The notes under the pieces are model-generated. The model searched no databases. It saw only the letters and a list, made by a program, of their open reading frames with translations, and had not been told where the DNA came from. Shown here piece by piece: positions 1 to 64,000 of a stretch of DNA of 64,000 nt (positions are counted from its first letter, which is position 1; every line of letters begins with the position of its first letter). The stretch is from contig CP136064.1 of the NCBI GenBank assembly GCA_032622095.1, forward strand, positions 171,066,310 to 171,130,309, in the 5' to 3' direction. Origin of the DNA: Siphonodentalium dalli. Lineage: Eukaryota; Mollusca; Scaphopoda; Gadilida; Siphonodentaliidae. The translations under genes and the position numbers were made by a program.

Positions 1-26
1 CGTCTGATATTATCTTGACAAACATA

Positions 27-243
27 TACAGTAATGCTCTAAATAATCAAACCCTTAATCAGTGCAGAATTATGGGTATCTTTTCAGGATTTAGTCAGAA
101 ATATGGCTTGTTGCCATTCATCGGAAAGATCTAGCCGAGAGCTTTTTGATGAATGGCAACAAGCCATATTTCCGACTAAATCCTGAAAAGTTACCCATAA
201 TTCTGCTGTGGTTAAGGAGTCGATTACATAGGGCATTACTGTA
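27..243. mobile_element. Palindromic MITE, family A copy 1 (TA-flanked)
   Basis: Nearly perfect inverted repeat. It begins ACAGTAATGCTCTAAATAAT, ends with the reverse complement of the family end (GGGCATTACTGT), and turns around near 135. The ends are flanked by TA. Seven further copies or fragments lie in this window. TIRs beginning CAGT and a TA flank suggest a Tc1/mariner-type non-autonomous element; the superfamily is inference. Confidence 0.8.
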
Positions 244-251
244 TATATAAG

Positions 252-580
252 CCTGCAAATAATGTGTCTGTCATTTGCAGAATGAGGTCCCCCAGAGGGT
301 GAATTTAGTGATGCTATCCCGCACAGTGGGCTAGCATCACCAAATTCACCCTCTGAGAACCTCATTCTGCTTAGGCCTCAACTGCTATTGGAGACCTAGG
401 ATCAGATTAAATTTCCCCAGTTGAAGTTGGTGATGTTCACTCATTAGTCACCTCGATTATGCATTTTATCTTCTGCAAATTGGGGGATATGTATACTTCC
501 CAATGTGTAGGATCGCATCATTAAATTCACCCTCTGGGGACCTCATTCTGCAAATGACAGACACTATTTGCAGACTTGTC
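252..580. mobile_element. Hairpin element, family B (internally shortened copy)
   Basis: Starts with a match to the family B end (GTGTCTGTCATTTGCAGAAT), contains an inner hairpin turning near 320 (GCAGAATGAGGTCC paired with GGACCTCATTCTGC), and ends CAAATGACAGACACTATTTG. It is shorter than the roughly 445 bp copy at 35166-35610, so it is internally deleted. Short frames here are products of the repeat, not genes. Confidence 0.7.
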
Positions 581-634
581 TATGTATCGAGGGAAAAGAA
601 GTAAATTATAAGAAATAAAATGTTCTCATTACAG

Positions 635-746
635 GTCCCACCAGACTTATTACATGTTTGGTTTCTTATTCCTTGTATTCGTCATCTTGGTCATCACCTG
701 CTCAGAAGCCACCATCCTTCTCTGTTATTTCCACCTTTGTGCGGAG
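635..746 (+). CDS. TM9SF2: TM9SF2-type nonaspanin, internal exon (antepenultimate if the gene structure is as in vertebrates)
   Basis: The exon follows a tttcattacag-like acceptor and is followed by gtatgt. It encodes 37 residues after one leftover base, beginning [12 protein letters not shown] and ending CYFHLCAE. This matches the C-terminal membrane region of TM9SF2, a nine-pass endosome/Golgi membrane protein of the nonaspanin family. The stretch is one hydrophobic helix followed by the conserved [12 protein letters not shown] segment. The exon length (112 = 1 + 37x3) and its phase-0 end join in frame to the exon at 3062, giving the conserved junction LCAE-DYHWWWRSFL. I read the residues directly; assignment to TM9SF2 rather than TM9SF4 rests on the DYHWWWRSFLTSGFTA wording from memory of the family. 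Upstream exons lie outside the window. Confidence 0.93.
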
Positions 747-897
747 GTATGTAGATAAATATCTCACCAAACTTATTGCAGATCAGACCCTTGAAATGAA
801 GTATAGTCATAGTATAAATGTTACAGCCAAACTTATTAACAGTTACCTCAAGGCTGGAACTTGGAAGCTATGACATAACCGACATTTCTCAGTTTCT

Positions 898-1159
898 GTA
901 ACCCTTCCATGACTTGAGCTTCCTGTAATTTTGTGAAAACCCTGTGCCATTGCATTCTCTTATATATGCAAATGGCCATAAGGAGCCTCACATATCTAAG
1001 AGAATACATTGGCCCAACAATATTTACCTTGACCTTGTCAGCCATTGCATTCTCTGATATATGTGAGGCTTCCTATGGGAGACTCGCATATATAAGAGAA
1101 TGTACTGGCACAGGATCTGTAATACTGCACCAGCACAGCTCCCGTCATGAAAGGGTTAA
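898..1159. mobile_element. TTAA-type MITE with 'ATGCATTCTCTTATATATGC' hairpin module, copy 1
   Basis: Ends are GTAACCCTTCCATGAC on the left and GTCATGAAAGGGTTAA on the right, so the right end keeps the TTAA flank and the left is one base off. Inside are two hairpin modules built on AATGCATTCTCTTATATATG. TTAA flanks plus a CCCTTT start suggest a piggyBac-like non-autonomous element (inference). Confidence 0.7.
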
Positions 1160-1214
1160 GGGGTCTATAGCCATTTGAAGTTGTGTTTGCTTCTAGTCAC
1201 GTTGACTTTTAAGG

Positions 1215-1475
1215 TTAACCCTTTCATGACGGGGGCTGTGCTGGTGCAGCATTAAAGTTCCTGTTCCAGTGGATACTCTTATATGCAAGTCTCCCATAGG
1301 GAGCCTCACATATATAAGAGCATGCACTAGCTTACAAGGTCAATGTAAATATAGTTAGGCCAATGCATTCTCTTATATATGCGAGGCTCCCTATGGGAGA
1401 CTCGCATATATTAGAGAATGCTTTGGCACAGGGTCTTAGCAGAATTTCAGGAAGCTCCAGTCATGGAAGAGTTAA
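1215..1475. mobile_element. TTAA-type MITE with hairpin module, copy 2 (opposite orientation)
   Basis: Ends are TTAACCCTTTCATGACGG and CAGTCATGGAAGAGTTAA, both with TTAA. It is an inverted, diverged copy of the element at 898-1159, with the same GCACAGGG and CTTATATATGCGAG modules. A third copy lies at 37788-38024. Confidence 0.75.
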
Positions 1476-1489
1476 ACCTCTTTGTAACC

Positions 1490-1700
1490 ATCACTGAGAT
1501 TGCTTCTCTCTCATTGGTTGGTCCACTATCAAATTCTTACTAGTATATATATATAACATTGGCAACAATAATGCATCATTAAGTGTTCAATTACAGTAAC
1601 CAACACAAGGAAGAATTCAAACTTATAAGGTACACATTTAAGGTCGGTCGACAATGATAACACGTCTGTTTGGATTGCACTGTTTGCCTATTTATGATTG
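1490..1700. repeat. Dispersed repeat shared with 51100-51370
   Basis: Words such as TTGGTCCACTATCA, CAATTACAGTAACCAACACA and GATAACACGTCTGTTTGGAT recur with substitutions and in the same order at 51150-51350, upstream of zinc-finger exon a. No ends or coding capacity recognised. Confidence 0.55.
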
Positions 1701-1736
1701 GAATGCAGGCTTTTATATACCCAAATTCAAGTTGGT

Positions 1737-2183
1737 AAACGTTGTGCCCAATATATTGAAATGTACCCAAAATAAAAATGAGAATGGTATTTTTTTTCGT
1801 TGCTTAGATATGTTTATATACCTTTAGTACTGATAAACACTGAAGCGTCAAATTTCCTATTGATATCAATGAAAACATATCCTTGAAACAATCATTCTCA
1901 GAAAAGGAGCAAGTTTTTTGGTCTAAATTTCTCAATGATGGTTTGCCTTGATGTGCCCAAACGTTGTGCCCGATATATTGAAATGTACCCAAAATAAAAA
2001 TGAGAATGGTATTTTTTTTCGTTGCTTAGATATGTTTATATACCTTTAGTACTGATAAACACTGAAGCGTCAAATTTCATATTGATATCAATGAAAACGT
2101 ATCCTTGAAACAGTCATTCTCAGAAAAGGAGCAAGTTTTTTGGTCTAAATTTCTCAATGATGGTTTGCCTTGATGTGCCCAAA
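1737..2183. repeat. Tandem duplication, two units of about 222 bp
   Basis: The block beginning AAACGTTGTGCCCAATATAT recurs at about 1958 with only a few substitutions, up to GATGGTTTGCCTTGATGTGC. The copies are almost identical, so the duplication is recent. It lies within the intron between the two TM9SF2 exons. Confidence 0.9.
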
Positions 2184-2415
2184 TCACACTACTAGTAATC
2201 TAAAGTTCTGTTAGAATGACACAGAAAACGCCAAGAATCACCCATGGCGACCTTGAGTTGATTGACGAATACAATGGCCGACGAATAGCTCTGCCACTAA
2301 CCTTAACAGTTAACGTGCTTGCATGCATGTGTGACTAACGATGACAATAGACCCTAGCTCTCTCAGTACCAAAACTGATCAGATCATCCCTAATATAGTG
2401 GAGTTTGATTGCCCT

Positions 2416-2583
2416 GATCATTAATAGAGGATCTACGACAGTTCCCCAGATTATAGCGGAATATATAAAACTCATCCAGTAAATTAGGTCTGAACCGAGG
2501 TTCAGACATAATTTACTGGACGAGTTTTGTAATTCCGCTATAATCTGGGGACGAGTTGTAGATTCTATTTATTACATGATCCA
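2416..2583. mobile_element. Palindromic MITE (168 bp)
   Basis: The left half (GATCATTAATAGAGGATCTA, CCCCAGATTATAGCGGAAT) is mirrored by the right half (ATTCCGCTATAATCTGGGG, then ATGATC), with a short centre around GAACCGAGGTTC near 2500. A single copy is seen in this window. Confidence 0.75.
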
Positions 2584-3061
2584 AACCCTTGATAAAACAT
2601 ACTTAAATAAACAAATGGGACTTGAAACTAACATCGGCTTCTATAAGGCATGCAATGACATTTCATGTAAATATGCGTTGTTTGTCTGCGTAAAGATATA
2701 GTCCAAGATAAATAGATACTCATTGACGTAGTTAATGGCATATATTTAATGAAATAACTTTTAAAACTTTTCATTCTTTAGAGTTTATTTGAAAAATATT
2801 GGAAGCTATAATATTTTGAGATGTAGCATAGGGAATATAAACAGATGACAAACTGGAAGTCAGAGGTCACCTGGCACTATTTCCTGTTACGCAACGAACG
2901 TTTCATATAAAAATTTATAGAAGGGGTTGGATCATGTAATAAATATTATTACAGCCTGTCCACCTCACTGATGTAACTTACTGTTTGCAATTTTTCTTTG
3001 AAGACTTGAGGTCATACTTCAGAACTTATTTTTAATTGAAAATATTAATTATTTTTTGCAG
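2584..3061. other. Intron stretch, nothing recognised
   Basis: AT-rich intron between the two TM9SF2 exons. It ends in a T-rich tract and the acceptor ttttttgcag at 3052-3061. No repeat family or frame stands out. Confidence 0.5.
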
Positions 3062-3233
3062 GACTATCATTGGTGGTGGAGATCATTTTTGACGAGTGGC
3101 TTCACAGCATTCTATTTCTTCATATACTCAATCTACTTTTTTGCGGAGAAGTTGGATATCCATGGTGGAGCTAGCACATTCCTGTACTTCGGATACACAA
3201 TCATCATTTGTTTCTTATTCTTCTTAATGACAG
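3062..3233 (+). CDS. TM9SF2: TM9SF2-type nonaspanin, exon before the last one
   Basis: The exon lies between acceptor ttttttgcag and donor gtacat. It encodes 57 residues starting DYHWWWRSFLTSGFTAFYFF and ending FFLMT plus one base of a Gly codon. The WWWRSFLTSG motif, the helix after it and the YFGYT segment are hallmarks of the TM9SF2/TM9SF4 C-terminal region. In relatives about 20 more residues follow (GTIGFF-like, ending in a lysine-containing cytosolic tail). Reading through the donor gives only a few residues (ending TYHI) before a stop, so another exon is required. It is not visible before the next gene; the intron contains an 8 kb minisatellite and an assembly gap. The frame joins cleanly to the exon at 635-746 (phase 0). 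Confidence 0.94.
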
Positions 3234-3313
3234 GTACATATCACATATAGATATTTTTATTATATCCCTAGAATAGATAGATTCATGTCCAGTATAAGGG
3301 ACTTCGTGTATGT

Positions 3314-3504
3314 ATAATAAATAACAATGCACTCTTTTTTCCGTAGCTTTCCGCCCACGGCCTTGATCAACGGCAATATAGCTATAGATTTACATATTGC
3401 GGATTGACATGCAGGGCTCAAAACAAAAGTTTGTTATAGTCAACGTTGAAGTACGTCACATTACGGGGGCGAAAGCTACAGAAAAAGAGTTGTTATTTGT
3501 TATA
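3314..3504. mobile_element. Short TIR element
   Basis: The left end AATAAATAACAATGCACTC and CCGTAGCTTTCCGCCC are mirrored on the right by GGGGGCGAAAGCTACAG and GAGTTGTTATTTGTTAT. About 190 bp, no coding capacity. Confidence 0.6.
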
Positions 3505-3724
3505 TCCCTATAGTTTTCTCTCCAAAATTGAACTTGTTTGATAACAATTAATGTTGCATAGGAAATGACCATGTCATTTGTGATTCCTTATAGATCTGTT
3601 TTGAATGTGGCTTTGTTGTGTGATTTCTCATTGAGAATATCAATCACTGCTTGAGGTGAACCCAGCTAGGAAAGAGGCCACCTGTAGTACAGAGCCGCTC
3701 AATACAAAAATTATCTTTGTTATA

Positions 3725-6700
3725 GGAGGCACCAATTTAATTCGGTTACGAACCAGCCAACAACATTTTAAAATAAAATCCTCCCTCCCATACTGATCTG
3801 AAATAAAATCCCTCCTCCCATACTGATCTGAAATAAAATCCTCCCTCCCATAATGATCTGAAATAAAATCCCTCCTCCCATACTGATCTGAAATAAAATC
3901 CTCCCTCCCATACTGATCTGAAATAAAATATCCCTCCCATACTGATCTGAAATAAAATCCCCTCCCATACTGATCTGAAATAAAATCCTCCCTCCCATAC
4001 TGATCTGAAATAAAATATCCCTCCCATACTGATCTGAAATTAAATCATCCCTCCCATACTGATCTGAAATAAAATCCCCTCCCATACTGATCTGAAATAA
4101 AATATCCCTCCCATACTGATCTGAAATAAAATCCTCCCTCCCATAATGATCTTTCTTATAGGAGGCACCAATTTAATTCGGTTACAAACCAGCCAACAAC
4201 ATTTTAAAATAAAATCTTCCCTCCCATACTGATCTGAAATAAAATCCCCTCCCATACTGATCTGAAATAAAATCCCCTCCCATACTGATCTGAAATAAAA
4301 TATCCCTCCCATACTGATCTGAAATAAAATCCTCCCTCCCATACTGATCTGAAATAAAATCCTCCCTCCCATAATGATCTTTCTTATAGGAGGCACCAAT
4401 TTAATTCGGTTACGAACCAGCCAACAACATTTTAAAATAAAATCCTCCCTCCCATACTGATCTGAAATAAAATCCTCCCTCCCATACTGATCTGAAATAA
4501 AATCCCCTCCCATACTGATCTGAAATAAAATCCTCCGTCCCATACTGATCTGAAATAAAATCCCCTCCCATACTGATCTGAAATAAAATCCTCCCTCCCA
4601 TAATGATCTGAAATAGAATCCCCTCCCATACTGATCTGAAATAAAATCCTCCCTCCCATAATGATCTGAAATAAAATCCTCCCTCCCATACTGATCTGAA
4701 ATAAAATCCTCCCTCCCATACTGATCTGAAATAAAATCCTCCCTCCCATACTGATCTGAAATAAAATCCTCCCTCCCATACTGATCTGAAATAAAATCCT
4801 CCCTCCCATAATGATCTTTCTTATAGGAGGCACCAATTTAATTCGGTTACGAACCAGCCAACAACATTTTAAAATAAAATCCTCCCTCCCATACTGATCT
4901 GAAATAAAATCCCTCCTCCCATACTGATCTGAAATAAAATCCTCCCTCCCATACTGATCTGAAATAAAATCCTCCCTCCCATACTGATCTGAAATAAAAT
5001 CCTCCCTCCCATACTGATCTGAAATAAAATCCCCTCCCATACTGATCTGAAATAAAATCCTCCCTCCCATACTGATCTGAAATAAAATCCTCCCTCCAAT
5101 ACTGATCTGAAATAAAATCCTCCCTCCCATACTGATCTGAAATAAAATCCTCCCTCCCATACTGATCTGAAATAAAATCCTCCCTCCCATACTGATCTGA
5201 AATAAAATCCTCCCTCCCATACTGATCTGAAATAAAATCCTCCCTCCCATACTGATCTGAAATAAAATCCTCCCTCCCATACTGATCTGAAATAAAATCT
5301 CCTCCCATACTGATCTGAAATAAAATCCCCTCCCATACTGATCTGAAATAAAATCCTCCCTCCCATACTGATCTGAAATAAAATCCCCTCCCATACTGAT
5401 CTGAAATAAAATCCTCCCTCCCATACTGATCTGAAATAAAATCCTCCCTCCCATACTGATCTGAAATAAAATCCTCCCTCCCATACTGATCTGAAATAAA
5501 ATCCCCTCCCATACTGATCTGAAATAAAATCCTCCCTCCCATACTGATCTGAAATAAAATCCTCCCTCCCATACTGATCTGAAATAAAATCCTCCCTCCC
5601 ATACTGATCTGAAATAAAATCCTCCCTCCCATACTGATCTGAAATAAAATCCTCCCTCCCATACTGATCTGAAATAAAATCCCCTCCCATACTGATTTGA
5701 AATAAAATCCCCTCCCATACTGATCTGAAATAAAATCCCCTCCCATAATGATCTGAAATAAAATCCTCCCTCCCATAATGATCTGAAATAAAATCCTCCC
5801 TCCCATACTGATCTGAAATAAAATCCTCCCTCCCATACTGATCTGAAATAAAATCCCCTCCCATACTGATCTGAAATAAAATCCCCTCCCATACTGATCT
5901 GAAATAAAATCCTCCCTCCCATACTGATCTGAAATAAAATCCCCTCCCATACTGATCTGAAATAAAATCCTCCCTCCCATACTGATCTGAAATAAAATCC
6001 TCCCTCCCATACTGATCTGAAATAAAATCTCCTCCCATACTGATCTGAAATAAAATCCTCCCTCCCATACTGATCTGAAATAAAATCCTCCCTCCCATAC
6101 TGATCTGAAATAAAATCCTCCCTCCCATACTGATCTGAAATAAAATCCCCTCCCATACTGATCTGAAATAAAATCCTCCCTCCCATACTGATCTGAAATA
6201 AAATCCCCTCCCATACTGATCTGAAATAAAATCCTCCCTCCCATACTGATCTGAAATAAAATCCTCCCTCCCATACTGATCTGAAATAAAATCCCCTCCC
6301 ATACTGATCTGAAATAAAATCCTCCCTCCCATACTGATCTGAAATAAAATATCCCTCCCATACTGATCTGAAATAAAATCCCCCCTCCCATACTGATCTG
6401 AAATAAAATCCTCCCTCCCATACTGATCTGAAATAAAATCCTCCCTCCCATACTGACCTGAAATAAAATATCCCTCCCATACTGATCTGAAATAAAATCC
6501 CCTCCCATACTGATCTGAAATAAAATCCCCTCCCATACTGATCTGAAATAAAATCCCCTCCCATACTGATCTGAAATAAAATCCTCCCTCCCATACTGAT
6601 CTGAAATAAAATCCTCCCTCCCATACTGATCTGAAATAAAATCCCCTCCCATACTGATCTGAAATAAAATCCTCCCTCCCATACTGATCTGAAATAAAAT

Positions 6701-9700
6701 CCCCTCCCATACTGATCTGAAATAAAATCCCCTCCCATACTGATCTGAAATAAAATCCTCCCTCCCATACTGATCTGAAATAAAATCCCCTCCCATACTG
6801 ATCTGAAATAAAATCCTCCCTCCCATACTGATCTGAAATAAAATCCCCTCCCATAAAATCCTCCCTCCCATACTGATCTGAAATAAAATATCCCTCCCAT
6901 ACTGATCTGAAATAAAATCCTCCCTCCCATACTGATCTGAAATAAAATCCTCCCTCCCATACTGATCTGAAATAAAATCCTCCCTCCCATACTGATCTGA
7001 AATAAAATCCTCCCTCCCATACTGATCTGAAATAAAATCCTCCCTCCTATACTGATCTGAAATAAAATCTCCTCCCATACTGATCTGAAATAAAATCCTC
7101 CCTCCCATACTGATCTGAAATAAAATCCTCCCTCCCATACTGATCTGAAATAAAATCCTCCCTCCCATACTGATCTGAAATAAAATCCCCTCCCATACTG
7201 ATCTGAAATAAAATCCTCCCTCCCATACTGATCTGAAATAAAATCCCCTCCCATACTGATCTGAAATAAAATCCTCCCTCCCATACTGATCTGAAATAAA
7301 ATCCTCCCTCCCATACTGATCTGAAATAAAATATCCCTCCCATACTGATCTGAAATAAAATCCCCCCTCCCATACTGATCTGAAATAAAATCCTCCCTCC
7401 CATACTGATCTGAAATAAAATCCTCCCTCCCATACTGATCTGAAATAAAATATCCCTCCCATACTGATCTGAAATAAAATCCCCTCCCATACTGATCTGA
7501 AATAAAATCCCCTCCCATACTGATCTGAAATAAAATCCCCTCCCATACTGATCTGAAATAAAATCCTCCCTCCCATACTGATCTGAAATAAAATCCTCCC
7601 TCCCATACTGATCTGAAATAAAATCCCCTCCCATACTGATCTGAAATAAAATCCTCCCTCCCATACTGATCTGAAATAAAATCCCCTCCCATACTGATCT
7701 GAAATAAAATCCTCCCTCCCATACTGATCTGGAATAAAATCCCCTCCCATAAAATCCTCCCTCCCATACTGATCTGAAATAAAATATCCCTCCCATACTG
7801 ATCTGAAATAAAATCCTCCCTCCCATACTGATCTGAAATAAAATCCTCCCTCCCATACTGATCTGAAATAAAATCCTCCCTCCCATACTGATCTGAAATA
7901 AAATCCTCCCTCCCATACTGATCTGAAATAAAATCCCCTCCCATAAAATCCTCCCTCCCATACTGATCTGAAATAAAATCCCCTCCCATAAAATCCTCCC
8001 TCCCATACTGATCTGAAATAAAATCCTCCCTCCCATACTGATCTGAAATAAAATCCCCTCCCATACTGATCTGAAATAAAATCCCCTCCCATACTGATCT
8101 GAAATAAAATCCTCCCTCCCATACTGATCTGAAATAAAATCCCCTCCCATACTGATCTGAAATAAAATCCTCCCTCCCATACTGATCTGGAATAAAATCC
8201 CCTCCCATAAAATCCTCCCTCCCATACTGATCTGAAATAAAATATCCCTCCCATACTGATCTGAAATAAAATCCTCCCTCCCATACTGATCTGAAATAAA
8301 ATCCTCCCTCCCATACTGATCTGAAATAAAATCCTCCCTCCCATACTGATCTGAAATAAAATCCCCTCCCATAAAATCCTCCCTCCCATACTGATCTGAA
8401 ATAAAATATCCCTCCCATACTGATCTGAAATAAAATCCTCCCTCCCATACTGATCTGAAATAAAATCCCCTCCCATAAAATCCTCCCTCCCATACTGATC
8501 TGAAATAAAATATCCCTCCCATACTGATCTGAAATAAAATCCTCCCTCCCATACTGATCTGAAATAAAATCCTCCCTCCCATACTGATCTGATATAAAAT
8601 CCTCCCTCCCATACTGATCTGAAATAAAATCCTCCCTCCCATACTGATCTGAAATAAAATCCCCTCCCATACTGATCTGAAATAAAATCCTCCCTCCCAT
8701 ACTGATCTGAAATAAAATCCTCCCTCCCATACTGATCTGAAATAAAATCCTCCCTCCCATACTGATCTGAAATAAAATCCTCCCTCCCATACTGATCTGA
8801 AATAAAATCCTCCCTCCCATACTGATCTGAAATAAAATCCTCCCTCCCATACTGATCTGAAATAAAATCCCCTCCCATAAAATCCTCCCTCCCATACTGA
8901 TCTGAAATAAAATATCCCTCCCATACTGATCTGAAATAAAATCCTCCCTCCCATACTGATCTGAAATAAAATCCTCCCCCCCATACTGATCTGAAATAAA
9001 ATCCTCCCTCCCATTCTGATCTGAAATAAAATCCTCCCTCCCATACTGATCTGAAATAAAATCCCCTCCCATACTGATCTGAAATAAAATCCTCCCTCCC
9101 ATACTGATCTGAAATAAAATCCTCCCTCCCATACTGATCTGAAATAAAATCCCCTCCCATACTGATCTGAAATAAAATCCCCTCCCATACTGATCTGAAA
9201 TAAAATCCCCTCCCATACTGATCTGAAATAAAATCCTCCCTCCCATACTGATCTGAAATAAAATCCCCTCCCATACTGATCTGAAATAAAATCCTCCCTC
9301 CCATACTGATCTGAAATAAAATCCTCCCTCCCATACTGATCTGAAATAAAATCCTCCCTCCCATACTGATCTGAAATAAAATCCTCCCTCCCATACTGAT
9401 CTGAAATAAAATCCTCCCTCCCATACTGATCTGAAATAAAATCCCCTCCCATACTGATCTGAAATAAAATCCCCTCCCATACTGATCTGAAATAAAATCC
9501 TCCCTCCCATACTGATCTGAAATAAAATCCCCTCCCATACTGATCTGAAATAAAATCCTCCCTCCCATACTGATCTGAAATAAAATCCTCCCTCCCATAC
9601 TGATCTGAAATAAAATCCTCCCTCCCATACTGATCTGAAATAAAATCCCCTCCCATACTGATCTGAAATAAAATCCCCTCCCATACTGATCTGAAATAAA

Positions 9701-11779
9701 ATCCTCCCTCCCATACTGATCTGAAATAAAATCCCCTCCCATACTGATCTGAAATAAAATCCCCTCCCATACTGATCTGAAATAAAATCCCCTCCCATAC
9801 TGATCTGAAATAAAATCCTCCCTCCCATACTGATCTGAAATAAAATCCTCCCTCCCATACTGATCTGAAATAAAATCCTCCCTCCCATACTGATCTGAAA
9901 TAAAATCCCCTCCCATACTGATCTGAAATAAAATCCTCCCTCCCATACTGATCTGAAATAAAATCCTCCCTCCCATACTGATCTGAAATAAAATCCCCTC
10001 CCATACTGATCTGAAATAAAATCCCCTCCCATACTGATCTGAAATAAAATCCCCTCCCATACTGATCTGAAATAAAATCCCCTCCCATACTGATCTGAAA
10101 TAAAATCCTCCCTCCCATACTGATCTGAAATAAAATCCCCTCCCATACTGATCTGAAATAAAATCCCCTCCCATACTGATCTGAAATAAAATCCTCCCTC
10201 CCATACTGATCTGAAATAAAATCCTCCCTCCCATACTGATCTGAAATAAAATCCTCCCTCCCATACTGATCTGAAATAAAATCCTCCCTCCCATACTGAT
10301 CTGAAATAAAATCCCCTCCCATACTGATCTGAAATAAAATCCTCCCTCCCATACTGATCTGAAATAAAATCCTCCCTCCCATACTGATCTGAAATAAAAT
10401 CCTCCCTCCCATACTGATCTGAAATAAAATCCTCCCTCCCATACTGATCTGAAATAAAATCCTCCCTCCCATACTGATCTGAAATAAAATCCCCTCCCAT
10501 ACTGATCTGAAATAAAATCCTCCCTCCCATACTGATCTGAAATAAAATCCCCTCCCATACTGATCTGAAATAAAATCCTCCCTCCCACACTAATCTGAAA
10601 TAAAATCCTCCCTCCCATACTGATCTGAAATAAAATCCTCCCTCCCATACTGATCTGAAATAAAATCCTCCCTCCCATACTGATCTGAAATAAAATCCTC
10701 CCTCCCATACTGATCTGAAATAAAATCCCCTCCCATACTGATCTGAAATAAAATCCCCTCCCATACTGATCTGAAATAAAATCCTCCCTCTGATACTGAT
10801 CTGAAATAAAATCCCCTCCCATACTGATCTGAAATAAAATCCTCCCTCCCATACTGATCTGAAATAAAATCCTCCCTCCCATACTGATCTGAAATAAAAT
10901 CCTCCCTCCCATACTGATCTGAAATAAAATCCCCTCCCATACTGATCTGAAATAAAATCCCCTCCCATACTGATCTGAAATAAAATCCTCCCTCCCATAC
11001 TGATCTGAAATAAAATCCCCTCCCATACTGATCTGAAATAAAATCCCCTCCCATACTGATCTGAAATAAAATCCCCTCCCATACTGATCTGAAATAAAAT
11101 CCTCCCTCCCATACTGATCTGAAATAAAATCCTCCCTCCCATACTGATCTGAAATAAAATCCTCCCTCCCATACTGATCTGAAATAAAATCCCCTCCCAT
11201 ACTGATCTGAAATAAAATCCTCCCTCCCATACTGATCTGAAATAAAATCCTCCCTCCCATACTGATCTGAAATAAAATCCCCTCCCATACTGATCTGAAA
11301 TAAAATCCCCTCCCATACTGATCTGAAATAAAATCCCCTCCCATACTGATCTGAAATAAAATCCCCTCCCATACTGATTTGAAATAAAATCCTCCCTCCC
11401 ATACTGATCTGAAATAAAATCCCCTCCCATACTGATCTGAAATAAAATCCCCTCCCATACTGATCTGAAATAAAATCCTCCCTCCCATACTGATCTGAAA
11501 TAAAATCTTCCCTCCCATACTGATCTGAAATAAAATCCTCCCTCCCATACTGATCTGAAATAAAATCCTCCCTCCCATACTGATCTGAAATAAAATCCCC
11601 TCCCATACTGATCTGAAATAAAATCCTCCCTCCCATACTGATCTGAAATAAAATCCTCCCTCCCATACTGATCTGAAATAAAATCCTCCCTCCCATACTG
11701 ATCTGTAATAAAATCCCCTCCCATACTGATCTGAAATAAAATCCTCCCTCCCATACTGATCTGAAATAAAATCCCCTCC
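3725..11779. repeat. 8 kb minisatellite of 28-30 bp units
   Basis: Some 270-280 head-to-tail units share the core ACTGATCTGAAATAAAA followed by one of three pyrimidine blocks: TCCTCCCTCC (30-bp unit), TCCCCTCC (28) or TATCCCTCC (29). Units differ by very few point changes, so the array is young or homogenised. A composite 45-bp spacer (GGAGGCACCAATTTAATTCG...) recurs at about 3725, 4161, 4389 and 4826. Blocks of the same unit order recur, pointing to higher-order repeats. A shortened unit joining CCCAT directly to AAAATCC recurs between 6845 and 8880. The complementary strand lacks stop codons in all three frames of the 30-bp unit, which produces very long but meaningless frames there. The array lies in the putative last intron of the TM9SF2 gene. 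Its right edge is cut by an assembly gap, so the true length is unknown. Confidence 0.97.
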
Positions 11780-11879
11780 NNNNNNNNNNNNNNNNNNNNN
11801 NNNNNNNNNNNNNNNNNNNNNNNNNNNNNNNNNNNNNNNNNNNNNNNNNNNNNNNNNNNNNNNNNNNNNNNNNNNNNNN
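11780..11879. other. Assembly gap (100 N)
   Basis: Exactly 100 N, the usual placeholder for a gap of unknown size. It sits at the end of the minisatellite, where assembly is expected to fail. Confidence 0.99.
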
Positions 11880-13383
11880 CATTTCAAAATTCAATCCATT
11901 AGCACGGGCTACAGGGCGAACTGTTTGTCTGATCGTCATGAAATTTGTCATGGATGTTAATATTGACATGTAGATGGGAACGAGTAATTTTGGGGTCATT
12001 CGGCCAAAAAACATGGCCGCCAGCAGCCATCTTGGATTTTACTCTTTGTATGACTAAATCCTTTAGCACGGGCTACAGGTCGTACTTTTAGTCTGATCAT
12101 CATAAAATTTGTCAAGAATGTTAATAATGACAAGTAGATGGGAACGAGTCATTTTGGGGTCAATCGGCCAAAAAACATGGCCGCCAGCAGCCATCTTGGA
12201 TTTTACTCTTTGTATGACTAAATCCTTTAGCACGGGCTACAGGCCGTACCTTTAGTCTGATCATCATAAATTTGTCATGGCTGTTGAAATTGGAATGTAG
12301 ATGGGAACGAGTAATTTTGGGGTTATTCGGCCAATAAACATGGCCGCCAGTGGCCATCTTTGATTTCAAAATTTAATCATTAGCACGGGCCACAGGTCGT
12401 ACTGTTCGTCTGATCATCATAAAATTTGTCATGGATGTTAACAATGACATGTAGATGGGAACGAGTAATTTTGGGGTCATTCGGCCAAAAAACATGGTCG
12501 TCAGCAGCCATCTTGGATTTTACTCTTTGTATGACTAAATCCTTTAGCACGGGCTACAGGTTGTACCTTTAGTCTGATCATCATAAAATTTGTTAATAAT
12601 GACATGTAAATGGGAACGAGTAATTTTGGGGTCATTCGGCAGAAAAACATGGCCGCCAGCAGCCATCTTTGATTTTACTCTTTGTATGACTAAATCCTTT
12701 AGCACGGGCTACAGGTCGTACATTTAGTCTGATCATCATAAAATTTGTCATGGCTGTTGAAATTGGAATGTAAATGGGAACGAGTCATTTTGGGGTCATT
12801 CGGACAAAAAACATGGCCGCCAGTGGCCATCTTTGATTTCAAAATTTAATCCATTAGCATGGGCCACAGGTCGTACTGTTCGTCTGATCATCATGAAATT
12901 TGTCATGGTTGTTAATATTGGATTTTACTCTTTGTATGACTAAATTCTTTAGCATGGGCTACAGGTCGTACCTTTAGACTGATCGTCATAAAATTTGTCA
13001 TAGATGTTAATAATGACATGTAGATGGAAACGAGTCATTTTGGTGTCATTCGGCCAAAAAACATGGCCGCCAGCAGCCATCTTGGATTTTACTCTTTGTA
13101 TGACTAAATTCTTTAGCATAGGCTACAGGTCGTACCTTTAGTCTGATCGTCATAAAATTTGTCATGGATGTTAACGATGACATGTAGATGGGATACAATC
13201 ATTTTGGGGTCATTCGGCTGAAAACATGGCCGCCAGCAGCCATCTTGGATTTTACTTTTCTCTTCATGTCTATAAACTAGTATTAGACATTCAACTTTCC
13301 ACATTCCTAATCGCTCCATTGACTGTAATACATTAAATTATTCCCTTTCAAGTTGAGCTACAGTGTCATTGACACTTTCATTT
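11880..13383. mobile_element. Pearl-like element: about nine tandem core repeats plus 3' end
   Basis: Repeats of about 160-170 bp each contain GCACGGGCTACAGGTCGTAC, CTGATCATCATAAAATTTGTC, ATGTAGATGGGAACGAGT and AACATGGCCGCCAGCAGCCA. Several units are shortened. The block ends in AAGTTGAGCTACAGTGTCAT and TGACACTTTCATT, which carries the small hairpin AGTGTCATTGACACT. The same 3' end closes the copy at 40608-41971. The 5' end is lost in the N gap. The layout fits pearl or HINE (Helentron-related) elements of bivalves; that link is inference. Confidence 0.75.
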
Positions 13384-13725
13384 TGTTTGGCCTAATATCT
13401 AATTTATCACGTAACTGTGGCTATTAATCCGATAGCGCGCAATAAATTTTCTGGTAACAACCGCGCAGTAAGCTTTTCTCGAAACAATTCGTGGAAGATA
13501 GGCCTATAGCGCGAGTAAGCAGTAAGCTTTTCTCTAAACAGTGCGCGGTAGATTCTACCACTCACTATATCACTAATAAAACGTTAGAATGACCTTGCAA
13601 ATTTGTAACTGAAGACCTTCTACTACTATATTTAATTAATATACATGTTTTAAATCAACTGCCCGTGCATAATAACTGTTTTGTTTGTACCGCGCACTTC
13701 TGCGCAGTGTTTCGAGGTACCCGTT
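13384..13725. other. No feature recognised
   Basis: Unique-looking stretch. The words GCAGTAAGCTTTTCTC occur twice, about 55 bases apart (near 13466 and 13520), a short imperfect duplication. Confidence 0.4.
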
Positions 13726-14608
13726 TTTTTTAACGGAGTTATGACCCTTTTTTACTTAGAATTTACACATGCTAAGATAACTCAAATTTTTTTTATCTGA
13801 TCGGAACCAATTCGGTATCTGAGTTTCTCAGCCCAAAATACAGATCGTGTTCGGATATGAGTTTGATCAAATTTTTTTTAACAGAGTTATGGCCCTTTTC
13901 CAAAAAAACAAAAATTACAAAAATATTTTCAACTCCTTGCTCATTTAACAACAAAAAAATAATTATCAATTTTTATGTGTACCTATACCATCGTTCGTCA
14001 GTCTGTCTGTCTGTTTGTAGACACTTTACGCATAATTCGATAACTCAAACATTTTCTATCTGATCGGAACCAAATTTTGTATATGGTTTTCTCAGCCCAA
14101 AATACAAATCGAGTTTGAATATGGGTGTGATCCGAATTTTTATTAGAGTTATGGCCCTTTTTCGACTTAGAATTCATGCAGGCTGCCATAACTCAAACAA
14201 TATTTATCTGATCGGAACCAAATTGGTATGCGAGTTTCTGAGCAGAAAATACAGATCGAGTTTGAATATGGGTTTGATCCGATATTTTTTAATGAAGTTA
14301 TGGCCCTTTCACATAGAATTCATGCATGCTTCGATAAATCAACCATTTTTCATCTGATAGGAACCAAATTTCTCAACTCACAACACAGATCGAGTTTGAA
14401 TATGGGTTCATCTGATATATCTCATTTTATTGAGATGTATGTAAATTTGGTATGTGAGTTTCTCAGCCAAAATACAGTTAGAATTCGATTTTGGGTATGA
14501 TTCGTTTTTTTAAATGGAGTTATGGCTTATGGATTTTAGCATCCAAGCTGAAAATAGATAATCACTATCGCCAAGGTGTGGGTTAAACATCTGCCGATCG
14601 TGATCGGC
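13726..14608. mobile_element. Tandem-core element with GATCGGAACCAAATT repeats
   Basis: Five or so diverged units of 120-160 bp each hold ACTCAAACATTTTCTATCTG, GATCGGAACCAAATTTGG and GAGTTATGGCCCTTTT. A GTCTGTCTGTCTGTTTG microsatellite lies at about 13999. The block ends in hairpin GCCGATCGTGATCGGC (14593-14608), immediately followed by the next element. The same core reappears as the host sequence of the Helitron array (16016-16145 and 18473-18530). Confidence 0.6.
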
Positions 14609-14614
14609 CTCTCG

Positions 14615-15285
14615 TTTAGCTCAACTTTACTTTGTAAAGTTTGAGCTATTGCCATGGCTTGGTCATCGATCTATATATAATATACGTCGATGGCTTGGTA
14701 TCTGTGTATTTGTGTGTGTGTGTGTGTGTGCGTGCATCTATCAACAATTTCCTTTAGCACGGCTTATAGGTCATACCTTTGGTCGGATCATTATGAAATT
14801 TGTTGATATTGACATGTATATGGGAATGAGTCATTTTGGGTCATTCGGCAAAAAAACATGGCTGCCAGTGGCCATCTTGGATTTCAAAATTCAATCCATT
14901 AGCACTAGCTACAGGTCGTACTGTTCTTCTGATCATGAAATTTGTTTGGATGTTAATATTGCCATGTAGATGGGAACGAGTCATTTTGGGGTCAATCGGC
15001 CATAAAACATGGCTGCTGGCAGCCATCTTGGATTTTACTCTTTGCATGTCAAAATCCTTGGGCACGGGCTACAAGTCGTATCTTTGATCGGATCATTATG
15101 AAATTTGTCATGGCTGTTGACATTGACTTGTAGATGGGAACGAGTCATTTTGGCATCATTCGGCAAAACAGCATGGCCGCTAGTGGCCATCATAGATTTC
15201 AACATTCAGACCATTATCACAGGCTACAGTTCAGAGTGTTCTTCTGATCATCATGAAATTTGTCGTGGATGTTAACTCATTACCA
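14615..15285. mobile_element. Pearl-like element, 5' end with hairpin, (GT)n and core repeats
   Basis: It starts TTTAGCTCAACTTTACTTTG and folds on itself (AGCTCAACTTTAC paired with AAAGTTTGAGCT). A (GT)n run follows at 14706-14731, then three core repeats of the type at 11880-13383 (AACATGGCTGCCAGTGGCCA and others). The 3' hairpin end is not seen, so the copy is truncated. Confidence 0.7.
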
Positions 15286-15410
15286 CTCAGAAGCCCCTTT
15301 TGACGCCTTTACGACATTTCCTCAGAAGCACATTTTGTCACCTTACGTTATTTCCTCAGAGGCACCTTTTATCACCTTACGTCATTTCCTCAGAAGCACC
15401 TTTTGACACC
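15286..15410. repeat. Short tandem repeat, 3-4 units of about 37 bp
   Basis: Units read roughly ACGTCATTTCCTCAGAAGCA then CCTTTTGACACC. It sits between two pearl-like elements. Confidence 0.75.
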
Positions 15411-16015
15411 TTTTTAGCTCACCTGAGACGAAGTCTCCGGTGGAGCTATAGTCACCACTCCTCGTCCGTCCGTCCATCTGTCCATCAAGAATCATCTTCT
15501 CCTCCAGAACCGTAAGATGGAACAGGTTCATATTTGGTGTGGATGTTCCCTAGGTGAATCTCATTCAGATTGTTCAAATGAGGTCATCAGGTTAATTAGT
15601 TGAAAAAGCAGGGCCACAACTCCAATCCTTCATAGTAATTCTTAGAACGACTTCTTTTCCATAAGTATAAGGCATAATGGGTTCATATTTGGTGTGGATG
15701 TTCCCTAGGTGACTCCCATTCAGATTTGTTCAAATGAGGTCACCAGGTTGATTAGTTGAGAAACCAGGGCCATAACTCATATTAATTCTTACAATGTCTA
15801 GGGACCTTGGTTGACTGGGGTTCAGATTTGTTCAAATGGGGTCACTGGGTGAAATAGGGGCAGAGCCAGGGACATAACTTTAAAAACAAAAAATTTCATT
15901 TTGGCATTTGGACCTTTAATTTTTTTTAGACACATCACAGCCTCATATTTCTTACCTAGATTTTTCTTAGCACGTTCTTCAACTGTATGGATTTTGGTAT
16001 TGTTTATTTAACCCT
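15411..16015. mobile_element. Element with AGCTCACCTGAGAC hairpin start
   Basis: Begins TTTTTAGCTCACCTGAGACG and forms a hairpin (AGCTCACCTGAGAC, loop GAA, then GTCTCCGGTGGAGCT). GTCCGTCCGTCC follows, and then two or three units with TTCATATTTGGTGTGGATGT and TCCCTAGGTGA. The hairpin start and GTCC microsatellite match the pearl-like class; this 5' sequence is common in bivalve genomes (memory, not searched). The right edge is uncertain. Confidence 0.6.
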
Positions 16016-16145
16016 TTCCACTCTTGTTTTTATATAGAATTCACCCAAGACAGGATTACTCAAACATTTTTCATCTGATCGACACCAAATTTGGTATATG
16101 AATTTTTGACACTTATATACAGATCAAGTTAAAATATGGGTTTGA

Positions 16146-16527
16146 TCTATCTCATATATATTTTGAAGACCTCTGTATGTCTGTCTGTCTGTATGTTTGT
16201 CTGTCATTTATACAAATCTACGATTCTCGACCGATCGGGACGAAACTTGGTACGTGTGTGTAGTTTGACCAGGCGGTCGTCGTTGTCATATTGGCGAGCC
16301 CATGCGGCGCCCACTTCGCGCATGAGCAGACGAGATCTCGGAAACGGGTGGAGCTATCGACTTGAAATTTGCTATGTGAATGTATCTTGCCCCGGATACA
16401 AATTTTATCGGGTCGCCGAGCCCGTGCGACGCAAGCTTCGCGCAGACCAGATCTCGGAAACGGGTGGAGCTATCGACTTGAAATTTGTTTTTTGAATAGC
16501 CCGGACAACGTCGGGCTCATCGGCTAG
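16146..16527 (+). mobile_element. Helitron-like unit 1 of a head-to-tail array
   Basis: Starts TCTATCTCATATATATTTTG after a host A. It carries a GTCTGTCTGTCTG microsatellite and about two copies of a 110-120 bp internal repeat (ATCTCGGAAACGGGTGGAGC). It ends with the near-palindrome AGCCCGGACAACGTCGGGCT, then TCATCGG and CTAG. TC start, 3' hairpin and CTRR end are the known marks of Helitrons. No replicase-helicase is encoded, so the unit is non-autonomous. Confidence 0.8.
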
Positions 16528-17050
16528 TCTCATATATATTTTGAAGACCTCTGTTTGTTTGTCTGTATGTTTGTCTGTCATTTATAAAAATCTACGATTC
16601 TCGACCGATCGGGACGTGGTACGTGTGTGTAGTTTGACCAGGTGGTTGACCTTGTCGTATTGGCGAGCCCGTGCGGCGCCTGCTTCGCGCATGCGCAGAC
16701 GAGATCTCGGAAACGGGTGGAGTTATCGACTTGAAATTTGCTATGTCAATGTATCTTGCCCCGGATACAAATTTTATCGGGTCGCCGAGCCCGTGCGACG
16801 CCAGCTTCGCGCATGCGCAGACGAGATCTCGGAAACGGGTGGAGCTATCGACTTGAAATTTGCTATGTGAATGTATATTGCCCCGGATTCGAATTTTATC
16901 GGGTACTTTTGTCCGGGCAGTGTTTTGGACGGGTCAAATCGTGACCCCACCTGACCTTGACCTTCAAAATGGACAATTCAAGGTCAAATCGCGCAATTCG
17001 CCGAAAAGCAGAGGGGAAACAGCCCGGACGAAGTCGGGTCCACCTGCTAG
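16528..17050 (+). mobile_element. Helitron-like unit 2 of the array
   Basis: Begins TCTCATATATATTTTGAAGA directly after the CTAG of unit 1. The internal 115-bp repeats (CGCATGCGCAGACGAGATCT) are followed by a TGACCTTGACCTTCAAAATG block. It ends with hairpin CCCGGACGAAGTCGGG, TCCACCTG and CTAG. Confidence 0.8.
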
Positions 17051-17838
17051 TCTATTATATATTTTGGAAGATCTGTGTGTGTGTCTGTGTGTGTGTGATC
17101 GCGATGGACTCGAAAACGACCGAGCCGATTTCGATGAAACTTGGTATGTGGGGGTATTTTCGGCCAGGGGGTGGCATGGGCCTATTAATTTTCAGATACG
17201 AGGTCAACTTTTCACGTGCCGAGGTCAAATCTGTTTTTACGCTGTGTTACGGGACTTTCATTTGAGTTCGGTGCTTACAAATCGATTCGAAACAGCGCGA
17301 ATAATAAAATGCCAGTCATAATAATGACACTGTGAGAATCTTTCGTGTTTCCTCTTTCCAACGATATATAATGCGTATGTATCCGTTTTAGTTATCTGCC
17401 TCAATTATCAAGAATAAGTGGTACTATCTCCCATCAGGATAAAAACAATGCGTAACTTATATGACGTCGTTAGAGGTCATAACGTTAGATCACGTTAACG
17501 CTTAACCGGCCGATGCATTTGACTGTTTCAGACGTCTTGGCGATATCTCGGGCACCGATGGTAATTTATCTTTACGTTGAAACTTGATAATTAATGAGCG
17601 TGTGTATATGAGGCGCGTTTATATACTTGAGTGGAAATCAAATCGGGTTGAACTGGCGGATTTTTACGGACGAAATTTGATGCATAGGGTATCTCGGTAT
17701 CCGCTGGGCCGATTTCCCGGTATCCGCTGGGTCGATTTCCACCATTTTGCGGGTGTTGGTGTTGGACCCCACCTGGCCTTGACATTCAAAATGGTCATTT
17801 CAAGGTCAAAGCCCGGACGAAGTCGGGTCACCTTCTAG
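17051..17838 (+). mobile_element. Helitron-like unit 3 of the array
   Basis: Begins TCTATTATATATTTTGGAAG right after the CTAG of unit 2. It contains a GTGTGTGTCTGTGTG tract, TTTCGATGAAACTTGGTATG and, near its end, TTCAAGGTCAAAGCCC. It ends CCCGGACGAAGTCGGG, TCACCTT, CTAG. At 788 bp it is the longest unit; 17270-17600 inside it matches nothing else in the window. Confidence 0.75.
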
Positions 17839-18472
17839 TACTATATATTTTGGGACTTCTGTCTGTCTGGTTGTTGTTTGTCTGTTAGCTATGGCCGGGA
17901 AAACTGCCGGGCAGATTTTGACGAAATTTGATAACTACGGTTACTTTTGTCCAAGGAGTGTTTTGGACGGGTCAAATCGTGATTCAGACCTGACCTTGAC
18001 CTTCAAAAAGGTCAATTCAAGGTCAAATCGGGTAAAACGGGACGGATTTCCACGAAATTTGATACCTACAGATACTTTTGTCCGGGGAGTCTCTTGGACT
18101 GGTCAAGTCGTTACTCCGACCTGACATTGACCTTCAAAAAGGTCAATTCAATGTCAAATCGCGAATTTTGACGGGATTTCGACAACATTTGATACATAGG
18201 GTTACTTTTGTCCGAGGATTGTTTTGGACGGGTCAAATCGTGACCCCAACCTGACCTTGACCTTCAAAATGGTCAATTCAAGGTCAAATCGGGTAAAACC
18301 TGACGGATTTCGACGGGTACTTTTGTCGGGTACTTTTGTCCGGGGAGTGTTTTTGACGGGTCAAATCGTGACCTCGACCTGACCTTCAAAATGGTCAATT
18401 CAAGGTAAAATCGCGCAATTCGCCGAACAGCAGAGGGGAAACAGCCCGGACGAAGTCGGGTCCACCAGCTAG
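17839..18472 (+). mobile_element. Helitron-like unit 4 of the array
   Basis: Starts TACTATATATTTTGGGACTT (TA instead of TC) after the CTAG of unit 3. It has about four internal repeats of about 150 bp built on ACTTTTGTCCGGGGAGTGTT and TGACCTTGACCTTCAAAA. It ends CCCGGACGAAGTCGGG, TCCACCAG, CTAG, then host T at 18473. The host continues TCCGATATATTTAAACTGAG, which completes the interrupted repeat seen whole at 14265-14310. Confidence 0.78.
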
Positions 18473-18713
18473 TCCGATATATTTAAACTGAGTTATGGCC
18501 CTTTATAATTCACACCTCTTTGCTATGCACTATGAATTTTTAAGAGAACACTGAAGCCTGTATTATTGAAAAAGCCAATTTATCACAGTGTGGACACCTG
18601 ATACTCTGGCTGAAGACTGCTTGCTTCAGACCAGTTTACCATCTGTCAGTTCATGACATTAGTTAAACACCTATTCTACAAGAATAAATAGGAATAGTCC
18701 ATTGTTCATTTCT

Positions 18714-18870
18714 TCAAGCCTGGACATAGTGTGTCTGACATTTGCAGAATGAGGTCCCCATATGGTGAATTTAGTGTTGCTACCCCGTACAGCAGGCTAG
18801 CATCACCAAATACACCATCCAGGACCTAATTCTGCTTAGGCCTCATCTTCTGGGACAAAACAAATATTTT
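18714..18870. mobile_element. Family B hairpin element, left part
   Basis: TAGTGTGTCTGACATTTGCA and the inner hairpin up to CTGCTTAGGCCTCATCTTCT are present; the right half is missing. It is nearly the same as the start of the copy 534 bases downstream, suggesting a local duplication. Confidence 0.65.
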
Positions 18871-19249
18871 TTAAACATGTTATAAAATTTGAAAATTTGA
18901 AAAAAGTGACACCATTATAACATCTGCAGAGTTGTGAAACTTTACTCTTTAATGAAATTATGGAAACATTCCACCCTCCCCCACCCACCCCTCCCACATG
19001 GCACAGACCCCACCCTGCCATCAACCAACATCCCTTCCAAGCCATATCACCTCTCAATTTAATTAATACCTCTTCTCACCACAGAAGCATATATATCTGC
19101 AAAGACACCGGTCATTAATTTAGATTAGAATAATAGATGTCACCTGGCTAGTTTATGTAAACATATCTGTAGCAATTTAAAAACAAACTGGTGCTCCCAA
19201 GGTAAGGTGATGACTGACATTCAATGGTACTGTGAACAGCTTAGATTTC
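18871..19249. other. No gene recognised
   Basis: Includes a C-rich tract near 18970-19000 (CCCTCCCCCACCCACCCC). It is bracketed by two near-identical left parts of the family B element. Confidence 0.4.
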
Positions 19250-19600
19250 TTCAAGTCTGGAAATAGTGTGTCTGACATTTACAGAGTGAGGTCCCCAGAT
19301 GGTGAATTTAGTGTTGCTACCACATACAGCATGCTAGCATCACCAAATACACTCTCCATGGACCTAATTCTGCTTAGGCCTCATCTTCTGGGAAGTTTCA
19401 TAAGTATCAAATTGACAGTTTGTTTTAGTCACTTTTTTCCACCTGTTCAGTTTCAATGTCCCCTAATTTGCAGAAGATAAAATGCATAATTGAGGTGCTC
19501 AATGGGTGTGTATCACCAACTTCAACTGTAGGACTTCAATCTGTTTTATTGGCCATTGAGGCCTAATCAGATTGAGGATGAATTCGGTGATGCTAGCCTG
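19250..19600. mobile_element. Family B hairpin element, longer fragment
   Basis: Left end AAGTCTGGAAATAGTGTGTC, inner hairpin, middle (CAGTTTCAATGTCCCCTAAT, ATAATTGAGGTGCTC, CAACTTCAACTG), and the start of the right arm (GGTGATGCTAGCCTG). The right terminus is absent. Confidence 0.65.
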
Positions 19601-20257
19601 CCTTACGGAATATTGTTATTAAATCCACATTTTGGGGTTCCCCGCCATGTCCTTTCCCATCCGTTTGGCCAGGGTTAGGGTTGATAACCATTATTTGATT
19701 GAAATCGGCCCACACAAACTAGAAAACGCAAATGGGTACCACTTAAATTGTCACCCCCTGTGGCATTGCATAGGTTTCAGAGCGGTGGATGTGTTTTTCA
19801 GCTTTTCTAGAATAACTTGGGATGGGCCACCCCACTGCAGCATTCATATTTGGTCGAAATTGGCGGCACGACCCAAAAATACCGAAACGCTAATGGCCGG
19901 GTGATACTTTTGCCCCCCTGTGGCCGCTGCATGGGAAAGAGTGGTGTGGGTTTTTAGCTTTTCTAAATTCTAAGTCAACTTTCTTTGAAAAGTCAAAATT
20001 TTTAGATAAAAGTCAAAATTTTCAGTTTATTAAGTCAAAATTTTGACTAGGAAACTAAAAGTTTTGAGATAAAATTCAAAATTTTGATTTGTGAGTCAAA
20101 ATTTTTAGATAAAAGTCACAATTGGACAATATATCATGTCGAAATTTTACTTGAGAATTCTACCATGTCCCTATATATAATGTGCGCTTCCATATATTTG
20201 GGAATAATAATTCACCTACGAAATGAATGAATGCATAATAAATGTGAAGAACATTTA
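19601..20257. other. Unclassified repeats, no gene
   Basis: At 19640-19980 are two diverged units of about 150-170 bp (TTTTTCAGCTTTTCTAGAAT; CACCCCCTGTGGCATTGCAT against CCCCCTGTGGCCGCTGCATG). At 19975-20150 TAAGTCAAAATTTT-like words recur. No ends or coding capacity recognised. Confidence 0.45.
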
Positions 20258-20738
20258 AAGGTACTCAATCCGATAAAACTCCTCTCAATTACTATTTCAA
20301 TGGCTTCGGGGGTCAAAAATATTTGATTCGAGTCGAGGAAGTCACCCATCAAAGCTCAGATTTGTTAGATATCGATTTTAGAAATCTATTATTTTTCATT
20401 ATCGGGAATTCTTTCTGGCCCAGTCAAAATTTCGTTATTATTACCACTTGATTATAGAGTTATCCATCCTTGTCTGTTTGAATAGAGTTTTGGCGTAAAA
20501 TCTCGAGCAGGTTACCAAATTGACGGCAGTTATTAGTACTCATCTCGAGAAATTAACAAATTTCAAAAATCAATATCTAATAACTCTGAGCTTTGTTTGA
20601 TGGGTTCCTCGACTCGAATCAAATATTTGTTACCACCAAAGCCAAAGAAATAGTAATATAGGACCCTCTGATCGGATTGTTGTTGTTGGAATCTGTTGAG
20701 ATGGGGACCCTCTTTACGGATTGAGTACCTTTAAACAC
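20258..20738. mobile_element. TIR element, family C copy 1
   Basis: Terminal repeats TTAAAGGTACTCAATCCG and CGGATTGAGTACCTTTAA are exact inverts. Subterminal arms (ATTTGATTCGAGTCGAGGAA, CCCATCAAAGCTCAGA) are mirrored near 20590-20650. Other copies lie at 22367-22795 and 57128-57585. No transposase is present. Confidence 0.8.
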
Positions 20739-20799
20739 CAGAAAGCAGTCTATATTGGTCTCTTCTATACCAGTGTCCTTATTATATAAAAATCGTGAT

Positions 20800-22270
20800 C
20801 ATCAGTAATTATGATGGTATTATGAATAAATACTATAGTAAAAATTAGTGCTACTATATTATGAAAATATTAGTGCTACTTTATTGTGAAGAAAATACTA
20901 TAATATAATATGCTTCTATTATAGTATTACCAGTTGCTAGTATAGTAATATTGTGTCGTATTTTTATGAAGACTCTGACAATTATTTAATATGGTATTTC
21001 TATATAGCAATACTTTATTGTTTACTATAGTACTGCTACACTATGACAGTACAGTAATACTTTACTAGTACTACAGAAATACTATAGTAAAACTATAGAG
21101 ATGCTTATCGATGGTAGCTTTTAGAAGCCTAACATTTCAGCCAAACCAGTGGAGGTCATGAATGGCACATGTGATTAAGGTGTGAAACCCTGCTTGACTT
21201 AAGCGACTTAGTTACAACAATATTCTTGCCCCCATTTGAGTATGCACTGATTAACTAATGAAACATGATTTTCTTTTCACAAAAAGAGACAGAAAACACA
21301 TCATCTGCGTAAGGTGCTAATGTGAAATAGAGTTGTCGCTTATTATCATAGTATTACTATGGTAAAATTATAGTGATACTTTATAATATAATATCAGTAC
21401 TATTGAAATACTATAATGTTTCTGTGGTAAGAAAATATTTACACCCTTGCACTTGTTTGATATTCCAATATATAATAAAATGTAAGTTCACAACCAAAAT
21501 AAGCCATGATATTAAAGATGTCCATGTAAATATTTAATATATGACTAAGTGCTTGTATCACTATTATAGTTACATAATGTTTCGTAGCATACTATGGTAA
21601 TATTATGATACACTATGGTAATGCCCGCAATATAATATAGTAAAGTTCCATGAGTATATGAATGTGTCATAGTATTTCATACTGTATTGTTGTACTCTAC
21701 AGTTGTATTACAGGATATACTATAGTTCAGTCTTTGTAAACATACACTCTATTTCATAAGGATATGTAGTTTACTCCAGACTAACTATAGTTATACTGTA
21801 GTGTACTAGGTGTACCATGGGGTACTATAGTATTGCCCCAACATACTATAGTAAAGTCCCAACATACTGTAATAAAGCTGCATATTATTTCATACTGTAC
21901 TCTATTATAATATAGTTATTATGTAGTGTACTATGGTATACCATGGGATAGTATAGCATTACCATAATATACTGGCATAGCCGCATACTAATAGTATTAC
22001 CACATCATACTATAGTAAAAGTCCCAGGAGTACTATGGTTGCTGCATATTATTTCATACTGCACTATAGTTATACTGCAGCGTACTATGATATACCATGG
22101 GATACTATATAGTATTACCACAACATACAATAGTAAAAGTCTCAGGAGTACCATGACTGATGCACAGTATATTCCTACTGTAGTAGTCACGGTGTACAGT
22201 GTACTATATGGTATTACCGTAGTAATACCACAGTATACCATAGTATTACCACAGTATTGATTACTATGTT
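20800..22270. repeat. Degenerate CTATAGTA-rich tract
   Basis: About 1.5 kb in which variants of TACTATAGTA, CTATGGTAATAC and ACTATAGTAAAGTCCC recur at irregular spacing on both strands, since the motif is near-palindromic. No fixed period can be read by eye. The frames here are not coding. Confidence 0.7.
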
Positions 22271-22366
22271 ACCGGTAATACCAGTGTGTCTCATTTTCAT
22301 AAGGGAATTCTTACCTCAAATGATGATGCAGTTGAAGTTGGTGGGTACTGACATAATTATGGGTGT

Positions 22367-22795
22367 GAGTTAAAGATGCATAATCCTAATAAATGCTGCG
22401 CAAATCAGCGCAAATTACTATTTCTTTGGCTTCGGGGGTAAAAAATATTTGATTCGAGTCGAGGAAACCACCCATCAAAGCTCAGAGTGATCTGATATCT
22501 ATTGTTTAAATTTGTTATTTCTTGAAATGTATGGATAACTCTAAGATCAAGTGGTAATATGGCCAAATTTTTTGATACTCAAGTGATAATACGGCCATAT
22601 TTCGTTGAACAACATGTTGATAAATAACACGTTTTGGGAAATTGTAAACCATATTTGACTGTGATTAGCATTACTTTGTTGTAATTAATTAATCATTCTG
22701 ATATTAACTATTAAAGTGTATTTTGAAGAAATGTTGTTGTTGTCGTAACTTGATGATATGGGGGCCGTCTGATCGGATTGAGTTATCACACCTGT
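22367..22795. mobile_element. TIR element, family C copy 2
   Basis: TTAAAGATGCATAATCC at the left, TTTGGCTTCGGGGGTAAAAA, ATTTGATTCGAGTCGAGGAA, CCCATCAAAGCTCAGAGTGA and, at the right, TGATCGGATTGAGTTATCAC. Ends are more diverged than in copy 1. The inner part (TCAAGTGATAATACGGCCAT) is shared with copy 3 at 57128. Confidence 0.7.
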
Positions 22796-24185
22796 AAAAA
22801 AAAAATATGATCTGGTAATGAAACTGATCAAAAAAGTATTTGACATAATGACCGAAAGAAATGTTCGCCGGTCGGGAATTCCCCAAACATTCTATATATA
22901 GTTACCCTAGATCTAAAATTATATCGCGTTTTGCCGCAAAGAAAGGCGGCGTTCTTCAAAGACAAAGGTATGTTTCGCGTGAGCGTGCTGTCAATATTCT
23001 TTGAAATGTCATAACCAGTCACATAAATTCACTTTAATGTAGAACTATAAGGTGTATGCACTGCTTAGCGTTGATGATATGTGTTTGGGTAAATTTTAAT
23101 TAATTATTTCCAACTATATTAGTATATATGACTGTATGATTATGAGCTGGATACCAAGTGACAAACAAAATGGCGGAATACATGTAATCATGATTCATGC
23201 AAAAGACTCGTTTTACATGTAATTCCTGTGAAATAGTAATTAATTGCTGATTCTTACGGTGGCAGTGATAGTTTGATGTATGTTTGTTTTGTCTTTGATG
23301 GCCTTTGTTCCACATATTTGATGCTTATATTTAGTTAAATTTATTTGTGGGAACAAAGATCGAGTGAAAGGTTTATACATATTATTACATGGTCTTCTTC
23401 TTCATACGACATAATTATGTCATTTACAATTATGAGCCGCTCCAGGTGCTACCACGACCGAGTAACTTTATAACCCTGTGGTGACTCTAGTAGCATTCTT
23501 TAACATGCACACACCGACAGGGAGCAAATTACTTTGCAAATTTTGATTATCAAATAGCCTCACATTGACATGATTAGATAGCATTGTTCTCAAATCACAT
23601 AAAATTCATACCAAATTGCATAGCTAATGCTATTATCCAAATTTGGATGGCAAATTGCGATGCGATACCAGTTAATTTGCTTCCTGCACACCGAGGTGTC
23701 AGTACACTTGTCAGCGTACCGTACTGCACCCATGACAACATACCTGAACAAATGTTGTAATGGGGGAAGTCGGCATTTTTGCATTCGAATATTTATTCAG
23801 TGATCTCGAATGAGACTTTTCAGCCTGATAAACTTGGTATCTGACAGAGTTCTGATTTTTGTCAGAATACCTGACCAGGTTTGCGATCCCCGGTCGAGAG
23901 AACATTACGCTACCTATCAGCTACTGACTGGTAAATATTACTTAATAATTGTTTGAACAAGAAACTACTGAGTCCTGGAGGTGAAAATTTAACTCCTTTT
24001 TTTTTACTCCGTTGTAAATAAGATTTCATTATAAATGTTATTTTTTTATATATCAAAATAATTAAAAAAAATTAACGAAATAAGATGATAAAACCAAATA
24101 TTTTAACATAGTATGAGACAAGACTTAGTATGTAGTAAAGTCATTCATCATGATTTGGTGCAGGCCTAGTTCCCACTCATATCAC
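22796..24185. other. No feature recognised
   Basis: Single-copy-looking AT-rich DNA upstream of the BTB gene. Frames up to 71 codons are present but show no domain or splice logic. Non-coding leader exons or a promoter of the BTB gene could lie here; nothing in the sequence proves it. Confidence 0.4.
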
Positions 24186-24188
24186 ACT

Positions 24189-24290
24189 GACAGATCCCCA
24201 GAACATTTTAAAATTGACCCCACCCCAATGTTACTTATCCTAATCCTATATTGGGGGTGGGGGTCATTTTCGTCTGGGGATCTGTTGATT
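24189..24290. repeat. Short inverted repeat (about 100 bp hairpin)
   Basis: ACAGATCCCCAGAACATTTT and TTGACCCCACCCCAAT on the left pair with ATTGGGGGTGGGGGTCA and CGTCTGGGGATCTGT on the right. Confidence 0.6.
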
Positions 24291-24502
24291 TATAGTTGTA
24301 AAAATTGACTATAAGCTCAAATTTGACATCGCTTGATCATACTGATTTTTTGTGACATTAGGCTCAAACATTTTACTTGTGGATTTTAGACTCCAGAATG
24401 CTGGATATCAGCAGCCAGCATCATACAGCCACAAATTTGTTAAAAGCATCAATATTTCAGAGATCCAGGGAACCCTATTGCTAAGCAATGGAAAAATGCG
24501 AT

Positions 24503-25350
24503 CTCAAGTCTGCAAATAGTGTGTCTATCATTTGCAGAATGAGGTCCCAGGAGGGTGAATATATTGATGCTATCCTGCACAGCGGGCTAGCATACCAAAT
24601 TCACCCTCTGGGGACCTCATTCTGCTTAGGATTCATCTTCTGGGAAGTATCTATAATCTCAAATTAACATTGTTCTTAGTTACTTTTTCCCTTCTGGGAA
24701 GTTTCTATATCTCAGCAGAATATAAAATGCATAAGGCCAAGAAAAAATATACCTGTGTTTCTGGTGACGTGCAAGAAAAAAATAGGGGCGAGCAGGTGGC
24801 TTTTCATTTTATTTTATTTTCTTTTTTAACTTTGTGAAATAATTGTGAATACCCCCCCCCCCCCCCCCCCCCCCCCTCCCGGACTTCTTCTCCTTGTTTG
24901 TAATGTACTATAAAACAATAGTACATAATATTAGAATATAAAGTACATAATATTAGAATATACATTCAGCTGTGACCTGAAGTGCGGTATAATATCCGGT
25001 TTAACAGTACACGTGATGTGTCCATTTTTTCGGAAATGAATCAGTTTACAAGGAAAATAAAATCGGTTGCATACTAATTTTGCAAAATCAATAAAATGAA
25101 AATGTCGGGGGCGCCGGAATAGGGGCGGGCGGGTCACCAGAAACACATTTTTTTTTTATTTTGGCCTAATCACCAACTTCAACTAGGGAACTTCAATCTG
25201 ATCCTAGGTCTCCCATATAAGTTGAGGCCCAAGCAGAATGAGGTTCCCAGAGGGTGAATCTGGTGATGCTAGCCCATCGTGTGGGATTAAGTCACTAAAT
25301 TCGCCCTCTGGGGACCTCACTCTGCAAATTTCAGACAAACTAAATTCAAC
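24503..25350. mobile_element. Family B hairpin element interrupted by a Harbinger-like element
   Basis: The left half (CTGCAAATAGTGTGTCTATC to ATATAAAATGCA) stops at 24734 and the family B sequence resumes at 25167 (TAATCACCAACTTCAACTAG), ending CTCTGCAAATTTCAGACAAA. The continuous copy at 35166-35610 shows the join expected without the insert. Confidence 0.8.
24735..25166. mobile_element. Harbinger-like non-autonomous TIR element nested in family B
   Basis: Starts GGCCAAGAAAAAATA and TGTGTTTCTGGTGAC, ends GTCACCAGAAACACA and TATTTTGGCC, with TAA on both sides (24732-24734 and 25167-25169). A 3-bp TAA duplication and GGCC ends fit PIF/Harbinger (established family traits). It contains a run of 25 C (24852-24876). 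A diverged copy lies at 26958-27345. Confidence 0.75.
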
Positions 25351-25599
25351 CTTGTGCAATCTTGACACATTCAGCACCACCTACTTCCACATGCAAGATA
25401 ATTGACGCAACATGAGTATAAATGTGTCATTAAATTGCCAGGTGGTCACAATCTCTTACATCAAAGAAATTTATACGCATGGTGTTATTGTTTCCCATCC
25501 TATTTTAAACCCTCCTGCACTTTCGAAATGTTTTGTCCTATTTCTCATATACATGTAGGGCTTAAAAAACACTTATCAACCACAGGTTTTCTGATCTGA

Positions 25600-25845
25600 A
25601 TTAAATTTGGTTAGGATGTTTACTACCATGATGACATACATAGTAGTGTTCAATCATATTGCTTGGGTTTTCTGTTCTATAGTTATTCATCTTTTTTTAT
25701 CTGAAAATGCAAATTTTTGGGTCCATCTGCCTGAGTATCTCAGCCATGGGTTATAGGTATGCCCACACCAGGTGATATGCCACATGGTGGTATGCACCAG
25801 GCAACAGCCCAGCTCTTTCTTTGGCCTTACAATTCCAATACATAC
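25600..25845. repeat. Relic of the ATACCCCC pearl-like class, just upstream of BTB exon 1
   Basis: TAGTTATTCATCTTTTTTTA, CTGAAAATGCAAATTTTTGG, GTCCATCTGCCTGAGTATCT, TGCCCACACCAGGTGATATG and GGTATGCACCAGGCAACAGC match, in order, the end of the element at 44187-45258. It runs to within about 20-40 bases of the splice acceptor of BTB exon 1. Confidence 0.65.
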
Positions 25846-25863
25846 AATTCACTCTCTTTTCAG

Positions 25864-26014
25864 CTAATAATAGAAAAAATAAGCCATGATGGATCAGAAG
25901 ATGTACATGAACTATATTCATCCGAGCTCATTGCTACGGCAACTGGCAGATCTCTGGAGGACTGATCAATTGTGCGATGCAGTCATCACTGTTGACAAAA
26001 TTATTATTGCTAAG
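25864..26014 (+). CDS. BTB gene exon 1: start codon and first part of the BTB domain (CDS from 25886)
   Basis: Acceptor ctctcttttcag ends at 25863, then 22 bases of leader and two adjacent ATGs at 25886. An in-frame TAA at 25880 lies just upstream, so 25886 is the first possible start. The 43 codons read MMDQKMYMNY, PSSLLRQLADLWRTDQLCD, then AVITVDKIIIAK, and the exon ends at AAG before gtaatt (phase 0). LxxLxxLWxxDxLCDxVIxVD is the classic start of an insect-type BTB/POZ domain, a homo- and heterodimerisation module of nuclear transcription factors. The domain continues in exon 2 as AHKLVLFAVSSKL, the conserved AHKxVLxAxS segment, which supports the join strongly. The DNA just upstream is a repeat relic. 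Confidence 0.9.
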
Positions 26015-26284
26015 GTAATTTATAAACTGGCAGGCTGGAAAATAAAATCACCAGTGTGTCCTACTCATTTTTCGAAGTTTAAGACTCAAACAGACATTTT
26101 GAGAGCTCAACATAAAGAGTATCTAACCATAGATTTTTAAAGTGTCCCAAGACATTTGCAGTGGGTACAGCTGAAAACTCATGCAAAGTTTGTTAAACTC
26201 TTATTACCAAAAAGAACAGGAAAAATAGAATGAATTTGTTCTTCTTTTAATTATCAATAATCCTCCAGTGACACGTGTCGAAAT
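26015..26284. other. Intron 1, proximal part
   Basis: Starts gtaattt. No repeats recognised until the foldback element at 26285. Confidence 0.4.
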
Positions 26285-26850
26285 AATTGCTTGTAAACAA
26301 CTACTGTGACAGTAGATAATGTCATGAATCTCTACTATGGCTACCGCTTGTAGAGATCATATTCCACCAGTACAAAACCTGTGAACTTTTTGAAGTTTGA
26401 CAGGGAACCTTATATAATCGAAAAAATAACAAAGGGAATATATTTCTTTCTTTATAATGTACATGTACTTCACTGTAGGTGAGGTCCCAACTCGTAATTT
26501 CCCGATTTAAGTGACTTTGTGAGCAATTTTGCTTTGCGTTTCTTACAATTAGGGAACTTTTCCTGGGTAATTAATTCAATGTTTATTGCGATATCGGCTC
26601 ACAAAAGTCACGGAAAAACATGCAATTTCAAGTTGGGACCTTCACATATAGTGAAGTACACTATTAAGGAACAGATAATCACTATGAAATATATTCACCG
26701 TGTTATTTTTTTGACTTTATAAGGTTCTCTGTCAAAACTTCAAAAGTTCCCAGCCTAGGTTTTGTACCGGTGGAATATGATCTCTACGGGCGTTAGCCAT
26801 AGTAGAGATTCATGGCATGATCTACTGTAACAGTACAGGTAATATCATGT
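26285..26850. mobile_element. Foldback element with long inverted arms
   Basis: The left arm (GTAGATAATGTCATGAATCT, CTACTATGGCTACCGC, GATCATATTCCACC) is mirrored on the right by GGTGGAATATGATC, GTTAGCCATAGTAGAGATTC and CATGGCATGATCTAC. A second, inner pair (GAAGTACA with ACTTCACTGTAGGTGAGGTCC) lies near 26465 and 26640. Arms are roughly 160 bp. Non-coding. Confidence 0.75.
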
Positions 26851-26957
26851 TTTCTGCAATGAAGGATAACTCTAAAATACTTATTCGTTGCAGCAATGGT
26901 TGACAATCAAATTGCTCTGCATTATTTTCTTGGTGTTGAAAACAAAAGAAAACATTA

Positions 26958-27345
26958 GGCAAAAACATATATATACCAGTGTTTCTGGTGACATGCAAGA
27001 AAAAAATAGGGGTGGGGCTATTAATTTTATTTTATTTTTCATTTTATTTTCAACTTTGCTCAAAATAAATATGAATACCACCAAGACTGCTTTTCCTTGA
27101 TTTTAATATAATACTATAAAATAAAACTAAGTACATAATATAAGAATATAGTGCAATTTATTGTTTTTTTGAATAAAACATGAAAAAATCAGTTTATTCG
27201 GCTATGACCTAATTGAAGTGTGGTATAATTTCCAGTTTAACAGTACATGTAATGTGTCTGTTTTACACGGAAATGAATCAGTTTACATTGAAAAGAAAAT
27301 CGGATGCGCACTAATTTTGCAAAATCAACAAAATGAAAATGGTCG
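26958..27345. mobile_element. Harbinger-like element copy 2 (right end missing)
   Basis: Parallels 24735-25120 through GTGTTTCTGGTGACATGCAA, GTACATAATATAAGAATATA, TTTAACAGTACATGTAATGT and CTAATTTTGCAAAATCAACA. The right TIR is not present. Confidence 0.65.
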
Positions 27346-27654
27346 GGGGGTCTTGATAGGACAGGATTTCAATAACTTCCCATTCACCTAGGGAATCCCT
27401 TGATGGTCTTTAATATTTGTGACCTATCAAGTATCAAGGTCCGGTAACATGGGTAATATCAGACAGGAAGTGATATCTAACGGAGATATTATTTTTAAAT
27501 CTATAAGCCTTTGACTTCTAAATGGCTACTGGATTCAGTTCTAAAAGTATGCAATCTAATTGTTTATTTTTCATTTGTATGGATGTTGTGATGGCATAGG
27601 GCAATGACAGATAAAGAATCATCCCAAGAATTAAATCCCTTTCACTTACATGTA
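27346..27654. other. Intron 1, unclassified
   Basis: Nothing recognised beyond ordinary AT-rich intron sequence. Confidence 0.35.
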
Positions 27655-27790
27655 AAGTAATGCCCTAAATAATCAACCCCTTAACCACAGCAGAATTATG
27701 GGTAATTTTTCAGGATTTCCGACTAAATCCTGAAAAATTACCCATAATTCTGCTGTGGTTAAGGAGTCGATTATTTAGGGCATTACTGTA
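27655..27790. mobile_element. Palindromic MITE, family A (short copy)
   Basis: GTAATGCCCTAAATAATCAA to TTATTTAGGGCATTACTGTA with a nearly perfect mirror. The central ATGGCTTGTTGCCATTC part has been lost, so the arms meet directly. Confidence 0.8.
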
Positions 27791-27858
27791 TACAAATTAA
27801 TAAATGGGAATGAAGCATCTCCTCATCAGTAGTAGATGTAAATTTATTAGATAACACA

Positions 27859-29168
27859 TTTTTACCTTGAGCGACCTATTATCAACCTCGGCTGATATCA
27901 TTCTAAACTCGGCTGATAACCCACTAAACTCGGCTGATATCAGTTGTGACATTGTGATGCGTAGCATTTACGACCAACACAACAGGCATTCTGGGGACGT
28001 GATAGTCTGATATATGATGACAATTTCTAAATTGAATTGAAGTAGTAGCTAGTGTTTCATTGCAATTTCAAACTGGTGTTTACTCCTTAATTTCAATTAA
28101 AATCATGAATATATACTTTGACATATACCTTGCGTGGTCATGAACAAAGTTACAGTTCGTTAGAATCGTTAATATCTTATTTAAGATGTAAATGTAATAA
28201 TTTATTTATATTCTACCTGCTGTCCATTCAATCTTATGTCTACAAAGATGAACTCACTACTGACATTGGAATGGATGATAATGAGGTTTATTATCTGTTT
28301 AGTTTGATATCGTCCAAGACATATCAGCCCTTGATATTAAACATATAAACCTTGGCCTTCAGTCTCAGGCTGATATGAAGTTGGCTCAGGCTGATATCTC
28401 GGCCGATATAAAACTAACCAACAAATAACCTCTATATAGTAAATACATCCATTTATAAAATTATGAGTTTACATATTTAGTGGATATTACTTGGTTAGTT
28501 TGATGGCGGCCGAGATATCAGCCTGAGGTCGAAGGTTGATATGAAGTTACCGAGGGCTGATATATCTTGGCCATTATCAAATTAACCATTTATAACCTTG
28601 TTATTAATCAGGTCTATTACACTGTAATACTACTACTAACAATTCAAATATCACTTCATCAATGCGAAGTTAAGATGTGAATGGACAACATGTAGAATTT
28701 AACTCTTTCAGTGCCAAGTCCGATTTTTGTATCAACCCATATTTCCTTGATAATTTTTCAAATTTATTGATTATAATAATGTGATACATTGATGGAAAGA
28801 GTTCTTAGATACAAAAATCGGACTTGGCACTGAAAGGGTTAAAATCACCTGTATATTTTGTCACTTTGTTTGTGTCTTGACTAGAGTAGATAATCGCGAT
28901 ACATGTTATTACATGTAACTCCATTGAAATTATCGAATAGACTTCAGGTATGAACTACTCACCATTACTTCAAGACAATTAAGAAAATCTTGTTTTAAGG
29001 AGATCACTGTAATTACGTTTGATGTATTAAACATCTCGCTTCATTTGGTAACATCACAACTTATATCAGCCGAATTTGGTGGGTTATCAGCAGAGTTTGG
29101 AGGGTTATCAGCCGAGTTTGGGCCATTATCAGCCGGATTGATAATAGTTCTCTCAGGGCAAAAATATG
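27859..29168. mobile_element. 1.3 kb TIR element with repeated CTCGGCTGATAACCC motifs in its ends
   Basis: The left end ATTTTTACCTTGAGCGACCT and TATTATCAACCTCGGCTGAT is mirrored at the right by ATCAGCCGGATTGATAATAG and TTCTCTCAGGGCAAAAAT. Each end holds three or four direct copies of an (A)CTCGGCTGATA word. More copies occur inside (28370-28580). A TTAA-type MITE is nested at 28699-28842. It ends about 65 bases before BTB exon 2. No long open frame. Confidence 0.7.
28699..28842. mobile_element. TTAA-type MITE 'TTTCAGTGCCAAGTCCGAT', short copy
   Basis: TTAACTCTTTCAGTGCCAAG at the left and CTTGGCACTGAAAGGGTTAA at the right; TTAA on both sides; 144 bp. A longer copy lies at 55534-55748. Confidence 0.8.
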
Positions 29169-29233
29169 ATATGTAATTAATAACGGTAGTCAGTATAGTA
29201 TTATCTAGCCATGCATGCTCTTATTTGTTTCAG

Positions 29234-30066
29234 GCACACAAGCTTGTTTTGTTTGCTGTCAGTTCAAAGCTAAAATCTGACTCTGCTAGCCAGTCCCACA
29301 GCGCTTTCCTGGATGTGTGTCTTCCAACTGGCCTGAGTCATAAAGCAGTTCATGCATTTCTACAGTATATGTACGAAGGCTTTCTTCTACTGACTTCTGA
29401 AATGGTGAAGGACATGATTATAATTGCTACGTATTTGGAAATTGGTAGTTTGTTACAGTGTTGCAATGATTTCGAAAAGACATTCAAAATGACTACTAAG
29501 GAGGATTCTCAGGAAAAAACACCACCTTCGGAATTCAATCATGTTAGATTGATGGAAGTGAAACAAGAGCTACCACCAAAAAGACAATCTGAAGAACCTG
29601 GTGGAGAGAGATCTCCTGCCATGCAACAAAAACGTCGTAAAATTTTGGAGTCTCGAAATCAGGAAACGACTTCTCGTCAACAAATCAATATTCATCAAAG
29701 TCCCAGAAGTAATGTATCATTCTCTAATGTTAAAAAAAATGTGTCTAGTTCAATTCCGATCCGAGCAGTTCAACATTCCAGTTCTAAACCTTCTGACAAT
29801 GGACATCGTTCTAGTGTACCTTCACAGGACGACACTGGAGGCATGGTTGATTTAACTGAATCCGGTGATGAGGATGAGTTGACTGAACCAGCCTCAATAT
29901 CACAATCTAGTCAGGACAATGCTCAAAATAGACAGACAAATCAAAGATCTCAAGACATGGATCAAGGACCTGGGAGGGGGTTTGATCAATCAACGCGTGT
30001 AGATAATGTGACCGTAAAGATTGAACGTGATGATGCTCCATTACATGGCTCTACTCCTGGGCTAAA
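29234..30066 (+). CDS. BTB gene exon 2: rest of the BTB domain plus low-complexity linker
   Basis: Acceptor tttgtttcag, then GCA CAC AAG. The exon ends CTA AA before gtatgt (phase 2), 833 bases. It supplies protein residues 44-320. Residues 44-130 complete the BTB fold (AHKLVLFAVSSKL, FLDVCLPTGLSHKAVHAFLQ, YMYEG, IIIATYLEIGSLLQCC). The rest is hydrophilic and rich in S, Q, N and D. Visible motifs: SUMO consensus VKQE (152-155) and VKIE (304-307), basic cluster QKRRK (175-179), a likely nuclear signal, and VDLT followed by acidic residues (248-260), a typical SUMO-interacting motif. The linker probably serves regulation and partner binding, not catalysis. Reading on past the donor meets a stop after four residues. 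Confidence 0.9.
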
Positions 30067-30310
30067 GTATGTAATAATTATTTAACCCTCTACTTACTAA
30101 ACGGATTCTCCCATTAAGTTATAAAAGTATACATTGGACTGGTCTATTATTCATTTGGAGGGATGCTGACAGTAACATAAGCAAATGACAGACAGATGAA
30201 AAGATAATGCAAGTGTAGAAGAGTTCATAAAATGGAAAATATTTAGACCTAGAGTCGTTTGTTGAACTTATTGTTTGGATATTTTTCCTATAAGGGAATT
30301 ACTTGTCAGT

Positions 30311-30343
<33 letters not shown>

Positions 30344-31439
30344 ATAAAACCCCATAAAAACCCTACTGATATCACTCATAGTCTACTGGAGCCTCTCCTT
30401 TTATACTAAATGGCAATCAGTCACTATGCCAGACTTGGATACTTTAGGTGTTGTGAGATCAACAGATCATCTGAGTTGAGATCTCCAAATAATTCATTGA
30501 TTAGCTTGATGCACTGATGAACGTTATTTTCTAGCCATTGATAGTCACATTAATGTTTGAGACAGCTGCTCGCTCTTTTTTCAAGCATACAGTGATCTTG
30601 GCTTAAAGGTCTTAGTTACATGAGGACAAGTTTATTTATTTCAGTTTTACATTTCTCGAAGCTTCTTTTGAAGGGTATCAGGAAGGAAGTTTTTCACCTC
30701 ACCGTCCCATATGCAACATGTCAGCTTAATGTCACCTCCACTAAGGCCCATATACGGTCCCAGTAACATAAATAAGGTGTTTTGCAGTAATAATATGTTT
30801 TAAACTGTTACAAATGTCAAATATGGACACAAAAGGTTTTAGTAAAAAATTTGCATGAGGTTGTAAAAAATGTGTTTTTGCCTCTCGGACCACCCACCCA
30901 CCCCGGCATACCTTCCTGCCTTATTTTTTATTACACCTCCTGTGTCAATGAGTATTTATTTCTCTCATTTCTCTATATATATCAGTCTTCCTGACACATA
31001 GGGAATATTCCATGTATTAGTAATCAACTCATTTAGATTACTGGACTTATAGTATGACAAAAGTAAAATTTTAGTCAGTTTGTTTCAGTTGATTTGCTGT
31101 ACACTTGGGTTAAACAATATTTCTTTCAACCATCAATTATCATGATTTACAGAGTACATATATATACACTTGTATGTCGGCAGATACAAGCATATTATCA
31201 GGGACTTCTTAAGCTAAATATTGCCGATGCAGAAGGAATTCCAATGGCAATTAATTGTCATTGCAAAATTATACTTATTACGAGGACTACAGCTTTATGT
31301 ATGTTCTCTTCTTCTTCTTCTTCCGATAAAATGCAACTCCCTGCAGAAGGCTTCTGTAGGAATATTATCGCATTTGTGCGCACAGGCGGATGAGGATGTC
31401 GTTAAAAGCTAATATTGGTGAATTTAAAATAAGGATTGT
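30067..31439. other. Intron 2, left part; no gene
   Basis: Contains a run of 31 G (30312-30342) followed by TATAAAACCCC. No other repeat or coding signal recognised. Confidence 0.5.
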
Positions 31440-34400
31440 GTATATTACAAGTAAAATCATCATGAGTGAAGTTAAAAAATCTGTCATCCTCAGCTAGCCT
31501 GTTTTGAGCATCTCCTTCTGAAAGTCTTCCAGGGAGGTGCATGCCACTGCCTCTTCAGATAGGGCGTTCCACATCCGTATGGCAGACGGAAAGAAGGAGT
31601 ATTTGTATGCATCTACTCTCACATGATGTTGTGTGTAGCGCTGGTTGTGGCCTCGTGATCTGTCGTTTGTCCTGCTCTTCACGAGTGGAGTACCTTGATT
31701 GGTGACGACCAGTCCTTTGATACACTTGAAGAACATAGACAAGGTGGCATCTTTTCGTCTTTCTTCAAGTGATTTCCATCCAAGGTTTTTCACCATCGTT
31801 TTTGGGCTGCTCCTCCAGTGGTAGTTGTTCTGGACCATTCTGGCTGCTCTCAGTTGAACTTTCTCCAGTTTCTCGATGTTTTCCGCTGTGTGTGGGTTCC
31901 ATACAGTCGATGAGTACTCTACTATTGGACGCACCATGGCATTCAGGCATTGTAACACTGCTCCTTGATGTTGGGGCTGCAGTTGGTTAGATTTCTTCCA
32001 ATGAAGGCTGTTGTAGAATTTGCCTTTTTACAGATCTTAGAAACATGGTCGTTCCAACTAACATCCTCCTTGATGTTGACACCGAGATACCTTGCAGAGT
32101 TCACACATCGTAGTGGTTTCCCATGAATGGTGTACTGGGTTTCCAAGACATTTCGTTTCCTTTTGTTTGTTATACGTATGATCTCGCATTTGTCCTCATT
32201 GAATTCCATTTGCCACTTCTTTTCCCAAAGTTGAAGGTTGTCAAGGTCTTCCTGGAGCAGTTTAGCGTCTTTTTTTGATTTTACTGTCCTGTACAGCAAT
32301 CAGTCATCTGCGAACAAGCGGGGTGTAGCTGTCACACATTTGGGAAGGTCGTTGATGTAAATAAGGAACAGTAATGGTCCCATAACTGTTCCTTGCGGTA
32401 CTCCTGATGTTACAGATGTTGCTTCGGAGAGATGACCTTCTAAGATGACTCTCTGGGTTCTGTTTGAGAGAAAATCCTTGATCCATTCCAAGATGTTGTC
32501 ATTTATGCCATGTCCTACGCACCTCTGTAGTAACCTCTGATGTGGTACCTTGTCGAATGCCTTGGAGAAGTCGTGTAGTGCAGCGTCGATCTGTTCGCCT
32601 TTAAATAGTCCTCTTGCTAAGTCATCCACCGTCAAGAGAAGTTTCACATGATCTGTTCTTTCTGAAGCCATGTTGAAAGTCTGTTAACTGGTCGTTTGAT
32701 TCCAGATAACTGATTAGATGGTGGTGAATTATATGTTCTAGAAGTTTGCTGCAGATGGATGTTAAAGATACTGGACGCCAGTTTGATGCAGATGTTTTGT
32801 CTCCTTTCTTGTACAATGGAGTAATATATGCCTCTTTCCAGTCAGTTGGTATTTTCCCTTGGTTGATTGAGGATTGAAAGAGTTTAGTCAGCATTGGTGT
32901 AATTTCGGAAGCGACTGTTTTAGTAGTCTTCCAGGAATACCGTCAGGTCCAGTGGCCTTATATATGTTGATGTTATTGAGCAATTTTAGTACTCCATTTT
33001 CGGTGACGACTATTTCGTCCACTTTATTCACCGGGATGGGCTCGACGGGTATATTTGCGGTGTCTTCTGTGGTGAATACTGATGAAAATTGCTGATTGAG
33101 TATCTCTGCCTTTGTGTTGGCGTCGCTGTATATAATTCCTCTTCTCTTCAGTGGTGACACTCCAGGACTATCATTCCTTTTACTCTTGATGTAAGTCCAT
33201 AGTCTCTTTGATGTTCTCCTTCCATCGTTTTCAGTCACTAGATCCATGATGTATTTGGACTTGGTTGCCTGGCATTGTTTGCGACTTTGATTTTTCAGTT
33301 GTTTGAAGCGTTCCCAGTCATGTTTCTTCCCTGTTTTTTTGGCTTTATTATAAGCCCGATGTTTCTTTCTTGACAGACGCTTGATTTCTCCATTAATCCA
33401 TGGTTGATGGAATCTGGTGGTACTCATTTTGGATGGTACTAGCTGGAGAAGTTTAGTGCAGATGTCTTTGAAAGCCGACCAGAGTGTTTCAATATCGTCT
33501 TTCACTGAGTAGTTGGATCTGAAATACTCTGTCTGGATCCTTGCCGCTAGAGATAACTCAGTCATGTCTGCCTTGGACCAGAGATATATCTTCCTTCTGG
33601 TTGGTGTCTTGTATTGTGCTGTGATGTTTGATGTTACAAAGACAATGTCATGATCACCTAACCCCGGAGCTGGTTTACAGAGGTTTATCAACGATGGTCT
33701 GTTGGTGAAGAAGGTGTCTAGGATGTTATTGCCTCGTGTCGACAAGGTGACGATCTGATTCATTCCACAGTCTTGCATAGTTTCGATGAAAACAGTGTTG
33801 ATGTCCTTCTGATATTGGTTTCCATCTACTGTTAGGTTTTCCCAGTTTATGTCTGGAAGGTTAGTGTCGCCTGCAATCCAGATGGTGGCATGCCTGTTTT
33901 GCTTGACTAACTTGGCTATGGCCTCACACAAGTGTTTACTGTACTCAGCATTGTCGTCTGTCGGTCTGTAAATGGAAATAACTACAAGTTCCTGTTTGTT
34001 TTTGCAACATATCTTTACTGCTGCTAACTCAAGCCTGTTATTTGTCTCTGAATTTTCTATCTGGATCTCATGGCATGGGATTAATGATTTAGTGGCAATG
34101 ATGACACCTCCATAGCCATCAGATCTGTCTTTCCTTACAGCTATGATGTAACTATCTGGCAGGACTTCTGAGCTAAAGATTCTTGGTTTTAGCCAGGTTT
34201 CCTTGCCTATGATGATATCTGGCGCTGAGCTTGACAACAGGTTTTCAAGGTCATCTCTTTTGTTCATCACACTCTGAAAATTTACCAGTTGTACTCGCAT
34301 CTCTTTTGGTATTTCAATACTGGAAGTGTTGTTATCTTTAGGTCATGAACTGAGCATTGGAGGCTCTGGGTCTTGTATATTGGGCGATTTCAATTCGCAG

Positions 34401-34630
34401 TCAAAATCATAGGAGCTCGGCCCCTGTTCTGATAGTATTGACGAAGACTGGTCGAATAGTGTCGTCGAGAACTTTGGCATTCCACACTGACAGCATATCC
34501 ATGATGTTGATGCGTTAGTGTAGACCTGATATACCGGGCTGTTCATTCCCATGCATTTCACGTGATACCAGGTGTCACAGTCATCACAGCATAGGGCTTC
34601 TTGTCCCCATTTGGTGGCTTTCTCGAAACT
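31440..34630 (-). mobile_element. CR1/Jockey-like LINE, 5'-truncated and degraded, antisense in intron 2
   Basis: Read on the minus strand: remnant of a PHD-type zinc module (34630-34343; CCDDCDTWYHVKC, WICCQCG; the first Cys pair is missing); an endonuclease frame from 34300 (ETWLKP, GDTNLPDINW, LGDHDIVF); and reverse transcriptase from about 32900 ([24 protein letters not shown], catalytic FADD near 32300). The C-terminal part is RPIVEYSSTVWNPH near 31900, and the frame ends at 31494. The RT is broken by a frame change near 32650, an in-frame TGA right after FADD near 32305, and a frame change near 31950. PHD plus apurinic endonuclease plus RT fits CR1-group or related LINEs; the clade was not tested. 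The 3' edge is approximate. Confidence 0.9.
32888..34300 (-). pseudogene. LINE endonuclease and N-terminal RT linker, open part of degraded ORF2
   Basis: A 470-codon open stretch with endonuclease/exonuclease/phosphatase-fold motifs: LVNFQSVMNK at the start, ETWLKP, the RLELAAVKICC strand, GDTNLPDINW, NILDTFFTN and GDHDIVF. It continues into the Lys/Arg-rich linker that precedes LINE reverse transcriptase (KKHRAYNKAKKTGKKHDWER) and ends near GPDGIPGRLLK. The enzyme would nick target DNA for target-primed reverse transcription. It belongs to the LINE, not to the host gene. Confidence 0.85.
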
Positions 34631-34828
34631 TATAAGCCAGTTAAATAACAATCTCAATAGATTGAAACAATTTAGTGCTAGAGGTCTACCAAATGGGCCC
34701 CAAACTAATGAAACTGAAATATAAGGAAGTTTATGGTATATGTTAGGGATTTTGATATAACCAAAACGCCTTTATCTGTGCAAAGAAGGTTAATACCAGC
34801 AAAATAAGCATGTGATATTTTATTTCAG

Positions 34829-35111
34829 ACGTGAATATGACGAAGGTGCTCAACAGATAAAACCCGAACCCGGTGAAGAAGATTACACAATTGAAGAAGC
34901 AGACCCCTCCCAGTTTGCTGCAGATTGGTACGGTGATGACTCGTCAGCGTCAAACCAGTTTGACCAATCAGGTCAAGGACCTCAAATGGGCAGGGATTGG
35001 CAGTCCATGTCTTATTCCGAACCAAATATGCAGCCTCCAACAGATGGAGGAGAAGCTCAGAACATGACATTCGACATGGGTATGGTGGGGCCATCAGGTG
35101 GGAGTCAAGAG
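34829..35111 (+). CDS. BTB gene exon 3: acidic, SUMO-motif linker
   Basis: Acceptor ttttatttcag at 34828; the first base completes the Lys codon split with exon 2. It encodes REYDEGAQQ, then IKPEPGEEDY (SUMO consensus IKPE at residues 331-334), an acidic tract, then a Met/Gly/Gln/Pro-rich region ending GPSGGSQE. It ends GAG before gtaggt (phase 0). No folded domain recognised; the composition suggests a disordered activation or adaptor segment (inference). Phase 0 lets it join terminal exons a, c and d in frame, but not b. Only the frame is visible, not expression. Confidence 0.85.
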
Positions 35112-35165
35112 GTAGGTTATTTTCTTTCTTTGCCCATTTTCAAAATGGCATTCAACAGTGGAAGC

Positions 35166-35610
35166 CAAGTCTGGAAATAGTGTTTTAGACATTTGCAGAA
35201 TGAGGTCCCCAGAGGGTGAATATTGTGATGCTATCCCGCACAGTGGGCTACGATCACCAAATTCACCCTCTGGGGACCTCATTCTGCTTATGCATCATTT
35301 TCTGAGAAGTATGTATAGTCTCAAAATATCATTGTTTTTAGTTACTTTTTCCCTTCTGTTCAGTTTCTATAGCCCCTAATTTGCAGAGATAAAATACGTA
35401 ATCGAGGTGACCAATGGGTGAGCATCACCAACTTGAACTGGGGAAATTCAATCTGTTCCAAGCTACCGGTAGGTCTCCCATGTAGCAGTTGAAGCCTAAG
35501 CAGAATGAGATTCCCAGAGGGTAAATTTGGTGATTTGCGGGATATTGTCACTAAATTCACCCTTTGGGGACCTCATTCTGCTAATGTCAGACACACTATA
35601 TCCAGACTTG
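35166..35610. mobile_element. Family B hairpin element, full-length reference copy
   Basis: CAAGTCTGGAAATAGTGTTT at the left and ATATCCAGACTTG at the right are inverted ends. Both halves hold an inner hairpin around GCAGAATGAGGTCCCCAGAG, so the element is palindromic at two scales. About 445 bp. It begins 54 bases after the exon 3 donor. Confidence 0.8.
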
Positions 35611-36454
35611 GACTGGAAGCTCATTCTACAAACATACAAAGACACACAGTCCACCATTTTCAGATTGTTTACAGGTTGTGATTTTGGAATAATTTCAATG
35701 GGGGAAGTTTTTATCACAAGTCGATCAGTAGTTCCTGCTATATAAATAAGAAGCCTCTTGGCCACACGTCCCCCAGAATAATCAAAATTTTTTAAGTCTA
35801 AAACAAAATTCTCGATTACGATAATTCAAGTCCAAAAGGGGTCATAAATGGTCGCACCTGAGCAAATACGAACTTACCCCTGTTTCATCAAATTCTGTCA
35901 AATACTATTCAAGTTATTAATGTGACAACATAATAATCAGCAAATTCTAAGTTGAAAAGGGGCATAACTCCATCTAGTTGTTGCTATATAAAAATCAGTG
36001 ACATTATCAATGTGGCCGTTTTTACTATTGAGATAAAATCTGTCAATGGGGCAATATTTCTGTCTATCAGTATACTGGATAGACTTAGTCTGTCCATATG
36101 GCCATCGGTCTGGGCATGCATTTTAGCCATGGGTTATCAGATCTGAATCATGCTTTCAAAAGAGGGCCCAATGGTGTCTCATGGTCTGTGTTTTCTGTTC
36201 AAGAGTTATTCCTTCTTTGTTTATCTGGTTTTCTGTCTGTCCACTCAGTAATCTCAGCCATGGTTTATCAATCTCAAAGGAATTTGGTACCGAGGTTCAC
36301 CATTGGGAGACCTTTCAAAAGAGTGCCCTTGAAATCATTGTTTTTGTCTATCTGCCTTAGTATATCAGGGCTCCATGAGTTATAGGATCTGAATGAAATT
36401 TAGTGTGGATGTTCACATCACAAGGGATTTCTCCTTTGTGTATTCTAAACTTAG
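35611..36454. repeat. Weathered pearl-like repeats, no gene
   Basis: Words such as CAGTAATCTCAGCCATGG, GAATCATGCTTTCAAAAGAG and AGTTATTCCTTC occur twice or more between 36080 and 36440. They resemble the cores at 44187-45258. Confidence 0.45.
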
Positions 36455-36668
36455 TGTAATGTCCTAAACAAGCGACCCCTAAACCACAGCAAAATTATGG
36501 GAAATTGTTAAAGATTTAGTCCAAAATATGGCTTGTTGCCATTCATCGGAAAGCTCTCGGTGAGAGCTTTCCGATGAATGGCAACAAGCCATATTTACGA
36601 CTAAATCCTGTCAAATTTCCCATAATTCTGCTGTGGTTAAAGGGTCATATACTTCGAGCATTACCCTA
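36455..36668. mobile_element. Palindromic MITE, family A copy
   Basis: TGTAATGTCCTAAACAAGCG at the left, centre CATCGGAAAGCTCTCGGTGA, and CATAATTCTGCTGTGGTTAA at the right. The ends are weathered. Confidence 0.75.
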
Positions 36669-36988
36669 GTTTCCAACCTGCCCATGTTTCTTTTTATCAC
36701 CATGATGCAACCTTCTTGTTTCATCTGCATTCAACTTCCACTCCTTAACTCAATTAATTCAGATATTAATTACTGAAGTATGGTACATGTATTTTATAAA
36801 GTGTTATGGCACTGGTTTCTAAAAAAACAGCTCATTCCGCTCACCGAAGGTATTTTACATACTAGTAGTGCATATGTACAACCTGGTGAAAGTTTATTAA
36901 AAACAATTTTACGGCCTTCATGTGCTTTGGAAAGACTTTGTTAAGTCACAGAAATTGCCAATTGGTAAAGAATGAAAGATTACATACT

Positions 36989-37649
36989 GGTCATCCTATA
37001 ATCCCCGTTGCGGGCAAATACTCAGTAATAACCGCTGCGGGCTAGTTACTCGACAACTGGTAAGTTTTTTAGCACGCTATTTTGCTTTTAACGGCATAAT
37101 TCCGGATTCACATGGTGTTTGGTTGACCGATATCTAACCTAATTGTTCAAGTAAAACCCATTACGGGCTCGATTGAAGCCTGCAGCTGGGTTTACTGCTG
37201 CCCGCCACAGGGTTTAATTAATCTTAGTATGGTAAGTTTGGAAATACTTAATTATTCGGGTTACTGGATTGATATTCAGGGAGCTTACTTTTAAAACACG
37301 CTAATAAATGATTATGTCAGACAACTAGCTTCACACATGTAACCAATATTTTGATTAGTGCAAATTTTGATGAATGAAAGTCGAATTAACCTTGAAATAA
37401 TGAATGCGTTCGACTAAGATTAAGTTTTTCTGAAGAATGGTTATCTAAATTATCCCCAGACTTCTGTCACAGCCTACATAATCGTGCATATATATGGGGC
37501 CATGTTCTAACACAACTATTAAATGCACCACTTGAAGCTAAATAAACCAACCTTGTTGTGGAAAATTAAATCATATGCGCACCCGCTTCTTGTTTTACTG
37601 GCACCTGCAGTGGCGTTTACTTGCCCGCAGTGGGGATTATAGGATGACC
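36989..37649. mobile_element. 661 bp TIR element 'GGTCATCCTATAATCCCC'
   Basis: The left end GGTCATCCTATAATCCCCGT and TGCGGGCAA is mirrored by TTGCCCGCAGTGGGGATTAT and AGGATGACC on the right. GCGGGC-type words recur inside (37025, 37165, 37195). No transposase. Confidence 0.75.
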
Positions 37650-37787
37650 ACCGTGATTAGCTAAGTCGAAAATTTTGATTGACAACCAGAACAATCACAT
37701 CAAATTATAATTAACAAACATGTTTTGAGTGCTACATTGCTCTTCCACTTAGGAGGTATCTTCCGATATCCCTTGAGAGACGTCCAT

Positions 37788-38024
37788 TTAACCCTTCCAT
37801 GACTGTAGCTTCCTCAAATTTTGCGAAATCCCTGTGCCAATGCATTCTCTTATACATGTATATAAGAGAATGCATTGGCCTAATAATATTTATCTTGACT
37901 TAGTAAGCCAGTGCATTCTCTTATATATGCCAGGCTGCCTATGGGAGACTCGCATATTTAAGTTAATTCACTGGCACTGGATCTTCAATGGTACACCAGC
38001 ACAGCTCCCATCATTATAGGGTAA
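37788..38024. mobile_element. TTAA-type MITE with hairpin module, copy 3
   Basis: TTAACCCTTCCATGACTGTA at the left and ATCATTATAGGGTAA at the right (TTAA changed to GTAA). It has the CCAATGCATTCTCTTATA module in both orientations, as in 898-1159. Confidence 0.7.
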
Positions 38025-38934
38025 AGTAAAAAATTATCAGATTTCTTTTTATTATATTTGTTTGGCTCAAATAACTGTTGAATGCCATTTCCTAGCTTCC
38101 CTTTGATTTGTCTGAGTAATTTCACTGATGTGGTACCAGTTGTGGATATATATTTATATGTTGTCCCAAGTACATTCTATCAAATCTTGAAATAGTTTGA
38201 GATTTATCCACTGTCACAGTCTGTCATTGTGGCATACTCAATACGATTTCAGCTTGTCAATTCATGCCTTTTGTTAGTAAACAAAATTTACAACAAATAG
38301 CTAACCAGTGTATCCCATAATTCAAAGTTATTTTCTGTCTATTACAAATTAGGTTTGGATTCAATTGCATCAAAAAGCCTAACACTCTTGTTCTTCGATG
38401 ATGTCACATTTCCTGATTAATCTTTTGAGTATTATTTCTAAATCACTATAAGTTGACACAAGTTCTTATTTTGGAATTTGTGTGATTAGTCATCAACTCA
38501 ATTAAATTATCTCACGATAACAGTTGAAAAATAATTTTACCCAGAGACACAATACTGGCCCGAGGATTTTCATGTGAAGAACTGGTTATAAATGTATGTG
38601 AATTCCCCAAAAAAATTGGTGGACATAACATAATGTTGCTCAGTTGCCATGGCAAACATTTTTGACAATACCACAATTTTTTTTACTTTTGATTAAAATT
38701 ACGTACAGAGATTTCTTGTTGCATTTTCAGTTTCCTTCAACGATAAATAAATACAAATCATATCTCATTGGGAGTGTACATCTTAGGATTCAACTGTTCA
38801 TGGAAGTAGTATATTTCCTCTACCATGATTCAAAGGTGTACAACTTGGTGTATTAATATTATATAAAAGGTAGTTTCAGGAGGTATTAACCTGCCAGTGA
38901 CCATGATAGCTCAGTCATTTCAAGACTAAGCTAT
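38025..38934. other. Intron 3, no feature recognised
   Basis: AT-rich, apparently single-copy; no domain in any frame. Confidence 0.35.
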
Positions 38935-38940
38935 TTTCAG

Positions 38941-39075
38941 TCCTCAAAATATGTTGCCAGACATTGCAGAATGAGGTCCCCAGAGGGTGAATTCAGTGAT
39001 GCTACCCCGCATAGCATGCTAGCATCACTAAATTCACCCTCTGTGGACCTCATTCTGCTTAGGAATCATCTTCTC
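38941..39075. mobile_element. Family B hairpin element, left fragment
   Basis: ATTGCAGAATGAGGTCCCCA to GGACCTCATTCTGCTTAGGA with the usual inner hairpin; the rest is missing. Confidence 0.65.
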
Positions 39076-39639
39076 TTGAACGAAAAAATGACAATCAGAA
39101 ACATCTTTCCTAAAGCTATCATAAAAACTATGTAACATGTCATATCCTAGTTTATTTACCTTTGTTTGTGATCGACTTGGCCATTTTGAATACGTGATAC
39201 TCATCAACTCGAAACCTCATGATTCCCTACCATTATTTATTAATAAGATAACAATGGATACGTAATAATTATCAAATGAAAACTCAACATTTTGTTATGA
39301 TCCATGATGTATCATCTGCTTTTTGGCATATTTAATATCAGATATCCACAAATGGTATTCAGTTAGTATTATTACTCAGACTACTCTGTCATATCTATAT
39401 CTATCATATACATGTATACCATATTTTATTTATATTTAGGAGATAGGAACACAGATGGAGTTGAAGTGGCAAAGTATGCCTCTCCTACTAAAATAGAACT
39501 AATATGTCAAAATGAAAAATTGCTATATTTTCATACAAATATACATTTTCAAAAGTGGGGCGAATGAAAATTGAATGCATGTACCAGGTTTACAAGTCAA
39601 ATGATAGCATTGTTGGTGACTCTTTGTAATCAAGTTTCT
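39076..39639. other. Intron 3, no feature recognised
   Basis: No repeat family or coding signal recognised. Confidence 0.35.
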
Positions 39640-40115
39640 AGATCAAGTCTTCTTGGTCCACAACAGCTTGGAATATCGGTTGGGATGATGCTGTTTTTGG
39701 ACCGAATGCCGCCCTGTTGCTCTTCTATAATGGCATTCATTCAAAAGACGTACAGTATTGCCCTATTGACTCCTTAACCACAGCAGAATTATGGGTAACT
39801 TTTCAGGATTTAGTTGGAAATATGGCTTGTTGCCATTCATCGGAAAGCTCTCACTAAGAGCTTTTCGATGAATGGCAACTCTCTGTTATATGCATGTTTG
39901 ATATCATCATGCTTGGGGAAAGGCTGCCCTCTATGTTCATATACACAAAGCTTCCATTTGACTTAATCTGAAGACATACAAGCAATATAACTCCCGCCCA
40001 CTTTCGGGGCATAACGTCTGTTATAGAAGAGCAACGGAGCGGCGCTCGGTCCAGAAACGGCATCATCCCAACTGACATCCCAACCTGTTGTGGACTGAGA
40101 AGACTTGTCTGTCAA
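39640..40115. mobile_element. TIR element with arms of about 100 bp, holding a family A fragment
   Basis: Left arm AAGTCTTCTTGGTCCACAAC, GTTGGGATGATGCTG and TTGCTCTTCTATAA. The right arm is its mirror (TTATAGAAGAGCAACG, CATCATCCCAACTG, GTTGTGGACTGAGAAGACTT). Between them, 39751-39880 is a truncated family A MITE (ACCACAGCAGAATTATGGGT, CATCGGAAAGCTCTC). Confidence 0.75.
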
Positions 40116-40607
40116 GTTTCCTGAAAATTCCTGACCTCTACATCCACTGATGTTTGGATTCCTCAGCCATGTGCCCTAAACAATCTCTTATGAAATGGAC
40201 CTTTTACATATCTAAAGAAATAACATCCATGCTAATTATGTTAGGAAAAACAAATGCGGTTCATTTACAATTTCAAGTTGTAAGCAAATTATGTTGTTTG
40301 AGTGCGAAAATGCGGAACAGCAGTTTCCTATCAGGCTTTTTGTTTTAATACATAATGCAACTTGATCCAGGCTTACCACCATTGGTGTAGGTAAATAACG
40401 GGGCTGCAATATTCAAGATAAATCAAATGTTTTTGAAGCAGGTATCAAAGCTCTGTACTATTATAGATTTAATCCATATTTTTCATGAATTCATTTTGAT
40501 CATCATAAAAATTGCAAGAAATATATATATGCATCAACCTATGCAGATATTGCAGAGTATTTTTTTATATGCCCATTTTAAAAACGGGACATCTGTCTGT
40601 CCTTCCA
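40116..40607. other. Intron 3, no feature recognised
   Basis: No repeat family or coding signal recognised. Confidence 0.35.
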
Positions 40608-41971
40608 TTTTTAGCTCAACTTACTTTGTAAGTTTGAGCTATTGCCATGGGTTGGCGTCCGTTGTCCATGTGTGTGTGTGTCCGTCAACAATTTCCTTTG
40701 GCGCAGGCTACAGGTCGTATCTTTGGTCTGATCTTTATGAAATTTGTCATGAATGTTGACATTTACATGGAGATGGGAACGAGTCATTTTAGGATCATTC
40801 GGCCAAAAAACATGGCCGCTGGTGGCCATCTTGGATTTTACTCTTTGCATCACTAAATCCTTTGACACATCCTACAGACCACATCTCTGATCCGATCATC
40901 ACCAACTTCATATGGATCATCGGGGCGACCTCTAGATGGGAACGAGTCATTTTGGGGTCATTTGGCCAAAAAACATGGCCGCCGTCAGCCATCTTGGATT
41001 TTACTCTTTGCATCACTAAATACTTTCGCGCGGGCCACAGGTCGTATCTTTATGAAATTTGTCATGAATGTTGACATTGACATGTAGATGGGAACGAGTC
41101 ATTTTGGGGTCATTCGGCCAACAAACATGGCCGCTGGTGGCCATCTTGGATTTCAAATTTGAATCCATTGGCGCGGGCTACAGGCCATACTGTTTGTCTG
41201 ATCATTATAAAAATTGTCATGAATGTTGACATTTACATGTAGATGGGAATGAGTCATTTTAGGATCATTCGGCCAAAAACATGGCCGCTGGTGGCCATCT
41301 TGGATTTTACTCTTTGCATCACTAAATCCTTTGACACATCCTACAGACCACATCTCTGATCCGAGCATCACCAAACTTCATATGGATCATCGGGGTGACC
41401 TCTAGTTGGGAACGAGTCATTTTGGGGTCATTTGGCCAAAAAACATGGCCACCGTCAGCGCCTTGGATTTTACTCTTTGCATCACTAAATACTTTCACAC
41501 ACCCTACAGACCACAACCCTGATCCGATCATCACCAAACTTCATATTCATCATTGGGGTGGCCCCTAGTTGGGCACGAATGATTTTGGGGTAATTCGGCC
41601 AAACAACATGGCATCTTGGATTTCAAAATTGACATTCGGCAAAAAAATATGGCCACTAATGGCCATTTTGGATTTTACTCTTTGTATGACTAAATATTTC
41701 TACAAAATCCATTAGCATGGGTTATAGACCGATCTGTTTGTTTGATCTTCATGAAATTTGTCATGGATGTTGACATTGACATGTAGATGGGAACGAGTCA
41801 TTTTGGGGTCATTCGGCAAAAAACATGGCCGCCGGTGGCCATTTTAGAATTTACTCTTTGCATCACTAAATCCTTTGGCACACCCTACAGACCACATCCC
41901 TCCATTTACTGTCAACCATTAAATTATTCCCCCACCTAAGTTGAGCTACAGTGTCATTGACACTTTCATTC
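40608..41971. mobile_element. Pearl-like element, both ends present
   Basis: Starts TTTTTAGCTCAACTTACTTT with the AGCTCAACTTAC / GTAAGTTTGAGCT hairpin, then GTGTGTGTGTCCGTC. About seven core repeats of 150-175 bp follow (ATGAAATTTGTCATGAATGT, ATGGGAACGAGTCATTTTGG, AACATGGCCGCTGGTGGCCA). It ends AAGTTGAGCTACAGTGTCAT and TGACACTTTCATT. AGCTCAACTT at the left and AAGTTGAGCT at the right are subterminal inverted repeats. This is the best-preserved copy of the family in the window. Confidence 0.78.
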
Positions 41972-42417
41972 ATTTCTAGATGGTAAATTTTATTATACTG
42001 AACTAGATAAATGAAATCTGGTCCATAGGTTCACTATCATAAAATAAAGGTCAAGTTCGATTTGGTGGTCTGGTTGCCTATTTTGACCAGTTACGGCCCT
42101 TTGTTGAAATTTGGGCTCAATTATTTTATTCCGGATGATAAGAGATACAGACCTTATTTGTCCTGTGAAAATTCGGGGTTTATTGGTTTCCAAACAATAG
42201 CTTGTGTTAATATTAACTGAATGGAATAGAATTTGGAATTCAGCTTTTAAACTATTTTTGGCTGATATTACTCATAGTTATGGAATCTTTCTGAAGCAAT
42301 TTGAAACAAGCCAACCGGTGTATTATGTTATGCCACCGTGGAAAACCTGCATTTGTTTAATTTGAAACACGAAGAGGGGTGAATGATCATTTTTTGGACA
42401 CAGTGATGAGAGCTATT
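41972..42417. other. Intron 3, no feature recognised
   Basis: No repeat family or coding signal recognised. Confidence 0.35.
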
Positions 42418-42556
42418 ACAGTAATGTCCTAAATAATCGACCCCTAAACCGATGCTTTCCAATGAATGGCAGCAAGCCATATTTCCGACTAAATCCTGAA
42501 AAATTTCCCATAATTCTGCTCTGGTTTAAAGGGTCATATACTTCGGGCATTATTGT
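42418..42556. mobile_element. Palindromic MITE, family A (partly deleted)
   Basis: ACAGTAATGTCCTAAATAAT, then a jump to the right arm GATGAATGGCAGCAAGCC and on to GGGCATTATTGTA. Confidence 0.7.
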
Positions 42557-42895
42557 AAATATCAAAAGTATGGTAAATTATTATATACTAGATGTGTTTC
42601 AGCCAAATATTGATATCAAGTGAAATCTTTTTGTTTTCAATACTCACTCTGTCTGCTTAATATATTGTGTGTATATTTTGTGCAATTATGCAAATCAAGG
42701 CAGACAGGAAAAACAATCTAGCAATATTTTCATTTTGGCCTCAAACCATTACATGTCGTGGGAGTTTGCCATTTTGGCATCATACCAACATACTAGTATT
42801 TCATGGCCTCATGCCAAAAATATGACGTGGGAGTTTACCATTTTGTTGTATCAATTTTTAGAGAAAATGAGTGTGACATATACTTCTACCACACT
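42557..42895. other. Intron 3, no feature recognised
   Basis: A short direct repeat, ACGTGGGAGTTTACCATTTT-like, occurs at about 42760 and 42825. Otherwise plain. Confidence 0.35.
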
Positions 42896-43762
42896 TTAAC
42901 ATGTTCGCTGCCACTACGAGTTAACTCGTAGTAAACGGTTCCGTGGGGACTGTTACTACGAGTTAACTCGTAGTAATGTTCATACCACATAAATAATAAC
43001 ACAATCCGCAAGCAATGTTGGTGTATGTGCCAATACATGCCCAACGATCCCATTGATCGATTTTATATGTATAATTACGATGGCTTGAGATACAACGATT
43101 CACACAGCGTGAACAGGGGGTGGGGTCCAGATAGCAATCTTGGTAGGATACTCCAATTCACCAGGGCCTCTTCTTTACGTCCCTGAACCATGAGGCACAT
43201 GTGCAACTAGACCATTCCCGGACACATTGTGTATATATAAAGGAATTGTCGATCAAATCCGGGTCAAATGAAAGATAAAACGTGTTATAAAGCTCCTACG
43301 AGATAACTCGTAGTCGGCACCTGGGATGAAACTCACCAGTGGTCATCGCTGGTGCCAGCTACGAGTTATCTCGTAGGTAAATACATATTATGTTTTTGAC
43401 GTCTTATTCGACGTAGTCTGTACCAATTATCATATATAAATTCATTTACCATGTCTTACATACGATATGCTTGTGCATGTATAGCACTCTTCGTCATCTA
43501 AGACACTGACAACGTAATTGTAGTTACCTACGAGATAACTCGTAGCTGGCACCAGGAATGAAACGTTAATAAATTCCGTCCCAGGTGCCGACTACGAGTT
43601 ATCTCGTAGTAGTCTTATAACATGTTTCAGCATCATATGACCCGATATTGGTCGAACCATTACTCATACATACGTAAAATATCTACTATCGACAAAACAT
43701 CAAATCCCATGGTGGCATATGGGATGGAATTACCCATTGGTTTTCGGCAGTGAACGTGTTAA
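42896..43762. mobile_element. TTAA-type element with six CTACGAG..CTCGTAG palindromes
   Basis: TIRs TTAACATGTTCGCTGCC and GGCAGTGAACGTGTTAA. Six 18-bp palindromes lie at 42914, 42956, 43296, 43359, 43528 and 43592. The first two have centre TTAA. The inner four read CTACGAGATAACTCGTAG or its complement, and their two clusters (43293-43376 and 43528-43611) are inverted copies of each other. TTAA flanks suggest piggyBac-like mobilisation (inference). No open frame of useful length. Confidence 0.8.
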
Positions 43763-43987
43763 GACATCCATATGGAATACAACAATTTACGTACTTTGGT
43801 GAGTTGTGGATGTTGACATTTCAAGTTTATAATGAAGTTTTTAAACAGTTTCATGTTAAGAAAACACAATATACCTTCTCCGTCCAGTTGCGTGTTGTTC
43901 CGGTTCTGATTCCAGAATTTAATGAATACAATTGTCATCCCTTGCATATATAAGTTTGTGGTACCAACGAGCCATGTCTGCTTAAAT

Positions 43988-45897
43988 CAGGCTTGGTGAT
44001 TTTTTAGATTTTTTAAAATAAATCAAATTTTTTTATTTATTTGATTTAAATCAGATTTATTTGATTTAAATCGATTTTTTTTCTAATTGTTCTGAAAATA
44101 TGCAATTGTGCAATGTCTTTGATAAATGAAGGTTCTAAAAGGTGTTGCTTATTTTATCCAAGGCTGGATTAATCAAAATTCTATTATTATACCCCCTTTT
44201 TAAAAAAAAAGGGGGGTATACTGTTTTGCACCTGTCCGTCCGTCCGTCCGTGCGTCCGTCCGTCCGTCTGTGCGTCCGTGAGTCCGTACGTCCGTCCGAT
44301 GTCTGTTCGTGTCATAACTTGAACAGTAGTGCTCGGATCTCAATGAAATTAGGTATGGATGTTCACTATTATGAGGACATTAAATAGAGGGTTCCATCGT
44401 TTGGTTTGGATTTTCCATTCTAGAGTTATTAATCTTTGTTTATCTGGAAATAGTGGCTTTTTGGTTCGTCTGGTGTCTGTTCATGTCGTAACTTCAACAG
44501 TTGTGCTGGGATCTCAACCAAATTTGGTGTGGATGTTCACAACTATCAGGGCATTCAATAGAGGGTTCCATCGTTTTGTTCGGATTTTCCATTCTAGAGT
44601 TATACATCTTTGTTCATCTGGAAATGTTGGCTTTTTGGTTCGTCTGGTGTCTGTTCATATTGTAACTTCGACAGTTGTACTGGGATCTCAATGGGATTTG
44701 GTATGGATGTTCACTGCTATGAGGACATTAAAAAGAGGGTTCCATCGTTTTGTTCCGCTTTTCCATTCTAGAGTTATTCATCTTTGTTCATCTGGAAATG
44801 TTGGCTTTTTGGTCCATCTGGTGTCTGTTCATGTCGTAACTTCAACAGTTGTGCTGGGATCTCAATGGAATTTGGTATAGATGTTCACCACTATGAGGAC
44901 ATTCAATAGGGGGTTCCATTGTTCTGTTCTGCTTTTCCATTCTAGAGTAATTCATCTTTGTTTATCTGGAAATGTTGGCTGTTTGATCCATCCGATGTCT
45001 GTTCAGCTCATAACTTGAACAGTAATGCTTGGATCTCAATGAAATTTTGTATGGATGTTCACCACTATGAGGACATTTAATGGCACATTCAAATGTTTGT
45101 TTTGGTTTTTTGTTCTGTAGTTATTCATCTTTGTTTATATGAAAATGCTGATTTCTGGGTCCATATGTCTGAGTATAGCCATCGTAAGTTATAGATGTGC
45201 CCACACTAGGCGGTATGCCATGAGGGGGTATGCACCGGACGACAGTCCATCTCTTGTTATTTATAACTTTTTTTATAACTACATGTATCAAGCACAAATA
45301 TCATGGCAGTACAGATATAGCAACCATGTACTTTATTTGTGCATACACTAGGTCCATGTGAGTTCCAATGTTGTGATATCTGGATAGGTAGACTTGTGCT
45401 TAAAGATTTACTAGTAAATTTAGTAAATTTTAGCTGAGAACTGAATATATTATCAATCACCTTTGCTCCTCAGTGACTTGAGGACATACATGAAATCACA
45501 CCATATACATGTATCAAGTTTGGACATTAGACAACTAGAGTAGTTTAGATGGCAGAGTATATGGTACAATTACTCGGTTGGCATTTACATGTATGGCAAT
45601 CAGAAAAGGAAAGGAAATTTAATAGTGTAATGAGGAGTGCTGAATCTGATTGTAGTTACAAATAAGTGGAACAGGCCGTTGCTGGAGCAGTAATCACGGT
45701 GCCATGCAGTATGCCTGTTTCTTTTGGGTTGACATTTACTGCACAATTTCATATCTATTATCCAGTTTTGTATATTGTTTAATCATAGTCATGTTATAGT
45801 TAACAAAAAACCTTGTTAGATATTGCAAGTTCATGACATTATGCAATTATTTAAAAAAAATTGATTTAAATCACTTGATTTAAATCAGCCAACCCTG
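43988..45897. mobile_element. hAT-like non-autonomous element with exact 8-bp TSD, carrying a nested element
   Basis: Ends CAGGCTTGGTGATTTTTTAG and GATTTAAATCAGCCAACCCTG are inverted repeats. GCTTAAAT flanks both (43980-43987 and 45898-45905). 8-bp duplications and CAGG ends fit hAT. An unfilled relative lies at 62184-63009; comparison shows the insert at 44187-45258. Confidence 0.82.
44187..45258. mobile_element. ATACCCCC-hairpin pearl-like element nested in the hAT-like element
   Basis: Starts with the strong hairpin TATACCCCCTTTTT / AAAAAGGGGGGTATA, then GTCCGTCCGTCCGTGCGTCC. About five core repeats of about 174 bp follow (TTCCATTCTAGAGTTATTCA, TCTGGAAATGTTGGCTTTTT, CTCAATGAAATTTGGTATGG, GTTCACCACTATGAGGACAT). 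Host sequence on both sides is continuous in the relative at 62184-63009. Another copy begins at 63735. Exact edges are uncertain by a few bases. Confidence 0.75.
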
Positions 45898-45905
45898 GCT
45901 TAAAT

Positions 45906-46690
45906 GAATGATTTCTAATTCTGAATATTTATCTGAAACTTATTAGCAGCACATACATATCACTTTAGGATGGGGTGGGTATGCTAGATCCTAGAATGCA
46001 GCTACATTTAAATCATCTAAAGACTATCTCCATATCATGGTAGCTTCTGGTCTGTTGGTTATGTCAATAATGCTATCAGGATTTACATTTCTATGTACCA
46101 ACACTACAATTTATATAAAGGGAGTTGTACCAGCTAGCCCATTAAAGTTCCTTAGGATATTTATCGATATTTATTGAAATAGCAACTCCGTGTATCACCA
46201 TAGAATCTGACAGGATATGTGAGCATAAAGGTCATGTACATGTAACATAGTGCACTAAGCAAGCGTATCTTTGATATCCTCATTCTTAAGATTATATATC
46301 ACATAATTAGCCCCATAGCTAGGGGCCTCATATTTATTGGTAAGACACACATGTATTATCAGCACATGCAGTGACATAAAGAGCTTAGCGCAATGATATT
46401 GATGTCAATGCCGAAACTTTATTATTATGTTAATTAGAACAAAATTATGATATTCAATTTGTTTTGGGTTATTTATTGTTGACTGTGAGATAAACATGGG
46501 TGACAAGGGTTGTTGAACAATATTGTCAACATGGACGGACACATTTAAAATGGAACCATATTATTTTCTTGAAGGTGTCTTTACTTCCTCTCTTGTTGTG
46601 ATAAGGAAGTAAATAATAATGTTTTTTCAACCACAGCTGTTTCGAGATCATTTTTCTTTGCTAAAATGTGATTATGCGATAAAATGGATC
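45906..46690. other. Intron 3, weak dispersed words only
   Basis: TGTATCACCATAG-type words (46190) recur through 46-49 kb, likely a decayed repeat. No gene. Confidence 0.35.
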
Positions 46691-46694
46691 TGAA

Positions 46695-46795
46695 ATTTGT
46701 CACAATTCTATACAAAATTTATTAACCTCGTCCACTAAATTCTAATCAAATTTAGTGCACTCAGTTAATAAATTTTGTATAGAATTGCGACTCAT
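46695..46795. repeat. Inverted repeat, about 100 bp
   Basis: CACAATTCTATACAAAATTT and ATTAAC on the left pair with GTTAATAAATTTTGTATAGA and ATTGCG on the right. Confidence 0.65.
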
Positions 46796-46918
46796 TAGAG
46801 ATCCTCTATATATTTGTATCACCGTATCATAGGGGGAGACAGCATGCTAGAATGCAGCTACATTTAGAGGGACTCATGCGAAATAAGAAAATTATGTAAA
46901 ACAGCTATCATCAAGAAT

Positions 46919-47118
46919 TACAGTAATGCCCTAAATAATTGACTCCTTAACCACAGCAGAATTATGGGTAATTTTTCAGGATTTAGTCAGAAATATGGCT
47001 TGTTGCCATTCATCGGAAAGCTCTCAGTGAGCAACAAGCCATATTTCCGTCTAAATCCTGAAAAGTTACCCATAATTCTGCTGTGGTTAAGGTGTCGATT
47101 ATTTAGGGCATTACTGTA
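46919..47118. mobile_element. Palindromic MITE, family A copy
   Basis: ACAGTAATGCCCTAAATAAT to TTATTTAGGGCATTACTGTA; arms almost identical; a few bases of the centre are lost. Confidence 0.82.
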
Positions 47119-49349
47119 CATGAAAAAAATAGATTGACTTGGTTCTTATTTTCATTATTAATAACTCTCCAATAATGAAATTTTGCATGTCAAAACCATT
47201 GTTTATTAAATGTAAACATTGTTACAGAAGAATTAAATTCATATTAGTCCAATAAGATACCAAAGCTTAATAAAAACTTGACGGTAATCATTGGAAAAGG
47301 TCAAAGCATTGACAAAATATTCTTAAAATATTATTCAGACTGAAATATTAGAGGATATTGCATGATTAGCGATTATTTTGCAAATTTATCTACTGTGAGT
47401 GCATTGGGTTCCTTTAAATCATTGTAGTGCCTGGCAGGGATTTGTGAGTATTGCTGACTTGCATGGTTCAATCGGCCAACCTCGGTGATTTCCGTATGCA
47501 AATAATACTGTTTCTGCCAAGTATGATAATCCGTGAAGTTGCGATTGTTGCATGGTTCATAATCATAGGTCATGTATTGTAGGCTACAAACAACTAATTA
47601 TTTTCCATAGGCGATCAACAGTGTTAACTGTAAGTCCCGCCGGAGATGGGTTAAGCCTAGTTGAAATTTTTGTTTAATCTGTCACTTCATGCACCATTTG
47701 GTGACAACAAATGCGCCTTTTCTATATCTTTTTAAAACTAAAATCTTGTGTTTCTACAACTACCCCATTTACTGCATAAATATATGCAGCATAAATATAC
47801 CCAGACCCCTTCCATAACTTTGAGACCCCACCAGACTCTTCCTGGCCATCTAAAAAAAAATGATCACCCTATTTATGATTTTCTGTTCCCGCTCAGTGAA
47901 TTTTCCCTCAAAGATCAACCAATCATCAGCCATAATTTAATAAAAATGCGGAGTCCAGTTTCCCTACACAAATCCAAGAAGCATTACTCTATATAATTAG
48001 TCACTTGTAACCTGTAGTGACAGTAAGCCAAATGTATCTGCACTATCCTTTCTCAAGGTTATGTATCTCCATGTATGATAGTCGAATAAGGGGTTTGTTG
48101 GGGTTTATAAATGTACATGTTAGATGCTGACAGGTACATGTACTAGCAAAGCTGGGCTGGTTCATTGATCATGTATTGCAGCATAAAGTAACAGTGAGCA
48201 AAGGTATTGCTTCTAACTCATAAATAATATTGTGTATCTCGGTCTGTATGTTGCCATAGCAACTTTACATGTATCGGTGTTACTTCTGACAAGGATAGTG
48301 TTAACAATCCCAGCATTACTTGTACGTCCTTTGTATTATCATAATTTATACCAACAGTTTCCGCTTGTCAGGTTCCTCTGAATATGTACATGTATCACCA
48401 TTTCTCGCCGTAGCAACTCACCCTTTGTTGCCATAACATCTAAGAGGGATATGTGGGCTATGCCATGCAGCCAGGTTCTAAAGCTGTGTGTAAAATCATA
48501 GCAACAATAACAAAATGTATCTGTGTTAGCTCATGCAGTGGTTGATATTATTACAGTTGTAGGCCAAGGTTTATGTGCATTTATCAGTGGAAATTTATTT
48601 CCAATAACTATTATATTATGGTTTGTTGTAGTTCTATAGTATACCTGATTTAATTCCCCACACAACCAGATGAATAGACACCATACTGCTGATGTCCACT
48701 TTGTTTTGCTTTTGTGATCAATTATAGTTGTGCTGTACTATTTGTGGAGGCATGGGTAATGACTCCCATGTTCAATCAATGTATGTTTTTCTTCTTCTTC
48801 TGTCCACAATATTCCACCACTCTGACTCTGCGAATCACTTTGAACTTGCAGAACGCCGTGTGTTGTTGTGAAATACAACATGCAATTTTGCATGAATCGC
48901 ATGACTCGATCTTAGAGAATAAATATTATTTGATACCTTGCTGGGCTGATCGTGCGACAAAATGTGGTACAATTTTCCACCGATATTTGTCGTACTACAT
49001 GTATCGCACCCAAAGCCAGAATAAGTGAAGTGTCTCTCTGCTAGCCTAGTTCCTCAATTCATTTAACACCATCTTTATTTTTTCTTTTTAAAATATGAAT
49101 GTCCATAGCAACATGCAGGCAAAAACATGTGAACTTTGTTTGACTGGTAAATAGATAGTAGGTTGTATCATACTAATAGCAAGAAACATGTATCAGTGAC
49201 CACTCTTGATAGGTTGTTTATCTCGATGTTCCACTACAGTGGCTCTGCATATATATCACCATAGCAATTGACCACAATATGTGACCTGAGACACCCTACT
49301 TGATGTGTCATGTGTCATCAGGGATATCGTCAATTGGCTTTTAACTATA
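47119..49349. repeat. Decayed dispersed repeat in intron 3, no gene
   Basis: ACATGTATCACCATAGCAAC-like words recur about every 150-300 bases (48090, 48260, 48395, 48990, 49255) with flanking TGTATCTC and GTTACTTCTGAC words. This looks like an old tandem or dispersed repeat. No terminal structure or coding domain. Confidence 0.4.
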
Positions 49350-49505
49350 GAATATGTAGCCAGTTTGATCGCTTACACTGTTTGTTTGTGAGGGGGATTT
49401 GACCATCTATTGGGCGAGGCTCTGCCGAGTCCAATAGATGCCAAAACCCTGAGTGGACATTAACAGTTTTATCGACTACATTGGCTACATATTTTATTTA
49501 TCCAT
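49350..49505. mobile_element. Short foldback element
   Basis: TAGAATATGTAGCCAGTTTG at the left and CATTGGCTACATATTTTA at the right are inverted. The centre TCTATTGGGCGAGGCTCTGC / CGAGTCCAATAGA is a second hairpin. Confidence 0.6.
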
Positions 49506-50406
49506 TGCACAAAACTTGCATTTTGTGAGGTAAATCTGTCATTTTCCTCAGTTTTATATTCGTTACTTCGATGACACCCTTACATGTATTAGGTCAAGTA
49601 AACTAATTAGCATTCATGACGTGGAAAAACCGGAGTGCAGTTTAGAGCGAAAAAGTTTGTTGGTTTTTTTTTAATAGTTATTCTAAGCTGGTCTTTAGCT
49701 AATGATTTATAGATGTTTTAGAGCGAAACGCATATACGATTACAAATTTTGTATCAATTGCGGTGGACGATAAAAACGTTCCAAAATCACAATGACGTAA
49801 TTCAGGTCGGTTGATGTCCTAGTTACCTGCGCAATTTTCATATGCAATTATTTCATGAAAGTAGTACTAACCTAATAAGCTACGTTGACCTAATAAAGCT
49901 ACATTGACATAATAAACGTAATGTTTATAAGGCATGCTTCGTGTAGGCAATAGAGGTAGTGAGCGGTGGATAAAATGTTGTATGTGGTGTTTTTGCACGA
50001 AAGTGCTATTTTACGTATTGAGAAGCTATGGGTTCGATTACATAGGATCCTTAGAGAGCTTGTAAATTTTTCAAGTATAAATGCAATTATTTTGGGAAAA
50101 TTGTTTCTGAAATGTCGTATCAGGATTTCCCGCGAATTTTTATTGTTAATCAAAGCCCACAGTTGATCGCTTCCTGTTCACTTCACCATCTGCAGAATAT
50201 AGAGATATAATTCCTGTATTCATCCGTTTATCTCCCCCATATAATTGCTTCGAAGTTCCTGATGTCGAAGTTGAGGAACTTCAACTAAAATAGATTTTTT
50301 TAATAACTATAATAAATAGCAGTCAAGGGTAGAAGATGCCTGTCCGTGGACTAGATTCCTTCCTTTCCGGGATCTTGCTACTGGGGTTTTAAGTTGGTTG
50401 CATGAT
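49506..50406. other. Intron 3, no feature recognised
   Basis: Contains CTACGTTGACCTAATAAAGC with a direct repeat (49880-49910). Otherwise nothing recognised. Confidence 0.35.
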
Positions 50407-50718
50407 TTAATCTCTTAGCTGCTTTTATGTGTTGATGTATGCTATATGGCCATACTGAGTGTGGACCTACTAAATCACACTAGCCGACGGCCATTATTCA
50501 TAACTGGAACTCAGAGATAGGTGCTTGGTAACCTTTGTATCTCGAAGGTTGAAACAGTGTATGATGTTCCAGGATTGTGAATTACAATAGCCTTTCAACT
50601 GAGTTGGTTGTAGGGTTTTCGTGATACATGTATTCTCTTTATATTTTTCCACTAGAAATTGACCATAATGTCAATGACCCGCCCAACACAATGCGTCATT
50701 TAGCAGTGAAGAGGTTAA
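50407..50718. mobile_element. TTAA-type MITE related to 60090-60356
   Basis: TTAATCTCTTAGCTGCT at the left and TAGCAGTGAAGAGGTTAA at the right. The inner part (GGCCATTATTCATAACTGG, AATAGCCTTTCAACTGAGTT, TTATATTTTTCCACT) is shared with 60090-60356. Confidence 0.7.
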
Positions 50719-51099
50719 AGACATATTGTGGACTTATTTCTTTGAATAAAACCAATCAGATAGTATCCAAACACTATCCCCATTGGAAGAATATAACAAT
50801 GAACTAAGATTGTCGAAAATTCCAACCACATTGACTGTACATTTTCAGAGAACACAATGTTTGAAGCCATAAACATTACAACAATGATTGCACCAATTGT
50901 AGTCACTGCGTGTAATTTGTTTATAACAATAACGATGTTTTCTGACTATTTGGATATTAACTTATTTGGCATGATTATTCGTTATTCCATTCGGAATACC
51001 TCAGCGGAGTGCTTCACATCACTTTAAGGTATATTATTGTCATGGTCAAGCGTCCATCTAATTGTGGCAACATTTAAGGTTGGACTCAATCCACTATAT
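50719..51099. other. Intron 3, no feature recognised
   Basis: Nothing recognised. Confidence 0.3.
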
Positions 51100-51370
51100 A
51101 ACCATGCCTTTCAATTGATTCTCTCCCATCTTGTGGTAGCAATTTCTATCATCGTTGGTGTTTGGTCCACTATCATATATGCTTATTAATATATAGTCAG
51201 TGACAACAATGTTGCATAAATTTTTTTTCAGTATCGGGCAAAATTACAGTAACAAATACAATTAAGAATTCAACTTTAAAATACACACATGCCCCTTATA
51301 AAGGTAAGTCTGCACAGCGATAACATGACTATTTTGATTACACTTATAATTACTGCCTGTCGATCGACTT
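51100..51370. repeat. Dispersed repeat shared with 1490-1700
   Basis: TTGATTCTCTCCCATCTTGT, TTTGGTCCACTATCATATAT and GATAACATGACTATTTTGAT parallel 1490-1700 in order. Confidence 0.55.
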
Positions 51371-51815
51371 ATTGACTCTCACTCAGTTTAATATAGAAGT
51401 AAAAATTGGAATAGTCTTATCATTTGGAGATAAAAATGACCATACGAAAAAGTGCAGAAGGATTCATATTCACTGGTGGGAAATGTTCAAATAATAAGTT
51501 CCATTATGTGGACATTTCCTCAGGAACTACTCGTGAATGAGTATTTAGTATTAAATGGTTAAATGGCTCTGACACGGCCAGTAACGGGCGATAAAAAACT
51601 CTGCATTAAGCCAACATCCACCTTAAAAGTACATATATATCAAGTCACAAATACATATATACATGTACAGTACACTACTTTAGAATAGTTTTCCTTAGTT
51701 GTTTCCAATAGTTTCTGGAGGAAACATCTGTTAAGTCCTAATATATTTATTTCTCAACTGACTGAATCGGTAAGGGGTTGGAGCATCAAAAAAACAAAAC
51801 TTTCTGTCACTTCAG
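51371..51815. other. End of intron 3 before exon a
   Basis: No repeat recognised. The last bases, tttctgtcacttcag, form the acceptor of exon a. Confidence 0.5.
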
Positions 51816-52094
51816 ATGATTGGCTGTGATCAATGTGGGCGGAGTTATGCAACACGGTCAGGTTTCAACCACCATATAAAAAGATATCACAGGCCCGGTT
51901 GTTATAAGTGCCAGGAATGTGGAAAAAGTTTTGTTACAATCTATGAACATAAGAGACATTTGGCGTCACATTCGAATGAATTCCCTTTCCATTGTGAGGA
52001 TTGTGGTATGCAGTTTCGTTCATCAAACAGTTTGGGACAACACAAGAAGAACAAGCACGCCACTAACACTATGGACTGTCCTACTAGTATGTGA
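51816..52094 (+). CDS. BTB gene alternative terminal exon a: three C2H2 zinc fingers
   Basis: Acceptor ctgtcacttcag at 51815, phase 0, so it joins exon 3 directly. Its 92 codons hold three canonical C2H2 fingers: CDQCGRSY...HIKRYH, CQECGKSF...RHLASH and CEDCGMQF...QHKKNKH, each C-x2-C-x12-H-x3/4-H. A short tail ending DCPTSM and TGA at 52092 follow. C2H2 arrays of this kind bind DNA in BTB-ZF transcription factors. The exon starts with an ATG, but the acceptor and the BTB exons upstream argue for an internal Met. An in-UTR gtaagt at about 52207 is not needed by the model. Likely product: a 507-residue nuclear BTB-ZF isoform. Confidence 0.87.
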   Translation: MIGCDQCGRSYATRSGFNHHIKRYHRPGCYKCQECGKSFVTIYEHKRHLASHSNEFPFHCEDCGMQFRSSNSLGQHKKNKHATNTMDCPTSM

Positions 52095-52310
52095 ATCTGA
52101 CACCCATAACCAATTTCAGGATGGGCTTTCAACATCAAATATCAAGCTTTTCAAGCTCAATGTGAAGAGGACAAACAGAAGAACCAAAGGGAGCTCTGAT
52201 ATTGTAAAGTAAGTTTGGTTTGTTTTCATTATGGCATATGATATCAAGGCAGACTGATCTGACAATGCCGAATTGCTAGTCTGACAAACTTTTAAAATTT
52301 CTTATTGAGC

Positions 52311-52776
52311 TATATGTGACCCGCCATATCAAATCCAGTCGGAAGTCGGCATTTTTTTACCCTGTGCCAATGCATTCTCTTATATATGCGAGTCGACCAT
52401 AGGTCGCCTCGCATATATAAGAGAATGCATTGGCCTAACAATTTTTTATCATGTTTTTTAAATAAATGTTTCTTACAATTTTTAGGACATAAAATAAAAA
52501 ACACCCATTACCCTGCAGGGAGCCCCACACATATAGTAGAAGCATATAGAAGAGTGTCGTCTGCTCATGTTTGTCTGGGGTCTGTATGAGTGAAATTATA
52601 AAATTGTTAAAGAATACAAGAACAAATTATTAAAATTGTAAAAAATTGTTAGGCCAATGCATTCTCTTATATATGCGAGGCGACCTATGGTCGACTCGCA
52701 TATATAAGAGAATGCATTGGCACAGGGTAAAAAAATCCCGACTTCCGACTGGATTTGATATGGCGGGTCATATATA
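52311..52776. mobile_element. TIR element carrying two copies of the GCATTCTCTTATATATGC hairpin module
   Basis: TATATGTGACCCGCCATATC at the left and ATATGGCGGGTCATATATA at the right, with further matching arms (ATCCAGTCGGAAGTCGG / CGACTTCCGACTGGAT). Inside, at about 52367-52434 and 52652-52728, are two near-perfect hairpins in inverted orientation. The same module occurs in the TTAA-type elements at 898, 1215 and 37788, which have different ends. Confidence 0.78.
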
Positions 52777-53623
52777 TTCTAATTGGATTTAGTGTTGGCC
52801 TGAGGTTTTTTCAACATTGGATAAAATTTGTGATCTTATCGCAACTGTAACTGTTTCCTGAAGGCCATCGCACACTTTAGCAATAAAACAGGCCCATGTA
52901 TGCCCTTTACACACATTTTGATCTTATAAAGAGCCTTTATTCAGCGACGGCCCCTTTGCTTTAATCGTTTAAATATTTGGATTAAAAAAAAAAATAATTA
53001 AATTAAATTATTTTTTTTTATTTGAGTGCCTTGCTCAATTTAATTAAATCTGTTTTAATCAAATATATGAAAATCTAATGCCGTTATAACATCCGCCAGG
53101 GCACCCCAAATCACCACACCTTTGTTGAAGTTGGTCCAGGGGAGTGGGAGAAAAATCAGAACAGACAGATATAGACTGTGATAGACAGACAGAACCTATT
53201 CTTTTAGATTTATATATATATATGATATATTTATATAGAACATATTAAAAAATTCAATAGCTATTAAAAAGGCCATGATGTGCAGAAACTGATATAGCTC
53301 TGTACGTAATTGTGAAATAAACCATGAACGAATACCTTTCATAATTTTTAAACTATTCAATTCTTCATGTCTGCAGTCACTTATCACAGAGGATAAATTT
53401 TTTTTTTTCAATAACATGTTCATACACATGTATATAGATATTCTCTTTAAATTAACATCTTCGTCAGGTTCAAAATATATTTTGATTCTTGTACCTGATG
53501 AAGGCTGTACAGCCGAAAGCTTGTAAATATTGATGGTTCTTAATACGCTGACTGCACGCTCCCATTCAATTACTTGTAAAACGTATCTTGTAGTCGGCAA
53601 TCAATGTGTTAGAAGGTGTTTAT
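52777..53623. other. No gene recognised
   Basis: AT-rich tracts near 52980-53060. The minus-strand frame at 53196-53600 (134 codons, including YKLSAVQPSSG) does not match a family I can name with confidence. It may be part of an unidentified repeat. Confidence 0.35.
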
Positions 53624-55177
53624 TTAAGGGTATCCTAAACGTGACAGAGTTGAAATTTCTTCCAATATGGCCGAATTTTTTTAGATTAATGAGCTCTAAT
53701 TCACAATAAGGTTTGCAAAATGGCCACAATGAACCAATACAATATTCTAATCATAAAACATAGATCATTTTGAAATATAAAATGTTGTCCCATCTTACAG
53801 GAATCTATATAAAAAAAATTATGAAACAATTGTTGTTTTCAAATTTACACTTTCTTACAGAACTGATATCTGTAAAATTACTGCATGTTTTTAGTATAAT
53901 AGTTTACCGATATGTGCTATGATATTCCAATATATTGAGAGGGACCTTGCTTTTTCGTTATAATATTTCTTGGATTCACTCTTTAAATAATTTTTGTCTT
54001 TAAACATGGCAAAACACTTGAATATGCATTAGACTGACATCCTAAAACACGGTATTCATATATAAACAGAATTTATTAAATAATGTGGCTATATATCAAG
54101 TATTATTTTGTTAGAGGGTAGAGATTCCCGGTCTTTCCCCAACTCTATTTTTTGTGTCGCACGCGTTTCCCTTTTTGGAGAGGTTTGCAGATGCAAACTA
54201 TTCTTATTAAAATCAATCAAAACAAGGTTACACGCATAATACACAGCGGAAATAATCCACAACATCTGTAATCCATGCAGGTATAGATAACTGCGCAATC
54301 GGTCATCCAAGTTAATTTTTAGGGCTGTTGTATTGTTTGATCAACTTTCTCTGAAAATCAAAAACATGTCGAATCTCGTTTTGGTTTCGGTTTGATGGAT
54401 GACTAAATGTGTTCAAAATATTTTTAAAAACAATATTAGGGTTAATTAAACTAAGTATTTCAAATTACAATATATGCTAGCTTACTAGTGTTGTTTTCAA
54501 CTGTCTGGGGTAATTTATGTTACAAAATCTCTGAAGTATGAATGTATGCCAGGCCATTTGTGTCAAAATGCACCAGTATCACAAAAATATGATTCATCTG
54601 ATATCATAGGTAATGTTGAAAATATAGCTTACAGTGTCATTTTTTGCTAAATATGTTAGAAAGTATCAATTGTGCATGAGGTATTTGTGAAATAGGGGCA
54701 AAATAGACAGCCTTATACATCCTTATGATCCAGCTCACATAATTGCCAACTTGGCTTCCCATACCAAAAAATAGTCCCAAAAAGCAAATGGCCACATAAT
54801 TGTGTTCAACTGATGGAGGGTGCCTTCAACTCAATGGATTTGTAGCTAAAACAGTGAGTTATTTTATAAAATGACGGTCCCTCTCCTCATCCTGGAATCC
54901 TAATCTATAAGATGCCACAATAATTATATTTGTTTGCTTTATTAGTTTTGACTTCTGGTGATTGGCATAATTTCACTCACTTTCCAGTTAATTTTCTCAA
55001 TCAAATATATCTTTTAAAAATATGGATGTGATGTCAAAAAATTGTTCAATCATATTCCTATATCCTTGTGATATTTCATGTCAATTGGAAACATAGTCTT
55101 GCAATGGCTGGCATTTATCGGAGAGAGGGGTATAAAAACTCATTCGGCCATCTTTGTCAGGTTTAGGATACCCTTAA
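53624..55177. mobile_element. 1.55 kb TTAA-flanked TIR element (piggyBac-like, non-autonomous)
   Basis: TTAAGGGTATCCTAAACGTG at the left and GGTTTAGGATACCCTTAA at the right are inverted ends with exact TTAA flanks. TGACA / TGTCA continue the TIR. Frames inside are short and show no transposase motif. Confidence 0.78.
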
Positions 55178-55533
55178 AGATAATACATTGTATCTATTAC
55201 TCAGACACATACAGTTTCAGAGAATTTTCTACAAAATCTTTATAAAAAAGGATATTCCTCTATGGACTGTTGGCAATGGAAATAATTGAACAATTAGCGC
55301 TGTAACGTTGAATTGACACCTTAAATTTGGGATGGTTACCATAGAAACTATGGAAATGATGATTAGCTATATAGTGTCAAATTAGATTGTTTGGCTTTAA
55401 AGACTAGACACATATTTTGTAAGAACTGCAAGACATTTTCACACAAGAATTTCTTTGGACGTATTTATTGAAAACTCTAGAATTTCACATATTATCATTG
55501 TCATTGCATCGAGAAACTGAGGAACAGTTATTA
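55178..55533. other. Intron, no feature recognised
   Basis: Nothing recognised. Confidence 0.3.
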
Positions 55534-55748
55534 TTAACCCTTTCAGTGCCAAGTCCAATTTTTGTATCAACCCATATTTCCTTGATCATTTTTCAAATTT
55601 ATTGATTATAATAATGTGATACATTGATGGAAAGAGCTCTTGGAGCTCTTTCCATCAATGTATCACATTAATATAATCAATAAATTTGAAAAATGATCAA
55701 GGAAATATGGGTTGATACAAAAATCGCACTTGGCACTGAAAGGGTTAA
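55534..55748. mobile_element. TTAA-type MITE 'TTTCAGTGCCAAGTCC', longer copy
   Basis: TTAACCCTTTCAGTGCCAAG at the left and CTTGGCACTGAAAGGGTTAA at the right; TTAA on both sides. The arms pair over nearly their whole length (centre GAGCTCTTGGAGCTC). Confidence 0.85.
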
Positions 55749-55828
55749 GAGAAGGCTAATAATGGATTGCAAACTTTCATGGTATTTCAAATAACATTTA
55801 TTTACAAGTGATTTGTTTTTTTCTCCAG

Positions 55829-56243
55829 TGCATTCCTGTGTCAGTTTTGTGGACTAGATCTCGCCAATCAATCTGCTCTGCGACAACATGAAGGACGCCA
55901 TACAATGACGGCTCCATGGCAATGCCAAAAATGTGGGACACAGTTCTATAGTTCTACCTGGAATGAGAGACATAACTGTACTAAGAGCAAACAATTAAAA
56001 TTTCGATGCAAAAATTGCAGTGCATCTTTTATATGCCAATACGATTTAAAAAGACATCAAAGAAGAGAGAGACGAGAATTCCAGTTCAAATGTGAAAGTT
56101 GTCCTGCAAAATTTGAGCGTATGTGTGACTTGAAGGATCACGAAGGAAAACATACTGGTGAAACTCGGCATCGTTGTCCAGATTGTGGGAAAAATTTCCG
56201 TTTCCGGAGTGGTCTTTGCAGACATACAAAATTAGCTCACTGA
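55829..56243 (+). CDS. BTB gene alternative terminal exon b: five zinc-finger modules
   Basis: Acceptor ttttttctccag at 55828. One base then completes a split codon, so the exon enters in phase 2. It therefore fits exon 2 (phase 2), not exon 3. It encodes AFLCQFCGLDLANQSALRQH and on. Modules: CQFC..HEGRH (complete), CQKC..RHNC (final ligand unusual), CKNC..RHQRRER (last His missing), CESC..DHEGKH followed by a TGE linker (complete) and CPDC..RHTKLAH (complete). TGA at 56241. A start at the internal ATG 55905 is possible but would discard the first finger. Predicted role: DNA-binding end of a 458-residue isoform lacking exon 3. Confidence 0.85.
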
Positions 56244-56499
56244 CTTGCTCTCTGTATTTGGTGTAGTTGTTGAGGAGTTTTGTTTTCATGAACTAACAGA
56301 TTTGGATTAGATTTTATTTTGATAGAAGCCTTTATAAGTTATATCTCTGAAATCATGGGCCATATTTTAGCTTATATCCTTTTATTAAAGTTTAACACAT
56401 GTGATCATTAAAGGTACTGATTTCCTGTGGTGCACTGTGGTGGAAGAGGAAAAGTCCAAAGTTCTACTCAGTTTGCCACAGATCACTTGTGGGCATACA
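56244..56499 (+). other. Probable 3' UTR of exon b
   Basis: Follows the stop of exon b. An ATTAAA at about 56384 could serve as a variant poly(A) signal; no stronger signal seen. Confidence 0.35.
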
Positions 56500-56865
56500 T
56501 TAATTTAGCACAGTGGGCTAGCATCACCAAATTCACCCTCTGGGGAACTCATTCTGTATGGCCTCATCTGCTATGGGAGACATAGACTCAGATTGAAGTT
56601 CCCAAATGGTGAATATTGTGATATACACCCATTGGGAACCTCTATTATGCAATGTATTGTGTGCCAATTGGGAATATTGAGAAACTAAACTAAAAAAAGA
56701 AATAGAAATTTGAAAATAAAGAAACTTTCCAGAGAAGATGAGGCCTAAGCAGACTGAGGTCCCCAAAGTGTGAATTTAGTGATGCAAGCCCACTATGTGG
56801 GATAGCGTCACTAAATTCACCCTCTCGGGACCTCATTCCGCAAATGACAGGCACCTTATTCTCAG
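56500..56865. mobile_element. Family B hairpin element (left end missing)
   Basis: CAGTGGGCTAGCATCACCAA, a diverged middle, then the right arm AGACTGAGGTCCCCAAAGTG to TTCCGCAAATGACAGGCACC. Confidence 0.65.
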
Positions 56866-57127
56866 GCCTGGTTCCCTAAGGTCAGTGAGAGAAGCTTCTT
56901 TCATCAGACTGTTTCTGCGTATCATGACCTTATTGAATGAAGTTCACCAACTCCTGGCAAATCTTAAAAATATTGGATTCATTGGAAAGCTGGAGCCATT
57001 AATATCTAATGCAAGCCCTAGATTATCGGTCAAGATACAGTAGGTGCAAAACAACACTTCCTGGTTTTGAAGACAATATAAGGTTTCATTTTTTGGTGAG
57101 TTTCATAAGGATTCATCTCAAGTTGAA
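56866..57127. other. No feature recognised
   Basis: Nothing recognised. Confidence 0.3.
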
Positions 57128-57585
57128 TTTAAAGATGTATTATCGCTACAAAATTACTATTTCTTTGGCTTCCGGGGTAAAAAATATTTGATTCAAGTCG
57201 AGGAACCCACCCATCAAAGCTCAGAGTGATCAGATATCAATTTTTCTATTTCTCGAGATGTGCAATTATTTGTGGCCCAGAAAAACATCGTCAAACTGAC
57301 CGCTCTCGCACAAAAGTGCCGATGAAGTTAGATACATGTAACTCTAAAATCAAGTGGTAATATGGGCAAATTTTGGGATACTCAAGTGATAATACGGCCA
57401 TATTTCATTGAACAAAATGTTGATAAATAACACGTTTTGGGAAATTTGATAGTTAATTGTTGACAGCGTTTAGCATTATTTTGTTGCAATTAATCGATTC
57501 TGATAACTAAAGCGTATTTTGAAGAAATGTTGTTGTTGTATCTTGATGATATGGTGATCGTCTGATCGGATTGAGTACCTTTAAT
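57128..57585. mobile_element. TIR element, family C copy 3
   Basis: TTAAAGATGTATTATCGCTA, TTTGGCTTCCGGGGTAAAAA, CCCATCAAAGCTCAGAGTGA, and the right end GATCGGATTGAGTACCTTTAA-type terminus. Central words are shared with copy 2. Confidence 0.75.
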
Positions 57586-57636
57586 TTTGTTTTTAGAATT
57601 ATTTTATTCAGCTGAAAAACATCATCTATTTAGACC

Positions 57637-58582
57637 CAGTGTTCGCGCTGTCGGTAGCCAAATTAGCCAATGGCCAATCTTTTTCGAATTTGGCTAATAA
57701 AAATTTCATTTGGCTAAACTTTTGGCTAAACTTTTTTTTACCCCAAATGGAAACGGAAAGCATGGAGTCGGAAAGCTAATTAATAAAAGCGCTCAATAGA
57801 TCGACATTCAAGACGAAGTTAGGTGGCGAAAGTATTTCGTACTTATGAAATATCGTTCTGTAACGGTGGCGTTGATTGAACAACGGGGACATTACACAAC
57901 TGTTTGACATCTGATAAGTATTTTTGTTTTGTAACATTTAACCAGCCTAATCGTCAAAACGCATAAGCTGTTTACTGGTTATGTAACTGATTAAGCCGTC
58001 TGTAAGATTAAATACCTAAATGCTTTGTTAATTAGAGAAGAGCAGTTCTTAACTCAATGGTTACGTAATGTGTATCATAAAGTGCATCCCGTCCAATAAC
58101 CTGGCTTCACAGTTAACACCTTACTATAATAAGCAATAGTTAGGGGCCGTCATGCCATGGTGTCAATAGTGTCAACGACATAGAGTTATTACAATTAGTT
58201 TTGCGGATTTATGTGATTATAATTATATAGAATGTTAGTTTCATGTTTGCGAATTGGTATGGTCCGATGTGAAATCCCGCCGTATTCTATATTAATGTTT
58301 TATGAATTTATCTGCCTGTGTGATATGATGCATACATATGTTCGTATAATATTGTTTTTAAAGTTGTTTTTGTGTTGTTTTAATTATGTTTTTATTCTGA
58401 GTAACAAATAAAGTTTAAAACATATATTTTAGTCATTAATTGTGAACCGCCCAGAAAATGAGGATTTAATTTGGCCAAATTTTGTTTTAATTTGGCCAAA
58501 AAACATTTGGCTAAAGATTTTTTCATTTGGCTAATAAAATTTTCATTTGGCTAAAAGATTTTTTGGTCCAGCGCGAACACTG
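57637..58582. mobile_element. hAT-like non-autonomous element, exact 8-bp TSD
   Basis: TIRs CAGTGTTCGCGCTG and CAGCGCGAACACTG are a perfect 14-bp pair. TTTAGACC flanks both (57629-57636 and 58583-58590). Subterminal TTTGGCTAA words repeat at both ends. 946 bp, no transposase. TIR start and TSD length match hAT. Confidence 0.88.
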
Positions 58583-58590
58583 TTTAGACC

Positions 58591-58811
58591 CCTGAATTAT
58601 TACCCTTTGAATTTCAATACTACCTATACTGTATTTCCAAACAAGTTCTAGTTTACTATGAATGTAGGTCAGTGGCATCAAGTCATTTGAATTTCCATCT
58701 GTGAGAAGCTAATCACATTTCTGTGAGTAAAGGTGGGAAAATTTGTCTCATGCTTCAGCACCATCTAAAAGGAGTTAATTCCAATTAGTTTTTCGTATGT
58801 TCTACTTTCAG
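58591..58811. other. Intron end before exon c
   Basis: Plain sequence ending in acceptor ttctactttcag (58811). A second AG five bases downstream (58816) would give phase 2 instead of 0. Confidence 0.5.
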
Positions 58812-59129
58812 TACAGAAAGACAGGAAGAGCTGTTTACTTGAACACCTTACTTCGCTGGCCGATCAGAAGTGGTCTGCAATACAAACCTGAGATCATAAA
58901 TGGCAAAGAATTAGTTACCAAAGTGTGGTGCAAAACTTGTGCTAAATTTTTTGATAGAATTATCAAAGATAGCCGAGTCAACCTAAAGATGTGTGCAGAC
59001 ATTAATTCATTTGTGAAAGGGACGAATCATTGTCAGAAATCTAACTTGGATCGTCATTTTGCCACTCAAGCACATTTAATTGGAGTTGAGATCGCAAAAG
59101 AGAGTGGTTATATTACAGAGGATTTTTAA
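58812..59129 (+). CDS. BTB gene alternative terminal exon c: long-loop CCHH zinc-binding domain
   Basis: Enters in phase 0 (joins exon 3); 105 codons, stop TAA at 59127. It reads YRKTGRAVYLNTLLRWPI, then GLQYKPE, VTKVWCKTCAKFF, a 38-residue loop, and DRHFATQAHLIGVEI. The spacing C-x2-C-x38-H-x5-H suggests one zinc site closed by a long loop. It is clearly homologous to exon d: both share GRxVxLxTLxRWP, a TKVWCKxC core, a GT turn and HxxxxxHxIGxE. It is not a standard C2H2 finger. A BED- or TTF-like zinc fold is my best guess. The long open frame, matching splice phase and paralogy to exon d make it a real exon. Role inferred: alternative DNA- or protein-binding end of the BTB protein. Confidence 0.82.
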   Translation, partial: YRKTGRAVYLNTLLRWPIRSGLQYKPEIINGKELVTKVWCKTCAKFFDRIIKDSRVNLKMCADINSFVKGTNHCQKSNLDRHFATQAHLIGVEIAKESGYITEDF

Positions 59130-59163
59130 ATTGCTCCAATCTTATTCTGATTTTACTGTTCGG

Positions 59164-59632
59164 TTAACCCTTTATTTTCTAAATACTCATTGACAAGCAG
59201 TTCTCTTGGGAAATGTTCAAATAACATTAAAGTTCAACTAACTGAAGATTTTCCACCAATGATCAGGAATCCTTCTGCACTGGTGTTATACAGTAATGCT
59301 TTAAATAATCGTCTCCTTAATTAACCATAGCAGAATTATGGGCAATTTTTCAGGATTTAGCGAGAAATATGGCTTTATGCCATTCATCGGAAAGCTCTCA
59401 GTGAGAGTTTTCCGATGAATGGCAACAAGCCATATTTCCGATTAATCCTGAAAAATTACCCATAATTCTGCTGTGGTTAAGGAGTCGATTATTTAGGGCA
59501 TTACTGTATGTTCATCTGTCTGTTGCCTGCTTCTATTTCCTGAACATCTATCCAGATGAATAACAGACCATTAATTCCAATGTATACTTTCTGTAACTGA
59601 TGGGAGAATCCATTTAGTGATGAAAGGGTTAA
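59164..59632. mobile_element. TTAA-type element interrupted by a family A MITE
   Basis: TTAACCCTTTATTTTCTAAA at the left and TTTAGTGATGAAAGGGTTAA at the right. The family A MITE lies at 59289-59509, flanked by TA. The right TTAA is shared with the next element. Confidence 0.65.
59289..59509. mobile_element. Palindromic MITE, family A, nested copy
   Basis: ACAGTAATGCTTTAAATAAT to TTATTTAGGGCATTACTGTA, full length, with the CATCGGAAAGCTCTCAGTGA centre. Confidence 0.85.
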
Positions 59633-59722
59633 CCCTTTGGCGACTAGAACAACATACATGTATATGTCACTGTACGGTTTCGCGAGTGGAACGACATACA
59701 TGTATATGTCGTTTCAGGAAGT
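59629..59722. mobile_element. TTAA-type element end with two subterminal palindromes
   Basis: TTAACCCTTTGGCGACTAGA, then CATACATGTATATGTC, about 20 bases of spacer (GTACGGTTTCGCG) and ACGACATACATGTATATGTC. The second has 8-bp arms ACGACATA / TATGTCGT. The right terminus is not identified. Confidence 0.6.
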
Positions 59723-60089
59723 GTCATTTTTATGTAGACATAACTTCAATTAATCATTTGATTTATAAATGTATAGGAAATATTTTGATTAAGTTTCCCA
59801 ATGTATAAGTGCAATAGATTATGATAGCACATATAAACAGAAGATACACATCAATTAAAACGAATATTGGACCCTTTTGACCCAAATTTGTTAATAATTA
59901 TTGCTATGACAGACATTAAACTCACGCAATTTACATTATGGGAGGCTGTTTTCACTTGCACTATAACTCTGATTAACTCAATTTGAGTACAATTGAAATG
60001 CACATAACCTCTTTGCTGTTGATTGATATCTTAACATCTTGTGATAGGCCATTGATGTTATGGTCATTTTCCATTGGTTAAATATAATA
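59723..60089. other. No feature recognised
   Basis: May be the remainder of the element that starts at 59629. No right end is visible. Confidence 0.3.
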
Positions 60090-60356
60090 TTAACCTCTTC
60101 GCTACTATGACGTCCGTAACTATTACGGATGTAAAAGTGCATGTCGTGTGCTATATGGTACTTAGTTACTACGGACCTACTTCAGCCCACTAGCAGTAGG
60201 CCATTACTCATAACTGATGTTTCATGATTGTGAACCATAATAGCCTTTCAACTGAGTCAGTATTATGGTTCTTGTGATATTCCCGTTATATTTTTCCACT
60301 GGAAAATGGCAATAACGTCAACAGCCCAGCATACGACGGCAATTAGCAGCGAAGAA
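60090..60356. mobile_element. TTAA-type MITE with TCCGTAA palindrome
   Basis: TTAACCTCTTCGCTACTATG at the left and TTAGCAGCGAAGA at the right (right TTAA lost). The subterminal palindrome TCCGTAACTATTACGGA is followed by a weaker half-copy. The body is shared with 50407-50718. Confidence 0.7.
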
Positions 60357-60496
60357 TATCATATTGGTAGTCGGGAGTAGGGGGAGGGGGCATGGCTGCT
60401 CACCATATAGTCTTTCTCCACACCATAGGTTTCTCCCAGTCATGGCTAAGGTATGAATGTATGTAGTTATTCTGAGGTGTGAATAAATAAGGAGTA

Positions 60497-60661
60497 TACA
60501 GTAATGCCCTAAAAAAATATGGCTTGTTGCCATTCATCGGAAAGCTCTCAGTGAGAGCTTTCTGATGAATGGCAACAAACCATATTTTACAACTAAATCC
60601 TGAAAAATTACCCATAATTCTTCTGTGGTAAAGGAGTCGATTATTTAGGGCATTACTGTAC
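60497..60661. mobile_element. Palindromic MITE, family A (left arm shortened)
   Basis: ACAGTAATGCCCTAAAAAAA jumps to ATGGCTTGTTGCCATTCATC; the right arm is complete to GGGCATTACTGTA. It lies within 200 bases of exon d. Confidence 0.78.
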
Positions 60662-60853
60662 CATGCGGGGCGATATCTGTCATGTCACACTCCGTCTCTT
60701 ACTTCTGAAAGTTGGAGGAGTCTTAAAATTTGTGGCTCTTGTTATGTCACAATATGACCATAGCTGTTGGGAGTGACATTAAACCCCAATCAACTAACTA
60801 AATCATAATTATAGCATCTTCAATGGTGTCTGAATGGAGTGATTTTATTTCAG

Positions 60854-61177
60854 AATCGGCAGCAACCCCAAGTTCAAGGTCGAACGGTCTGTCTGTCGAC
60901 TCTGAAACGCTGGCCAGTCAGTGATATTCTCGGATATAAAACAGAAACGGATTCAGTAGGGAGAGAGATAGTAACTAAAGTATGGTGCAAAATTTGTTCA
61001 GAAAATTCAGCTGCAATTTTTAGATGTACCCAAATGAAAGGACGAACATGCATAAGAGAGAAAGAACCTTATATGATTGGAACAAAGGTGGTAGCAAAAC
61101 ACGCAGTGGAGCAACATATCATATCAAGAATTCACAGGATTGGACAGGAACTTGTTAGAGATAATTGGAAGCAATAA
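60854..61177 (+). CDS. BTB gene alternative terminal exon d: long-loop CCHH domain, paralog of exon c
   Basis: Acceptor attttatttcag at 60853, phase 0; 107 codons, stop TAA at 61175. It begins NRQQPQVQGRTVCLSTLKRW, then GYKTE, EIVTKVWCKICS, a 39-residue loop, and EQHIISRIHRIGQEL. The zinc ligands read C-x2-C-x39-H-x5-H. It aligns with exon c along its length, so the pair arose by exon duplication, but the loop has diverged. A second AG (60862) would remove three residues without changing the frame. Product inferred: a 522-residue BTB isoform. Further such exons could lie past the window end. Confidence 0.82.
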   Translation, partial: NRQQPQVQGRTVCLSTLKRWPVSDILGYKTETDSVGREIVTKVWCKICSENSAAIFRCTQMKGRTCIREKEPYMIGTKVVAKHAVEQHIISRIHRIGQELVRDNWKQ

Positions 61178-61228
61178 TATTCAGCTTCTATGCCAACACA
61201 TGGTTGGACAGTCATGTGTCTGATGCTA

Positions 61229-61818
61229 TCCGATAGTTATACCCCCCGCAACGAAGTTGTGGGGGGGGGGGGGTATAATGGAATCAGCTTGTCTGTCCGT
61301 CCGTGGACACAATTTGTTCAGAGTTTTTCTCAGTCGTTTTATGATCATTTTCCGTGAAACTTGGCACAGACATCAACCACCATGGGAACGTGTGCACCTG
61401 CGATTATGATGTCTGTCAGACTTTTTTTGGTGGAGTTATAATTTTATTTTGCAACATGCATAATTTTGTCCGAGCTTTTATTCCTACATTTTTAGGTCAA
61501 TGTTTTTTAATCCTGGCACTGATATTTAGTACCATGGTTCTGTGCACCTGCGATTATGACGTCTGTCTGACTTTTTTTTTTGTGGAGTTAGTCCCCTTTT
61601 TCGACTTAGAACATTTTCGCAACATGCATAATTTTGTCCGAGCTTTAATTCCTACATTTTTCGGTCAATAGTTTTAAGATTAGGGTTAGGGTTGTGCACC
61701 TGCAATGGAAACTGTTATTTTATTATTTTAACTAAATGTTTACTGACATGTGAAACATCTTAGTATTTTAAAAACATGGGGGGTATCCTTAGTCCCATTG
61801 GGACAGTCACACCTCTAG
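61229..61818 (+). mobile_element. Helitron-like element with ATACCCCCC hairpin start and CTAG end
   Basis: Near the left: TTATACCCCCCGCAACGAAG folding on GTTGTGGGGGGG..GTATAA, then GTCTGTCCGTCCGTGG. Two core repeats of about 155 bp follow (GTGCACCTGCGATTATGA; ATAATTTTGTCCGAGCTTT). The right end has hairpin GTCCCATTGGGAC (61792-61804), ten bases, then CTAG and T. It joins the pearl-like front architecture to a Helitron-type end. The left edge (TC at 61229 or TTATACC at 61237) is uncertain. Confidence 0.65.
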
Positions 61819-62183
61819 TTGACTACAGTTTTATTTTAAAAAAAAATCCATTTTGATACCACATATGTTGGTATTCGAATGCTAATATTGAATATATCAT
61901 TACTATTCTCAACTACTTTGCCTTCTCAGATGGGCAGAAATAACTTTTCCCATCAATAGATATCATATTTGCGCACGGGTACAACACATGGTTCTGGTGA
62001 TGAGGCCTTCTTACTTTAACACATAAATAGCATAAAAAACCATGTGCGATACAAAATATTTGTAGCAATGTCTGTATTAACATACACTCAGATTCATACT
62101 GATACTGAGTCTATTGTAATCCCCCTAACTTCTTGGAATAAAGGTGGTATTCCCCCAAATTACATCACATCGCACTTAAATTT
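61819..62183. other. No feature recognised
   Basis: Nothing recognised. Confidence 0.3.
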
Positions 62184-63009
62184 CAGGGTTGGTGATTTAA
62201 AAAAAAAAAAATTTAATAAATAAAAAAATATATATTTATTTGATTTAAATCATATCTTTTTTATTTAAATCAATAGTTTTTCTTTTTTTTCTAACTGTTA
62301 TGAAAATATGTAATTATGCAATGTCTTAAATGAAGGTACTTAAAGGTGTTGCTTATAATGTCCAATGCTGTATTAATCAAAATTCTATTATTTATTATTT
62401 TTTCTATATGTATCAAACACAAATATCATGACAGTACAGATACATGTATAGTGACCATCTATTTTATGCATACACTTAGGTCCATGTGAGTTCCAGTTCT
62501 GTGCTTAAACATTTACTAATAAATTTAGTAAATTTTAGCTGAAAACTGAATATATTATCAATCGCGTTTGCTCTTCAGTGACTTGACATAATCACACCAC
62601 ATATTGAGTATAGATATTAGATAACTAGAGTAGTTTAGATAGCAGATTATATGGTAGAGTTACTCGGTTAGCATTTACATGTACAGCAATCAGAAAAGGA
62701 AAGGAAATTCAACAGTGTAATGAGGATTGCTGAATCTGAGTGTTGTTACAAATACATGTATACTAACAATGTTAAGCTGAACAGGCTGCTGCTGGAGCAG
62801 TTATCAAGGCACCATGCAGCATGCCTGTTGTTTCTATAGGGTTGACTATTACTGTACCATTGCATATATATTATCCAATTTTGTATATTGTTTAATAATA
62901 CTCATGTTATAGTTTGCAAAAAACCTTGTTAGATATTGCAGTTTTTTACTTTTTGCCGTCATTAAAAAATTTGGGATTTAAATAACTTGATTTAAATCGG
63001 CCAACTTTG
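62184..63009. mobile_element. hAT-like element, copy 2 (without nested insert)
   Basis: CAGGGTTGGTGATTTAAAAA at the left, TTGATTTAAATCGGCCAACT at the right. The interior is colinear with 43988-45897 (AAAGGTGTTGCTTATAATGT, CAGTACAGATACATGTAT, AGGAAAGGAAATTCAACAGT). Possible TSD CACTTAAA / CACTTAAT with two extra T at the left. Confidence 0.75.
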
Positions 63010-63734
63010 CACTTAATTATTTCGATTGGACACCTTTATCTTGGTTCTAGTAAAAGTCTAATATACTAAGTCTGATTGGTGCTACTGACATGGAATTCTG
63101 CGTTTTTGGAAATAGAAAGTTTACAAGTAGTCAGACCCACTATTTATACGTGGGTTTGTAGTTAACTTAGACTGCAATCAACAATTAATTTTCAAAGTCT
63201 TCTTTGAAGAATTGGTGAGTTCAGACAATTCTGGGCATACTAGTAATGATGCAATAATGATACCTGTATGATGTAAGATAAATCTCTATTCCTAGAAATT
63301 TTCCCTAAAGGTGTTATCGTATTTCGAAAAAATCTATTGACACTGGATATGTTTTATTGTTGTTGTGAATAGCTTTTTAACATCATATTCAGCATTTATT
63401 GGATGCAGGGTCATGTCACACCCTCCCCCACCTTGGCCAGAATTTGTTCTAATATTTTGATAATCCAATCACCAGTAGTAGTTTTTATTGTGTCATAAAT
63501 ATACAATTAGTTGGTACAATGTATGATGAAATTAGAAATGTCAAATGGCAACATAGGATTGGATTACAAGTTATGCAACTTTTCGTGATGATCCTCTCCC
63601 CTTTATTGATTTGCTCTTATGTAAAGATTGTAAAGAGACGGTAGTACTGATCAGAAAAGGATATCAGGTTTGATAAATATGTATTCATGGTATTAGACCT
63701 CCCCAACCTGTATTTAGTGTGAATTTTTTATATC
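63010..63734. other. No feature recognised
   Basis: Plain AT-rich sequence, no frame or repeat recognised. Confidence 0.3.
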
Positions 63735-64000
63735 CCCTTTTTAAATAAAAGGGGGGGTATACTGTTTTGCACCTGTCCGTCCGAGCGTGCGTCCGGCTGT
63801 CCGTACGTCCGATGTCTGTTCATATCATAACTTGAACAGTAGTGCTCGGATCTCAATGAAATTATGTATGGATGTTCACTACTATGAGGACATTAAATAG
63901 AGGGTTCCATCGTTTTGTTCGGATTTTCCATTCTAGAGTTATTCATCTTTGTTTATCTGGAAATGTTTTTGGTCCATTTGGTGTCTGTTCAATTCGTAAC
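63735..64000. mobile_element. ATACCCCC-class pearl-like element, left end, runs off the window
   Basis: TATCCCCTTTTTAAATAAAA and GGGGGGGTATACTG hairpin, GTCCGTCCGAGCGTGCGTCC, then core GATCTCAATGAAATTATGTA. Same family as 44187-45258. Confidence 0.75.

Follow-up and report, generated by a model that had tools for sequence, protein, structure and literature searches.

Exon structure of a BTB gene

The window, a 64,000-nucleotide stretch of genomic DNA, contains three exons that encode a BTB protein and, downstream of them, four exons with zinc-binding motifs:

25864–26014, + strand: common exon e1, including the end of the 5′ UTR; defined by splice sites and frame
29234–30066, + strand: common exon e2, the bulk of the BTB domain followed by a polar linker
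34829–35111, + strand: common exon e3, an acidic linker with a phase 0 donor
51816–52094, + strand: terminal exon a, three C2H2 fingers with their own stop; entry in phase 0
55829–56243, + strand: terminal exon b, with five Pfam C2H2 stretches and its own stop; entry after 2 nt
58812–59129, + strand: terminal exon c, a long-loop CCHH module with its own stop; entry in phase 0
60854–61177, + strand: terminal exon d, a long-loop CCHH module with its own stop; entry in phase 0

The start codon lies at position 25886 in e1, which encodes the first 43 amino acids of the BTB protein and ends in a phase 0 donor. Two nucleotides are left over at the donor of e2. Joined e1 and e2 matched the Pfam BTB family above its cut-off (E = 3.2e-13). 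The junction between them is independently backed by a paralogue (C4:236451647) in which the two are fused precisely at the predicted joint. The acceptors of all seven exons end in CAG, and the three donors begin with GT.

All seven exons had been proposed in a preliminary description, and each was recovered with AG/GT sites at the coordinates given here. The four joined frames that it put forward proved open throughout, without internal stops (e1-e2-e3-a, 507 aa; e1-e2-b, 458 aa; e1-e2-e3-c, 520 aa; e1-e2-e3-d, 522 aa), with exons a, c, and d reached from the phase 0 donor of e3. Exon b, entered after two nucleotides, is therefore compatible with the donor of e2 and not with that of e3. A Pfam search identified exons a and b as C2H2 arrays; no Pfam family reached its cut-off in exons c and d.

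The terminal exon array beyond the window

The preliminary description had counted at least four 3′ exons and suggested a search for more downstream of position 64000. Ten were found there (e–n; 65.9–134.2 kb in continued window numbering), such that the earlier figure was too modest: the full array spans 82 kb and holds at least 14 exons with zinc-binding motifs, every one of them on the + strand and ending in its own stop. The two kinds of zinc-binding end also stand. C2H2 motifs scored above the Pfam cut-off in exons a, b, and g–n, while exons c–f carry the CCHH pattern, which recurs in dispersed transposase-like ORFs. Entry is in phase 0 for 13 of the 14 exons, a count that uses the acceptor we chose for each (the clean AG nearest the motif with the better pyrimidine tract), and several exons have alternative AGs in other phases close by. 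The predicted introns are long (17–99 kb).

These exons were identified by ORF pattern scans of open frames only, with a minimum of 60 aa at the focal array and 45 aa at the sister locus described below. Several loose pattern matches without a credible finger were dropped: a + strand ORF at 120841 within the array stretch, ORFs at 48835 (−), 137937, 182172 (−), 184652 (−), 214216, and 256359 outside the array, and one − strand ORF in intron 1 of the sister locus. A 65-aa − strand ORF at 237232 with one C2H2-like motif falls outside the array, behind the next BTB gene.

A sister locus of the same plan

A second locus, 0.5 Mb upstream (C4:170.59–170.65 Mb), presents exons in the order e1′-e2′-e3′, whose donor phases match those of the focal locus. 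Between the two genes these common exons have remained similar (dS 0.17–0.29), although their first and second introns can no longer be aligned. Exon e3 has a single further match in the genome, at this locus, of equal length (283 nt) and with an identical donor. Within the stretch searched, e3′ is followed by ten terminal exons, all entering in phase 0 and all on the + strand, arranged as two C2H2, six CCHH (p1–p6), and two C2H2 exons. Exon a has two relatives here. Across the focal and sister loci, 24 of 24 array exons occupy the strand of the BTB exons. Apart from the zinc exons, matches between the two downstream regions were either apparent dispersed repeats or faint. In the following exon pairs, dN was lower than dS (dN/dS: d–e, 0.264/0.741; a1–a2, 0.237/0.645; q1–q2, 0.205/0.451).

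Clustering of zinc exons behind BTB loci

Exons e1 and e2 each have 28 matches in the genome (self counted). A genome-wide search with e3 found no e3-like donor exon at BTB loci beyond the focal and sister loci. Relatives with short ORFs (≤165 aa) were sought using array exons q1, i, m, and a1 as queries and were scored as near BTB when located ≤200 kb downstream, on the same strand, of one of the 28 e2 matches. The first count used q1 and i only, with the weaker results for m and a1 added afterwards. Each search scored 150 candidates, so the following counts are samples.

Among the matches listed, rows near BTB exons made up 14 of 16 for q1, 15 of 22 for i, 7 of 16 for a1, and 2 of 11 for m, the last being the query itself and its neighbor l only. 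Together, 34 of 61 distinct short-ORF places among the matches listed were near BTB exons, compared with a chance fraction of 0.13%. Eighteen of these, among them the four queries themselves, belong to the focal and sister loci, and the remaining 16 are spread over seven further BTB loci. For the four queries, no row among the matches listed fell downstream of BTB exons on the opposite strand. At six other BTB loci, all zinc-exon starts that were read (14 of 14) enter in phase 0, giving phase 0 in 37 of 38 exon starts over eight loci.

A proposed single gene with alternative ends

We propose, with a probability of roughly 0.8, that the locus is one BTB transcription-factor gene in which three common 5′ exons serve at least 14 mutually alternative, same-strand, zinc-binding ends. 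In each transcript, the phase 0 donor at 35111 would be linked to a single array exon; the exception is exon b, which would be spliced to the donor of e2 at 30066, with e3 skipped. The predicted proteins would have a self-associating BTB domain in common and carry different DNA-binding ends. The arrays would expand through tandem duplication.

Alternatively, each array exon could be the 3′ exon of an independent small zinc-finger gene with an unseen first exon, the genes happening to lie together behind the BTB gene. Animal genomes commonly contain zinc-finger genes clustered in tandem, and 27 of the 61 short-ORF places (among the matches listed) lie away from any BTB exon. Exons a and j have an ATG directly after the acceptor and could begin their own proteins; against this, an ATG ahead of the first zinc ligand is missing from nine of the 14 frames read from stop to stop, which therefore require an upstream exon. 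Separate genes are also difficult to reconcile with the near-uniform phase 0 across eight loci, with an array behind BTB exons at both sister loci and similar exons at seven more, with the lack of opposite-strand downstream rows among the matches listed, and with inter-locus matches that, zinc exons aside, are repeat-like or faint. We consider this explanation unlikely.

Terminal exons with promoters of their own, trans-spliced to the BTB exons in the style of mod(mdg4), would produce the same design, and all mod(mdg4) and some lola mRNAs are described as trans-spliced (PMC12692577, PMC1947980). This arrangement appears improbable here, as all 24 exons are on the BTB strand rather than on both strands, and cis-splicing would be enough.

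Kinship of the CCHH module with transposase-like ORFs

The long-loop CCHH module is common to exons c–f and p1–p6 and to the N-terminus of the dispersed transposase-like ORFs. These ORFs probably encode a hAT-like transposase. Of two examined for the hAT C-terminal dimerization region, L033 scored 20.8 bits against a cut-off of 21.4 (E = 3.4e-4) and L032 gave no match. In the one element represented by L033, 16-nt inverted repeats (94%) flank the ORF, with a 6-bp direct repeat outside them; the target-site duplication of most hAT elements is 8 bp. Three of 11 modules matched Pfam zf-C17orf113 at E values up to 0.1 (best 0.001), with the family cut-off not reached (exon c, 15.6 vs 29.5 bits; L032, 17.7). 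A search of solved structures with a profile of the 11 CCHH modules yielded no convincing relative (one match, E = 0.47), and a structure prediction of exon d with exon c was unusable (mean pLDDT 48.4).

In the second of two trees, the ten CCHH exons fell on one side of a branch (support 93/88). This tree left out five of 31 rows: L053 and L056 (long joint branch), L054 (fragment), and L044 and L055 (near-copies). With all rows kept, L053 and L056 landed inside the array group, with a branch length of 2.6. L034, a CCHH module found downstream of another BTB paralogue at a distance of 47 kb, was rejected as a further array, grouping with a transposon copy (98/98). For the proposed single gene, the CCHH ends (c–f, and p1–p6 at the sister locus) would most simply have been captured from such transposase-like ORFs.

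It is very unlikely that the array is decayed, a set of functionless duplicated terminal exons perhaps spread by transposons: the module common to exons and transposase-like ORFs, the plain transposon fragment L034 beside a BTB paralogue, and a scan of open frames that decayed copies would escape are consistent with it, but own-genome protein searches that read through stops listed all ten CCHH exons of the focal and sister loci free of internal stops, and dN/dS is well under 1 in pairs with unsaturated dS.

Comparison with known systems

Drosophila lola is described as having common BTB exons and one of about 20 terminal exons, mostly encoding C2H2 or C2HC fingers (PMC1947980). Here, too, common BTB exons precede predicted alternative zinc-binding ends, in the form of several same-phase terminal exons with their own stops, as in the lola-type arrangement. 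The likeness to lola and broad suggested in the preliminary description is supported by the further downstream exons, the sister locus of the same plan, and the zinc exons of like type behind seven other BTB paralogues. In contrast to lola, a transposase-type CCHH module makes up one group of ends, zinc exons resembling these also lie behind eight further BTB paralogues (the sister and seven others), and the BTB domain is without the N-terminal FxLRWN of TTK-type BTBs, a motif absent from the e1-e2-e3 part of the translations. Both FxLRWN and the TTK BTB type are reported to be arthropod-specific (PMC11426971).

Among the best matches in solved structures were a ZBTB17-BCL6 chain (E = 9.4e-14), Kelch-like 26 (6.5e-9), and BACH1 (8e-9); CG6765, the fly BTB protein of the cryo-EM structure in PMC11426971, was a weaker match (1.2e-4). 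The BTB domains of ZBTB17 (Miz-1), BACH, and BCL6 resemble the one found here and belong to vertebrate proteins. We know of no zinc-finger terminal-exon array in ZBTB17, BACH, or BCL6 proteins. Judged by sequence, the design would work like lola in a gene that is not a lola orthologue, because its BTB domain is ZBTB17/BACH-like and without the arthropod FxLRWN.

BTB end-switching by terminal-exon choice has been described for a few insect genes, and its presence in multiple genes of another BTB family would point to repeated origin. We regard it as an evenly balanced possibility that up to 28 BTB loci of a non-TTK-type animal family have independently evolved lola-like arrays that grow by tandem duplication and also acquired transposase zinc modules. 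If true, this genome would hold a large switchable regulator set on one common dimerization platform. The two sister arrays, separated by 0.5 Mb, would also allow the gain and loss of alternative DNA-binding ends, and their relationship to transposons, to be traced within one genome.

Drosophila mod(mdg4) is likewise described with common BTB exons and more than 30 alternative 3′ exons, which are on both strands and trans-spliced (PMC12692577); it resembles the present gene in its plan of common BTB exons with alternative ends and differs in the strands of those ends, all 24 exons found at the focal and sister loci being on the coding strand. The hAT domestications such as CGGBP, and host-transposase fusions, are described as placing a DNA-transposon module in a host regulator (PMC8097297, PMC10027918). 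Whereas each of those is one fixed fusion, the module here would be available in several interchangeable terminal exons, next to ends of the ordinary C2H2 kind.

Common exons and predicted junctions

The preliminary description had placed seven exons of a BTB gene in the window, namely three common 5' exons (e1-e3) and four alternative zinc-binding terminal exons (a-d), and had claimed four joined frames. All seven exons lie at the coordinates given for them, with AG/GT sites, and each joined frame is open as far as the stop of its terminal exon. Joined e1 and e2 contain a Pfam BTB domain (E 3.2e-13). The Pfam search identifies C2H2 arrays in exons a and b, while neither exon c nor exon d reached any Pfam cut-off. 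The assembly searched (2.23 Gb, nine contigs), in which the window spans C4:171066310-171130309 (C4, contig CP136064.1), holds a paralogue at C4:236451647 in which e1 and e2 are fused in frame exactly at the predicted e1-e2 joint, which provides a natural check on that junction. Within C4:236450900-236453899, this BTB paralogue has lost the intron at the splice joint, and its frame ends at a donor-like TAGTAAGT. Splicing of the BTB exons to the terminal exons is predicted from the DNA.

Intron 2 contains a non-LTR retrotransposon (window 31494-34771, - strand), in which fragments of a PHD finger, an endonuclease and a reverse transcriptase are spread over several frames, and a run of about thirty G (window 30312-30342). 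Elsewhere, an 8 kb tandem array (window 3771-11774) consists of a 30-bp unit repeated about 276 times. It has long open stretches on the - strand, including a frame of 2483 codons (N included), which probably reflects a unit length divisible by three.

Terminal-exon array beyond the window

The suggestion that more terminal exons might follow position 64000 was borne out. Reading 200 kb downstream revealed ten further zinc-binding exons, all on the + strand.

Terminal exons downstream of the window (window numbering, continued)
65917, + strand, exon e, CCHH module
70818, + strand, exon f, CCHH module
72344, + strand, exon g, C2H2 fingers above Pfam cut-off
75859, + strand, exon h, C2H2 fingers above Pfam cut-off
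81654, + strand, exon i, C2H2 fingers above Pfam cut-off
84698, + strand, exon j, C2H2 fingers above Pfam cut-off
87462, + strand, exon k, C2H2 fingers above Pfam cut-off
96124, + strand, exon l, C2H2 fingers above Pfam cut-off
105545, + strand, exon m, C2H2 fingers above Pfam cut-off
133958, + strand, exon n, C2H2 fingers above Pfam cut-off

Thirteen of the 14 array exons are entered in phase 0, with b as the sole exception; the acceptor chosen was the clean AG nearest the motif with the better pyrimidine tract, and some exons have nearby AGs in other phases. For nine of the 14 exons (b, d, e, f, g, h, i, k and l), the stop-to-stop frame contains no ATG ahead of its first zinc ligand. The next BTB gene downstream has e1 near 177514 and e2 near 197430, followed by a phase-0 exon with six fingers at 224682. 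Behind it, the only other finger-like ORFs in the 200 kb read were a 65-aa ORF at 237232 (- strand) and a loose match at 256359.

A sister locus and its common exons

A sister locus from C4:170594800 carries e1', e2' and e3', with donor phases identical to those of e1-e3. The sequence read includes two a-type (a1-a2), six CCHH (p1-p6) and two C2H2 (q1-q2) terminal exons, all on the + strand and all in phase 0; at least eight more short zinc ORFs, located by genome search, lie beyond them on the same strand up to 170770816. Zinc exons aside, the ORFs that match from one downstream region to the other were mostly multi-hit and repeat-like, with a few faint single hits.

Four exon pairs had dN below dS (dN/dS values: d-e, 0.264/0.741; a1-a2, 0.237/0.645; q1-q2, 0.205/0.451; p5-p6, 0.482/1.391), and for other array pairs dS was above 1.7 or undefined. 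Between the sister loci, dS of the common exons was 0.18 for e1, 0.17 for e2 (0.02 in codons 160-240) and 0.29 for e3, with 93-96% DNA identity in e1 and e2 (window 25886-30064 against positions 1603-5006 of the sister-locus sequence, L030). Apart from a single 50-bp piece and hits of the size expected by chance, introns 1 and 2 gave no alignment; about 1.2 kb of tandem-repeat sequence is common to the two copies of intron 3 and is also present elsewhere nearby. The close similarity of the common exons, set beside unalignable introns 1 and 2 and far more diverged array exons, suggests exon-limited gene conversion.

Genome-wide linkage to BTB exons

Genome matches numbered 28 for e1, 28 for e2 and two for e3. 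Matches with ORFs of at most 165 aa to queries q1, i, m and a1 were compared in position with the 28 e2 matches and counted as linked if on the same strand and at most 200 kb downstream. Among the matches listed, this held for 14 of 16 (q1), 15 of 22 (i), 2 of 11 (m) and 7 of 16 (a1), or 34 of 61 distinct places (chance expectation 0.13%), and none of those listed for the four queries lay downstream on the opposite strand. Some of these matches are also upstream of a neighbouring BTB gene. Of the linked places, 18 (counting the four queries) belong to the two focal loci, and the remaining 16 are spread over seven further BTB loci.

Linked places at other BTB loci
C6:208.97 Mb, seven
C4:236.45 Mb, three
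C6:167.50 Mb, two
C6:59.49, 59.66, 198.88 and 207.08 Mb, one each

Of 131 longer ORFs among the matches listed for q1 and i, most of them ordinary zinc-finger genes, 2 were linked. For 14 of the 16 exons, at six of the other loci, the starts alone were examined, and all 14 have a phase-0 acceptor. Over eight loci, phase 0 was found in 37 of 38 exon starts (probability 1.4e-10 at p = 1/2 if exons are independent, which tandem copies are not). One BTB gene is followed by at least seven short zinc ORFs, at C6:209045883-209118014; because the acceptor context cgcttcag|TTCCCC recurs in three of seven, they may form a young array.

CCHH module and transposase-like ORFs

The CCHH module consists of W-C-x2-C, a long loop and H-x5-H, with an N-terminal LxTLxRW-like stretch. 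It also stands at the start of numerous ORFs, about 790-860 aa long, that are dispersed in the genome. These transposase-like ORFs are probably hAT-like. Of two examined, L033 has a hAT dimerisation region that scored 20.8 bits, just below the cut-off of 21.4, and its ORF is flanked by 16-nt inverted repeats, themselves bordered by a 6-bp direct repeat; in L032 no hAT dimerisation region was detected. A tree of 26 CCHH modules set the ten array exons on one side of a branch and the 16 others opposite, a separation that its support (93/88) leaves short of firm. A single CCHH gain followed by tandem duplication would fit; the module may have passed from transposon to host or the other way.

Relation to known systems

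The lola/broad-like interpretation is well supported from the DNA, and the structure appears larger and more general than the preliminary description had it. Among the titles and opening abstract lines of the open-access papers listed, we found no report of mollusc or lophotrochozoan arrays of this type. For lola, at least 20 isoforms are described, in each of which the shared BTB part is spliced to one terminal exon (PMC1947980); for mod(mdg4), trans-splicing yields more than 30 (PMC12692577). TTK-type BTBs, including that of lola, carry an FxLRWN motif and have reportedly not been found beyond arthropods (PMC11426971). In contrast, the BTB described here is without FxLRWN, and its closest solved chains are ZBTB17 and BACH1. 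On these grounds, the gene is predicted to work like lola but is not a lola orthologue.
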